From contig JBAIAA010000117.1 in NCBI GenBank assembly GCA_037893245.1, forward strand, positions 558,001 to 622,000: a stretch of 64,000 nucleotides of DNA. The letters are read 5' to 3'. The notes under the pieces are model-generated. The model saw nothing but the letters and a program-made list of their open reading frames with translations, had not been told where the DNA came from and did not search any database. Below are positions 1-64,000 of this stretch, one piece after another. The DNA is from Crossaster papposus. Lineage: Eukaryota > Echinodermata > Asteroidea > Velatida > Solasteridae. How positions within the stretch are numbered: the first letter of the stretch is position 1; each line of letters opens with the position of its first letter. Both the position numbers and the translations under genes were made by a program.

Positions 1-2193
1 CTCAATGAGCCTAACAAACACTTCTCGGGTTTTGTTCACCATCAGAACACGAAATGGACTTCCAACGCTCCCAAATGGTCTATAGCGCTCAATGAGCCTA
101 ACAAACACTTTTCGGGTTTTTTCACCGTCAGAACACAAATTAGACTTCCAACGCTCCCAAATGGTCTATAGCGCTCATTTAGCCTAACAAACACTTTTCG
201 GGTTTTTTTCACCGTCAGAACACCAAATGGACTTCCAACACTCCCAAACGGTCTATAGGCCTCAACGAGCCTAACAAACACTTTTCGGTTTTTTTCACCA
301 TCAGCTATAACCCTCAATGAGCCTAACAAACACTTTTCGGTTTTTTTCACCGTCAGAACACAAAATAGACTTCCAACGCTCCCAAATGGTCTATAGAGCT
401 CATTTAGCCTAACAAACACTTTTCGGGGTTTTTTCACCATCAGAACACGAAATGGACTTCCAACGCTCCCAAATGGTCTATAGCGCTCAATGAGCCTAAC
501 AAACACTTTTCGGTTTTTCTCACCGTCAAAACACGAAATGGACTTTCAACACTCCCAAATGGTCTATAGCGCTCATTTAGCCTAACAAACACTTTTCGGG
601 TTTTTTCACCATCAGCTATAGGCTTCAATGAGCCTAACAAACACTTTTCGGTTTTTTTCACCGCCAGAACACCAAATGGACATCCAACGCTCCCAAATGT
701 TGTATAGTGCTCAATGAGCCTAACAAACACTTTTCGGGTTTTTTCAACGTCAGAACACAAAATAGACTTCCAACGCTCCCAAATGGTCTATAGAGCTCAT
801 TTAGCCTAACAAACACTTTTCGGTTTTTTTCACCGCCAGAACACCAAATGGACATCCAACGCTCCCAAATGTTGTATAGTGCTCAATGAGCCTAACAAAC
901 ACTTTTCGGGTTTTTTCACCATCAGCTATAGGCCTCAATGAGCCTAACAAACACTTTTCGGTTTTTTTCACCGTCAGAACACAAAATAGACTTCCAACGC
1001 TCCTAAATGGTATATAGAGCTCATTTAGCCTAACAAACACTTTTCGGGTTTTGTTCACCATCAGAACACGAAATGGACTTCCAACGCTCCCAAATGGTCT
1101 ATAGCGCTCAATGAGCCTAACAAACACTTTTCGGTTTTTTTCACCGTCAGAACACCAAATGGACATCCAACGCTCCCAAATGGTCTATAGAGCTCATTTA
1201 GCCTAACAAAAACTTTTCGGGTTTTGTTCACCATCAGAACACGAAATGGACTTCCAACGCTCCCAAATGGTCTATAGCGCTCAATGAGCCTAACAAACAC
1301 TTTTTCGGGTTTTTTCACCGTCAGAACACAAATTAGACTTCCAACGCTCCCAAATGGTCTATAGCGCTCATTTAGCCTAACAAACACTTTTCGGGGTTTT
1401 TTCACCGTCAGAACTTCAAATGGACTTCCAACACTCCCAAACGGTCTATAGGCCTCAATGAGCCTAACAAACACTTTTCGGTTTTTTTCACCGTCAGAAC
1501 ACAAAATAGACTTCCAACGCTCCCAAATGGTCTATAGAGCTCATTTAGCCTAACAAACACTTTTCGGGTTTTGTTCACCATCAGAACACGAAATGGACTT
1601 CCAACGCTCCCAAATGGTCTATAGCGCTCAATGAGCCTAACAAACACTTTTCGGTTTTTTTCACCGTCAAAACACGAAATGGACTTTCAACACTCCCAAA
1701 TGGTCTATAGCGCTCAATAAGCCTAACAAACACTTTTCGGGTTTTTCCACCGTCAGAACACAAAATAGACTTCCAACGCTCCCAAATGGTCTATAGGCCT
1801 CAATGAGCCTAACAAACACTTTTCGGGTTTTCTTCACCGTCGAACACAAAATAGACTTCCAACGCTCCCAAATGGTCTATAGCGCTTATTTAGCCTAACA
1901 AACACTTTTCGGGTTTTTTCACCATCAGCTATAGGCTTCAATGAGCCTAACAAACACTTTTCGGTTTTTTTCACCGCCAGAACACCAAATGGACATCCAA
2001 CGCTCCCAAATGTTGTATAGTGCTCAATGAGCCTAACAAACACTTTTCGGTTTTTTTCACCGTCAGAACACAAAATAGACTTCCAACGCTCCCAAATGGT
2101 CTATAGAGCTCATTTAGCCTAACAAACACTTTTTGGTTTTTGTTCACCATCAGAACACGAAATGGACTTCCAATACTCCCAAATGGTCGATAG
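1..2193. repeat. Left-edge mixed monomer block related to the 24-mer HOR
   Basis: About 27 monomers without a clean local period. Three copies of the GCCAGAACACC...GTTGTATAG monomer lie near 660-712, 838-889 and 1975-2026. Short 52-bp monomers lie near 301, 612, 921 and 1930. From about 1,580 to 2,030 the order matches part of the 24-mer HOR at about 43,446-43,900 (offset 41,866), including the TTTTTCCACC monomer and the CTTCACCGTCGAAC monomer with its 1-bp deletion. The left end of the window cuts the array, so how far this block extends upstream is unknown. Confidence 0.8.
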
Positions 2194-5100
2194 CGCTCAA
2201 TAAGCGTAACAAACACTTTTCGGTTTTTCTCACCGTCAGAACACCAAATGGACATCCAACGCTCCCAAATGTTCTATAGTGCTCAATGAGCCTAACAAAC
2301 ACTTTTCGGGTTTTGTTCACCATCAGCTATAGGCCTCAATGAGCCTAACACACACTTTTCGGGTTTTTTCACCGTCAGAACACAAAATTGACTTCCAACA
2401 CTCCCAAATGGTCTATAGGCCTCAATGAGCCTAACAAACACTTTTCGGGTTTTTTTCACCGTCAGAACACAAAATAGAATTCCAACGCTCCCAAATGGTC
2501 TATAAGCGCTCATTTAGCCTAACAAACACTTTTCGGTTTTTCTCACCGTCAAAACACCAAATGGACTTTCAACACTCCCAAATGGTCTATGGCGCTCAAT
2601 AAGCCTAACAAACACTTTTCGGGTTTTTTCACAGTCAGAACACAAATTAGACTTCCAACGCTCCCAAATGGTCTATAGAGCTCATTTAGCCTAACAAAAA
2701 CTGTTCGGGTTTTGTTCACCATCAGAACACGAAATGGACTTCCAACGCTCCCAAATGGTCTATAGCGCTCAATGAGCCTAACAAACACTTCTCGGGTTTT
2801 GTTCACCATCAGAACACGAAATGGACTTCCAACGCTCCCAAATGGTCTATAGCGCTCAATGAGCCTAACAAACACTTTTCGGGTTTTTTCACCGTCAGAA
2901 CACAAATTAGACTTCCAACGCTCCCAAATGGTCTATAGCGCTCATTTAGCCTAACAAACACTTTTCGGGTTTTTTTCACCGTCAGAACACCAAATGGACT
3001 TCCAACACTCCCAAACGGTCTATAGGCCTCAACGAGCCTAACAAACACTTTTCGGTTTTTTTCACCGTCAGAACACAAAATAGTCTTCCAACGCTCCCAA
3101 ATGGTCTATAGAGCTCATTTAGCCTAACAAATCCTTTTCGTTTTTTTTCACCATCAGAACACGAAATGGACTTCCACTACTCCCAAATGGTCTATAGAGC
3201 TCATTGAGCCTAACAAACACTTTTCGGGTTTTTTCACCATCAGAACACGAAATGGACTTCCAATACTCCCAAATGGTCGATAGCGCTCAATAAGCGTAAC
3301 AAACACTTTTCGGTTTTTCTCACCGTCAAAACACCAAATGGACTTTCAACACTCCCAAATGGTCTATAGCGCTCAATAAGCCTAACAAACACTTTTCGGG
3401 TTTTTTCACAGTCAGAACACAAATTAGACTTCCAACGCTCCCAAATGGTCTATAGAGCTCATTTAGCCTAACAAAAACTTTTCGGGTTTTGTTCACCATC
3501 AGAACACGAAATGGACTTCCAACGCTCCCAAATGGTCTATAGCGTTCAATGAGCCTAACAAACACTTTTCGGTTTTTCTCACCGTCAGAACACCAAATGG
3601 ACATCCAACGCTCCCAAATGTTCTATAGTGCTCAATGAGCCTAACAAACACTTTTCGGGTTTTTTCACCGTCAGAACACAAAATAGACTTCCAACTCTCC
3701 CAAATGGTCTATAGAGCTCATTTAGCCTAACAAACACTTCTCGGGTTTTGTTCACCATCAGAACACGAAATGGACTTCCAACGCTCCCAAATGGTCTATA
3801 GCGCTCAATGAGCCTAACAAACACTTTTCGGGTTTTTTCACCATCAGAACACAAATTAGACTTCCAACGCTCCCAAATGGTCTATAGCGCTCATTTAGCC
3901 TAACATACACTTTTCGGGGTTTTTTCACCGTCAGAACACCAAATGGACTTCCAACACTCCCAAACGGTCTATAGGCCTCAATGAGCCTAACAAACACTTT
4001 TCGGTTTTTTTCACCGTCAGAACACAAAATATACTTCCAACGCGCCCAAATGGTCTATAGAGCTCATTTAGCCTAACAAATCCTTTTCGGTTTTTTTCAC
4101 CATCAGAACACGAAATGGACTTCCAATACTCCCAAATGGTCTATAGAGCTCATTGAGCCTAACAAACACTTTTCGGGTTTTTTCACCATCAGAACACGAA
4201 ATGGACTTCCAATACTCCCAAATGGTCGATAGCGCTCAATAAGCGTAACAAACACTTTTCGGTTTTTCTCACCGTCAAAACACCAAATGGACTTTCAACA
4301 CTCCCAAATGGTCTATAGCGATCAATAAGCCTAACAAACACTTTTCGGTTTTTTTCACGGTCAAAACACGAAATGGACTTCCAATACTCCCACATGGTCT
4401 ATAGACCTCAATGAGCCTAACAAACACTTTTCGGGTTTTCTTCACCGTCGAACACAAAATAGACTTCCAACGCTCCCAAATAGTCTATAGCGCTCATTTA
4501 GCCTAACAAACACTTTTCGGGTTTTTTCACCATCAGCTATAGGCCTCAATGAGCCTAACAAACACTTTTCGGTTTTTTTCACCGCTAGAACACCAAATGG
4601 ACATCCAACGCTCCCAAATGTTGTATAGTGCTCAATGAGCCTAACAAACACTTTTCGGTTTTTTTCACCGTCAGAACACAAAATAGACTTCCAACGCTCC
4701 CAAATGGTCTATAGAGCTCATTTAGCCTAACAAACACTTTTCGGTTTTTTTCACCGCCAGAACACCAAATGGACATCCAACGCTCCCAAATGGTCTATAG
4801 CGCTCAATGAGCCTAACAAACACTTTTCGGTTTTTTTCACCATCAGCTATAACCCTCAATGAGCCTAACAAACACTTTTCGGGTTTTTTCACCGTCAGAA
4901 CACAAAATAGACTTCCAACGCTCCCAAATGGTCTATAGAGCTCATTTAGCCTAACAAACACTTTTCGGGTTTTGTTCACCATCAGAACACGAAATGGACT
5001 TCCAACGCTCCCAAATGGTCTATAGCGCTCAATGAGCCTAACAAACACTTTTCGGTTTTTTTCACCATCAGCTATAGGCCTCAATGAGCCTAACAAACAC

Positions 5101-5246
5101 TTTTCGGGTTTTTTCACCGTCAGAACACAAAATAGACTTCCAACGCTCCTAAATGGTCTATAGAGCTCATTTAGCCTAACAAACACTTTTCGGGTTTTGT
5201 TCACCATCAGAACACGAAATGGACTTCCAACGCTCCCAAATGGTAG

Positions 5247-8037
5247 CGCTCAATGAGCCTAACTAACACTTTTCGGTTTTTCTCACCGTCAAAACACGAA
5301 ATGGACTTTCAACACTCCCAAATGGTCTATAGCGCTCATTTAGCCTAACAAACACTTTTCGGTTTTTTTCACCGCCAGAACACCAAATGGACATCCAACG
5401 CTCCCAAATGGTGTATAGTGCTCAATGAGCCTAACAAACACTTTTCGGTTTTTTTCACCGTCAGAACACAAAATAGACTTCCAACGCTCCCAAATGGTCT
5501 ATAGCGCTCATTTAGCCTAACAAACACTTTTCGGGTTTTTTTTCACCGTCAGAACACCAAATGGACTTCCAACACTCCCAAACGGTCTATAGGCCTCAAT
5601 GAGCCTAACAAACACTTTTCAAGTTTTTTCACCGTCAGAACACAAAATAGACTTCCAACGCTCCCAAATGGTCTATAGAGCTCATTTAGCCTAACAAACC
5701 CTTTTCGGTTTTTTTCACCATCAGAACACGAAATGGACTTCCAATACTCCCAAATGGTCTATAGAGCTCATTGAGCCTAACAAACACTTTTCGGTTTTTC
5801 TCACCGTCAGAACACCAAATGGACATCCAACGCTCCCAAATGTTCTATAGTGCTCAATGAGCCTAACAAACACTTTTCGGGTTTTGTTCACCATCAGCTA
5901 TAGGCCTCAATGAGCCTAGCAAACACTTTTCGGGTTTTTTCACCGTCAGAACACAAAATAGACTTCCAACGCTCCTAAATGGTCTATAAAGCTCATTTAG
6001 CCTAACAAACACTTTTCGGGTTTTGTTCACCATCAGAACACGAAATGGACTTCCAACGCTCCCAAATGGTAGCGCTCAATGAGCCTAACTAACACTTTTC
6101 GGTTTTTCTCACCGTCAAAACACGAAATGGACTTTCAACACTCCCAAATGGTCTATAGCGCTCAATAAGCCTAACAAACACTTCTCGGGTTTTTTCACCG
6201 TCAGAACACAAATTAGACTTCCAACGCTCCCAAATGGTCTATAGCGCTCATTTAGCCTAACAAACACTTTTCGGGGTTTTTTTCACCGTCAGAACACCAA
6301 ATGGACTTCCAACACTCCCAAACGGTCTATAGGCCTCAATGAGCCTAACAAACACTTTTCAAGTTTTTTCACCGTCAGAACACAAAATAGACTTCCAACG
6401 CTCCCAAATGGTCTATAGAGCTCATTTAGCCTAACAAACACTTTTCCGGTTTTTTTCACCATCAGAACACGAAATGGACTTCCAACGCTCCCAAATGGTC
6501 TATAGCGCTCAATGAGCCTAACAAACACTTTTCGGTTTTTTTCACCATCAGCTATAGGCCTCAATGAGCCTAACAAACACTTTTCGGGTTTTTTCACCGT
6601 CAGAACACAAAATAGACTTCCAACGCTCCTAAATGGTCTATAGAGCTCATTTAGCCTAACAAACACTTTTCGGGTTTTGTTCACCATCAGAACACGAAAT
6701 GGACTTCCAACGCTCCCAAATGGTAGCGCTCAATGAGCCTAACTAACACTTTTCGGTTTTTCTCACCGTCAAAACACGAAATGGACTTTCAACACTCCCA
6801 AATGGTCTATAGCGCTCAATAAGCCTAACAAACACTTCTCGGGTTTTTTCACCGTCAGAACACAAATTAGACTTCCAACGCTCCCAAATGGTCTATAGCG
6901 CTCATTTAGCCTAACAAACACTTTTCGGTTTTTTTTTCACCGTCAGAACACCAAATGGACTTCCAACACTCCCAAACGGTCTATAGGCCTCAATGAGCCT
7001 AACAAACACTTTTCAAGTTTTTTCACCGTCAGAACACAAAATAGACTTCCAACGCTCCCAAATGGTCTATAGAGCTCATTTAGCCTAACAAACCCTTTTC
7101 GGTTTTTTTCACCATCAGAACACAAAATGGACTTCCAATACTCCCAAATGGTCTATAGAGCTCATTGAGCCTAACAAACACTTTTCGGTTTTTCTCACCG
7201 TCAGAACACCAAATGGACATCCAACGCTCCCAAATGTTCTATAGTGCTCAATGAGCCTAACAAACACTTTTCGGGTTTTGTTCACCATCAGCTATAGGCC
7301 TCAATGAGCCTAGCAAACACTTTTCGGGTTTTTTCACCGTCAGAACACAAAATAGACTTCCAACGCTCCTAAATGGTCTATAAAGCTCATTTAGCCTAAC
7401 AAACACTTTTCGGGTTTTGTTCACCATCAGAACACGAAATGGACTTCCAACGCTCCCAAATGGTAGCGCTCAATGAGCCTAACTAACACTTTTCGGTTTT
7501 TCTCACCGTCAAAACACGAAATGGACTTTCAACACTCCCAAATGGTCTATAGCGCTCAATAAGCCTAACAAACACTTCTCGGGTTTTTTCACCGTCAGAA
7601 CACAAATTAGACTTCCAACGCTCCCAAATGGTCTATAGCGCTCATTTAGCCTAACAAACACTTTTCGGGGTTTTTTTCACCGTCAGAACACCAAATGGAC
7701 TTCCAACACTCCCAAACGGTCTATAGGCCTCAATGAGCCTAACAAACACTTTTCAAGTTTTTTCACTGTCAGAACACAAAATAGACTTCCAACGCTCCCA
7801 AATGGTCTATAGAGCTCATTTAGCCTAACAAACCCTTTTCGGTTTTTTTCACCATCAGAACACGAAATGGACTTCCAATACTCCCAAATGGTCTATAGAG
7901 CTCATTGAGCCTAACAAACACTTTTCGGTTTTTCTCACCGTCAGAACACCAAATGGACATCCAACGCTCCCAAATGTTCTATAGTGCTCAATGAGCCTAA
8001 CAAACACTTTTCGGGTTTTGTTCACCATCAGCTATAG
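5247..8037. repeat. 9-mer HOR cluster (740-bp type), four variants
   Basis: Successive units run 5247-6072 (826 bp), 6073-6726 (654 bp), 6727-7466 (740 bp) and 7467-8037 (partial, 571 bp). Each begins with the GAGCCTAACTAACAC monomer after the 82-bp monomer. The 740-bp unit has nine monomers: seven of 86 bp, one of 52 and one of 82, plus four T/G-run bases, which totals exactly 740. The 654-bp unit is an 8-mer; the 826-bp unit is a 10-mer that includes a GCCAGAACACC monomer. Diagnostic members are TTTTCAAG (short G-run), ACAAACCC, and GAGCCTAGCAAAC near 5915, 7309 and 8049. This unit is the apparent ancestor of monomers 5-12 of the 1,690-bp HOR. Confidence 0.9.
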
Positions 8038-8910
8038 GCCTCAATGAGCCTAGCAAACACTTTTCGGTTTTTTTCACCGTCAGAACACAAAATTGACTTC
8101 CAACACTCCCAAATGGTCTATAGGCCTCAATGAGCCTAACAAACACTTTTCGGTTTTTTTTCACCGTCAGAACACAAAATAGACTTCCAACGCTCCCAAA
8201 TGGTCTATAGCGCTCATTTAGCCTAACAAACAATTTTCGGGTTTTTTCACCATCAGCTATAGGCCTCAATGAGCCTAACAAACACTTTTCGGGTTTTTTC
8301 ACCGTCAGAACACAAAATAGAATTCCAACGCTCCCAAATGGTCTATAAGCGCTCATTTAGCCTAACAAACACTTTTCGGTTTTTTTCACAGTCAGAACAC
8401 AAATTAGACTTCCAACGCTCCCAAATGGTCTATAGAGCTCATTTAGCCTAACAACAACTTTTCGGGTTTTGTTCACCATCAGATCACGAAATGGACTTCC
8501 AACGCTCCCAAATGGTCTATAGCGCTCAATGAGCCTAACAAACACTTTTCGGGTTTTTTCACCGTCAGAACACAAATTAGACTTCCAACGCTCCCAAATG
8601 GTCTATAGCGCTCATTTAGCCTAACAAACACTTTTCGGGTTTTTTTCACCGTCAGAACACCAATTGGACTTCCAACACTCCCAAACGGTCTATAGGCCTC
8701 AATGAGCCTAACAAATACTTTTCGGTTTTTTTCACCGTCAGAACACAAAATAGACTTCCAACGCTCCCAAATGGTCTATAGAGCTCATTTAGCCTAACAA
8801 ATCCTTTTCGGTTTTTTTCACCATCAGAACACGAAATAGACTTCCAATACTCCCAAATGGTCTATAGAGCTCATTGAGCCTAACAAACACTTTTCGGGTT
8901 TTTTCACCAT
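8038..8910. repeat. GATCAC module, occurrence 1
   Basis: This stretch contains the ACAACAACTT monomer with GATCACGAAAT (GATCAC at 8482). The variant recurs at 12351, 20682, 25492, 32843, 37885 and 41827, each time among nearly the same neighbours: a CAATTTTCGG 52-bp monomer, a TAGAATTCC monomer ending CTATAAG, then the GATCAC monomer and a CACCAATTGG monomer. This occurrence lacks one 86-bp monomer (CACCAAATGGACTTTC type) that is present just upstream of GATCAC in the copies at 12.2, 20.5, 25.3, 32.7 and 37.7 kb. Confidence 0.85.
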
Positions 8911-11239
8911 CAGAACACGAAATGGACTTCCAATACTCCCAAATGGTCGATAGCGCTCAATAAGCGTAACAAACACTTTTCGGTTTTTCTCACCGTCAAA
9001 ACACCAAATGGACTTTCAACACTCCCAAATAGTCTATAGCGATCAATAAGCCTAACAAACACTTTTCGGGTTTTGTTCACCGTCAGAACACAAAATTGAC
9101 TTTCAACACTCCCAAACGGTCTATAGGCCTCAATGAGCCTAACAAACACTTTTCGGTTTTTTTCACCGTCAGAACACAAAATAGACTTCCAACGCTCCTA
9201 AATGGTCTATAGAGCTCATTTAGCCTAACAAATCCTTTTCGGTTTTTTTCACCATCAGAACACGAAATGGACTTCCAATACTCCCAAATGGTCTATAGAG
9301 CTCATTGAGCCTAACAAACACTTTTCGGCTTTTTTCACCATCAGAACACGAAATGGACTTCCAATACTCCCAAATGGTCGATAGCGCTCAATAAGCGTAA
9401 CAAACACTTTTCGGGTTTTTTCACGGTCAAAACACGAAATGGACTTCCAATACTCCCACATGGTCTATAGACCTCAATGAGCCTAACAAACACTTTTCGG
9501 GTTTTCTTCACCGTCGAACACAAAATAGACTTCCAACGCTCCCAAATAGTCTATAGCGCTCATTTAGCCTAACAAACACTTTTCGGGTTTTTTCACCATC
9601 AGCTATAGGCCTCAATGAGCCTAACAAACACTTTTCGGTTTGTTTCACCGCTAGAACACCAAATGGACATCCAACGCTCCCAAATGTTGTATAGTGCTCA
9701 ATGAGCCTAACAAACACTTTTCGGGTTTTTTCACCGTCAGAACACAAAATAGACTTCCAACGCTCCCAAATGGTCTATAGAGCTCATTTAGCCTAACAAA
9801 CACTTTTCGGTTTTTTTCACAGCCAGAACACCAAATGGACATCCAACGCTCCCAAATGTTGTATAGTGCTCAATGAGCCTAACAAACACTTTTCGGTTTT
9901 TTTCACCGTCAGAACACAAAATAGACTTCCAACGCTCCCAAATGGTCTATAGAGCTCATTTAGCCTAACAAACAATTTTCCGGTTTTGTTCACCATCAGA
10001 ACACAAAATGGACTTCCAACGCTCCCAAATGGTCTATAGCGCTCAATGAGCCTAACAAACACTTTTCGGTTTTTTTCACCATCACCTATAACCCTCAATG
10101 AGCCTAACAAACACTTTTCGGGTTTTTTCACCGTCAGAACACAAAATAGACTTCCAACGCTCCCAAATGGTCTATAGAGCTCATTTAGCCTAACAAACAC
10201 TTTTCGGGTTTTGTTCACCATCAGAACACGAAATGGACTTCCAACGCTCCCAAATGGTCTATAGCGCTCAATGAGCCTAACAAACACTTTTCGGTTTTTT
10301 TCACCATCAGCTATAGGCCTCAATGAGCCTAACAAACACTTTTCGGTTTTTTTCACCGTCAGAACACAAAATAGACTTCCAACGCTCCTAAATGGTCTAT
10401 AGAGCTCATTTAGCCTAACAAACACTTTTCGGGTTTTGTTCACCATCAGAACACGAAATGGACTTCCAACGCTCCCAAATGGTAGCGCTCAATGAGCCTA
10501 ACTAACACTTTTCGGTTTTTCTCACCGTCAAAACACGAAATGGACTTTCAACACTCCCAAATGGTCTATAGCGCTCAATAAGCCTAACAAACACTTTTCG
10601 GTTTTTTTCACCGTCAGAACACAAATTAGACTTCCAACGCTCCCAAATGGTCTATAGCGCTCATTTAGCCTAACAAACACTTTTCGGGTTTTTTGTCACC
10701 GTCAGAACACCAAATGGACTTCCAACACTCCCAAACGGTCTATAGGCCTCAATGAGCCTAACAAACACTTTTCAAGTTTTTTCACCGTCAGAACACAAAA
10801 TAGACTTCCAACGCTCACAAATGGTCTATAGAGCTCATTTAGCCTAACAAACCCTTTTCGGATTTTTTCACCATCAGAACACGAAATGGACTTCTAATAC
10901 TCCCAAATGGTCTATAGAGCTCATTGAGCCTAACAAACACTTTTCGGTTTTTCTCACCGTCAGAACACCAAATGGACATCCAACGCTCCCAACTGTTCTA
11001 TAGTGCTCAATGAGCCTAACAAACACTTTTCGGGTTTTGTTCACCATCAGCTATAGGCCTCAATGAGCCTAACAAACACTTTTCGGGTTTTTTCACCGTC
11101 AGAACACAAAATTGACTTCCAACACTCCCAAATGGTCTATAGGCCTCAATGAGCCTAACAAACACTTTTCGGGTTTTTTTCACCGTCAGAACACAAAATA
11201 GACTTCCAACGCTCCCAAATGGTCTATAGCGCTCATTTA

Positions 11240-11259
11240 GCCTAACAAACAATTTTTAG
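11240..11259 (+). repeat. 19-bp microduplication inside a monomer
   Basis: The segment TTAGCCTAACAAACAAT is repeated with a 19-bp spacing (TAG at 11238 and again at 11257), producing an aberrant 105-bp monomer. The paralogous segment near 35,420 lacks it: the offset between the two copies drops from 24,185 upstream to 24,166 downstream, exactly 19 bp. It is therefore private to this copy and arose after the two segments separated, unless it is an assembly slip. Confidence 0.9.
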
Positions 11260-14083
11260 CCTAACAAACAATTTTCGGGTTTTTTCACCGTCAGAACACA
11301 AAATTGACTTCCAACACTCCCAAATGGTCTATAGGCCTCAATGAGCCTAACAAACACTTTTCGGGTTTTTTTCACCGTCAGAACACAAATTAGACTTCCA
11401 ACGCTCCCAAATGGTCTATAGCGCTCATTTAGCCTAACAAACACTTTTCGATTTTTTTTTCACCGTCAGAACACCAAATGGACTTCCAACACTCCCAAAC
11501 GGTCTATAGGCCTCAATGAGCCTAACAAACACTTTTCAAGTTTGTTCACCGTCAGAACACAAAATAGACTTCCAACGATCCCAAATGGTCTATAGAGCTC
11601 ATTTAGCCTAACAAACCCTTTTCGGTTTTTTTCACCATCAGAACACGAAATGGACTTCCAATACTCCCAAATGGTCTATAGAGCTCATTGAGCCTAACAA
11701 ACACTTTTCGGTTTTTCTCACCGTCAGAACACCAAATGGACATCCAACGCTCCCAACTGTTCTATAGTGCTCAATGAGCCTAACAAACACTTTTCGGGTT
11801 TTGTTCACCATCAGCTATAGGCCTCAATGAGCCTAACAAACACTTTTCGGGTTTTTTCACCGTCAGAACACAAAATTGACTTCCAACACTCCCAAATGGT
11901 CTATAGGCCTCAATGAGCCTAACAAACACTTTTCGGGTTTTTTTCACCGTCAGAACACAAAATAGACTTCCAACGCTCCCTAATGGTCTATAGCGCTCAT
12001 TTAGCCTAACAAACAATTTTCGGGTTTTTTCACCATCAGCTATAGGCCTCAACGAGCCTAACAAACACTTTTCGTTTTTTTTCACCGTCAGAACACAAAA
12101 TAGAATTCCAACGCTCCCAAATGGTCTATAAGCGCTCATTTAGCCTAACAAACACTTTTCGGTTTTTCTCACCGTCAGAACACCAAATGGACTTTCAACA
12201 CTCCCAAATGGTCTATAGCGCTCAATAAGCCTAACAAACACTTTTCGGTTTTTTTCACAGTCAGAACACAAATTAGACTTCCAACGCTCCCAAATGGTCT
12301 ATAGAGCTCATTTAGCCTAACAACAACTTTTCGGGTTTTGTTCACCATCAGATCACGAAATGGACTTCCAACGCTCCCAAATGGTCTATAGCGCTCAATG
12401 AGCCTAACAAACACTTTTCGGGTTTTTTCACCGTCAGAACACAAATTAGACTTCCAACACTCCCAAACGGTCTATAGGCCTCAATGAGCCTAACAAACAC
12501 TTTTCGGTTTTTTTCACCGTCAGAACACAAAATAGACTTCCAACGCTCCCAAATGGTCTATAGAGCTCATTTAGCCTAACAAATCCTTTTCGGGTTTTTT
12601 CACCATCAGAACACGAAATAGACTTCCAATACTCCCAAATGGTCTATAGAGCTCATTGAGCCTAACAAACACTTTTCGGTTTTTTTCACCATCAGAACAC
12701 GAAATGGACTTCCAATACTCCCAAATGGTCGATAGCGCAAAATAAGCGTAACAAACACTTTTCGGTTTTTCTCACCGTCAAAACACCAAATGGACTTTCA
12801 ACACTCCCAAATAGTCTATAGCGATCAATAAGACTAACAAACACTTTTCGGGTTTTGTTCACCGTCAGAACACAAAATTGACTTCCACCACTCCCAAACG
12901 GTCTATAGGCCTCAATGAGCCTAACAAACACTTTTCGGTTTTTTTCACCGTCAGAACACAAAATAGACTTCCAACGCTCCTAAATGGTATATAGAGCTCA
13001 TTTAGCCTAACAAATCCTTTTCGGTTTTTTTCACCATCAGAACACGAAATGGACTTCCAATACTCCCAAATGGTCTATAGAGCTCATTGAGCCTAACAAA
13101 CACTTTTCGGGTTTTTTCACCATCAGAACACGAAATGGACTTCCAATACTCCCAAATGGTCGATAGCGCTCAATAAGCCTAACAAACACTTTTCGGTTTT
13201 TGTTCACCATCAGAACACCAAATGGACTTTCAACACTCCCAAATAGTCTATAGCGATCTATAAGCCTAAAAAACACTTTTCGGGTTTTTTCACCATCAGA
13301 ACACGAAATGGACTTCCAATACTCCCAAATGGTCGATAGCGCTCAATAAGCGTAACAAACACTTTTCGGTTTTTCTCACCGTCAGAACACCGAATAGACA
13401 TCCAACGCTCCCAAATGTTCTATAGTGCTCAATGAGCCTAACAAACACTTTTCGGGTTTTGTTCACCATCAGCTATAGGCCTCAATGAGCCTAACACACA
13501 CTTTTCGGGTTTTTTCACCGTCAGAACACAAAATTGACTTCCAACACTCCCAAATGGTCTATAGGCCTCAATGAGCCTAACAAACACTTTTCGGGTTTTT
13601 TCACAGTCAGAACACAAATTAGACTTCCAACGCTCCCAAATGGTCTATAGAGCTCATTTAGCCTAACAAAAACTGTTCGGGTTTTGTTCACCATCAGAAC
13701 ACGAAATGGACTTCCAACGCTCCCAAATGGTCTATAGCGCTCAATGAGCCTAACAAACACTTCTCGGGTTTTGTTCACCATCAGAACACGAAATGGACTT
13801 CCAACGCTCCCAAATGGTCTATAGCGCTCAATGAGCCTAACAAACACTTTTCGGTTTTTTTCACCGTCAGAACACAAATTAGACTTCCAACGCTCCCAAA
13901 TGGTCTATAGCGCTCATTTAGCCTAACAAACACTTTTCGGGTTTTTTTCACCGTCAGAACACCAAATGGACTTCCAACACTCCCAAACGGTCTATAGGCC
14001 TCAACGAGCCTAACAAACACTTTTCGGTTTTTTTCACCGTCAGAACACAAAATAGTCTTCCAACGCTCCCAAATGGTCTATAG

Positions 14084-15028
14084 AGCTCATTTAGCCTAAC
14101 AAATCCTTTTCGGTTTTTTTCACCATCAGAACACGAAATGGACTTCCACTACTCCCAAATGGTCTATAGAGCTCATTGAGCCTAACAAACACTTTTCGGG
14201 TTTTTTCACCATCAGAACACGAAATGGACTTCCAATACTCCCAAATGGTCGATAGCGCTCAATAAGCGTAACAAACACTTTTCGGTTTTTCTCACCGTCA
14301 AAACACCAAATGGACTTTCAACACTCCCAAATGGTCTATAGCGCTCAATAAGCCTAACAAACACTTTTCGGGTTTTTTCACAGTCAGAACACAAATTAGA
14401 CTTCCAACGCTCCCAAATGGTCTATAGAGCTCATTTAGCCTAACAAAAACTTTTCGGGTTTTGTTCACCATCAGAACACGAAATGGACTTCCAACGCTCC
14501 CAAATGGTAGCGCTCAATGAGCCTAACTAACACTTTTCGGTTTTTCTCACCGTCAAAACACGAAATGGACTTTCAACACTCCCAAATGGTCTATAGCGCT
14601 CAATAAGCCTAACAAACACTTTTCGGTTTTTTTCACCGTCAGAACACAAATTAGACTTCCAACGCTCCCAAATGGTCTATAGCGCTCATTTAGCCTAACA
14701 AACACTTTTCGGGTTTTTTGTCACCGTCAGAACACCAAATGGACTTCCAACACTCCCAAACGGTCTATAGGCCTCAATGAGCCTAACAAACACTTTTCAA
14801 GTTTTTTCACCGTCAGAACACAAAATAGACTTCCAACGCTCCCAAATGGTCTATAGAGCTCATTTAGCCTAACAAACCCTTTTCGGTTTTTTTCACCATC
14901 AGAACACGAAATGGACTTCCAATACTCCCAAATGGTCTATAGAGCTCATTGAGCCTAACAAACACTTTTCGGTTTTTCTCACCGTCAGAACACCAAATGG
15001 ACATCCAACGCTCCCAACTGTTCTATAG
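14084..15028. repeat. 11-mer partial HOR (945 bp) preceding the 1,690-bp array
   Basis: Eleven monomers equivalent to M1-M11 of the 1,690-bp HOR. The lengths sum correctly: 11 x 86, minus 4 for the 82-bp monomer, plus 3 run-length bases gives 945. It ends with the M11 type (CTCCCAACTGTTCTATAG) followed directly by M1, the same M20-to-M1 join seen between full units. M11 and M20 are near-identical, so this shorter form is what unequal exchange between M11 and M20 would produce. It carries GGGTTTTTTGTCACC in the M8 position, whereas the following units carry GGGTTTTTTGACACC. Confidence 0.9.
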
Positions 15029-15114
15029 TGCTCAATGAGCCTAACAAATCCTTTTCGGTTTTTTTCACCATCAGAACACGAAATGGACTTCCACTACTCC
15101 CAAATGGTCTATAG
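15029..15114 (+). repeat. Exemplar standard 86-bp monomer
   Basis: This copy runs from TGCTCAATGAGCC to CTATAG and is exactly 86 bp; the next monomer starts at 15115 with AGCTCATTGAGCC. It is the first monomer (M1) of the 1,690-bp higher-order repeat and carries the diagnostic variants ACAAATCC and TTCCACTACTCC. I place monomer boundaries directly after CTATAG. That choice is arbitrary for a tandem repeat but is used consistently here. Confidence 0.95.
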
Positions 15115-15372
15115 AGCTCATTGAGCCTAACAAACACTTTTCGGGTTTTTTCACCATCAGAACACGAAATGGACTTCCAATACTCCCAAATGGTCGATAG
15201 CGCTCAATAAGCGTAACAAACACTTTTCGGTTTTTCTCACCGTCAAAACACCAAATGGACTTTCAACACTCCCAAATGGTCTATAGCGCTCAATAAGCCT
15301 AACAAACACTTTTCGGGTTTTTTCACAGTCAGAACACAAATTAGACTTCCAACGCTCCCAAATGGTCTATAG

Positions 15373-15455
15373 AGCTCATTTAGCCTAACAAAAACTTTTC
15401 GGGTTTTGTTCACCATCAGAACACGAAATGGACTTCCAACGCTCCCAAATGGTAG
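15373..15455 (+). repeat. Exemplar 82-bp class monomer (CTAT deletion)
   Basis: The monomer ends AAATGGTAG instead of AAATGGTCTATAG, a 4-bp loss (83 bp here because of a longer G/T run). The AAATGGTAG junction occurs 12 times, with TGGTAG at 5241, 6067, 6721, 7461, 10480, 14505, 15450, 17140, 18830, 31255, 31822 and 34668. It is always followed by a monomer carrying the private variant GAGCCTAACTAACAC, so the pair travels as a unit. It is absent from about 34.7 kb to the end of the window, which marks it as a domain-A variant. Confidence 0.95.
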
Positions 15456-15973
15456 CGCTCAATGAGCCTAACTAACACTTTTCGGTTTTTCTCACCGTCA
15501 AAACACGAAATGGACTTTCAACACTCCCAAATGGTCTATAGCGCTCAATAAGCCTAACAAACACTTTTCGGTTTTTTTCACCGTCAGAACACAAATTAGA
15601 CTTCCAACGCTCCCAAATGGTATATAGCGCTCATTTAGCCTAACAAACACTTTTCGGGTTTTTTGACACCGTCAGAACACCAAATGGACTTCCAACACTC
15701 CCAAACGGTCTATAGGCCTCAATGAGCCTAACAAACACTTTTCAAGTTTTTTCACCGTCAGAACACAAAATAGACTTCCAACGCTCCCAAATGGTCTATA
15801 GAGCTCATTTAGCCTAACAAACCCTTTTCGGTTTTTTTCACCATCAGAACACGAAATGGACTTCCAATACTCCCAAATGGTCTATAGAGCTCATTGAGCC
15901 TAACAAACACTTTTCGGTTTTTCTCACCGTCAGAACACCAAATGGACATCCAACGCTCCCAACTGTTCTATAG

Positions 15974-16026
15974 TGCTCAATGAGCCTAACAAACACTTTT
16001 CGGGTTTTGTTCACCATCAGCTATAG
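15974..16026 (+). repeat. Exemplar short (52-bp class) monomer
   Basis: In this class a 34-bp segment is missing, so CATCAG joins straight to CTATAG. This copy is 53 bp because it has the GGGTTTTGTTCACC form of the T-run (one base longer). I counted about 85 such junctions across the window, for example near 2325, 8032, 13471, 22150, 28340, 39270, 44710 and 63555. All share the same junction, so they most likely descend from one deletion event and were spread by HOR amplification. They differ in what follows CTATAG: GCCTC is commonest, then GCTTC, ACCTC or ACCC. Each HOR contains one to three of them at fixed positions. Confidence 0.95.
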
Positions 16027-16718
16027 GCCTCAATGAGCCTAACAAACACTTTTCGGGTTTTTTCACCGTCAGAACACAACATTGACTTCCAACACTCCCA
16101 AATGGTCTATAGGCCTCAATGAGCCTAACAAACACTTTTCGGGTTTTTTTCACCGTCAGAACACAAAATAGACTTCCAACGCTCCCAAATGGTCTATAGC
16201 GCTCATTTAGCCTAACAAACAATTTTCGGGTTTTTTCACCGTCAGAACACAAAATTGACTTCCAACACTCCCAAATGGTCTATAGGCCTCAATGAGCCTA
16301 ACAAACACTTTTCGGGTTTTTTTCACCGTCAGAACACAAATTAGACTTCCAACGCTCCCAAATGGTCTATAGCGCTCATTTAGCCTAACAAACACTTTTC
16401 GGGTTTTTTTTCACCGTCAGAACACCAAATGGACTTCCAACACTCCCAAACGGTCTATAGGCCTCAATGAGCCTAACAAACACTTTTCAAGTTTTTTCAC
16501 CGTCAGAACACAAAATAGACTTCCAACGCTCCCAAATGGTCTATAGAGCTCATTTAGCCTAACAAACCCTTTTCGGTTTTTTTCACCATCAGAACACGAA
16601 ATGGACTTCCAATACTCCCAAATGGTCTATAGAGCTCATTGAGCCTAACAAACACTTTTCGGTTTTTCTCACCGTCAGAACACCAAATGGACATCCAACG
16701 CTCCCAACTGTTCTATAG

Positions 16719-18408
16719 TGCTCAATGAGCCTAACAAATCCTTTTCGGTTTTTTTAACCATCAGAACACGAAATGGACTTCCACTACTCCCAAATGGTCT
16801 ATAGAGCTCATTGAGCCTAACAAACACTTTTCGGGTTTTTTCACCATCAGAACACGAAATGGACTTCCAATACTCTCAAATGGTCGATAGCGCTCAATAA
16901 GCGTAACAAACACTTTTCGGTTTTTCTCACCGTCAAAACACCAAATGGACTTTCAACACTCCCAAATGGTCTATAGCGCTCAATAAGCCTAACAAACACT
17001 TTTCGGGTTTTTTCACAGTCAGAACACAAATTAGACTTCCAACGCTCCCAAATGGTCTATAGAGCTCATTTAGCCTAACAAAAACTTTTCGGGTTTTGTT
17101 CACCATCAGAACACGAAATGGACTTCCAACGCTCCCAAATGGTAGCGCTCAATGAGCCTAACTAACACTTTTCGGTTTTTCTCACCGTCAAAACACGAAA
17201 TGGACTTTCAACACTCCCAAATGGTCTATAGCGCTCAATAAGCCTAACAAACACTTTTCGGTTTTTTTCACCGTCAGAACACAAATTAGACTTCCAACGC
17301 TCCCAAATGGTATATAGCGCTCATTTAGCCTAACAAACACTTTTCGGGTTTTTTGACACCGTCAGAACACCAAATGGACTTCCAACACTCCCAAACGGTC
17401 TATAGGCCTCAATGAGCCTAACAAACACTTTTCAAGTTTTTTCACCGTCAGAACACAAAATAGACTTCCAACGCTCCCAAATGGTCTATAGAGCTCATTT
17501 AGCCTAACAAACCCTTTTCGGTTTTTTTCACCATCAGAACACGAAATGGACTTCCAATACTCCCAAATGGTCTATAGAGCTCATTGAGCCTAACAAACAC
17601 TTTTCGGTTTTTCTCACCGTCAGAACACCAAATGGACATCCAACGCTCCCAACTGTTCTATAGTGCTCAATGAGCCTAACAAACACTTTTCGGGTTTTGT
17701 TCACCATCAGCTATAGGCCTCAATGAGCCTAACAAACACTTTTCGGGTTTTTTCACCGTCAGAACACAAAATTGACTTCCAACACTCCCAAATGGTCTAT
17801 AGGCCTCAATGAGCCTAACAAACACTTTTCGGGGTTTTTTCACCGTCAGAACACAAAATAGACTTCCAACGCTCCCAAATGGTCTATAGCGCTCATTTAG
17901 CCTAACAAACAATTTTCGGGTTTTTTCACCGTCAGAACACAAAATTGACTTCCAACACTCCCAAATGGTCTATAGGCCTCAATGAGCCTAACAAACACTT
18001 TTCGGGTTTTTTTCACCGTCAGAACACAAATTAGACTTCCAACGCTCCCAAATGGTCTATAGCGCTCATTTAGCCTAACAAACACTTTTCGGGTTTTTTT
18101 TCACCGTCAGAACACCAAATGGACTTCCAACACTCCCAAACGGTCTATAGGCCTCAATGAGCCTAACAAACACTTTTCAAGTTTTTTCACCGTCAGAACA
18201 CAAAATAGACTTCCAACGCTCCCAAATGGTCTATAGAGCTCATTTAGCCTAACAAACCCTTTTCGGTTTTTTTCACCATCAGAACACGAAATGGACTTCC
18301 AATACTCCCAAATGGTCTATAGAGCTCATTGAGCCTAACAAACACTTTTCGGTTTTTCTCACCGTCAGAACACCAAATGGACATCCAACGCTCCCAACTG
18401 TTCTATAG
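16719..18408. repeat. 20-mer HOR, 1,690 bp, copy 2
   Basis: Starts exactly 1,690 bp after copy 1 with the same monomer order. It shares GGTATATAG (M7) with copy 1. It shares TTTTTTTAACC (M1, AACC at 16756) and TACTCTCAAA (M2) with copy 3. It has a private GGGG run in M14 (near 17,830). The mixed sharing suggests stepwise amplification with some sequence exchange between units. Confidence 0.95.
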
Positions 18409-20098
18409 TGCTCAATGAGCCTAACAAATCCTTTTCGGTTTTTTTAACCATCAGAACACGAAATGGACTTCCACTACTCCCAAATGGTCTATAGAGCTCA
18501 TTGAGCCTAACAAACACTTTTCGGGTTTTTTCACCATCAGAACACGAAATGGACTTCCAATACTCTCAAATGGTCGATAGCGCTCAATAAGCGTAACAAA
18601 CACTTTTCGGTTTTTCTCACCGTCAAAACACCAAATGGACTTTCAACACTCCCAAATGGTCTATAGCGCTCAATAAGCCTAACAAACACTTTTCGGGTTT
18701 TTTCACAGTCAGAACACAAATTAGACTTCCAACGCTCCCAAATGGTCTATAGAGCTCATTTAGCCTAACAAAAACTGTTCGGGTTTTGTTCACCATCAGA
18801 ACACGAAATGGACTTCCAACGCTCCCAAATGGTAGCGCTCAATGAGCCTAACTAACACTTTTCGGTTTTTCTCACCGTCAAAACACGAAATGGACTTTCA
18901 ACACTCCCAAATGGTCTATAGCGCTCAATAAGCCTAACAAACACTTTTCGGTTTTTTTCACCGTCAGAACACAAATTAGACTTCCAACGCTCCCAAATGG
19001 TCTATAGCGCTCATTTAGCCTAACAAACACTTTTCGGGTTTTTTGACACCGTCAGAACACCAAATGGACTTCCAACACTCCTAAACGGTCTATAGGCCTC
19101 AATGAGCCTAACAAACACTTTTCAAGTTTTTTCACCGTCAGAACACAAAATAGACTTCCAACGCTCCCAAATGGTCTATAGAGCTCATTTAGCCTAACAA
19201 ACCCTTTTCGGTTTTTTTCACCATCAGAACACGAAATGGACTTCCAATACTCCCAAATGGTCTATAGAGCTCATTGAGCCTAACAAACACTTTTCGGTTT
19301 TTCTCACCGTCAGAACACCAAATGGACATCCAACGCTCCCAACTGTTCTATAGTGCTCAATGAGCCTAACAAACACTTTTCGGGTTTTGTTCACCATCAG
19401 CTATAGGCCTCAATGAGCCTAACAAACACTTTTCGGGTTTTTTCACCGTCAGAACACAAAATTGACTTCCAACACTCCCAAATGGTCTATAGGCCTCAAT
19501 GAGCCTAACAAACACTTTTCGGGTTTTTTTCACCGTCAGAACACAAAATAGACTTCCAACGCTCCCAAATGGTCTATAGCGCTCATTTAGCCTAACAAAC
19601 AATTTTCGGGTTTTTTCACCGTCAGAACACAAAATTGACTTCCAACACTCCCAAATGGTCTATAGGCCTCAATGAGCCTAACAAACACTTTTCGGGTTTT
19701 TTTCACCGTCAGAACACAAATTAGACTTCCAACGCTCCCAAATGGTCTATAGCGCTCATTTAGCCTAACAAACACTTTTCGGGTTTTTTTTCACCGTCAG
19801 AACACCAAATGGACTTCCAACACTCCCAAACGGTCTATAGGCCTCAATGAGCCTAACAAACACTTTTCAAGTTTTTTCACCGTCAGAACACAAAATAGAC
19901 TTCCAACGCTCCCAAATGGTCTATAGAGCTCATTTAGCCTAACAAACCCTTTTCGGTTTTTTTCACCATCAGAACACGAAATGGACTTCCAATACTCCCA
20001 AATGGTCTATAGAGCTCATTGAGCCTAACAAACACTTTTCGGTTTTTCTCACCGTCAGAACACCAAATGGACATCCAACGCTCCCAACTGTTCTATAG
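18409..20098. repeat. 20-mer HOR, 1,690 bp, copy 3
   Basis: Third exact-length unit. It shares the M1 TTTTTTTAACC (18446) and M2 TACTCTCAAA variants with copy 2. In M5 it carries AAAACTGTTCGGG, otherwise seen near 2,700, 13,670 and 28,710 rather than in copies 1 and 2. It has the ancestral-looking GGTCTATAG in M7 and a private CTCCTAAACGG in M8. At 20,099 the next monomer is an M12-type 52-bp monomer, not M1, so the HOR run ends here. Confidence 0.95.
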
Positions 20099-22017
20099 TG
20101 CTCAATGAGCCTAACAAACACTTTTCGGGTTTTGTTCACCATCAGCTATAGGCCTCAATGAGCCTAACAAACACTTTTCGGGTTTTTTCACCGTCAGAAC
20201 ACAAAATTGACTTCCAACACTCCCAAATGGTCTATAGGCCTCAATGAGCCTAACAAACACTTTTCGGGTTTTTTTCACCGTCAGAACACAAAATAGACTT
20301 CCAACGCTCCCTAATGGTCTATAGCGCTCATTTAGCCTAACAAACAATTTTCGGGTTTTTTCACCATCAGCTATAGGCCTCAATGAGCCTAACAAACACT
20401 TTTCGGGTTTTTTCACCGTCAGAACACAAAATAGAATTCCAACGCTCCCAAATGGTCTATAAGCGCTCATTTAGCCTAACAAACACTTTTCGGTTTTTCT
20501 CACCGTCAGAACACCAAATGGACTTTCAACACTCCCAAATGGTCTATAGCGCTCAATAAGCCTAACAAACACTTTTCGGTTTTTTTCACAGTCAGAACAC
20601 AAATTAGACTTCCAACGCTCCCAAATGGTCTATAGAGCTCATTTAGCCTAACAACAACTTTTCGGGTTTTGTTCACCATCAGATCACGAAATGGACTTCC
20701 AACGCTCCCAAATGGTCTATAGCGCTCAATGAGCCTAACAAACACTTTTCGGGTTTTTTCACCGTCAGAACACAAATTAGACTTCCAACGCTCCCAAATG
20801 GTCTATAGCGCTCATTTAGCCTAACAAACACTTTTCGGGTTTTTTTCACCGTCAGAACACCAATTGGACTTCCAACACTCCCAAACGGTCTATAGGCCTC
20901 AATGAGCCTAACAAACACTTTTCGGTTTTTTTCACCGTCAGAACACAAAATAGACTTCCAACGCTCCCAAATGGTCTATAGAGCTCATTTAGCCTAACAA
21001 ATCCTTTTCGGTTTTTTTCACCATCAGAACACGAAATAGACTTCCAATACTCCCAAATGGTCTATAGAGCTCATTGAGCCTAACAAACACTTTTCGGGTT
21101 TTTTCACCATCAGAACACGAAATGGACTTCCAATACTCCCAAATGGTCGATAGCGCAAAATAAGCGTAACAAACACTTTTCGGTTTTTCTCACCGTCAAA
21201 ACACCAAATGGACTTTCAACACTCCCAAATAGTCTATAGCGATCAATAAGCCTAACAAACACTTTTCGGGTTTTGTTCACCGTCAGAACACAAAATTGAC
21301 TTCCACCACTCCCAAACGGTCTATAGGCCTCAATGAGCCTAACAAACACTTCTCGGTTTTTTTCACCGTCAGAACACAAAATAGACTTCCAACGCTCCTA
21401 AATGGTCTATAGAGCTCATTTAGCCTAACAAATCCTTTTGGGTTTTTTTCACCATCAGAACACGAAATGGACTTCCAATACTCCCAAATGGTCTATAGAG
21501 CTCATTGAGCCTAACAAACACTTTTCGGGTTTTTTCACCATCAGAACACGAAATGGACTTCCAATACTCCCAAATGGTCGATAGCGCTCAATAAGCGTAA
21601 CAAACACTTTTCGGTTTTTCTCACCGTCAAAACACCAAATGGACTTTCAACACTCCCAAATAGTCTATAGCGATCTATAAGCCTAAAAAACACTTTTCGG
21701 GTTTTGTTCACCGTCAGAACACAAAATTGACTTCCAACACTCCCAAATGGTCTATAGGCCTCAATGAGCCTAACAAACACTTTTCGGGTTTTTTTCACCG
21801 TCAGAACACAAAATAGACTTCCAACGCTCCCAAATGGTCTATAGAGCTCATTTAGCCTAACAAACACTTTTCGGTTTTTGTTCACCATCAGAACACGAAA
21901 TGGACTTCCAACACTCCCAAATGGTCTATAGCGCTCAATGAGCCTAACAAACACTTTTCGGGTTTTTTCACCATCAGAACACGAAATGGACTTCCAATAC
22001 TCCCAAATGGTCGATAG
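20099..22017. repeat. GATCAC module and super-unit tail, occurrence in copy 2
   Basis: This segment matches 11,768 onward at offset 8,331, and matches 24,909-26,632 at offset 4,810. Diagnostic monomers in order are TGCTC 52-bp, AAAATTGAC, CGCTCCCTAATGG, CAATTTTCGG 52-bp, TAGAATTCC...CTATAAG, GATCAC (20682), CACCAATTGG, ACAAATCC with CGAAATAGAC, GGTCGATAGCGCAAAATAAGCG (21154), AAATAGTCTATAGCGATC, TTCCACCACTCC, and GATCTATAAGCCTAAAAAACAC (near 21,675). Confidence 0.85.
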
Positions 22018-22846
22018 CGCTCAATAAGCGTAACAAACACTTTTCGGTTTTTCTCACCGTCAGAACACCAAATGGACATCCAACGCTCCCAAATGTTCTA
22101 TAGTGCTCAATGAGCCTAACAAACACTTTTCGGGTTTTGTTCACCATCAGCTATAGGCCTCAATGAGCCTAACACACACTTTTCGGGTTTTTTCACCGTC
22201 AGAACACAAATTATACTTCCAACGCTCCCAAATGGTCTATAGCGCTCATTTAGCCTAACAAACACTTTTCGGGTTTTTTTCACCGTCAGAACACCAATTG
22301 GACTTCCAACACTCCCAAACGGTCTATAGGCCTCAATGAGCCTAACAAACACTTTTCGGTTTTTTTCACCGTCAGAACACAAAATAGACTTCCAACGCTC
22401 CCAAATGGTCTATAGAGCTCATTTAGCCTAACAAATCCTTTTCGGTTTTTTTCACCATCAGAACACGAAATAGACTTCCAATACTCCCAAATGGTCTATA
22501 GAGCTCATTGAGCCTAACAAACACTTTTCGGGTTTTTTCACCATCAGAACACGAAATGGACTTCCAATACTCCCAAATGGTCGATAGCGCAAAATAAGCG
22601 TAACAAACACTTTTCGGTTTTTCTCACCGTCAAAACACCAAATGGACTTTCAACACTCCCAAATAGTCTATAGCGATCAATAAGCCTAACAAACACTTTT
22701 CGGGTTTTGTTCACCGTCAGAACACAAAATTGACTTCCACCACTCCCAAACGGTCTATAGGCCTCAATGAGCCTAACAAACACTTTTCGGTTTTTTTCAC
22801 CGTCAGAACACAAAATAGACTTCCAACGCTCCCAAATGGTCTATAG

Positions 22847-23937
22847 CGCTCATTTAGCCTAACAAACACTTTTCGGGTTTTTTGACACCGTCAGAACACC
22901 AAATGGACTTCCAACACTCCCAAACGGTCTATAGGCCTCAATGAGCCTAACAAACACTTTTCAAGTTTTTTCACCGTCAGAACACAAAATAGACTTCCAA
23001 CGCTCCCAAATGGTCTATAGAGCTCATTTAGCCTAACAAACCCTTTTCGGTTTTTTTCACCATCAGAACACGAAATGGACTTCCAATACTCCCAAATGGT
23101 CTATAGAGCTCATTGAGCCTAACAAACACTTTTCGGTTTTTCTCACCGTCAGAACACCAAATGGACATCCAACGCTCCCAACTGTTCTATAGTGCTCAAT
23201 GAGCCTAACAAACACTTTTCGGGTTTTGTTCACCATCAGCTATAGGCATCAATGAGCCTAACAAACACTTTTCGGGTTTTTTCACCGTCAGAACACAAAA
23301 TTGACTTCCAACACTCCCAAATGGTCTATAGGCCTCAATGAGCCTAACAAACACTTTTCGGGTTTTTTTCACCGTCAGAACACAAAATAGACTTCCAACG
23401 CTCCCAAATGGTCTATAGCGCTCATTTAGCCTAACAAACAATTTTCGGGTTTTTTCACCGTCAGAACACAAAATTGACTTCCAACACTCCCAAATGGTCT
23501 ATAGGCCTCAATGAGCCTAACAAACACTTTTCGGTTTTTTTTCACCGTCAGAACACAAATTAGACTTCCAACGCTCCCAAATGGTCTATAGCGCTCATTT
23601 AGCCTAACAAACACTTTTCGGGTTTTTTTTCACCGTCAGAACACCAAATGGACTTCCAACACTCCCAAACGGTCTATAGGCCTCAATGAGCCTAACAAAC
23701 ACTTTTCAAGTTTTTTCACCGTCAGAACACAAAATAGACTTCCAACGCTCCCAAATGGTCTATAGAGCTCATTTAGCCTAACAAACCCTTTTCGGTTTTT
23801 TTCACCATCAGAACACGAAATGGACTTCCAATACTCCCAAATGGTCTATAGAGCTCATTGAGCCTAACAAACACTTTTCGGTTTTTCTCACCGTCAGAAC
23901 ACCAAATGGACATCCAACGCTCCCAACTGTTCTATAG
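22847..23937. repeat. Partial 20-mer HOR (M8-M20), displaced copy
   Basis: It enters at the M8 monomer with the derived GGGTTTTTTGACACC form (near 22,881) and continues through M20 in the 1,690-bp order: 346 bp of M8-M11 plus 745 bp of M12-M20. The derived form places it as a descendant of the 15-20 kb HOR run, not of the older GTCACC form at 10.69 and 14.71 kb. A private GGCATC follows the first 52-bp monomer (near 23,246) and is copied again near 24,217. Confidence 0.9.
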
Positions 23938-24908
23938 TGCTCAATGAGCCTAACAAACACTTTTCGGGTTTTGTTCACCATCAGCTATAGGCCTCAATGA
24001 GCCTAACAAACCCTTTTCGGGTTTTTTCACCGTCAGAACACAAAATTGACTTCCAACACTCCCAAATGGTCTATAGGCCTCAATGAGCCTAACAAACACT
24101 TTTCGGGTTTTTTTCACCGTCAGAACACCAAATGGACATCCAACGCTCCCAACTGTTCTATAGTGCTCAATGAGCCTAACAAACACTTTTCGGGTTTTGT
24201 TCACCATCAGCTATAGGCATCAATGAGCCTAACAAACACTTTTCGGGTTTTTTCACCGTCAGAACACAAAATTGACTTCCAACACTCCCAAATGGTCTAT
24301 AGGCCTCAATGAGCCTAACAAACACTTTTCGGGTTTTTTTCACCGTCAGAACACAAAATAGACTTCCAACGCTCCCAAATGGTCTATAGCGCTCATTTAG
24401 CCTAACAAACAATTTTCGGGTTTTTTCACCGTCAGAACACAAAATTGACTTCCAACACTCCCAAATGGTCTATAGGCCTCAATGAGCCTAACAAACACTT
24501 TTCGGGTTTTTTTCACCGTCAGAACACAAATTAGACTTCCAACGCTCCCAAATGGTCTATAGCGCTCATTTAGCCTAACAAACACTTTTCGGGTTTTTTT
24601 TCACCGTCAGAACACCAAATGGACTTCCAACACTCCCAAACGGTCTATAGGCCTCAATGAGCCTAACAAACACTTTTCAAGTTTTTTCACCGTCAGAACA
24701 CAAAATAGACTTCCAACGCTCCCAAATGGTCTATAGAGCTCATTTAGCCTAACAAACCCTTTTCGGTTTTTTTCACCATCAGAACACGAAATGGACTTCC
24801 AATACTCCCAAATGGTCTATAGAGCTCATTGAGCCTAACAAACACTTTTCGGTTTTTCTCACCGTCAGAACACCAAATGGACATCCAACGCTCCCAACTG
24901 TTCTATAG
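23193..24908. repeat. 971-bp tandem duplication containing M12-M20
   Basis: The M12-M20 block of 745 bp at 23193-23937 is repeated at 24164-24908, an offset of 971 bp. The two are separated by 226 bp: one 52-bp monomer, an AAAATTGAC monomer with ACAAACCC, and a hybrid monomer. Both blocks share the GGCATC variant, which is absent from the 15-20 kb copies, so this duplication happened after the block moved here. The hybrid monomer near 24,110-24,163 joins a GGGTTTTTTTCACC front to a CACCAAATGGACATCC...AACTGTTCTATAG back. Confidence 0.9.
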
Positions 24909-26632
24909 TGCTCAATGAGCCTAACAAACACTTTTCGGGTTTTGTTCACCATCAGCTATAGGCCTCAATGAGCCTAACAAACACTTTTCGGGTTTTTTCA
25001 CCGTCAGAACACAAAATTGACTTCCAACACTCCCAAATGGTCTATAGGCCTCAATGAGCCTAACAAACACTTTTCGGGTTTTTTTCACCGTCAGAACACA
25101 AAATAGACTTCCAACGCTCCCTAATGGTCTATAGCGCTCATTTAGCCTAACAAACAATTTTCGGGTTTTTTCACCATCAGCTATAGGCCTCAATGAGCCT
25201 AACAAACACTTTTCGGGTTTTTTCACCGTCAGAACACAAAATAGAATTCCAACGCTCCCAAATGGTCTATAAGCGCTCATTTAGCCTAACAAACACTTTT
25301 CGGTTTTTCTCACCGTCAGAACACCAAATGGACTTTCAACACTCCCAAATGGTCTATAGCGCTCAATAAGCCTAACAAACACTTTTCGGTTTTTTTCACA
25401 GTCAGAACACAAATTAGACTTCCAACGCTCCCAAATGGTCTATAGAGCTCATTTAGCCTAACAACAACTTTTCGGGTTTTGTTCACCATCAGATCACGAA
25501 ATGGACTTCCAACGCTCCCAAATGGTCTATAGCGCTCAATGAGCCTAACAAACACTTTTCGGGTTTTTTCACCGTCAGAACACAAATTAGACTTCCAACG
25601 CTCCCAAATGGTCTATAGCGCTCATTTAGCCTAACAAACACTTTTCGGGTTTTTTTCACCGTCAGAACACCAATTGGACTTCCAACACTCCCAAACGGTC
25701 TATAGGCCTCAATGAGCCTAACAAACACTTTTCGGTTTTTTTCACCGTCAGAACACAAAATAGACTTCCAACGCTCCCAAATGGTCTATAGAGCTCATTT
25801 AGCCTAACAAATCCTTTTCGGTTTTTTTCACCATCAGAACACGAAATAGACTTCCAATACTCCCAAATGGTCTATAGAGCTCATTGAGCCTAACAAACAC
25901 TTTTCGGGTTTTTTCACCATCAGAACACGAAATGGACTTCCAATACTCCCAAATGGTCGATAGCGCAAAATAAGCGTAACAAACACTTTTCGGTTTTTCT
26001 CACCGTCAAAACACCAAATGGACTTTCAACACTCCCAAATAGTCTATAGCGATCAATAAGCCTAACAAACACTTTTCGGGTTTTGTTCACCGTCAGAACA
26101 CAAAATTGACTTCCACCACTCCCAAACGGTCTATAGGCCTCAATGAGCCTAACAAACACTTTTCGGTTTTTTTCACCGTCAGAACACAAAATAGACTTCC
26201 AACGCTCCTAAATGGTCTATAGAGCTCATTTAGCCTAACAAATCCTTTTCGGTTTTTTTCACCATCAGAACACGAAATGGACTTCCAATACTCCCAAATG
26301 GTCTATAGAGCTCATTGAGCCTAACAACCACTTTTCGGGTTTTTTCACCATCAGAACACAAAATGGACTTCCAATACTCCCAAATGGTCGATAGCGCTCA
26401 ATAAGCGTAACAAACACTTTTCGGTTTTTCTCACCGTCAAAACACCAAATGGACTTTCAACACTCCCAAATAGTCTATAGCGATCTATAAGCCTAAAAAA
26501 CACTTTTCGGGTTTTGTTCACCGTCAGAACACAAAATTGACTTCCAACACTCCCAAATGGTCTATAGGCCTCAATGAGCCTAACAAACACTTTTCGGGTT
26601 TTTTTCACCGTCAGAACACAAAATAGACTTCC
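24909..26632. repeat. GATCAC module, occurrence in copy 3
   Basis: It matches 20,099-21,822 at a constant offset of 4,810 and includes GATCAC at 25492 and GCGCAAAATAAGCG at 25964. The match ends near 26,632, where AACGCTCC is replaced by AATACTCC within a monomer. This is the signature of a junction inside homologous sequence. After the junction a second GCGCAAAATAAGCG segment follows. Confidence 0.85.
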
Positions 26633-28207
26633 AATACTCCCAAATGGTCTATAGAGCTCATTGAGCCTAACAAACACTTTTCGGGTTTTTTCACCATCAG
26701 AACACGAAATGGACTTCCAATACTCCCAAATGGTCGATAGCGCAAAATAAGCGTAACAAACACTTTTCGGTTTTTCTCACCGTCAAAACACCAAATGGAC
26801 TTTCAACACTCCCAAATAGTCTATAGCGATCAATAAGCCTAACAAACACTTTTCGGGTTTTGTTCACCGTCAGAACACAAAATTGACTTCCACCACTCCC
26901 AAACGGTCTATAGGCCTCAATGAGCCTAACAAACACTTTTCGGTTTTTTTCACCGTCAGAACACAAAATAGACTTCCAACGCTCCTAAATGGTCTATAGA
27001 GCTCATTTAGCCTAACAAACACTTTTCGGGTTTTTTTCACCGTCAGAACACCAATTGGACTTCCAACACTCCCAAACGGTCTATAGGCCTCAATGAGCCT
27101 AACAAACACTTTTCGGTTTTTTTCACCGTCAGAACACAAAATAGACTTCCAACGCTCCCAAATGGTCTATAGAGCTCATTTAGCCTAACAAATCCTTTTC
27201 GGTTTTTTTCACCATCAGAACACGAAATAGACTTCCAATACTCCCAAATGGTCTATAGAGCTCATTGAGCCTAACAAACACTTTTCGGGTTTTTTCACCA
27301 TCAGAACACGAAATGGACTTCCAATACTCCCAAATGGTCGATAGCGCAAAATAAGCGTAACAAACACTTTTCGGTTTTTCTCACCGTCAAAACACCAAAT
27401 GGACTTTCAACACTCCCAAATAGTCTATAGCGATCAATAAGCCTAACAAACACTTTTCGGGTTTTGTTCACCGTCAGAACACAAAATTGACTTCCACCAC
27501 TCCCAAACGGTCTATAGGCCTCAATGAGCCTAACAAACACTTTTCGGTTTTTTTCACCGTCAGAACACAAAATAGACTTCCAACGCTCCTAAATGGTCTA
27601 TAGAGCTCATTTAGCCTAACAAATCCTTTTCGGTTTTTTTCACCATCAGAACACGAAATGGACTTCCAATACTCCCAAATGGTCTATAGAGCTCATTGAG
27701 CCTAACAAACACTTTTCGGGTTTTTTCACCATCAGAACACGAAATGGACTTCCAATACTCCCAAATGGTCGATAGCGCTCAATAAGCGTAACAAACACTT
27801 TTCGGTTTTTCTCACCGTCAAAACACCAAATGGACTTTCAACACTCCCAAATAGTCTATAGCGATCTATAAGCCTAAAAAACACTTTTCGGGTTTTGTTC
27901 ACCGTCAGAACACAAAATTGACTTCCAACACTCCCAAATGGTCTATAGGCCTCAATGAGCCTAACAAACACTTTTCGGTTTTTTTCACCGTCAGAACACA
28001 AAATAGACTTCCAACGCTCCCAAATGGTCTATAGAGCTCATTTAGCCTAACAAACACTTTTCGGTTTTTGTTCACCATCAGAACACGAAATGGACTTCCA
28101 ACACTCCCAAATGGTCTATAGCGCTCAATGAGTCTAACAAACACTTTTCGGGTTTTTTCACCATCAGAACACGAAATGGACTTCCAATACTCCCAAATGG
28201 TCGATAG
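26633..28207. repeat. Reiterated GCGCAAAATAAGCG segments, end of super-unit copy 3
   Basis: Two further copies of the GGTCGATAGCGCAAAATAAGCG, AAATAGTCTATAGCGATC and TTCCACCACTCC series lie at 26741 and 27345, after the one at 25964. The 777- and 604-bp spacings show that the intervening stretch was trimmed differently each time. From about 27.6 kb the order matches 21.45-22.02 kb (offset 6,190), including GATCTATAAGCCTAAAAAACAC near 27,865. Confidence 0.8.
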
Positions 28208-31200
28208 CGCTCAATAAGCATAACAAACACTTTTCGGTTTTTCTCACCGTCAGAACACCAAATGGACATCCAACGCTCCCAAATGTTCTATAGTGCTCAA
28301 TGAGCCTAACAAACACTTTTCGGGTTTTGTTCACCATCAGCTATAGGCCTCAATGAGCCTAACACACACTTTTCGGGTTTTTTCACCGTCAGAACACAAA
28401 ATTGACTTCCAACACTCCCAAATGGTCTATAGGCCTCAATGAGCCTAACAAACACTTTTCGGTTTTTTTTCACCGTCAGAACACAAAATAGAATTCCAAC
28501 GCTCCCAAATGGTCTATAAGCGCTCATTTAGCCTAACAAACACTTTTCGGTTTTTCTCACCGTCAAAACACAAAATGGACTTTCAACACTCCCAAATGGT
28601 CTATGGCGCTCAATAAGCCTAACAAACACTTTTCGGGTTTTTTCACAGTCAGAACACAAATTAGACTTCCAACGCTCCCAAATGGTCTATAGAGCTCATT
28701 TAGCCTAACAAAAACTGTTCGGGTTTTGTTCACCATCAGAACACGAAATGGACTTCCAACGCTCCCAAATGGTCTATAGCGCTCAATGAGCCTAACAAAC
28801 ACTTCTCGGGTTTTGTTCACCATCAGAACACGAAATGGACTTCCAACGCTCCCAAATGGTCTATAGCGCTCAATGAGCCTAACAAACACTTTTCGGGTTT
28901 TTTCACCGTCAGAACACAAATTAGACTTCCAACGCTCCCAAATGGTCTATAGCGCTCATTTAGCCTAACAAACACTTTTCGGGGTTTTTTCACCGTCAGA
29001 ACACCAAATGGACTTCCAACACTCCCAAACGGTCTATAGGCCTCAACGAGCCTAACAAACACTTTTCGGTTTTTTTCACCGTCAGAACACAAAATAGTCT
29101 TCCAACGCTCCCAAATGGTCTATAGAGCTCATTTAGCCTAACAAATCCTTTTCGGTTTTTTTCACCATCAGAACACGAAATGGACTTCCACTACTCCCAA
29201 ATGGTCTATAGAGCTCATTGAGCCTAACAAACACTTTTCGGGTTTTTTCACCATCAGAACACGAAATGGACTTCCAATACTTCCAAATGGTCGATAGCGC
29301 TCAATAAGCGTAACAAACACTTTTCGGTTTTTCTCACCGTCAAAACACCAAATGGACTTTCAACACTCCCAAATGGTCTATAGCGCTCAATAAGCCTAAC
29401 AAACACTTTTCGGGTTTTTTCACAGTCAGAACACAAATTAGTCTTCCAACGCTCCCAAATGGTCTATAGAGCTCATTTAGCCTAACAAAAACTTTTCGGG
29501 TTTTGTTCACCATCAGAACACGAAATGGACTTCCAACGCTCCCAAATGGTCTATAGCGCTCAATGAGCCTAACAAACACTTTTCGGTTGTTCTCACCGTC
29601 AGAACACCAAATGGACATCCAACGCTCCAAAATGTTCTATAGTGCTCAATGAGCCTAACAAACACTTTTCGGTTTTTTTCACCGTCAGAACACAAAATAG
29701 ACTTCCAACTCTCCCAAATGGTCTATAGAGCTCATTTAGCCTAACAAACACTTCTCGGGTTTTGTTCACCATCAGAACACGAAATGGACTTCCAACGCTC
29801 CCAAATGGTCTATAGCGCTCAATGAGCCTAACAAACACTTTTCGGGTTTTTTCACCGTCAGAACACAAATTAGACTTCCAACGCTCCCAAATGGTCTATA
29901 GCGCTCATTTAGCCTAACATACACTTTTCGGGGTTTTTTCACCGTCAGAACACCAAATGGACTTCCAACACTCCCAAACGGTCTATAGACCTCAATGAGC
30001 CTAACAAACACTTTTCGGTTTTTTTCACCGTCAGAACACAAAATATACTTCCAACGCGCCCAAATGGTCTATAGAGCTCATTTAGCCTAACAAATCCTTT
30101 TCGGTTTTTTTCACCATCAGAACACGAAATGGACTTCCAATACTCCCAAATGGTCTATAGAGCTCATTGAGCCTAACAAACACTTTTCGGGTTTTTTCAC
30201 CATCAGAACACGAAATGGACTTCCAATACTCCCAAATGGTCGATAGCGCTCAATAAGCGTAACAAACACTTTTCGGTTTTTCTCAACGTCAAAACACCAA
30301 ATGGACTTTCAACACTCCCAAATGGTCTATAGCGATCAATAAGCCTAACAAACACTTTTCGGTTTTTTTCACGGTCAAAACACGAAATGGACTTCCAATA
30401 CTCCCACATGGTCTATAGACCTCAATGAGCCTAACAAACACTTTTCGGGTTTTCTTCACCGTCGCACACAAAATAGACTTCCAACGCTCCCAAATAGTCT
30501 ATAGCGCTCATTTAGCCTAACAAACACTTTTCGGGTTTTTTCACCATCAGCTATAGGCCTCAATGAGCCTAACAAACACTTTTCGGTTTTTTTCACCGCT
30601 AGAACACCAAATGGACATCCAACGCTCCCAAATGTTGTATAGTGCTCAATGAGCCTAACAAACACTTTTCGGTTTTTTTCACCGTCAGAACACAAAATAG
30701 ACTTCCAACGCTCCCAAATGGTCTATAGAGCTCATTTAGCCTAACAAACACTTTTCGGTTTTTTTCACCGCCAGAACACCAAATGGACATCCAACGCTCC
30801 CAAATGGTCTATAGCGCTCAATGAGCCTAACAAACACTTTTCGGTTTTTTTCACCATCAGCTATAACCCTCAATGAGCCTAACAAACACTTTTCGGGTTT
30901 TTTCACCGTCAGAACACAAAATAGACTTCCAACGCTCCCAAATGGTCTATAGAGCTCATTTAGCCTAACAAACACTTTTCGGGTTTTGTTCACCATCAGA
31001 ACACGAAATGGACTTCCAACGCTCCCAAATGGTCTATAGCGCTCAATGAGCCTAACAAACACTTTTCGGTTTTTTTCACCATCAGCTATAGGCCTCAATG
31101 AGCCTAACAAACACTTTTCGGGTTTTTTCACCGTCAGAACACAAAATAGACTTCCAACGCTCCTAAATGGTCTATAGAGCTCATTTAGCCTAACAAACAC

Positions 31201-34200
31201 TTTTCGGGTTTTGTTCACCATCAGAACACGAAATGGACTTCCAACGCTCCCAAATGGTAGCGCTCAATGAGCCTAACTAACACTTTTCGGTTTTTCTCAC
31301 CGTCAAAACACGAAATGGACTTTCAACACTCCCAAATGGTCTATAGCGCTCATTTAGCCTAACAAACACTTTTCGGGTTTTTTCACCGCCAGAACACCAA
31401 ATGGACATCCAACGCTCCCAAATGGTGTATAGTGCTCAATGAGCCTAACAAACACTTTTCGGGTTTTTTCACCGTCAGAACACAAATTAGACTTCCAACG
31501 CTCCCAAATGGTCTATAGAGCTCATTTAGCCTAACAAACACTTTTCCGGTTTTGTTCACCATCAGAACACGAAATGGACTTCCAACGCTCCCAAATGGTC
31601 TATAGCGCTCAATGAGCCTAACAAACACTTTTCGGTTTTTTTCACAATCAGCTATAGGCCTCAATGAGCCTAACAAACACTTTTCGGGTTTTTTTCACCG
31701 TCAGAACACAAAATAGACTTCCAACGCTCCTAAATGGTCTATAGAGCTCATTTAGCCTAACAAACACTTTTCGGGTTTTGTTCACCATCAGAACACGAAA
31801 TGGACTTCCAACGCTCCCAAATGGTAGCGCTCAATGAGCCTAACTAACACTTTTCGGTTTTTCTCACCGTCAAAACACGAAATGGACTTTCAACACTCCC
31901 AAATGGTCTATAGCGCTCAATAAGCCTAACAAACACTTCTCGGGTTTTTTCACCGTCAGAACACAAATTAGACTTCCAACGCTCCCAAATGGTCTATAGC
32001 GCTCATTTAGCCTAACAAACACTTTTCGGTTTTTTTTTCACCGTCAGAACACCAAATGGACTTCCAACACTCCCAAACGGTCTATAGGCCTCAATGAGCC
32101 TAACAAACACTTTTCAAGTTTTTTCACCGTCAGAACACAAAATAGACTTCCAACGCTCCCAAATGGTCTATAGAGCTCATTTAGCCTAACAAACCCTTTT
32201 CGGTTTTTTTCACCATCAGAACACGAAATGGACTTCCAATACTCCCAAATGGTCTATAGAGCTCATTGAGCCTAACAAACACTTTTCGGGTTTTGTTCAC
32301 CATCAGCTATAGGCCTCAATGAGCCTAGCAAACACTTTTCGGGTTTTTTCACCGTCAGAACACAAAATTGACTTCCAACACTCCCAAATGGTCTATAGGC
32401 CTCAATGAGCCTAACAAACACTTTTCGGGTTTTGTTCACCGTCAGAACACAAAATAGACTTCCAACGCTCCCAAATGGTCTATAGCGCTCATTTAGCCTA
32501 ACAAACAATTTTCGGGTTTTTTCACCATCAGCTATAGGCCTCAATGAGCATAACAAACACTTTTCGGGTTTTTTCACCGTCAGAACACAAAATAGAATTC
32601 CAACGCTCCCAAATGGTCTATAAGCGCTCATTTAGCCTAACAAACACTTTTCGGTTTTTCTCACCGTCAGAACACCAAATGGACTTTCAACACTCCCAAA
32701 TGGTCTATAGCGCTCAATAAGCCTAACAAACACTTTTCGGTTTTTTTCACAGTCAGAACACAAATTAGACTTCCAACGCTCCCAAATGGTCTATAGAGCT
32801 CATTTAGCCTAACAACAACTTTTCGGGTTTTGTTCACCATCAGATCACGAAATGGACTTCCAACGCTCCCAAATGGTCTATAGCGCTCAATGAGCCTAAC
32901 AAACACTTTTCGGGTTTTTTCACCGTCAGAACACAAATTAGACTTCCAACGCTCCCAAATGGTCTATAGCGCTCATTTAGCCTAACAAACACTTTTCGGG
33001 TTTTTTTCACCGTCAGAACACCAATTGGACTTCCAACACTCCCAAACGGTTTATAGGCCTCAATGAGCCTAACAAACACTTTTCGGTTTTTTTCACCGTC
33101 AGAACACAAAATAGACTTCCAACGCTCCCAAATGGTCTATAGAGCTCATTTAGCCTAACAAATCCTTTTCGGTTTTTTTCACCATCAGAACACGAAATAG
33201 ACTTCCAATACTCCCAAATGGTCTATAGAGCTCATTGAGCCTAACAAACACTTTTCGGGTTTTTTCACCATCAGAACACGAAATTGACTTCCAATACTCC
33301 CAAATGGTCGATAGCGCTCAATAAGCGTAACAAACACTTTTCGGTTTTTCTCACCGTCAAAACACCAAATGGACTTTCAACACTCCCAAATAGTCTATAG
33401 CGATCAATAAGCCTAACAAACACTTTTCGGGTTTTGTTCACCGTCAGAACACAAAATTGACTTCCAACACTCCCAAACGGTCTATAGGCCTCAATGAGCC
33501 TAACAAACACTTTTCGGTTTTTTTCACCGTCAGAACACAAAATAGACTTCCAACGCTCCTAAATGGTCTATAGAGCTCATTTAGCCTAACAAATCCTTTT
33601 CGGTTTTTTTCACCATCAGAACACGAAATGGACTTCCAATACTCCCAAATGGTCTATAGAGCTCATTGAGCATAACAAACACTTTTCGGTTTTTTTCACC
33701 ATCAGAACACGAAATGGACTTCCAATACTCCCAAATGGTCGATAGCGCTCAATAAGCGTAACAAACACTTTTCGGGTTTTTTCACGGTCAAAACACGAAA
33801 TGGACTTCCAATACTCCCACATGGTCTATAGACCTCAATGAGCCTAACAAACACTTTTCGGGTTTTCTTCACCGTCGAACACAAAATAGACTTCCAACGC
33901 TCCCAAATAGTCTATAGCGCTCATTTAGCCTAACAAACACTTTTCGGGTTTTTTCACCATCAGCTATAGGCCTCAATGAGCCTAACAAACACTTTTCGGT
34001 TTTTTTCACCGCTAGAACACCAAATGGACATCCAACGCTCCCAAATGTTGTATAGTGCTCAATGAGCCTAACAAACACTTTTCGGGTTTTTTCACCGTCA
34101 GAACACAAAATAGACTTCCAACGCTCCCAAATGGTCTATAGAGCTCATTTAGCCTAACAAACACTTTTCGGTTTTTTTCACAGCCAGAACACCAAATGGA

Positions 34201-34253
34201 CATCCAACGCTCCCAAATGGTCTATAGCGCTCAATGAGCCTAACAAACACTTT

Positions 34254-34268
34254 TCGTTTTTTAAACCA
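34254..34268 (+). repeat. Aberrant T-run/CACC box in a 52-bp monomer
   Basis: The usual CGG, T-run, CACC segment is replaced by CGTTTTTTAAACC, with loss of a G and replacement of TC by AA. I saw no other copy of this exact form. The corresponding monomer in super-unit copy 1 (near 10,070) has the normal box but a different point change (ATCACCTATA). This is a local lesion private to this copy. Confidence 0.85.
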
Positions 34269-35102
34269 TCAGCTATAACCCTCAATGAGCCTAACAAACA
34301 CTTTTCGGGTTTTTTCACCGTCAGAACACAAAATAGACTTCCAACGCTCCCAAATGGTCTATAGAGCTCATTTAGCCTAACAAACACTTTTCGGGTTTTG
34401 TTCACCATCAGAACACGAAATGGACTTCCAACGCTCCCAAATGGTCTATAGCGCTCAATGAGCCTAACAAACACTTTTCGGTTTTTGTCACCATCAGCTA
34501 TAGGCCTCAATGAGCCTAACAAACACTTTTCGGGTTTTTTCACCGTCAGAACACAAAATAGACTTCCAACGCTCCTAAATGGTCTATAGAGCTCATTTAG
34601 CCTAACAAACACTTTTCGGGTTTTGTTCACCATCAGAACACGAAATGGACTTCCAACGCTCCCAAATGGTAGCGCTCAATGAGCCTAACTAACACTTTTC
34701 GGTTTTTCTCACCGTCAAAACACGAAATGGACTTTCAACACTCCCAAATGGTCTATAGCGCTCAATAAGCCTAACAAACACTTTTCGGTTTTTTTCACCG
34801 TCAGAACACAAATTAGACTTCCAACGCTCCCAAATGGTCTATAGCGCTTATTTAGCCTAACAAACACTTTTCGGGTTTTTTTACCGTCAGAACACCAAAT
34901 GGACTTCCAACACTCCCAAACGGTCTATAGGCCTCAATGAGCCTAACAAACACTTTTCAAGTTTTTTCACCGTCAGAACACAAAATAGACTTCCAACGCT
35001 CCCAAATGGTCTATAGAGCTCATTTAGCCTAACAAACCCTTTTCGGTTTTTTTCACCATCAGAACACGAAATGGACTTCCAATACTCCCAAATGGTCTAT
35101 AG

Positions 35103-36470
35103 AGCTCATTGAGCCTAACAAACACTTTTCGGTTTTTCTCACCGTCAGAACACCAAATGGACATCCAACGCTCCCAACTGTTCTATAGTGCTCAATGAGC
35201 CTAACAAACACTTTTCGGGTTTTGTTCACCATCAGCTATAGGCCTCAATGAGCCTAACAAACACTTTTCGGTTTTTTTCACCGTCAGAACACAAAATTGA
35301 CTTCCAACACTCCCAAATGGTCTATAGGCCTCAATGAGCCTAACAAACACTTTTCGGTTTTTTTTCACCGTCAGAACACAAAATAGACTTCCAACGCTCC
35401 CAAATGGTCTATAGCGCTCATTTAGCCTAACAAACAATTTTCGGGTTTTTTCACCGTCAGAACACAAAATTGACTTCCAACACTCCCAAATGGTCTATAG
35501 GCCTCAATGAGCCTAACAAACACTTTTCGGTTTTTTTTCACCGTCAGAACACAAATTAGACTTCCAACGCTCCCAAATGGTCTATAGCGCTCATTTAGCC
35601 TAACAAACACTTTTCGGTTTTTTTTTCACCGTCAGAACACCAAATGGACTTCCAACACTCCCAAACGGTCTATAGGCCTCAATGAGCCTAACAAACACTT
35701 TTCAAGTTTTTTCACCGTCAGAACACAAAATAGACTTCCAACGCTCCCAAATGGTCTATAGAGCTCATTTAGCCTAACAAACCCTTTTCGGTTTTTTTCA
35801 CCATCAGAACACGAAATGGACTTCCAATACTCCCAAATGGTCTATAGAGCTCATTGAGCCTAACAAACACTTTTCGGTTTTTCTCACCGTCAGAACACCA
35901 AATGGACATCCAACGCTCCCAACTGTTCTATAGTGCTCAATGAGCCTAACAAACACTTTTCGGGTTTTGTTCACCATCAGCTATAGGCCTCAATGAGCCT
36001 AACAAACACTTTTCGGGTTTTTTCACCGTCAGAACACAAAATTGACTTCCAACACTCCCAAATGGTCTATAGGCCTCAATGAGCCTAACAAACACTTTTC
36101 GGGTTTTTTTCACCGTCAGAACACAAAATAGACTTCCAACGCTCCCAAATGGTCTATAGCGCTCATTTAGCCTAACAAACAATTTTCGGGTTTTTTCACC
36201 ATCAGCTATAGGCCTCAATGAGCCTAACAAACACTTTTCGGGTTTTTTCACCGTCAGAACACAAAATAGAATTCCAACGCTCCCAAATGGTCTATAAGCG
36301 CTCATTTAGCCTAACAAACACTTTTCGGTTTTTCTCACCGTCAGAACACCAAATGGACTTTCAACACTCCCAAATGGTCTATAGCGCTCAATAAGCCTAA
36401 CAAACACTTTTCGGTTTTTTTCACAGTCAGAACACAAATTAGACTTCCAACGCTCCCAAATGGTCTATAG
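35103..36470. repeat. 17-mer HOR, 1,368 bp, copy 1
   Basis: Seventeen monomers: fourteen of about 86 bp and three 52-bp, plus eight run-length or insertion bases, which total exactly 1,368. It starts with AGCTCATTGAGCC and an AACTGTTCTATAG end. It contains two CAATTTTCGG monomers, one full and one 52-bp, and a TAGAATTCC...CTATAAG monomer. It corresponds to about 10.94-12.31 kb of super-unit copy 1, where it is present once. Confidence 0.92.
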
Positions 36471-37838
36471 AGCTCATTGAGCCTAACAAACACTTTTCGG
36501 TTTTTCTCACCGTCAGAACACCAAATGGACATCCAACGCTCCCAACTGTTCTATAGTGCTCAATGAGCCTAACAAACACTTTTCGGGTTTTGTTCACCAT
36601 CAGCTATAGGCCTCAATGAGCCTAACAAACACTTTTCGGTTTTTTTCACCGTCAGAACACAAAATTGACTTCCAACACTCCCAAATGGTCTATAGGCCTC
36701 AATGAGCCTAACAAACACTTTTCGGTTTTTTTTCACCGTCAGAACACAAAATAGACTTCCAACGCTCCCAAATGGTCTATAGCGCTCATTTAGCCTAACA
36801 AACAATTTTCGGGTTTTTTCACCGTCAGAACACAAAATTGACTTCCAACACTCCCAAATGGTCTATAGGCCTCAATGAGCCTAACAAACACTTTTCGGGT
36901 TTTTTTCACCGTCAGAACACAAATTAGACTTCCAACGCTCCCAAATGGTCTATAGCGCTCATTTAGCCTAACAAACACTTTTCGGTTTTTTTTTCACCGT
37001 CAGAACACCAAATGGACTTCCAACACTCCCAAACGGTCTATAGGCCTCAATGAGCCTAACAAACACTTTTCAAGTTTTTTCACCGTCAGAACACAAAATA
37101 GACTTCCAACGCTCCCAAATGGTCTATAGAGCTCATTTAGCCTAACAAACCCTTTTCGGTTTTTTTCACCATCAGAACACGAAATGGACTTCCAATACTC
37201 CCAAATGGTCTATAGAGCTCATTGAGCCTAACAAACACTTTTCGGTTTTTCTCACCGTCAGAACACCAAATGGACATCCAACGCTCCCAACTGTTCTATA
37301 GTGCTCAATGAGCCTAACAAACACTTTTCGGGTTTTGTTCACCATCAGCTATAGGCCTCAATGAGCCTAACAAACACTTTTCGGGTTTTTTCACCGTCAG
37401 AACACAAAATTGACTTCCAACACTCCCAAATGGTCTATAGGCCTCAATGAGCCTAACAAACACTTTTCGGGTTTTTTTCACCGTCAGAACACAAAATAGA
37501 CTTCCAACGCTCCCAAATGGTCTATAGCGCTCATTTAGCCTAACAAACAATTTTCGGGTTTTTTCACCATCAGCTATAGGCCTCAATGAGCCTAACAAAC
37601 ACTTTTCGGTTTTTTTCACCGTCAGAACACAAAATAGAATTCCAACGCTCCCAAATGGTCTATAAGCGCTCATTTAGCCTAACAAACACTTTTCGGTTTT
37701 TCTCACCGTCAGAACACCAAATGGACTTTCAACACTCCCAAATGGTCTATAGCGCTCAATAAGCCTAACAAACACTTTTCGGTTTTTTTCACAATCAGAA
37801 CACAAATTAGACTTCCAACGCTCCCAAATGGTCTATAG
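36471..37838. repeat. 17-mer HOR, 1,368 bp, copy 2
   Basis: An exact-length tandem repeat of the preceding unit. The join is at AGCTCATT followed by GAGCC, where the parent sequence would have AGCTCATTTAGCC. After it, at 37,839, the parent order resumes with the ACAACAACTT/GATCAC monomer. Differences from copy 1 are few and include CACAATCAG in place of CACAGTCAG near 37,792. Confidence 0.92.
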
Positions 37839-38895
37839 AGCTCATTTAGCCTAACAACAACTTTTCGGGTTTTGTTCACCATCAGATCACGAAATGGACT
37901 TCCAACGCTCCCAAATGGTCTATAGCGCTCAATGAGCCTAACAAACACTTTTCGGGTTTTTTCACCGTCAGAACACAAATTAGACTTCCAACGCTCCCAA
38001 ATGGTCTATAGCGCTCATTTAGCCTAACAAACACTTTTCGGGTTTTTTTCACCGTCAGAACACCAATTGGACTTCCAACACTCCCAAACGGTCTATAGGC
38101 CTCAATGAGCCTAACAAACACTTTTCGGTTTTTTTCACCGTCAGAACACAAAATAGACTTCCAACGCTCCCAAATGGTCTATAGAGCTCATTTAGCCTAA
38201 CAAATCCTTTTCGGTTTGTTTCACCATCAGAACACGAAATAGACTTCCAATACTCCCAAATGGTCTATAGAGCTCATTGAGCCTAACAAACACTTTTCGG
38301 GTTTTTTCACCATCAGAACACGAAATGGACTTCCAATACTCCCAAATGGTCGATAGCGCAAAATAAGCGTAACAAACACTTTTCGGTTTTTCTCACCGTC
38401 AAAACACCAAATGGACTTTCAACACTCCCAAATAGTCTATAGCGATCAATAAGCCTAACAAACACTTTTCGGGTTTTGTTCACCGTCAGAACACAAAATT
38501 GACTTCCAACACTCCCAAACGGTCTATAGGCCTCAATGAGCCTAACAAACACTTTTCGGTTTTTTTCACCGTCAGAACACAAAATAGACTTCCAACGCTC
38601 CTAAATGGTCTATAGAGCTCATTTAGCCTAATAAATCCTTTTCGGTTTTTTTCACCATCAGAACACGAAATGGACTTCCAATACTCCCAAATGGTCTATA
38701 GAGCTCATTGAGCCTAACAAACACTTTTCGGGTTTTTTCACCATCAGAACACGAAATGGACTTCCAATACTCCCAAATGGTCGATAGCGCTCAATAAGCG
38801 TAACAAACACTTTTCGGTTTTTCTCACCGTCAAAACACCAAATGGACTTTCAACACTCCCAAATAGTCTATAGCGATCTATAAGCCTAAAAAACA

Positions 38896-41600
38896 CTTTT
38901 CGGGTTTTGTTCACCGTCAGAACACAAAATTGACTTCCAACACTCCCAAATGGTCTATAGGCCTCAATGAGCCTAACAAACACTTTTCGGGTTTTTTTCA
39001 CCGTCAGAACACAAAATAGACTTCCAACGCTCCCAAATGGTCTATAGAGCTCATTTAGCCTAACAAACACTTTTCGGTTTTTTTCACGGTCAAAACACGA
39101 AATGGACTTCCAATACTCCCACATGGTCTATAGACCTCAATGAGCCTAAGAAACACTTTTCGGTTTTTTGTCACCGTCAGAACACAAAATAGACTTCCAA
39201 CGCTCCCAAATGGTCTATAGAGCTCATTTAGCCTAACAAACACTCTTCGGGGTTTTTTCACCATCAGCTATAGACCTCAATGAGCCTAAGAAACACTTTT
39301 CGGTTTTTGTCACCGTCAGAACACAAAATAGACTTCCAACGCTCCCAAATGGTCTATAGAGCTCATTTAGCCTAACAAACACTCTTCGGGGTTTTTTCAC
39401 CATCAGCTATAGACCTCAATGAGCCTAACAATCACTTTTCAGGTTTTTTTCACCGTCAGAACACAAAATAGACTTCCAACGCTCCCAAATGGTCTATAGC
39501 GCTCAATAAGCCTAACAAACACTTTTCGGTTTTTTTCACCGTCAGAACACAAAATAGACTTCCAACGCTCCCAAATGGTCTATAGAGCTCATTTAGCCTA
39601 ACAAACACTCTTCGGGTTTTTTTCACCATCAGCTATAGACCTCAATGAGCCTAACAAACACTTTTCGGGTTTTTTCACCGTCAGAACACAAATTAGACTT
39701 CCAACGCTCCCAAATGGTCTATAGCGCTCATTTAGCCTAACAAACACTTTTCGGGTTTGTTCACCGTCAGAACACAAATTAGACTTCCAACGCTCCCAAA
39801 TGGTCTATAGCGCTCATTTAGCCTAACAAACACTTTTCAAGTTTTTTCACCGTCAGAACACAAAATAGACTTCCAACGCTCCCAAATGGTCTATAGAGCT
39901 CATTTAGCCTAACAAACCCTTTTCGGTTTTTTTCACCATCAGAACACGAAATGGACTTCCAATACTCCCAAATGGTCTATAGAGCTCATTGAGCCTAACA
40001 AACACTTTTCGGTTTTTTTCACCATCAGAACACGAAATGGACTTCCAATACTCCCAAATGGTCGATAGCGCTCAATAAGCGTAACAAACACTTTTCGGTT
40101 TTTCTCACCGTCAGAACACCAAATGGACATCCAACGCTCCAAAATGTTCTATAGTGCTCAATGAGCCTAACAAATACTTTTCGGGTTTTGTTCACCATCA
40201 GCTATAGGCCTCAATGAGCCTAACAAACACTTTTTGGGTTTTTTCACCGTCAGAACACAAATTAGACTTCCAACGCTCCCAAATGGTCTATAGCGCTCAT
40301 TTAGCCTAACAAACACTTTTCGGTTTTTTTTTCACCGTCAGAACACCAAATGGACTTCCAACACTCCCAAACGGTCTATAGGCCTCAATGAGCCTAACAA
40401 ACACTTTTCAAGTTTTTTCACCGTCAGAACACAAAATAGACTTCCAACGCTCCCAAATGGTCTATAGAGCTCATTTAGCCTAACAAACACTTTTCGGTTT
40501 TTTTCACCATCAGAACACGAAATGGACTTCCAATACTCCCAAATGGTCTATAGAGCTCATTGAGCCTAACAAACACTTTTCGGGTTTTTTCACCGTCAGA
40601 ACACAAAATTGACTTCCAACACTCCCAAATGGTCTATAGGCATCAATGAGCCTAACAAACACTTTTCGGTTTTTTTTCACAGTCAGAACACAAAATAGAC
40701 TTCCAACGCTCCCAAATGGTCTATAAGCGCTCATTTAGCCTAACAAACACTTTTCGGTTTTTCTCACCGTCAAAACACCAAATGGACTTTTAACACTCCC
40801 AAATGGTCTATAGCGCTCAAAAAGCCTAACAAACACTTTTCGGTTTTTTTCACCGTCAGAACACAAATTAGACTTCCAACGCTCCCAAATGGTCTATAGC
40901 GCTCAATGAGCCTAACAAACACTTTTCGGTTTTTCTCACCGTCAGAACACCAAATGGACTTCCAACACTCCCAAACGGTCTATAGGCCTCAATGAGCCTA
41001 ACAAACACTTTTCAAGTTTTTTCACCGTCAGAACACAAAATAGACTTCCAACGCTCCCAAATGGTCTATAGAGCTCATTTAGCCTAACAAACACTTTTCG
41101 GTTTTTTTCACCATCAGAACACGAAATGGACTTCCAATACTCCCAAATGGTCTATAGAGCTCATTGAGCCTAACAAACACTTTTCGGTTTTTCTCACCGT
41201 CAGAACACCAAATGGACATCCAACGCTCCCAAATGTTCTATAGTGCTCAATGAGCCTAACAAACACTTTTCGGGTTTTGTTCACCATCAGCTATAGGCCT
41301 CAATGAGCCTAACAAACACTTTTCGGGTTTTTTCACCGTCAGAACACAAAATAGTATTCCAACGCTCCCAAATGGTCTTTAGGCCTCAATGAGCCTAACA
41401 AACACTTTTCGGGTTTTTTTCACCGTCAGAACACAAAATAGACTTCCAACGCTCCCAAATGGTCTATAGCGCTCATTTAGCCTAACAAACAATTTTCGGG
41501 TTTTTTCACCATCAGCTATAGGCCTCAATGAGCCTAACAAACACTTTTCGGGTTTTTTCACCGTCAGAACACAAAATAGTATTCCAACGCTCCCAAATGG
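38896..41600. repeat. Irregular border between domains A and B
   Basis: No HOR longer than a few monomers is maintained here. It begins with the CACGGTCAAAACACG/CCCACATGG module (about 39,080-39,130) and a CTAAGAAACAC variant, then a 139-bp micro-HOR. A stretch of ordinary monomers with two TTTTCAAG types follows, then a segment (about 39.9-40.3 kb) resembling the super-unit start: GGTCGATAG at 40062 and a GTTCTATAG monomer, but without CCTAACACACAC. TAGTATTCC variants at about 41,350 and 41,575 are local. The GATCAC module appears once more just beyond (41827). Confidence 0.75.
39133..39411. repeat. 139-bp micro-HOR (86 + 52), two tandem copies
   Basis: A full monomer (ACCTCAATGAGCCTAAGAAAC start) plus a 52-bp monomer with ACACTCTTCGGGG repeats at 39133-39272 and 39273-39411. 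The two copies differ by one T in the T-run (TTTTTTGTCACC versus TTTTTGTCACC). A looser third copy follows from 39412 with an additional full monomer inserted. This is the shortest complete higher-order period in the window. Confidence 0.88.
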
Positions 41601-43490
41601 TCTATAAGCGCTCATTTAGCCTAACAAACACTTTTCGGTTTTTCTCACCGTCAGAACACCAAATGGACTTTCAACACTCCCAAATGGTCTATAGCGCTCA
41701 ATAAGCCTAACAAACACTTTTCGGTTTTTTTCACAGTCAGAACACAAATTAGACTTCCAACGCTCCCAAATGGTCTATAGAGCTCATTTAGCCTAACAAC
41801 AACTTTTCGGGTTTTGTTCACCATCAGATCACGAAATGGACTTCCAACGCTCCCAAATGGTCTATAGCGCTCAATGAGCCTAACAAACACTTTTCGTTTT
41901 TTTTCACCGTCAGAACACAAATTAGACTTCCAACGCTCCCAAATGGTCTATAGGCCTCAATGAGCCTAACAAACACTTTTCGGGTTTTCTTCACCGTCGA
42001 ACACAAAATTGACTTCCAACGCTCCCAAATGGTCTATAGCGCTCATTTAGCCTAACAAACACTTTTCGGATTTTTTCACCATCAGCTATAGGCTTCAATG
42101 AGCCTAACAAACACTTTTCGGTTTTTTTCACCGCTAGAACACCAAATGGACATCCAACGCTCCCAAATGGTCTATAGCGCTCAATGAGCCTAACAAACAC
42201 TTTTCGGTTTTTCTCACCGTCAAAACACCAATTGGACTTTCAACACTCCCAAATGGTCTATAGCGCTCAATAAGCCTAACAAACACTTTTCGGTTTTTTT
42301 CACCGTCAGAACACAAATTAGACTTCCAACGCTCCCAAATGGTCTATAGCGCTCATTTAGCCTAACAAACACTTTTCGGGTTTTTTTCACCGTCAGAACA
42401 CCAAATGGATTTCCAACACTCCCAAACTGTCTATAGGCCTCAATGAGCCTAACAAACACTTTTCAAGTTTTTTCACCGTCAGAACACAAAATAGACTTCC
42501 AACGCTCCCAAATGGTCTATAGAGCTCATTTAGCCTAACAAACCCTTTTCGGTTTTTTTCACCATCAGAACACGAAATGGACTTCCAATACTCCCAAATG
42601 GTCTATAGAGCTCATTGAGCCTAACAAACACTTTTCGGTTTTTCTCACCGTCAGAACACCAAATGGACATCCAACGCTCCCAAATGTTCTATAGTGCTCA
42701 ATGAGCCTAACAAACACTTTTCGGGTTTTGTTCACCATCAGCTATAGGCCTCAATGAGCCTAACAAACACTTTTCGGTTTTTTTCACCGTCAGAACACAA
42801 AATTGACTTCCAACACTCCCAAATGGTCTATAGGCCTCAATGAGCCTAACAAACACTTTTCGGGGTTTTTTCACCGTCAGAACACAAAATAGACTTCCAA
42901 CGCTCCCAAATGGTCTATAGAGCTCATTGAGCCTAACAAACACTTTTCGGGTTTTTTCACCATCAGAACACGAAATGGACTTCCAATACTCCCAAATGGT
43001 CGATAGCGCTCAATAAGCGTAACAAACACTTTTCGGTTTTTCTCACCGTCAAAACACCAAATGAACTTTCAACACTCCCAAATGGTCTATAGCGATCAAT
43101 AAGCCTAACAAACACTTTTCGGTTTTTTTCACCGTCAGAACACAAAATAGACTTCCAACGCTCCCAAATGGTCTATAGAGCTCATTTAGCCTAACAAACA
43201 CTTTTCGGGTTTTGTTCACCATCAGAACACGAAATGGACTTCCAACGCTCCCAAATGGTCTATAGCGCTCAATGAGCCTAACAAACACTTTTCGTTTTTT
43301 TTCACCATCAGCTATAGGCCTCAATGAGCCTAACAAACACTTTTCGGGTTTTTTCACCGTCAGAACACAAAATAGACTTCCAACGCTCCCAAATGGTCTA
43401 TAGAGCTCATTTAGCCTAACAAACACTTTTCGGGTTTTGTTCACCATCAGAACACGAAATGGACTTCCAACGCTCCCAAATGGTCTATAG
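41601..43490. repeat. Last GATCAC module and entry into the 24-mer HOR
   Basis: The first part repeats the domain-A GATCAC module (41827) with TAGTATTCC replacing TAGAATTCC. From about 41.94 kb the order becomes that of the 24-mer HOR: the CTTCACCGTCGAAC monomer at about 41,990, a 52-bp monomer followed by GCTTC, and a GCTAGAACACC monomer. The segment from about 42.1 to 43.49 kb matches about 54.58-56.03 kb at offsets 12,449 and 12,535 (one monomer difference). This is where domain B begins. Confidence 0.78.
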
Positions 43491-45857
43491 CGCTCAATGA
43501 GCCTAACAAACACTTTTCGGTTTTTCTCACCGTCAAAAGACGAAATGGACTTTCAACACTCCCAAATGGTCTATAGCGCTCAATAAGCCTAACAAACACT
43601 TTTCGGGTTTTTCCACCGTCAGAACACAAAATAGACTTCCAACGCTCCCAAATGGTCTATAGGCCTCAATGAGCCTAACAAACACTTTTCGGGTTTTCTT
43701 CACCGTCGAACACAAAATTGACTTCCAACGCTCCCAAATGGTCTATAGCGCTCATTTAGCCTAACAAACACTTTTCGGGTTTTTTCACCATCAGCTATAG
43801 GCTTCAATGAGCCTAACAAACACTTTTCGGTTTTTTTCACCGCCAGAACACCAAATGGACATCCAACGCTCCCAAATGTTGTATAGTGCTCAATGAGCCT
43901 AACAAACACTTTTCGGGTTTTTTCACCGTCAGAACACAAAATAGACTTCCAACGCTCCCAAATGGTCTATAGAGCTCATTTAGCCTAACAAACACTTTTC
44001 GGGTTTTTTCACCGTCAGAACACAAAATAGACTTCCAACGCTCCCAAATGGTCTATAGAGCTCATTTAGCCTAACAAACACTTTTCGGGTTTTGTTCACC
44101 ATCAGAACACGAAATGGACTTCCAACGCTCCCAAATGGTCTATAGCGCTCAATGAGCCTAACAAACACTTTTCGGTTTTTCTCACCGTCAAAACACCAAT
44201 TGGACTTTCAACACTCCCAAATGGTCTATAGCGCTCAATAAGCCTAACAAACACTTTTCGGTTTTTTTCACCGTCAGAACACAAATTAGACTTCCAACGC
44301 TCCCAAATGGTCTATAGCGCTCATTTAGCCTAACAAACACTTTTCGGGTTTTTTTTCACCGTCAGAACACCAAATGGATTTCCAACACTCCCAAACGGTC
44401 TATAGGCCTCAATGAGCCTAACAAACACTTTTCAAGTTTTTTCACCGTCAGAACACAAAATAGACTTCCAACGCTCCCAAATGGTCTATAGAGCTCATTT
44501 AGCCTAACAAACCCTTTTCGGTTTTTTTCACCATCAGAACACGAAATGGACTTCCAATACTCCCAAATGGTCTATAGAGCTCATTGAGCCTAACAAACAC
44601 TTTTCGGTTTTTTTCACCATCAGAACACGAAATGGACTTCCAATACTCCCAAATGGTCGATAGCGCTCAATGAGCCTAACAAACACTTTTCGGGTTTTGT
44701 TCACCATCAGCTATAGGCCTCAATGAGCCTAACAAACACTTTTCGGGTTTTTTCACCGTCAGAACACAAAATTGACTTCCAACACTCCCAAATGGTCTAT
44801 AGGCCTCAATGAGCCTAACAAACACTTTTCGGGTTTTTTTCACAGTCAGAACACAAAATAGACTTCCAACGCTCCCAAATGGTCTATAGAGCTCATTGAG
44901 CCTAACAAACACTTTTCGGTTTTTTTCACCATCAGAACACGAAATGGACTTCCAATACTCCCAAATGGTCGATAGCGCTCAATAAGCGTAACAAACACTT
45001 TTCGGTTTTTCTCACCGTCAGAACACCAAATGGACATCCAACGCTCCCAAATGTTCTATAGTGCTCAATGAGCCTAACAAACACTTTTCGGGTTTTGTTC
45101 ACCATCAGCTATAGGCCTCAATGAGCCTAACAAACACTTTTCGGTTTTTTTCACCGTCAGAACACAAAATTGACTTCCAACACTCCCAAATGGTCTATAG
45201 GCCTCAATGAGCCTAACAAACACTTTTCGGGTTTTTTTCACCGTCAGAACACAAAATAGACTTCCAACGCTCCCAAATGGTCTATAGAGCTCATTGAGCC
45301 TAACAAACACTTTTCGGGTTTTTTCACCATCAGAACACGAAATGGACTTCCAATACTCCCAAATGGTCGATAGCGCTCAATAAGCGTAACAAACACTTTT
45401 CGGTTTTTCTCACCGTCAAAACACCAAATGAACTTTCAACACTCCCAAATGGTCTATAGCGATCAATAAGCCTAACAAACACTTTTCGGTTTTTTTCACC
45501 GTCAGAACACAAAATAGACTTCCAACGCTCCCAAATGGTCTATAGAGCTCATTTAGCCTAACAAACACTTTTCGGGTTTTGTTCACCATCAGAACACGAA
45601 ATGGACTTCCAACGCTCCCAAATGGTCTATAGCGCTCAATGAGCCTAACAAACACTTTTCGGTTTTTTTCACCATCAGCTATAGGCCTCAATGAGCCTAA
45701 CAAACACTTTTCGGTTTTTTTCACCGTCAGAACACAAAATAGACTTCCAACGCTCCCAAATGGTCTATAGAGCTCATTTAGCCTAACAAACACTTTTCGG
45801 GTTTTGTTCACCATCAGAACACGAAATGGACTTCCAACGCTCCCAAATGGTCTATAG
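43491..45857. repeat. 24-mer HOR copy 1, expanded to 2,367 bp
   Basis: The unit begins with the GTCAAAAGACGAAATGG monomer (AAAAGAC at 43535; also at 45902, 47871 and 56070). It is the 1,969-bp HOR plus a 398-bp internal duplication: CGCTCAATGAGCC 52-bp monomer to GTTCTATAG monomer, 44664-45061, with a second copy from 45062. The extra block sums as 52 + 86 + 86 + 87 + 86 + 1 = 398. The order around the duplication is otherwise that of copy 2. Confidence 0.93.
44664..45459. repeat. 398-bp tandem duplication inside the 24-mer HOR
   Basis: Two 398-bp copies, 44664-45061 and 45062-45459. Each starts with a 52-bp monomer carrying GGGTTTTGTTCACC, followed by AAAATTGAC and AAAATAGAC monomers. The join introduces a GTTCTATAG monomer (CACCAAATGGACATCC) not present at that position in HOR copy 2. 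A 399-bp event in the 19-mer HOR (52,044) affects the equivalent 52-bp monomer. Confidence 0.9.
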
Positions 45858-47826
45858 CGCTCAATGAGCCTAACAAACACTTTTCGGTTTTTCTCACCGT
45901 CAAAAGACGAAATGGACTTTCAACACTCCCAAATGGTCTATAGCGCTCAATAAGCCTAACAAACACTTTTCGGGTTTTTCCACCGTCAGAACACAAAATA
46001 GACTTCCAACGCTCCCAAATGGTCTATAGGCCTCAATGAGCCTAACAAACACTTTTCGGGTTTTCTTCACCGTCGAACACAAAATTGACTTCCAACGCTC
46101 CCAAATGGTCTATAGCGCTCATTTAGCCTAACAAACACTTTTCGGGTTTTTTCACCATCAGCTATAGGCTTTAATGAGCCTAACAAACACTTTTCGGTTT
46201 TTTTCACCGCCAGAACACCAAATGGACATCCAACGCTCCCAAATGTTGTATAGTGCTCAATGAGCCTAACAAACACTTTTCGGGTTTTTTCACCGTCAGA
46301 ACACAAAATAGACTTCCAACGCTCCCAAATGGTCTATAGAGCTCATTTAGCCTAACAAACACTTTTCGGGTTTTTTCACCGTCAGAACACAAAATAGACT
46401 TCCAACGCTCCCAAATGGTCTATAGAGCTCATTTAGCCTAACAAACACTTTTCGGGTTTTGTTCACCATCAGAACACGAAATGGACTTCCAACGCTCCCA
46501 AATGGTCTATAGCGCTCAATGAGCCTAACAAACACTTTTCGGTTTTTCTCACCGTCAAAACACCAATTGGACTTTCAACACTCCCAAATGGTCTATAGCG
46601 CTCAATAAGCCTAACAAACACTTTTCGGTTTTTTTCACCGTCAGAACACAAATTAGACTTCCAACGCTCCCAAATGGTCTATAGCGCTCATTTAGCCTAA
46701 CAAACACTTTTCGGTTTTTTTTTCACCGTCAGAACACCAAATGGATTTCCAACACTCCCAAACGGTCTATAGGCCTCAATGAGCCTAACAAACACTTTTC
46801 AAGTTTTTTCACCGTCAGAACACAAAATAGACTTCCAACGCTCCCAAATGGTCTATAGAGCTCATTTAGCCTAACAAACCCTTTTCGGTTTTTTTCACCA
46901 TCAGAACACGAAATGGACTTCCAATACTCCCAAATGGTCTATAGAGCTCATTGAGCCTAACAAACACTTTTCGGTTTTTTTCACCATCAGAACACGAAAT
47001 GGACTTCCAATACTCCCAAATGGTCGATAGCGCTCAATGAGCCTAACAAACACTTTTCGGGTTTTGTTCACCATCAGCTATAGGCCTCAATGAGCCTAAC
47101 AAACACTTTTCGGGTTTTTTCACCGTCAGAACACAAAATTGACTTCCAACACTCCCAAATGGTCTATAGGCCTCAATGAGCCTAACAAACACTTTTCGGG
47201 TTTTTTTCACAGTCAGAACACAAAATAGACTTCCAACGCTCCCAAATGGTCTATAGAGCTCATTGAGCCTAACAAACACTTTTCGGGTTTTTTCACCATC
47301 AGAACACGAAATGGACTTCCAATACTCCCAAATGGTCGATAGCGCTCAATAAGCGTAACAAACACTTTTCGGTTTTTCTCACCGTCAAAACACCAAATGG
47401 ACTTTCAACACTCCCAAATGGTCTATAGCGATCAATAAGCCTAACAAACACTTTTCGGTTTTTTTCACCGTCAGAACACAAAATAGACTTCCAACGCTCC
47501 CAAATGGTCTATAGAGCTCATTTAGCCTAACAAACACTTTTCGGGTTTTGTTCACCATCAGAACACGAAATGGACTTCCAACGCTCCCAAATGGTCTATA
47601 GCGCTCAATGAGCCTAACAAACACTTTTCGGTTTTTTTCACCATCAGCTATAGGCCTCAATGAGCCTAACAAACACTTTTCGGGTTTTTTCACCGTCAGA
47701 ACACAAAATAGACTTCCAACGCTCCCAAATGGTCTATAGAGCTCATTTAGCCTAACAAACACTTTTCGGGTTTTGTTCACCATCAGAACACGAAATGGAC
47801 TTCCAACGCTCCCAAATGGTCTATAG
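45858..47826. repeat. 24-mer HOR copy 2, canonical 1,969 bp
   Basis: Twenty-four monomers including three 52-bp ones. 24 x 86 minus 102 plus seven run-length bases equals 1,969 exactly. Diagnostic members are GTCAAAAGACG, TTTTTCCACC, CTTCACCGTCGAAC (1-bp loss), a 52-bp monomer followed by GCTTT (GCTTC elsewhere), GCCAGAACACC...GTTGTATAG, CACCAATTGGACTTTC, GGATTTCC with AAACGG, TTTTCAAG, ACAAACCC, GGTCGATAG, CACAGTCAG, and GCGATCAATAAGCC. I treat this as the reference unit of domain B. Confidence 0.95.
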
Positions 47827-49399
47827 CGCTCAATGAGCCTAACAAACACTTTTCGGTTTTTCTCACCGTCAAAAGACGAAATGGACTTTCAACACTCCCA
47901 AATGGTCTATAGCGCTCAATAAGCCTAACAAACACTTTTCGGGTTTTTCCACCGTCAGAACACAAAATAGACTTCCAACGCTCCCAAATGGTCTATAGGC
48001 CTCAATGAGCCTAACAAACACTTTTCGGGTTTTCTTCACCGTCGAACACAAAATTGACTTCCAACGCTCCCAAATGGTCTATAGCGCTCATTTAACCTAA
48101 CAAACACTTTTCGGGTTTTTTCACCATCAGCTATAGGCTTCAATGAGCCTAACAAACACTTTTCGGTTTTTTTCACCGCCAGAACACCAAATGGACATCC
48201 AACGCTCCCAAATGTTGTATAGTGCTCAATGAGCCTAACAAACACTTTTCGGGTTTTTTCACCGTCAGAACACAAAATAGACTTCCAACGCTCCCAAATG
48301 GTCTATAGAGCTCATTTAGCCTAACAAACACTTTTCGGGTTTTTTCACCGTCAGAACACAAAATAGACTTCCAACGCTCCCAAATGGTCTATAGAGCTCA
48401 TTTAGCCTAACAAACACTTTTCGGGTTTTGTTCACCATCAGAACACGAAATGGACTTCCAACGCTCCCAAATGGTCTATAGCGCTCAATGAGCCTAACAA
48501 ACACTTTTCGGTTTTTCTCACCGTCAAAACACCAATTGGACTTTCAACACTCCCAAATGGTCTATAGCGCTCAATAAGCCTAACAAACACTTTTCGGTTT
48601 TTTTCACCGTCAGAACACAAATTAGACTTCCAACGCTCCCAAATGGTCTATAGCGCTCATTTAGCCTAACAAACACTTTTCGGTTTTTTTTTCACCGTCA
48701 GAACACCAAATGGATTTCCAACACTCCCAAATGGTCTATAGCGCTCAATAAGCCTAACAAACACTTTTCGGTTTTTTTCACCGTCAGAACACAAATTAGA
48801 CTTCCAACGCTCCCAAATGGTCTATAGCGCTCATTTAGCCTAACAAACACTTTTCGGTTTTTTTTTCACCGTCAGAACACCAAATGGATTTCCAACACTC
48901 CCAAACGGTCTATAGGCCTCAATGAGCCTAACAAACACTTTTCAAGTTTTTTCACCGTCAGAACACAAAATAGACTTCCAACGCTCCCAAATGGTCTATA
49001 GAGCTCATTTAGCCTAACAAACCCTTTTCGGTTTTTTTCACCATCAGAACACGAAATGGACTTCCAATACTCCCAAATGGTCTATAGAGCTCATTGAGCC
49101 TAACAAACACTTTTCGGTTTTTTTCACCATCAGAACACGAAATGGACTTCCAATACTCCCAAATGGTCGATAGCGCTCAATGAGCCTAACAAACACTTTT
49201 CGGGTTTTGTTCACCATCAGCTATAGGCCTCAATGAGCCTAACAAACACTTTTCGGGTTTTTTCACCGTCAGAACACAAAATTGACTTCCAACACTCCCA
49301 AATGGTCTATAGGCCTCAATGAGCCTAACAAACACTTTTCGGGTTTTTTTCACAGTCAGAACACAAAATAGACTTCCAACGCTCCCAAATGGTCTATAG
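47827..49399. repeat. 24-mer HOR copy 3, partial, with 174-bp duplication
   Basis: It follows the canonical order from GTCAAAAGACG to the CACAGTCAG monomer and then switches to the 19-mer HOR at 49,400 (CGCTCAATGAGCC instead of AGCTCATTGAGCC). It contains a private CATTTAACC (GCC to ACC) near 48,090. A 174-bp dimer is tandemly duplicated at 48568-48741 and 48742-48915. The first copy's second monomer is a hybrid ending AAATGG rather than AAACGG. Confidence 0.9.
48568..48915. repeat. 174-bp dimer tandem duplication
   Basis: The pair CGCTCAATAAGCC/AAATTAGAC plus CGCTCATTTAGCC/GGATTTCC (86 + 88 bp) appears twice. The join lies between the AAATGGTCTATAG end of one monomer and CGCTCAATAAGCC, as expected from an exchange between two monomers two positions apart. 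Neither HOR copies 1 and 2 nor the 54-56 kb copy have it. Confidence 0.9.
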
Positions 49400-49485
49400 C
49401 GCTCAATGAGCCTAACAAACACTTTTCGGTTTTTTTCACCGTCAGAACACAAAATAGACTTCCAACTCTCCCAAATGGTCTATAG

Positions 49486-51093
49486 AGCTCATTTAGCCTA
49501 ACAAAAACTTTTCGGGTTTTGTTCACCATCAGAACACGAAATGGACTTCCAACGCTCCCAAATGGTCTATAGCGCTCAATGAGCCTAACAAACACTTTTC
49601 GGTTTTTCTCACCGTCAGAACACCAAATGGACATCCAACGCTCCCAAATGTTCCATAGTGCTCAATGAGCCTAACAAACACTTTTCGGGTTTTTTCACCG
49701 TCAGAACACAAAATAGACTTCCAACTCTCCCAAATGGTCTATAGAGCTCATTTAGCCTAACAAACACTTTTCGGGTTTTGTTCACCATCAGAACACGAAA
49801 TGGACTTCCAACGCTCCCAAATGGTCTATAGCGCTCAATGAGCCTAACAAACACTTTTCGGTTTTTTTCACCGTCAGAACACAAATTAGACTTCCAACGC
49901 TCCCAAATGGTCTATAGCGCTCATTTAGCCTAACAAACACTTTTCGGGGTTTTTTCACCGTCAGAACACCAAATGGACTTCCAACACTCCCAAACGGTCT
50001 ATAGGCCTCAATGAGCCTAACAAACACTTTTCGGTTTTTTTCACCGTCAGAACACAAAATAGACTTCCAACGCTCCCAAATGGTCTATAGAGCTCATTTA
50101 GCCTAACAAACACTTTTCGGGTTTTTTCACCGTCAGAACACGAAATAGACTTCCAACGCTCCCAAATGGTCTATAGAGCTCATTTAGCCTAACAAACACT
50201 TTTCGGGTTTTGTTCACCATCAGAACACGAAATGGACTTCCAACGCTCCCAAATGGTCTATAGCGCTCAATGAGCCTAACAAACACTTTTCGGTTTTTCT
50301 CACCGTCAAAACACCAATTGGACTTTCAACACTCCCAAATGGTCTATAGCGCTCAATAAGCCTAACAAACACTTTTCGGTTTTTTTCACCGTCAGAACAC
50401 AAATTAGACTTCCAACGCTCCCAAATGGTCTATAGCGCTCATTTAGCCTAACAAACACTTTTCGGGGTTTTTTTCACCGTCAGAACACCAAATGGATTTC
50501 CAACACTCCCAAACGGTCTATAGGCCTCAATGAGCCTAACAAACACTTTTCAAGTTTTTTCACCGTCAGAACACAAAATAGACTTCCAACGCTCCCAAAT
50601 GGTCTATAGAGCTCATTTAGCCTAACAAACCCTTTTCGGTTTTTTTCACCATCAGAACACGAAATGGACTTCCAATACTCCCAAATGGTCTATAGAGCTC
50701 ATTGAGCCTAACAAACACTTTTCGGTTTTTTTCACCATCAGAACACGAAATGGACTTCCAATACTCCCAAATGGTCGATAGCGCTCAATGAGCCTAACAA
50801 ACACTTTTCGGGTTTTGTTCACCATCAGCTATAGGCCTCAATGAGCCTAACAAACACTTTTCGGGTTTTTTCACCGTCAGAACACAAAATTGACTTCCAA
50901 CACTCCCAAATGGTCTATAGGCCTCAATGAGCCTAACAAACACTTTTCGGGTTTTTTTCACAGTCAGAACACAAAATAGACTTCCAACGCTCCCAAATGG
51001 TCTATAGCGCTCAATGAGCCTAACAAACACTTTTCGGGTTTTTTCACCATCAGAACACAAAATAGACTTCCAACTCTCCCAAATGGTCTATAG
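49486..51093. repeat. 19-mer HOR, 1,608 bp, copy 1
   Basis: Nineteen monomers including one 52-bp one. 19 x 86 minus 34 plus eight run-length bases equals 1,608. Diagnostic variants are ACAAAAACTTTTCGGG (start), TGTTCCATAG (near 49,650) and CCAACTCTCCC, the last appearing twice per unit. Monomers 9-18 are shared with the 24-mer HOR (CACCAATTGG through CACAGTCAG), so the 19-mer looks like a recombinant between that HOR and a domain-A-like segment resembling 3.5-4.0 kb. Confidence 0.94.
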
Positions 51094-53100
51094 AGCTCAT
51101 TTAGCCTAACAAAAACTTTTCGGGTTTTGTTCACCATCAGAACACGAAATGGACTTCCAACGCTCCCAAATGGTCTATAGCGCTCAATGAGCCTAACAAA
51201 CACTTTTCGGTTTTTCTCACCGTCAGAACACCAAATGGACATCCAACGCTCCCAAATGTTCCATAGTGCTCAATGAGCCTAACAAACACTTTTCGGGTTT
51301 TTTCACCGTCAGAACACAAAATAGACTTCCAACTCTCCCAAATGGTCTATAGAGCTCATTTAGCCTAACAAACACTTTTCGGGTTTTGTTCACCATCAGA
51401 ACACGAAATGGACTTCCAACGCTCCCAAATGGTCTATAGCGCTCAATGAGCCTAACAAACACTTTTCGGTTTTTTTCACCGTCAGAACACAAATTAGACT
51501 TCCAACGCTCCCAAATGGTCTATAGCGCTCATTTAGCCTAACAAACACTTTTCGGGGTTTTTTCACCGTCAGAACACCAAATGGACTTCCAACACTCCCA
51601 AACGGTCTATAGGCCTCAATGAGCCTAACAAACACTTTTCGGTTTTTTTCACCGTCAGAACACAAAATAGACTTCCAACGCTCCCAAATGGTCTATAGAG
51701 CTCATTTAGCCTAACAAACACTTTTCGGGTTTTTTCACCGTCAGAACACAAAATAGACTTCCAACGCTCCCAAATGGTCTATAGAGCTCATTTAGCCTAA
51801 CAAACACTTTTCGGGTTTTGTTCACCATCAGAACACGAAATGGACTTCCAACGCTCCCAAATGGTCTATAGCGCTCAATGAGCCTAACAAACACTTTTCG
51901 GTTTTTCTCACCGTCAAAACACCAATTGGACTTTCAACACTCCCAAATGGTCTATAGCGCTCAATAAGCCTAACAAACACTTTTCGGTTTTTTTCACCGT
52001 CAGAACACAAATTAGACTTCCAACGCTCCCAAATGGTCTATAGCGCTCATTTAGCCTAACAAACACTTTTCGGTTTTTTTTTCACCGTCAGAACACCAAA
52101 TGGATTTCCAACACTCCAAAACGGTCTATAGGCCTCAATGAGCCTAACAAACACTTTTCAAGTTTTTTCACCGTCAGAACACAAAATAGACTTCCAACGC
52201 TCCCAAATGGTGTATAGAGCTCATTTAGCCTAACAAACCCTTTTCGGTTTTTTTCACCATCAGAACACGAAATGGACTTCCAATACTCCCAAATGGTCTA
52301 TAGAGCTCATTGAGCCTAACAAACACTTTTCGGTTTTTTTCACCATCAGAACACGAAATGGACTTCCAATACTCCCAAATGGTCGATAGCGCTCAATGAG
52401 CCTAACAAACACTTTTCGGGTTTTGTTCACCATCAGCTATAGCGCTCATTTAGCCTAACAAACACTTTTCGGGTTTTTTTTCACCGTCAGAACACCAAAT
52501 GGATTTACAACACTCCCAAACGGTCTATAGGCCTCAATGAGCCTAACAAACACTTTTCAAGTTTTTTCACCGTCAGAACACAAAATAGACTTCCAACGCT
52601 CCCAAATGGTCTATAGAGCTCATTTAGCCTAACAAACCCTTTTCGGTTTTTTTCACCATCAGAACACGAAATGGACTTCCAATACTCCCAAATGGTCTAT
52701 AGAGCTCATTGAGCCTAACAAACACTTTTCGGTTTTTTTCACCATCAGAACACGAAATGGACTTCCAATACTCCCAAATGGTCGATAGCGCTCAATGAGC
52801 CTAACAAACACTTTTCGGGTTTTGTTCACCATCAGCTATAGGCCTCAATGAGCCTAACAAACACTTTTCGGGTTTTTTCACCGTCAGAACACAAAATTGA
52901 CTTCCAACACTCCCAAATGGTCTATAGGCCTCAATGAGCCTAACAAACACTTTTCGGGTTTTTTTCACAGTCAGAACACAAAATAGACTTCCAACGCTCC
53001 CAAATGGTCTATAGCGCTCAATGAGCCTAACAAACACTTTTCGGGTTTTTTCACCGTCAGAACACAAAATAGACTTCCAACTCTCCCAAATGGTCTATAG
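51094..53100. repeat. 19-mer HOR copy 2, expanded to 2,007 bp
   Basis: The same order as copy 1 with TGTTCCATAG near 51,260, plus a 399-bp tandem duplication of monomers 12-16 (52044-52442 and 52443-52841; 88 + 86 + 86 + 86 + 53 = 399). The join is the only place seen where the 52-bp monomer is followed by CGCTCATTT (near 52,441) rather than by a GCCTC, GCTTC, ACCTC or ACCC type, which marks the crossover exactly. The first duplicated copy has a private GGTGTATAG near 52,210. Confidence 0.94.
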
Positions 53101-53765
53101 AGCTCATTTAGCCTAACAAAAACTTTTCGGGTTTTGTTCACCATCAGAACACGAAATGGACTTCCAACGCTCCCAAATGGTCTATAGCGCTCAATGAGCC
53201 TAACAAACACTTTTCGGTTTTTCTCACCGTCAGAACACCAAATGGACATCCAACGCTCCCAAATGTTCCATAGTGCTCAATGAGCCTAACAAACACTTTT
53301 CGGGTTTTTTCACCGTCAGAACACAAAATAGACTTCCAACTCTCCCAAATGGTCTATAGAGCTCATTTAGCCTAACAAACACTTTTCGGGTTTTGTTCAC
53401 CATCAGAACACGAAATGGACTTCCAACGCTCCCAAATGGTCTATAGCGCTCAATGAGCCTAACAAACACTTTTCGGTTTTTTTCACCGTCAGAACACAAA
53501 TTAGACTTCCAACGCTCCCAAATGGTCTATAGCGCTCATTTAGCCTAACAAACACTTTTCGGGTTTTTTTCACCGTCAGAACACCAAATGGACTTCCAAC
53601 ACTCCCAAACGGTCTATAGGCCTCAATGAGCCTAACAAACACTTTTCGGTTTTTTTCACCGTCAGAACACAAAATAGACTTCCAACGCTCCCAAATGGTC
53701 TATAGAGCTCATTTAGCCTAACAAACACTTTTCGGGTTTTTTTCACCGTCAGAACACAAAATAGA
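53101..53765. repeat. 19-mer HOR copy 3, truncated
   Basis: It repeats the start of the 19-mer HOR (TGTTCCATAG near 53,270; CCAACTCTCCC near 53,340) for about eight monomers. It has GGGTTTTTTTCACC where copies 1 and 2 have GGGGTTTTTTCACC in monomer 6. It ends at the irregular junction at 53,766-53,840, after which the order is that of the 24-mer HOR. Confidence 0.88.
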
Positions 53766-53840
53766 CTTCCAACGCTCCCAAAATGGTCTATAGAGCTCAT
53801 TTAGCCTAAACAAACACTTTTTTTTCGTTTTTTTTCACCG
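53766..53840 (+). other. Irregular junction with clustered homopolymer insertions
   Basis: Within about 60 bp there are four length anomalies: CCCAAAATGG (one extra A), CCTAAACAAAC (one extra A), a T4 run expanded to T8 (53818-53825), and CG followed by T8 in place of CGG followed by T6-7. No other place in the window shows such a cluster. It coincides exactly with the switch from 19-mer to 24-mer HOR order. It may be a real repair scar at a recombination junction, or a consensus error or assembly join; the sequence alone cannot tell. Confidence 0.85.
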
Positions 53841-56025
53841 CCAGAACACCAAATGGACATCTAACGCTCCCAAATGTTGTATAGTGCTCAATGAGCCTAA
53901 CAAACAATTTTCGGTTTTTTTCACCGTCAGAACACAAAATAGACTTCCAACGCTCCCAAATGGTATATAGAGCTCATTTAGCCTAACAAACACTTTTCGG
54001 GTTTTGTTCACCATCAGAACACGAAATGGACTTCCAACACTCCCAAATGGTCTATAGCGCTCAATAAGCCTAACAAACACTTTTCGGGTTTTTCCACCGT
54101 CAGAACACAAAATAGACTTCCAACGCTCCCAAATGGTCTATAGGCCTCAATGAGCCTAACAAACACTTTTCGGGTTTTCTTCACCGTCGAACACAAAATT
54201 GACTTCCAACGCTCCCAAATGGTCTATAGCGCTCATTTAGCCTAACAAACACTTTTCGGTTTTTTTCACCATCAGCTATAGGCTTCAATGAGCCTAACAA
54301 ACACTTTTCGGTTTTTTTCACCGCTAGAACACCAAATGGACATCCAACGCTCCCAAATGTTGTATAGTGCTCAATGAGCCTAACAAACACTTTTCGGGTT
54401 TTTTCACCGTCAGAACACAAAATAGACTTCCAACGCTCCCAAATGGTCTATAGAGCTCATTTAGCCTAACAAACACTTTTCGGGTTTTTTCACCGTCAGA
54501 ACACAAAATAGACTTCCAACGCTCCCAAATGGTCTATAGAGCTCATTTAGCCTAACAAACACTTTTCGGGTTTTGTTCACCATCAGAACACGAAATGGAC
54601 TTCCAACGCTCCCAAATGGTCTATAGCGCTCAATGAGCCTAACAAACACTTTTCGGTTTTTCTCACCGTCAAAACACCAATTGGACTTTCAACACTCCCA
54701 AATGGTCTATAGCGCTCAATAAGCCTAACAAACACTTTTCGGTTTTTTTCACCGTCAGAACACAAATTAGACTTCCAACGCTCCCAAATGGTCTATAGCG
54801 CTCATTTAGCCTAACAAACACTTTTCGGGTTGTTTTCACCGTCAGAACACCAAATGGATTTCCAACACTCCCAAACTGTCTATAGGCCTCAATGAGCCTA
54901 ACAAACACTTTTCAAGTTTTTTCACCGTCAGAACACAAAATAGACTTCCAACGCTCCCAAATGGTCTATAGAGCTCATTTAGCCTAACAAACCCTTTTCG
55001 GTTTTTTTCACCATCAGAACACGAAATGGACTTCCAATACTCCCAAATGGTCTATAGAGCTCATTGAGCCTAACAAACACTTTTCGGTTTTTTTCACCAT
55101 CAGAACACGAAATGGACTTCCAATACTCCCAAATGGTCGATAGCGCTCAATAAGCGTAACAAACACTTTTCGGTTTTTCTCACCGTCAGAACACCAAATG
55201 GACATCCAACGCTCCCAAATGTTCTATAGTGCTCAATGAGCCTAACAAACACTTTTCGGGTTTTGTTCACCATCAGCTATAGGCCTCAATGAGCCTAACA
55301 AACACTTTTCGGTTTTTTTCACCGTCAGAACACAAAATTGACTTCCAACACTCCCAAATGGTCTATAGGCCTCAATGAGCCTAACAAACACTTTTCGGGG
55401 TTTTTTCACCGTCAGAACACAAAATAGACTTCCAACGCTCCCAAATGGTCTATAGAGCTCATTGAGCCTAACAAACACTTTTCGGGTTTTTTCACCATCA
55501 GAACACGAAATGGACTTCCAATACTCCCAAATGGTCGATAGCGCTCAATAAGCGTAACAAACACTTTTCGGTTTTTCTCACCGTCAAAACACCAAATGGA
55601 CTTTCAACACTCCCAAATGGTCTATAGCGATCAATAAGCCTAACAAACACTTTTCGGTTTTTTTCACCGTCAGAACACAAAATAGACTTCCAACGCTCCC
55701 AAATGGTCTATAGAGCTCATTTAGCCTAACAAACACTTTTCGGGTTTTGTTCACCATCAGAACACGAAATGGACTTCCAACGCTCCCAAATGGTCTATAG
55801 CGCTCAATGAGCCTAACAAACACTTTTCGGTTTTTTTCACCATCAGCTATAGGCCTCAATGAGCCTAACAAACACTTTTCGGGTTTTTTCACCGTCAGAA
55901 CACAAAATAGACTTCCAACGCTCCCAAATGGTCTATAGAGCTCATTTAGCCTAACAAACACTTTTCGGGTTTTGTTCACCATCAGAACACGAAATGGACT
56001 TCCAACGCTCCCAAATGGTCTATAG
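53841..56025. repeat. 24-mer HOR, displaced copy (about 2.2 kb)
   Basis: The full 24-mer order returns from the TTTTTCCACC monomer (54,058) to the monomer before GTCAAAAGACG (56,026), with one extra 86-bp GTTCTATAG monomer. It matches 42.1-43.49 kb at offsets 12,449 and 12,535. Its GTCAAAAGACG monomer is 8,199 bp from the one at 47,871. The leading part contains ATCTAACGCTCC and CAATTTTCGG changes, so the first two monomers are atypical. Confidence 0.88.
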
Positions 56026-56875
56026 CGCTCAATGAGCCTAACAAACACTTTTCGGTTTTTCTCACCGTCAAAAGACGAAATGGACTTTCAACACTCCCAA
56101 ATGGTCTATAGCGCTCAATAAGCCTAACAAACACTTTTCGGGTTTTTCCACCGTCAGAACACAAAATAGACTTCCAACGCTCCCAAATGGTCTATAGGCC
56201 TCAATGAGCCTAACAAACACTTTTCGGGTTTTCTTCACCGTCGAACACAAAATTGACTTCCAACGCTCCCAAATGGTCTATAGCGCTCATTTAGCCTAAC
56301 AAACACTTTTCGGGTTTTTTCACCATCAGCTATAGGCTTCAATGAGCCTAACAAACACTTTTCGGGTTTTTTCACCGCCAGAACACCAAATGGACATCCA
56401 ACGCTCCCAAATGTTGTATAGTGCTCAATGAGCCTAACAAACACTTTTCGGGTTTTTTCACCGTCAGAACACAAAATAGACTTCCAACGCTCCCAAATGG
56501 TCTATAGAGCTCATTTAGCCTAACAAACACTTTTCGGTTTTTTTCACCGTCAGAACACAAAATAGACTTCCAACGCTCCCAAATGGTCTATAGAGCTCAT
56601 TTAGCCTAACAAACACTTTTCGGGTTTTGTTCACCATCAGAACACGAAATGGACTTCCAACGCTCCCAAATGGTCTATAGCGCTCAATGAGCCTAACAAA
56701 CACTTTTCGGTTTTTCTCACCGTCAAAACACCAATTGGACTTTCAACACTCCCAAATGGTCTATAGCGCTCAATAAGCCTAACAAACACTTTTCGGGTTT
56801 TTTTTCACCGTCAGAACACCAAATGGATTTCCAACACTCCCAAACGGTCTATAGGCCTCAATGAGCCTAACAAAC
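56026..56875. repeat. 24-mer HOR, partial final copy
   Basis: It begins with the GTCAAAAGACG monomer and follows canonical order through the CACCAATTGG monomer. It then skips one monomer (CGCTCAATAAGCC runs straight into the GGATTTCC monomer, near 56,790) and loses register after TTTTCAAG (near 56,880). One G/T-run differs from the reference (GGGTTTTTTCACCGCC at about 56,365). Confidence 0.85.
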
Positions 56876-59431
56876 ACTTTTCAAGTTTGTTCACCGTCAG
56901 AACACGAAATGGACTTCCAATACTCCCAAATGGTCTATAGAGCTCATTGAGCCTAACAAACACTTTTCGGTTTTTTTCACCATCAGAACACGAAATGGAC
57001 TTCCAATACTCCCAAATGGTCGATAGCGCTCAATGAGCCTAACAAACACTTTTCGGGTTTTGTTCACCATCAGCTATAGGCCTCAATGAGCCTAACAAAC
57101 ACTTTTCGGGTTTTTTCACCGTCAGAACACAAATTAGACTTCCAACGCTCCCAAATGGTCTATAGCGCTCATTTAGCCTAACAAACACTTTTCGGGTTTT
57201 TTTCACCATCAGAACACGAAATGGACTTCCAATACTCCCAAATGGTCGATAGCGCTCAATAAGCGTAACAAACACTTTTCGTTTTTCTCACCGTCAAAAC
57301 ACCAAATGGACTTCCAACGCTCCCAAATGGTCTATAGAGCTCATTTAGCCTAACAAACACTTTTCGGTTTTTTTCACGGTCAAAACACGAAATGGACTTC
57401 CAATACTCCCACATGGTCTATAGACCTCAATGAGCCTAAGAAACACTTTTCGGTTTTTTTCACCATCAGAACACAAAATAGACTTCCAACGCTCCCAAAT
57501 GGTATATAGGCCTCAATGAGCCTAACAAACACTTTTCGGTTTTTTTTTCACCGTCAGAACACAAAATAGACTTCCAACGCTCCCAAATGTTCTATAGTGC
57601 TCAATGAGCCTAACAAACACTTTTCGGGTTTTTTCACCGTCAGAACACAAAATAGACTTCCAACTCTCCCAAATGGTCTATAGAGCTCATTTAGCCTGAC
57701 AAACACTTTTCGGGTTTTGTTCACCATCAGAACACGAAATGGACTTCCAACGCTCCCAAATGGTCTATAGCGCTCAATGAGCCTAACAAACACTTTTCGG
57801 GTTTTTTTCACCGTCAGAACACAAATTAGACTTCCAACGCTCCCAAATGGTCTATAGCGCTCATTTAGCCTAACAAACACTTTTCGGGTTTTTTTCACCG
57901 TCAGAACACCAAATGGACTTCCAACACTCCCAAACGGTCTATAGGCCTCAATGAGCCTAACAAACACTTTTCGGTTTTTTTCACCGTCAGAACACAAAAT
58001 AGACTTCCAACGCTCCCAAATGGTCTATAGAGCTCATTTAGCCTAACAAATCCTTTTCGGTTTTTTTCACCATCAGAACACGAAATGGACTTCCAATACT
58101 CCCAAATGGTCTATAGAGCTCATTGAGCCTAACAAACACTTTTCGGGTTTTTTCACCATCAGAACACGAAATGGACTTCCAATACTCCCAAATGGTCGAT
58201 AGCGCTCAATAAGCGTAACAAACACTTTTCGGTTTTTCTCACCGTCAAAACACCAAATGGACTTTCAACACTCCCAAATAGTCTATAGCGATCAATAAGC
58301 CTAACAAACACTTTTCGGGTTTTGTTCACCGTCAGAACACAAAATTGACTTCCAACACTCCCAAATGGTCTATAGGCCTCAATGAGCCTAACAAACACTT
58401 TTCAGGGTTTTTTCACCGTCAGAACACAAAATAGACTTCCAACGCTCCCAAATGGTCTATAGAGCTCATTTAGCCTAACAAACACTTTTCGGTTTTTTTC
58501 ACGGTCAAAACACGAAATGGACTTCCAATACTCCCACATGGTCTATAGACCTCAATGAGCCTAAGAAACACTTTTCGGTTTTTTTCACCATCAGAACACA
58601 AAATAGACTTCCAACGCTCCCAAATGGTATATAGGCCTCAATGAGCCTAACAAACACTTTTCGGGGTTTTTTCACCGTCAGAACACAAAATAGACTTCCA
58701 ACGCTCCCAAATGGTCTATAGCGCTCAATAAGCCTAACAAACACTTTTCGGGGTTTTTTCACCGTCAGAACACCAAATGGATTTCCAACACTCCCAAACG
58801 GTCTATAGGCCTCAATGAGCCTAACAAACACTTTTCAAGTTTTTTCACCGTCAGAACACAAAATAGACTTCCAACGCTCCCAAATGGTCTATAGAGCTCA
58901 TTTAGCCTAACAAACCCTTTTCGGTTTTTTTCACCATCAGAACACGAAATGGACTTCCAATACTCCCAAATGGTCTATAGAGCTCATTTAGCCAAACAAA
59001 CACTCTTCGGTTTTTTTTCACCATCAGCTATAGGCCTCAATGAGCCTAATAAACACTTTTCGGTTTTTTTCACCATCAGAACACGAAATGGACTTCCAAT
59101 ACTCCCAAATGGTCGATAGCGCTCAATAAGCGTAACAAACACTTTTCGGTTTTTCTCACCGTCAGAACACCAAATGGACATCCAACGCTCCCAAATGTTC
59201 TATAGTGCTCAATGAGCCTAACAAACACTTTTCGGGTTTTGTTCACCATCAGCTATAGGCCTCAATGAGCCTAACAAACACTTTTCGGGTTTTTTCACCG
59301 TCAGAACACAAAATTGACTTCCAACACTCCCAAATGGTCTATAGGCCTCAATGAGCCTAACAAACACTTTTCGGGTTTTTTTCACAGTCAGAACACAAAA
59401 TAGACTTCCAACGCTCCCAAATGGTCTATAG
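56876..59431. repeat. Mosaic segment with a domain-A island
   Basis: No stable HOR. The CACGGTCAAAACACG/CCCACATGG/CTAAGAAACAC module occurs at 57,376 and 58,500 (1,124 bp apart) and is otherwise known at 39.08 kb; the two copies agree for roughly 250 bp. Between them, about 58.03-58.39 kb carries domain-A diagnostics: ACAAATCC, GGTCGATAG, AAATAGTCTATAGCGATCAATAAGCC and AAAATTGAC. Other local oddities are GCCTGACAAAC near 57,699, GCCAAACAAACAC near 58,993 and CCTAATAAACAC near 59,049. Confidence 0.75.
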
Positions 59432-60138
59432 CGCTCAATGAGCCTAACAAACACTTTTCGGTTTTTCTCACCGTCAAAACACAAAATAGACTTCCAACGC
59501 TCCCAAATGGTCTATAGGCCTCAATGAGCCTAACAAACACTTTTCGGGTTTTCTTCACCGTCGAACACAAAATTGACTTCCAACGCTCCCAAATGGTCTA
59601 TAGCGCTCATTTAGCCTAACAAACACTTTTCGGGTTTTTTCACCATCAGCTATAGGCTTCAATGAGCCTAACAAACACTTTTCGGTTTTTTTCACCGCCA
59701 GAACACCAAATGGACATCCAACGCTCCCAAATGTTGTATAGTGCTCAATGAGCCTAACAAACACTTTTCGGGTTTTTTCACCGTCAGAACACAAAATAGA
59801 CTTCCAACGCTCCCAAATGGTCTATAGAGCTCATTTAGCCTAACAAACACTTTTCGGGTTTTTTCACCATCAGCTATAGGCTTCAATGAGCCTAACAAAC
59901 ACTTTTCGGTTTTTTTCACCGCCAGAACACCAAATGGACATCCAACGCTCCCAAATGTTGTATAGTGCTCAATGAGCCTAACAAACACTTTTCGGGTTTT
60001 TTCACCGTCAGAACACAAAATTGACTTCCAACACTCCCAAATGGTCTATAGGCCTCAATGAGCCTAACAAACACTTTTCGGGTTTTTTTCACAGTCAGAA
60101 CACAAAATAGACTTCCAACGCTCCCAAATGGTCTATAG
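59432..60138. repeat. 9-mer HOR, 707 bp, copy 1
   Basis: Nine monomers: seven of 86 bp and two 52-bp, plus one run-length base, total 707. It starts with a chimeric monomer (GGTTTTTCTCACCGTCAAAACAC joined to AAAATAGAC) that fuses the front of one 24-mer HOR member to the back of the next, deleting one monomer length. Both 52-bp monomers are followed by GCTTCAATGAGCC and a GCCAGAACACC...GTTGTATAG monomer. Confidence 0.92.
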
Positions 60139-60626
60139 CGCTCAATGAGCCTAACAAACACTTTTCGGTTTTTCTCACCGTCAAAACACAAAATAGACTT
60201 CCAACGCTCCCAAATGGTCTATAGGCCTCAATGAGCCTAACAAACACTTTTCGGGTTTTCTTCACCGTCGAACACAAAATTGACTTCCAACGCTCCCAAA
60301 TGGTCTATAGCGCTCATTTAGCCTAACAAACACTTTTCGGGTTTTTTCACCATCAGCTATAGGCTTCAATGAGCCTAACAAACACTTTTCGGTTTTTTTC
60401 ACCGCCAGAACACCAAATGGACATCCAACGCTCCCAAATGTTGTATAGTGCTCAATGAGCCTAACAAACACTTTTCGGGTTTTTTCACCGTCAGAACACA
60501 AAATAGACTTCCAACGCTCCCAAATGGTCTATAGAGCTCATTTAGCCTAACAAACACTTTTCGGGTTTTTTCACCATCAGCTATAGGCTTCAATGAGCCT
60601 AACAAACACTTTTCGGTTTTTTTCAC
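60139..60626. repeat. 9-mer HOR, 707 bp, copy 2 (partial)
   Basis: It starts 707 bp after copy 1 with the same chimeric monomer and stays in register until about 60,626. There CACCGCCAG is replaced by CACCATCAG and a GGTATATAG monomer follows. The remainder to 61,016 returns to TTTTCAAG, ACAAACCC and GGTCGATAG types with point changes (TCAATAATCCC near 60,825, TATTCCC near 60,912). Confidence 0.88.
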
Positions 60627-61016
60627 CATCAGAACACAAAATAGACTTCCAACGCTCCCAAATGGTATATAGGCCTCAATGAGCCTAACAAACACTTTTC
60701 AAGTTTTTTCACCGTCAGAACACAAAATAGACTTCCAACGCTCCCAAATGGTCTATAGAGCTCATTTAGCCTAACAAACCCTTTTCGGTTTTTTTCACCA
60801 TCAGAACACGAAATGGACTTTCAATAATCCCAAATGGTCTATAGAGCTCATTGAGCCTAACAAACACTTTTCGGTTTTTTTCACCATCAGAACACGAAAT
60901 GGACTTCCAATATTCCCAAATGGTCGATAGCGCTCAATAAGCGTAACAAACACTTTTCGGTTTTTCTCACCGTCAGAACACCAAATGGACATCCAACGCT
61001 CCCAAATGTTCTATAG

Positions 61017-62415
61017 TGCTCAATGAGCCTAACAAACACTTTTCGGGTTTTGTTCACCATCAGCTATAGCCCTCAATGAGCCTAACAAACACTTTTCGGG
61101 TTTTTTCACCGTCAGAACACAAAATTGACTTCCAACACTCCCAAATGGTCTATAGGCCTCAATGAGCCTAACAAACACTTTTCGGGTTTTTTTCACAGTC
61201 AGAACACAAAATAGACTTCCAACGCTCCCAAATGGTCTATAGCGCTCAATGAGCCTAACAAACACTTTTCGGTTTTTCTCACCGTCAAAACACAAAATAG
61301 ACTTCCAACGCTCCCAAATGGTCTATAGGCCTCAATGAGCCTAACAAACACTTTTCGGGTTTTCTTCACCGTCGAACACAAAATTGACTTCCAACGCTCC
61401 CAAATGGTCTATAGCGCTCATTTAGCCTAACAAACACTTTTCGGGTTTTTTCACCATCAGCTATAGGCTTCAATGAGCCTAACAAACACTTTTCGGTTTT
61501 TTTCACCGCCAGAACACCAAATGGACATCCAACGCTCCCAAATGTTGTATAGTGCTCAATGAGCCTAACAAACACTTTTCGGGTTTTTTCACCGTCAGAA
61601 CACAAAATAGACTTCCAACGCTCCCAAATGGTCTATAGAGCTCATTTAGCCTAACAAACACTTTTCGGGTTTTTTCAAAGTCAGAACACAAAATAGACTT
61701 CCAACGCTCCCAAATGGTCTATAGAGCTCATTTAGCCTAACAAACACTTTTCGGGTTTTGTTCACCATCAGAACACGAAATGGACTTCCAACGCTCCCAA
61801 ATGGTCTATAGCGCTCAATGAGCCTAACAAACACTTTTCGGTTTTTCTCACCGTCAAAACACCAATTGGACTTTCAACACTCCCAAATGGTCTATAGCGC
61901 TCAATAAGCCTAACAAACACTTTTCGGTTTTTTTCACCGTCAGAACACAAATTAGACTTCCAACGCTCCCAAATGGTCTATAGCGCTCATTTAGCCTAAC
62001 AAACACTTTTCGGGTTTTTTTTCACCGTCAGAACACCAAATGGATTTCCAACACTCCCAAACGGTCTATAGGCCTCAATGAGCCTAACAAACACTTTTCA
62101 AGTTTTTTCACCGTCAGAACACAAAATAGACTTCCAACGCTCCCAAATGGTCTATAGAGCTCATTTAGCCTAACAAACCCTTTTCGGTTTTTTTCACCAT
62201 CAGAACACGAAATGGACTTCCAATACTCCCAAATGGTCTATAGAGCTCATTGAGCCTAACAAACACTTTTCGGTTTTGTTCACCATCAGAACACGAAATG
62301 GACTTCCAATACTCCCAAATGGTCGATAGCGCTCAATAAGCGTAACAAACACTTTTCGGTTTTTCTCACCGTCAGAACACCAAATGGACATCCAACGCTC
62401 CCAAATGTTCTATAG
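61017..62415. repeat. 17-mer HOR, 1,399 bp
   Basis: Seventeen monomers including two 52-bp ones. 15 x 86 + 104 + 5 run-length bases equals 1,399. It begins at the TGCTCAATGAGCC 52-bp monomer and includes the same chimeric monomer as the 707-bp HOR, then CTTCACCGTCGAAC through GGTCGATAG and a GTTCTATAG monomer. Private changes are TTTTTTCAAAGTCAG (near 61,677) and CTATAGCCCTC (near 61,068). Confidence 0.92.
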
Positions 62416-63598
62416 TGCTCAATGAGCCTAACAAACACTTTTCGGGTTTTGTTCACCATCAGCTATAGGCCTCAATGAGCCTAACAAACACTTTTCGGGT
62501 TTTTTCACCGTCAGAACACAAAATTGACTTCCAACACTCCCAAATGGTCTATAGGCCTCAATGAGCCTAACAAACACTTTTCGGGTTTTTTTCACAGTCA
62601 GAACACAAAATAGACTTCCAACGCTCCCAAATGGTCTATAGCGCTCAATGAGCCTAACAAACACTTTTCGGTTTTTCTCACCGTCAAAACACGAAATGGA
62701 CTTTCAACACTCCCAAATGGTCTATAGCGCTCAATAAGCCTAACAAACACTTTTCGGGTTTTTCCACCGTCAGAACACAAAATAGACTTCCAACGCTCCC
62801 AATTGGTCTATAGGCCTCAATAAGCCTAACAAACACTTTTCGGGTTTTCTTCACCGTCGAACACAAAATTGACTTCCAACGCTCCCAAATGGTCTATAGC
62901 GCTCATTTAGCCTAACAAACACTTTTCGGTTTTTTTCACCATCAGCTATAGGCTTCAATGAGCCTAACAAACACTTTTCGGTTTTTTTCACCGCCAGAAC
63001 ACCAAATGGACATCCAACGCTCCCAAATGTTGTATAGTGCTCAATGAGCCTAACAAACACTTTTCGGGTTTTTTCACCGTCAGAACACAAAATAGACTTC
63101 CAACGCTCCCAAATGGTCTATAGAGCTCATTTAGCCTAACAAACACTTTTCGGGTTTTTTCGAAGTCAGAACACAAAATAGACTTCCAACGCTCCCAAAT
63201 GGTCTATAGAGCTCATTTAGCCTAACAAACACTTTTCGGGTTTTGTTCACCATCAGAACACAAAATTGACTTCCAACGCTCCCAAATGGTCTATAGCGCT
63301 CATTTAGCCTAACAAACACTTTTCGGTTTTTTTCACTATCAGCTATAGGCCTCAATGAGCCTAACAAACACTTTTCGGGTTTTTCCACCGTCAAAACACA
63401 AAATAGACTTCCAACGCTCCCAAATGGTCTATAGGCCTCAATGAGCCTAACAAACACTTTTCGGGTTTTTTTCACCGTCGAACACAAAATAGACTTCCAA
63501 CGCTCCCAAATGGTCTATAGCGCTCATTTAGCCTAACAAACACTTTCGGGTTTTTTCACCATCAGCTATAGGCCTTAATGAGCCTAACAAACACTTTT
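62416..63598. repeat. Next HOR unit, progressively disordered
   Basis: It starts 1,399 bp after the previous unit and stays in register, with one extra monomer because the chimeric monomer is here the two separate parental monomers (offset becomes 1,485). TTTTTTCGAAGTCAG near 63,161 corresponds to TTTTTTCAAAGTCAG in the previous unit. After about 63.25 kb order is lost and rare lesions accumulate: CACTATCAG (63,336), TTTCGGG with one T missing (63,545) and GGCCTTAATGAGCC (63,571). Confidence 0.85.
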
Positions 63599-64000
63599 CG
63601 GTTTTCAGAACACAAAATAGACTTCCAACGCTCCCAAATGGTCTATAAGCGCTCATTTAGCCTAACAAACACTTTTCGGTTTTTCTCACCGTCAAAACAC
63701 CAAATGGACTTTCAACACTCCCAAATGGTCTATAGCGCTCAATAAGCCTAACAAACACTTTTCGGTTTTTTTCACAGTCAGAACACAAATTAGAGTTCCA
63801 ACGCTCCCAAATGGTCTATAGAGCTCATTTAGCCTAACAAAATCTTTTCGGGTTTTGTTCACCATCAGAACACGAAATGGACTTCCAACGCTCCCAAATG
63901 GTCTATAGCGCTCAATGAGCCTAACAAACACTTTTCGGTTTTTCTCACCGTCAGAACACCAATTGGACATCCAACGCTCCCAAATGTTCTATAGTGCTCA
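63599..64000. repeat. Deletion scar and return to domain-A monomers
   Basis: Near 63,600 the T-run and CACCGT are partly missing: CGGTTTTCAGAACAC, about 9 bp shorter than normal. Immediately after it come the domain-A types CTATAAGCGCTC, GTCAAAACACCAAATGGACTTTC, CACAGTCAG/AAATTAG and a CACCAATTGGACATCC...GTTCTATAG monomer, in an order like about 3.3-3.6 kb. Private changes are TTAGAGTTCC and ACAAAATCTTTT. The window ends inside the array, so the right limit is not visible. Confidence 0.85.

Follow-up and report, generated by a model that had tools for sequence, protein, structure and literature searches.

The window, a stretch of 64,000 nucleotides of contig JBAIAA010000117.1 from the sea star Crossaster papposus, consists entirely of an 86-bp satellite (1-64000, + strand), which is 93.3% identical to its consensus and forms 780 full or truncated monomers, 273 of them distinct. 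The array extends past both window ends, and the flanks at 458-558 kb and 622-722 kb of the contig are satellite too, except for one insertion. As to the source, rubisco was searched for and none turned up, an argument against a plant; cox1 is followed by nad4L and cox2 and preceded by nad1 on the opposite strand (the last three recognised by eye), and of the four tRNAs located ahead of cox1 three are on the opposite strand, an arrangement that suits a sea star. The median difference between two random monomers is 10 edits, while the diagonal runs (70 listed of 84) are 98.76-100% identical. The monomer as a single strand is predicted to fold no more stably than its shuffles (z 0.25). The CENP-B box core is TTCGNNNNANNCGGG; it has no exact match on either strand of the 264 kb of window plus flanks, and the array thus lacks this sign of CENP-B binding. 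An adjoining 63/66-bp repeat was considered as coding sequence and rejected, its longest open frame being 359 codons of about 1,000 per sample. A text search of the literature, as distinct from its figures and supplements, gave no match to three stretches of the monomer, 15-16 bases each, and, judged by title, none of the eight papers listed for echinoderm or sea-star satellites treats a sea-star centromeric satellite.

Four segments, on the + strand like every feature given here, follow each other in this array: A (2188-13333), the reference form of the super-unit as drawn from monomer alignments; B (13334-22011), which has modules m1, m3, m5, m6 and m7 in common with A in the same order and carries a 1,690-bp amplification; C (22012-28201), which has m4-m7 in common with A; and the probable hybrid D (28202-39041), A-like in its left part and B/C-like in its right part. 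Their start-to-start distances are 11,146, 8,678 and 6,190 bp. An earlier note had ended the region at 38,895; the homologous region ends instead at about 39,041. In keeping with its claim of internal amplifications, duplications lie inside each of the four: one at a 1,394-bp offset in A, a 1,690-bp HOR of about 3.2 copies in B (14677-20092, 99.76% over 44 monomers), two at offsets of 971 and 1,381 bp in C (the latter at 25613-27942, 99.68% over 949 bp) and a 1,368-bp tandem duplication in D (35097-37832, 99.78% over 1,368 bp). Moreover, C 24158-26648 is a copy of B 19348-21838 at a 4,810-bp offset (99.72% over 30 monomers), C 26994-28201 is a copy of B at an offset of 6,191, and m6 shows 0 substitutions in 1,143 columns between C and B. 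Between the lineages A, B/C and D, modules of at least 500 bp diverge by 0.35-1.22%. As in a Willard-type HOR, the unit copies are far more alike than the monomers inside them; what is lacking is a fixed unit length and monomer order maintained through many copies, since there are four copies of about 11.1, 8.7, 6.2 and 10.8 kb with differing deletions.

The start signature reported in the earlier note does recur at four sites, where CCTAACACACAC has its only four occurrences in the window (2344, 13490, 22168 and 28358) and GGTCGATAG and GTTCTATAG are also found, but in D it carries one mismatch (CGCTCAATAAGCA) and copies of it stand elsewhere. The start triplets lie at 2188-2412 in A (full, truncated and full monomer), 13334-13558 in B (2 substitutions from A in 225), 22012-22236 in C (4 substitutions from A in 225) and 28202-28426 in D. 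Outside the window, the exact composite signature occurs within the 264 kb at -583, -23,093 and -30,035 and at six sites further left, and the copy at -583 falls inside a 2,768-bp tandem duplication straddling the A start (right copy 305-3020, left copy -2463 to about 252; 99.96% over 33 monomers). Near-exact copies of the 207-bp stretch 2194-2400 at 40-230 kb of C117 make up 32 of the 40 matches listed. In addition, the homology between 20803-22150 and 26994-28340 continues across the C start border and across the D start. Because of the outside copies, the mismatch in D, the duplication across the A start and the C/D homology across the D start, the start signature is no unit border.

The diagonals that had been predicted at offsets of 11,146, 8,678 and 6,190 bp turned out weak, ranking 174th, 744th and 222nd among the 17,720 offsets of at least 5 kb scored by shared 40-mers, where 26,014 bp ranks first and 6,191 ranks 17th. 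Gapped alignment at the monomer level was used instead of this simple-diagonal test. Local alignment was uninformative when unrestricted, linking the whole array along near diagonals, and workable when limited to offsets of at least 5 kb with a steeper gap cost. By the monomer-level alignment, the shared modules stand in the same order in all six segment pairings, as had been claimed. The strongest pairing is A-D, with 105 near-identical monomer pairs covering 77% and 80% of the two, and the relation to A is partial for B (36% of A and 49% of B covered) and for C (26% of A and 47% of C). The six pair scores sum to 352.2, a value that was never attained when the same four lengths were placed at random 250 times within the 264 kb (maximum 318.3), nor in the 143 placements clear of the claimed region (maximum 240.5); these tallies are not independent because at most about seven non-overlapping placements fit into 264 kb. 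When the inner borders were drawn at random, 1 of 150 sets reached the observed sum. Chains at long offsets also occur at four other places in the same array, with different content and scores of 86, 68, 64 and 60 against 105. A level of organisation above monomer and short HOR is real, as the earlier note had proposed, but it is not a single unit present in four tandem versions that share one start.

Segment D is a probable hybrid, with A-like sequence to the left and B/C-like sequence to the right of a switch at about 34.9-35.0 kb (34917-35002 by the positions of the informative sites). Its best alignment combines the left part of A with the right part of B; it is 99.46% identical to A at an offset of 26,014 over 3,311 bp and 99.57% identical to B at an offset of 17,203 over 2,577 bp. 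At the sites where A and B differ, D equals A at 10 and B at 3 in m1a, m1b and m3, and equals A at 7 and B at 14 in m5-m7 (Fisher p=0.032; 4 and 11 without m5, p=0.021), a post hoc test of modest statistical support (p 0.02-0.03). Structural markers agree: D, B and C have an extra monomer in common (0/87 differences of D to each) that A is without, and past the end of A the sequence of D runs on B-like, differing from B at 0 of 260 positions, from C at 2 of 260 and from A at 22 of 262. Hybrid units of this kind are expected from misaligned exchange.

Two further expectations of unequal exchange, that size changes keep the monomer register and that similarity is local, agree with the array. In the 264 kb, 308 of the 317 phase breaks represent one recurrent 34-35 bp monomer truncation, and the other nine, of four types, are spread among 3,133 monomers. 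A close copy (at most 6 edits) was found for 328 of the 1,041 sampled 12-monomer blocks, and for all 328 the nearest best copy lies within 32 kb (for 28 of them at 16-32 kb), where uniform placement would put about 254 beyond that distance. With a looser cut (at most 8 edits in 8 monomers) the similarity is not strictly local: 523 of the 3,060 block pairs then lie further apart than 32 kb, the widest separation being 253 kb. An 8-kb similarity map is mostly block-diagonal; the block edges are graded rather than sharp, with graded dips at about 4 and 38-43 kb and stronger dips near 67, 116-121 and 156 kb.

Considering these results, we read the block at 2.2-39.0 kb, with a probability of about 0.77, as an array neighbourhood evolving by homology-guided, in-register unequal exchange, occasionally at offsets of 5-26 kb. 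The partners would be nearby stretches, joined by sister-chromatid crossover or, equivalently, by break-induced replication restarting out of register; the two are indistinguishable here. Frequent events of about 0.7-4 kb would create and delete short HORs, and rarer ones at offsets of about 5-26 kb would copy whole module groups. A and D would be two distant copies, much of C would have been copied from B, and D would combine a left part of A type with a right part of B/C type; for the recombination chemistry and the size and order of events we infer this from the sequence. Neutral simulations of duplication and deletion, with hand-chosen rather than fitted settings, yield comparable chains when some of the events may be large: in all 7 runs with a maximum event size of about 33 kb the top chain scored at least 171 (the array itself has 105), and with events capped at 10, 4.8 and 3.4 kb the observed score was reached in 4 of 6, 1 of 12 and 0 of 6 runs, respectively. 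Nearest copies at 16-32 kb were absent (to two decimals) from all 24 capped runs. Events at large offsets are therefore required. All simulations gave 1,073-2,395 distinct monomers, against 998 observed. A selected function is unnecessary for the explanation, and the segments resemble what repeated misaligned recombination would ordinarily produce, not a new kind of repeat unit.

Alternatively, one intact super-unit of 10-11 kb could have been copied in tandem to four, each copy then suffering its own deletions and amplifications. The common module order, the nearly full length of A and D, and a sum score that peaks at zero shift, that is at the proposed borders, among the 17 shifts tested would all fit. 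However, the right part of D groups with B and C rather than A, the C/D homology crosses the D start, the relatives of the first 2.5 kb of A lie far to the left of the window, and the A-B colinearity by itself is not above random (40 of 143 placements are as high), so that we consider this history unlikely. Rather doubtful, too, is a two-tier form of exchange, in which frequent events of 1-4 kb would be accompanied by a separate class of 10-26 kb, the latter mostly staying inside blocks some tens of kb long; chromatin loops or replication units might then restrict the choice of partners, and the block edges would record a physical limit on exchange. It is very unlikely that collapsed or mis-joined satellite reads made the repeated segments: near-identical repeats (100.00% over 2,213 bp and 99.95% over 4,276 bp) are hard to assemble, but the differences between the lineages should be resolvable with accurate long reads. 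That the signature is just a frequent combination of monomers, with no special relationship among the four segments, has hardly any probability left, for although the signature recurs elsewhere in the contig and the predicted offsets are weak, the colinearity exceeds every random placement, which mostly refutes chance recurrence, and 130-monomer windows that do not overlap the region score 19 at most against A or D. Rearrangement by end joining (micro-homology repair), which according to PMC8997354 has been argued for events in maize centromeres, is scarcely credible here, as monomer phase is kept but for the recurrent truncated monomer and the nine other breaks.

The earlier note regarded the segments as an unusual, ordered record of unequal exchange. 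Unequal exchange is indeed the best explanation, and a survey in which rich HOR structure is described as absent in most species (PMC10153287) favours "unusual", but neutral simulations and other sites of the array yield such chains as well. The block as it stands agrees with textbook expectations and is a fresh example of a known process: a worked case of third-level repeats and hybrid units arising from local unequal exchange, in which the size range of exchange is partly readable from the sequence. Should the block edges turn out to be the same from one individual to the next, they would give a handle on the limits of recombination inside satellites. Among known systems, Smith's 1976 model of satellite evolution by unequal exchange, as given in PMC8997354, together with its break-induced-replication variant, has nested HORs, local copies, in-register deletions and duplications and hybrid units in common with the block; it meets no conflict in the tests made here, and the tail of 10-26 kb offsets that it needs is a quantitative detail. 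Human alpha-satellite arrays, described with domains and subdomains (PMC2853522) and with evolutionary layers of relatively sharp transitions (PMC9859433), likewise consist of adjacent blocks, each with variants of its own, between which the similarity changes, whereas here, with another monomer in another organism, the HORs are short and irregular, no single HOR dominates and the edges are graded. The cascading HORs of human chromosome 15, reported in PMC11050224 with 429 and 164 mostly canonical copies, also show recurring monomer types and subfragments repeated inside a larger unit; in the four irregular copies here subrepeats are present, but there is no canonical length and no canonical copy repeated many times. 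More than two repeat levels are already described for human hornerin, with secondary, tertiary and quartic HOR (PMC9584774); that case differs in being a 39-bp repeat within a gene that builds regular multiples up to 1.4 kb.

The four-segment region of the window, made up of segments A (2,188-13,333), B (13,334-22,011), C (22,012-28,201) and D (28,202-39,041), is the strongest case of long-offset duplication in the satellite array. The window consists wholly of 86-bp satellite (identity to consensus, 93.3%), with 780 monomers, full-length or truncated, of which 273 are distinct, and the array extends 100 kb beyond it to left and right except for one non-LTR retroelement, the sole non-satellite stretch detected across these 264 kb. 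This element lies inside satellite at about 662,391-667,440 of contig C117, which holds the window, and has a frame for endonuclease and reverse transcriptase and a first frame with a weak esterase-like match. Phase is broken 317 times in the 264 kb, 308 times by one recurrent truncated monomer and nine times by four other types; the truncated type of 52-53 bp (a 34-bp deletion) makes up 307 of 3,133 monomers, about a tenth. The CENP-B box core has no exact match in the 264 kb. Sparse samples of C117 found satellite at 1, 20, 40 and 300 kb and placed the array edge at about 800 kb, and at C117:1-8000 the pattern positions recur with a period of 3,793 bp, a spacing which suggests that the array has a regular multi-kb higher-order repeat (HOR) at its far left end. 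A different repeat, of 63/66 bp, occupies all five 3-kb samples from 0.9-1.6 Mb, where no open frame runs through it, and a third tandem repeat with a 54-bp period was seen farther along, in samples at 3.5 and 3.8 Mb. Genome-wide (1.02 Gb), a 34-base satellite pattern occurs 7,903 times in the window orientation and 273 times in the opposite one, and since contigs C2 and C79 are among the matches listed, the family is not confined to C117. The order of the mitochondrial genes, as judged by eye, fits an echinoderm and probably a sea star. Elsewhere in the assembly, the 5.3-Mb contig C8 carries an uninterrupted COX1-family frame of 675 aa (5,207,163-5,211,509) between two other frames on the same strand, with more COX1 matches at 2.87 Mb, and may be a bacterial companion genome.

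The earlier note had described the region as four tandem versions of one super-unit with a common composite start signature, and all four starts are indeed present, that of D with one mismatch. For the comparison, the sequence was cut into monomers, edit distances were computed and the four segments were aligned with affine gaps; since such an alignment forces order by construction, the score is the test of colinearity. Segments A and D share 105 near-identical monomer pairs, covering 77% of A and 80% of D, followed by B-D (65), A-B and C-D (50 each), B-C (45) and A-C (35), and outside the region the score of 130-monomer stretches against A or D never exceeds 19. The six scores sum to 352.2, a value reached by none of 250 equal-length placements in the 264 kb and by none of the 143 clear of the region (maximum 240.5), among which the observed pair score was equalled or exceeded by 40 for A-B, 16 for C-D, 10 for B-C, one for A-C and none for A-D or B-D, tallies which overstate the independent evidence as the placements overlap one another. 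In the within-window null, with 40 pairs per comparison, the corresponding counts were 14 (A-B), 13 (A-C), 2 (B-C), 2 (C-D), 1 (B-D) and 0 (A-D). Moreover, the sum fell at all 16 non-zero border shifts, and 1 of 150 sets of random inner borders reached it.

The proposed diagonals at offsets 11,146, 8,678 and 6,190 did not stand out, ranking 174th, 744th and 222nd by shared 40-mers among the 17,720 offsets from 5 kb upward; the top offset is 26,014, with 6,191 in 17th place. Nor does the start signature mark a unit border, as duplication and homology run through the starts and the signature recurs outside. A 2,768-bp duplication (99.96%), from -2463 (left of the window) to 3020, spans the start of A, and 20803-22150 is homologous to 26994-28340, extending across the starts of C and D. 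Nine further copies of the exact composite signature lie within 100 kb left of the window, 32 of the 40 candidate matches scored are near-exact copies of 2194-2400 at C117 40-230 kb, and relatives of the first 2.5 kb of A reach left to -99.6 kb. At 39,042, three diagonal runs end and no run of at least eight monomers crosses.

The segments share modules built of 86-bp monomers (m1a, m1b and m3 to m7), and the divergence among the A, B/C and D lineages is 0.35-1.22% in modules at least 500 bp long. At offset 4,810, C matches B at 99.72% over 30 monomers, and their m6 modules are identical through 1,143 columns; much of C is a copy of B. The best long-offset chain joins 2188-21752 to 28202-38955, with D pairing with the left part of A and then the right part of B. 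Where A and B differ, D agrees with A at 10 sites and with B at 3 in m1a, m1b and m3, and with B at 14 and A at 7 in m5-m7 (p=0.032; with m5 left out, 11 and 4, p=0.021); this split point was picked after the distances were seen, and of B's three m5 copies B3 was used. The switch lies between 34,917 and 35,002. Between m6 and m7, B, C and D have an additional monomer missing from A, that of D being identical to those of B and C over 87 bases, and the last 260 bases of D have 0 differences to B, 2 to C and 22 to A. Because of the site split, the shared extra monomer and the B-like end, the simplest reading of D is a hybrid that arose by misaligned exchange, rather than a fourth product of independent deletion.

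A close copy (at most 6 edits) exists for 328 of the 1,041 blocks of 12 monomers that were sampled, the nearest best copy lying at 1-2 kb for 82, 2-4 kb for 120, 4-8 kb for 71, 8-16 kb for 27, 16-32 kb for 28 and beyond 32 kb for none. With a looser cut, which allows 8 monomers up to 8 edits, more than 32 kb separates 523 of 3,060 pairs (maximum 253 kb), so similarity that is older or weaker extends farther. Five long-offset chains (at least 5 kb) score at least 60, at five separate sites, and long-offset duplication is therefore general in the array. The 8-kb map is mostly block-diagonal rightward of about 4 kb, and 28-60 kb shows faint similarity to the left part, a stretch of at least 100 kb that has no clear division. 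The number of pairs spanning a border drops near 4.2 kb (158) and at 38-43 kb (78-96), and more deeply near 67 kb (8), at 116-121 kb (10-11) and near 155-157 kb (12-13).

Under unequal homologous exchange, or under break-induced replication that is out of register, change is expected to be in register and mostly local, with duplications, deletions and hybrids, according to the cited part of PMC8997354. We assume, with a probability of roughly 0.77, that one of these processes, with rare large-offset events, shaped the array, which would have changed in register and mainly locally, duplicating and deleting, and yielding the hybrid D. In simulations of neutral tandem duplication/deletion plus mutation, with hand-picked settings and with distinct monomers always outnumbering those of the real array, heavy-tailed sizes with a median of about 2 kb and a maximum of about 33 kb gave top long-offset chains of 171-305 in 7/7 runs (the real array has 105), and in 5/7 some nearest copies lay 16-32 kb away. 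With capped sizes, a chain of 105 was reached in 0/6 runs at 3.4 kb, 1/12 at 4.8 kb and 4/6 at 10 kb, the share of nearest copies at 16-32 kb was zero (to two decimals) in 24/24 runs, and the fraction of blocks with close copies was 0.066-0.231, below the observed 0.315. Thus a special unit is unnecessary, whereas rare large-offset events are needed. Exchange might also run on two tiers, with frequent 1-4 kb events plus a separate class of 10-26 kb events mostly confined inside blocks; this reading is very improbable, and the graded block edges lower its odds further.

Unequal exchange or break-induced replication would here have produced a known kind of repeat organisation, since multi-level repeats (PMC9584774), cascading HORs (PMC11050224), crossover-made domains (PMC2853522) and layers that change sharply from one to the next (PMC9859433) are already described in the cited parts of these papers. 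The 86-bp monomer itself had no match in literature text searches. As rich HOR structure is missing in most species, according to the cited part of a survey (PMC10153287), this sea-star example keeps some interest.
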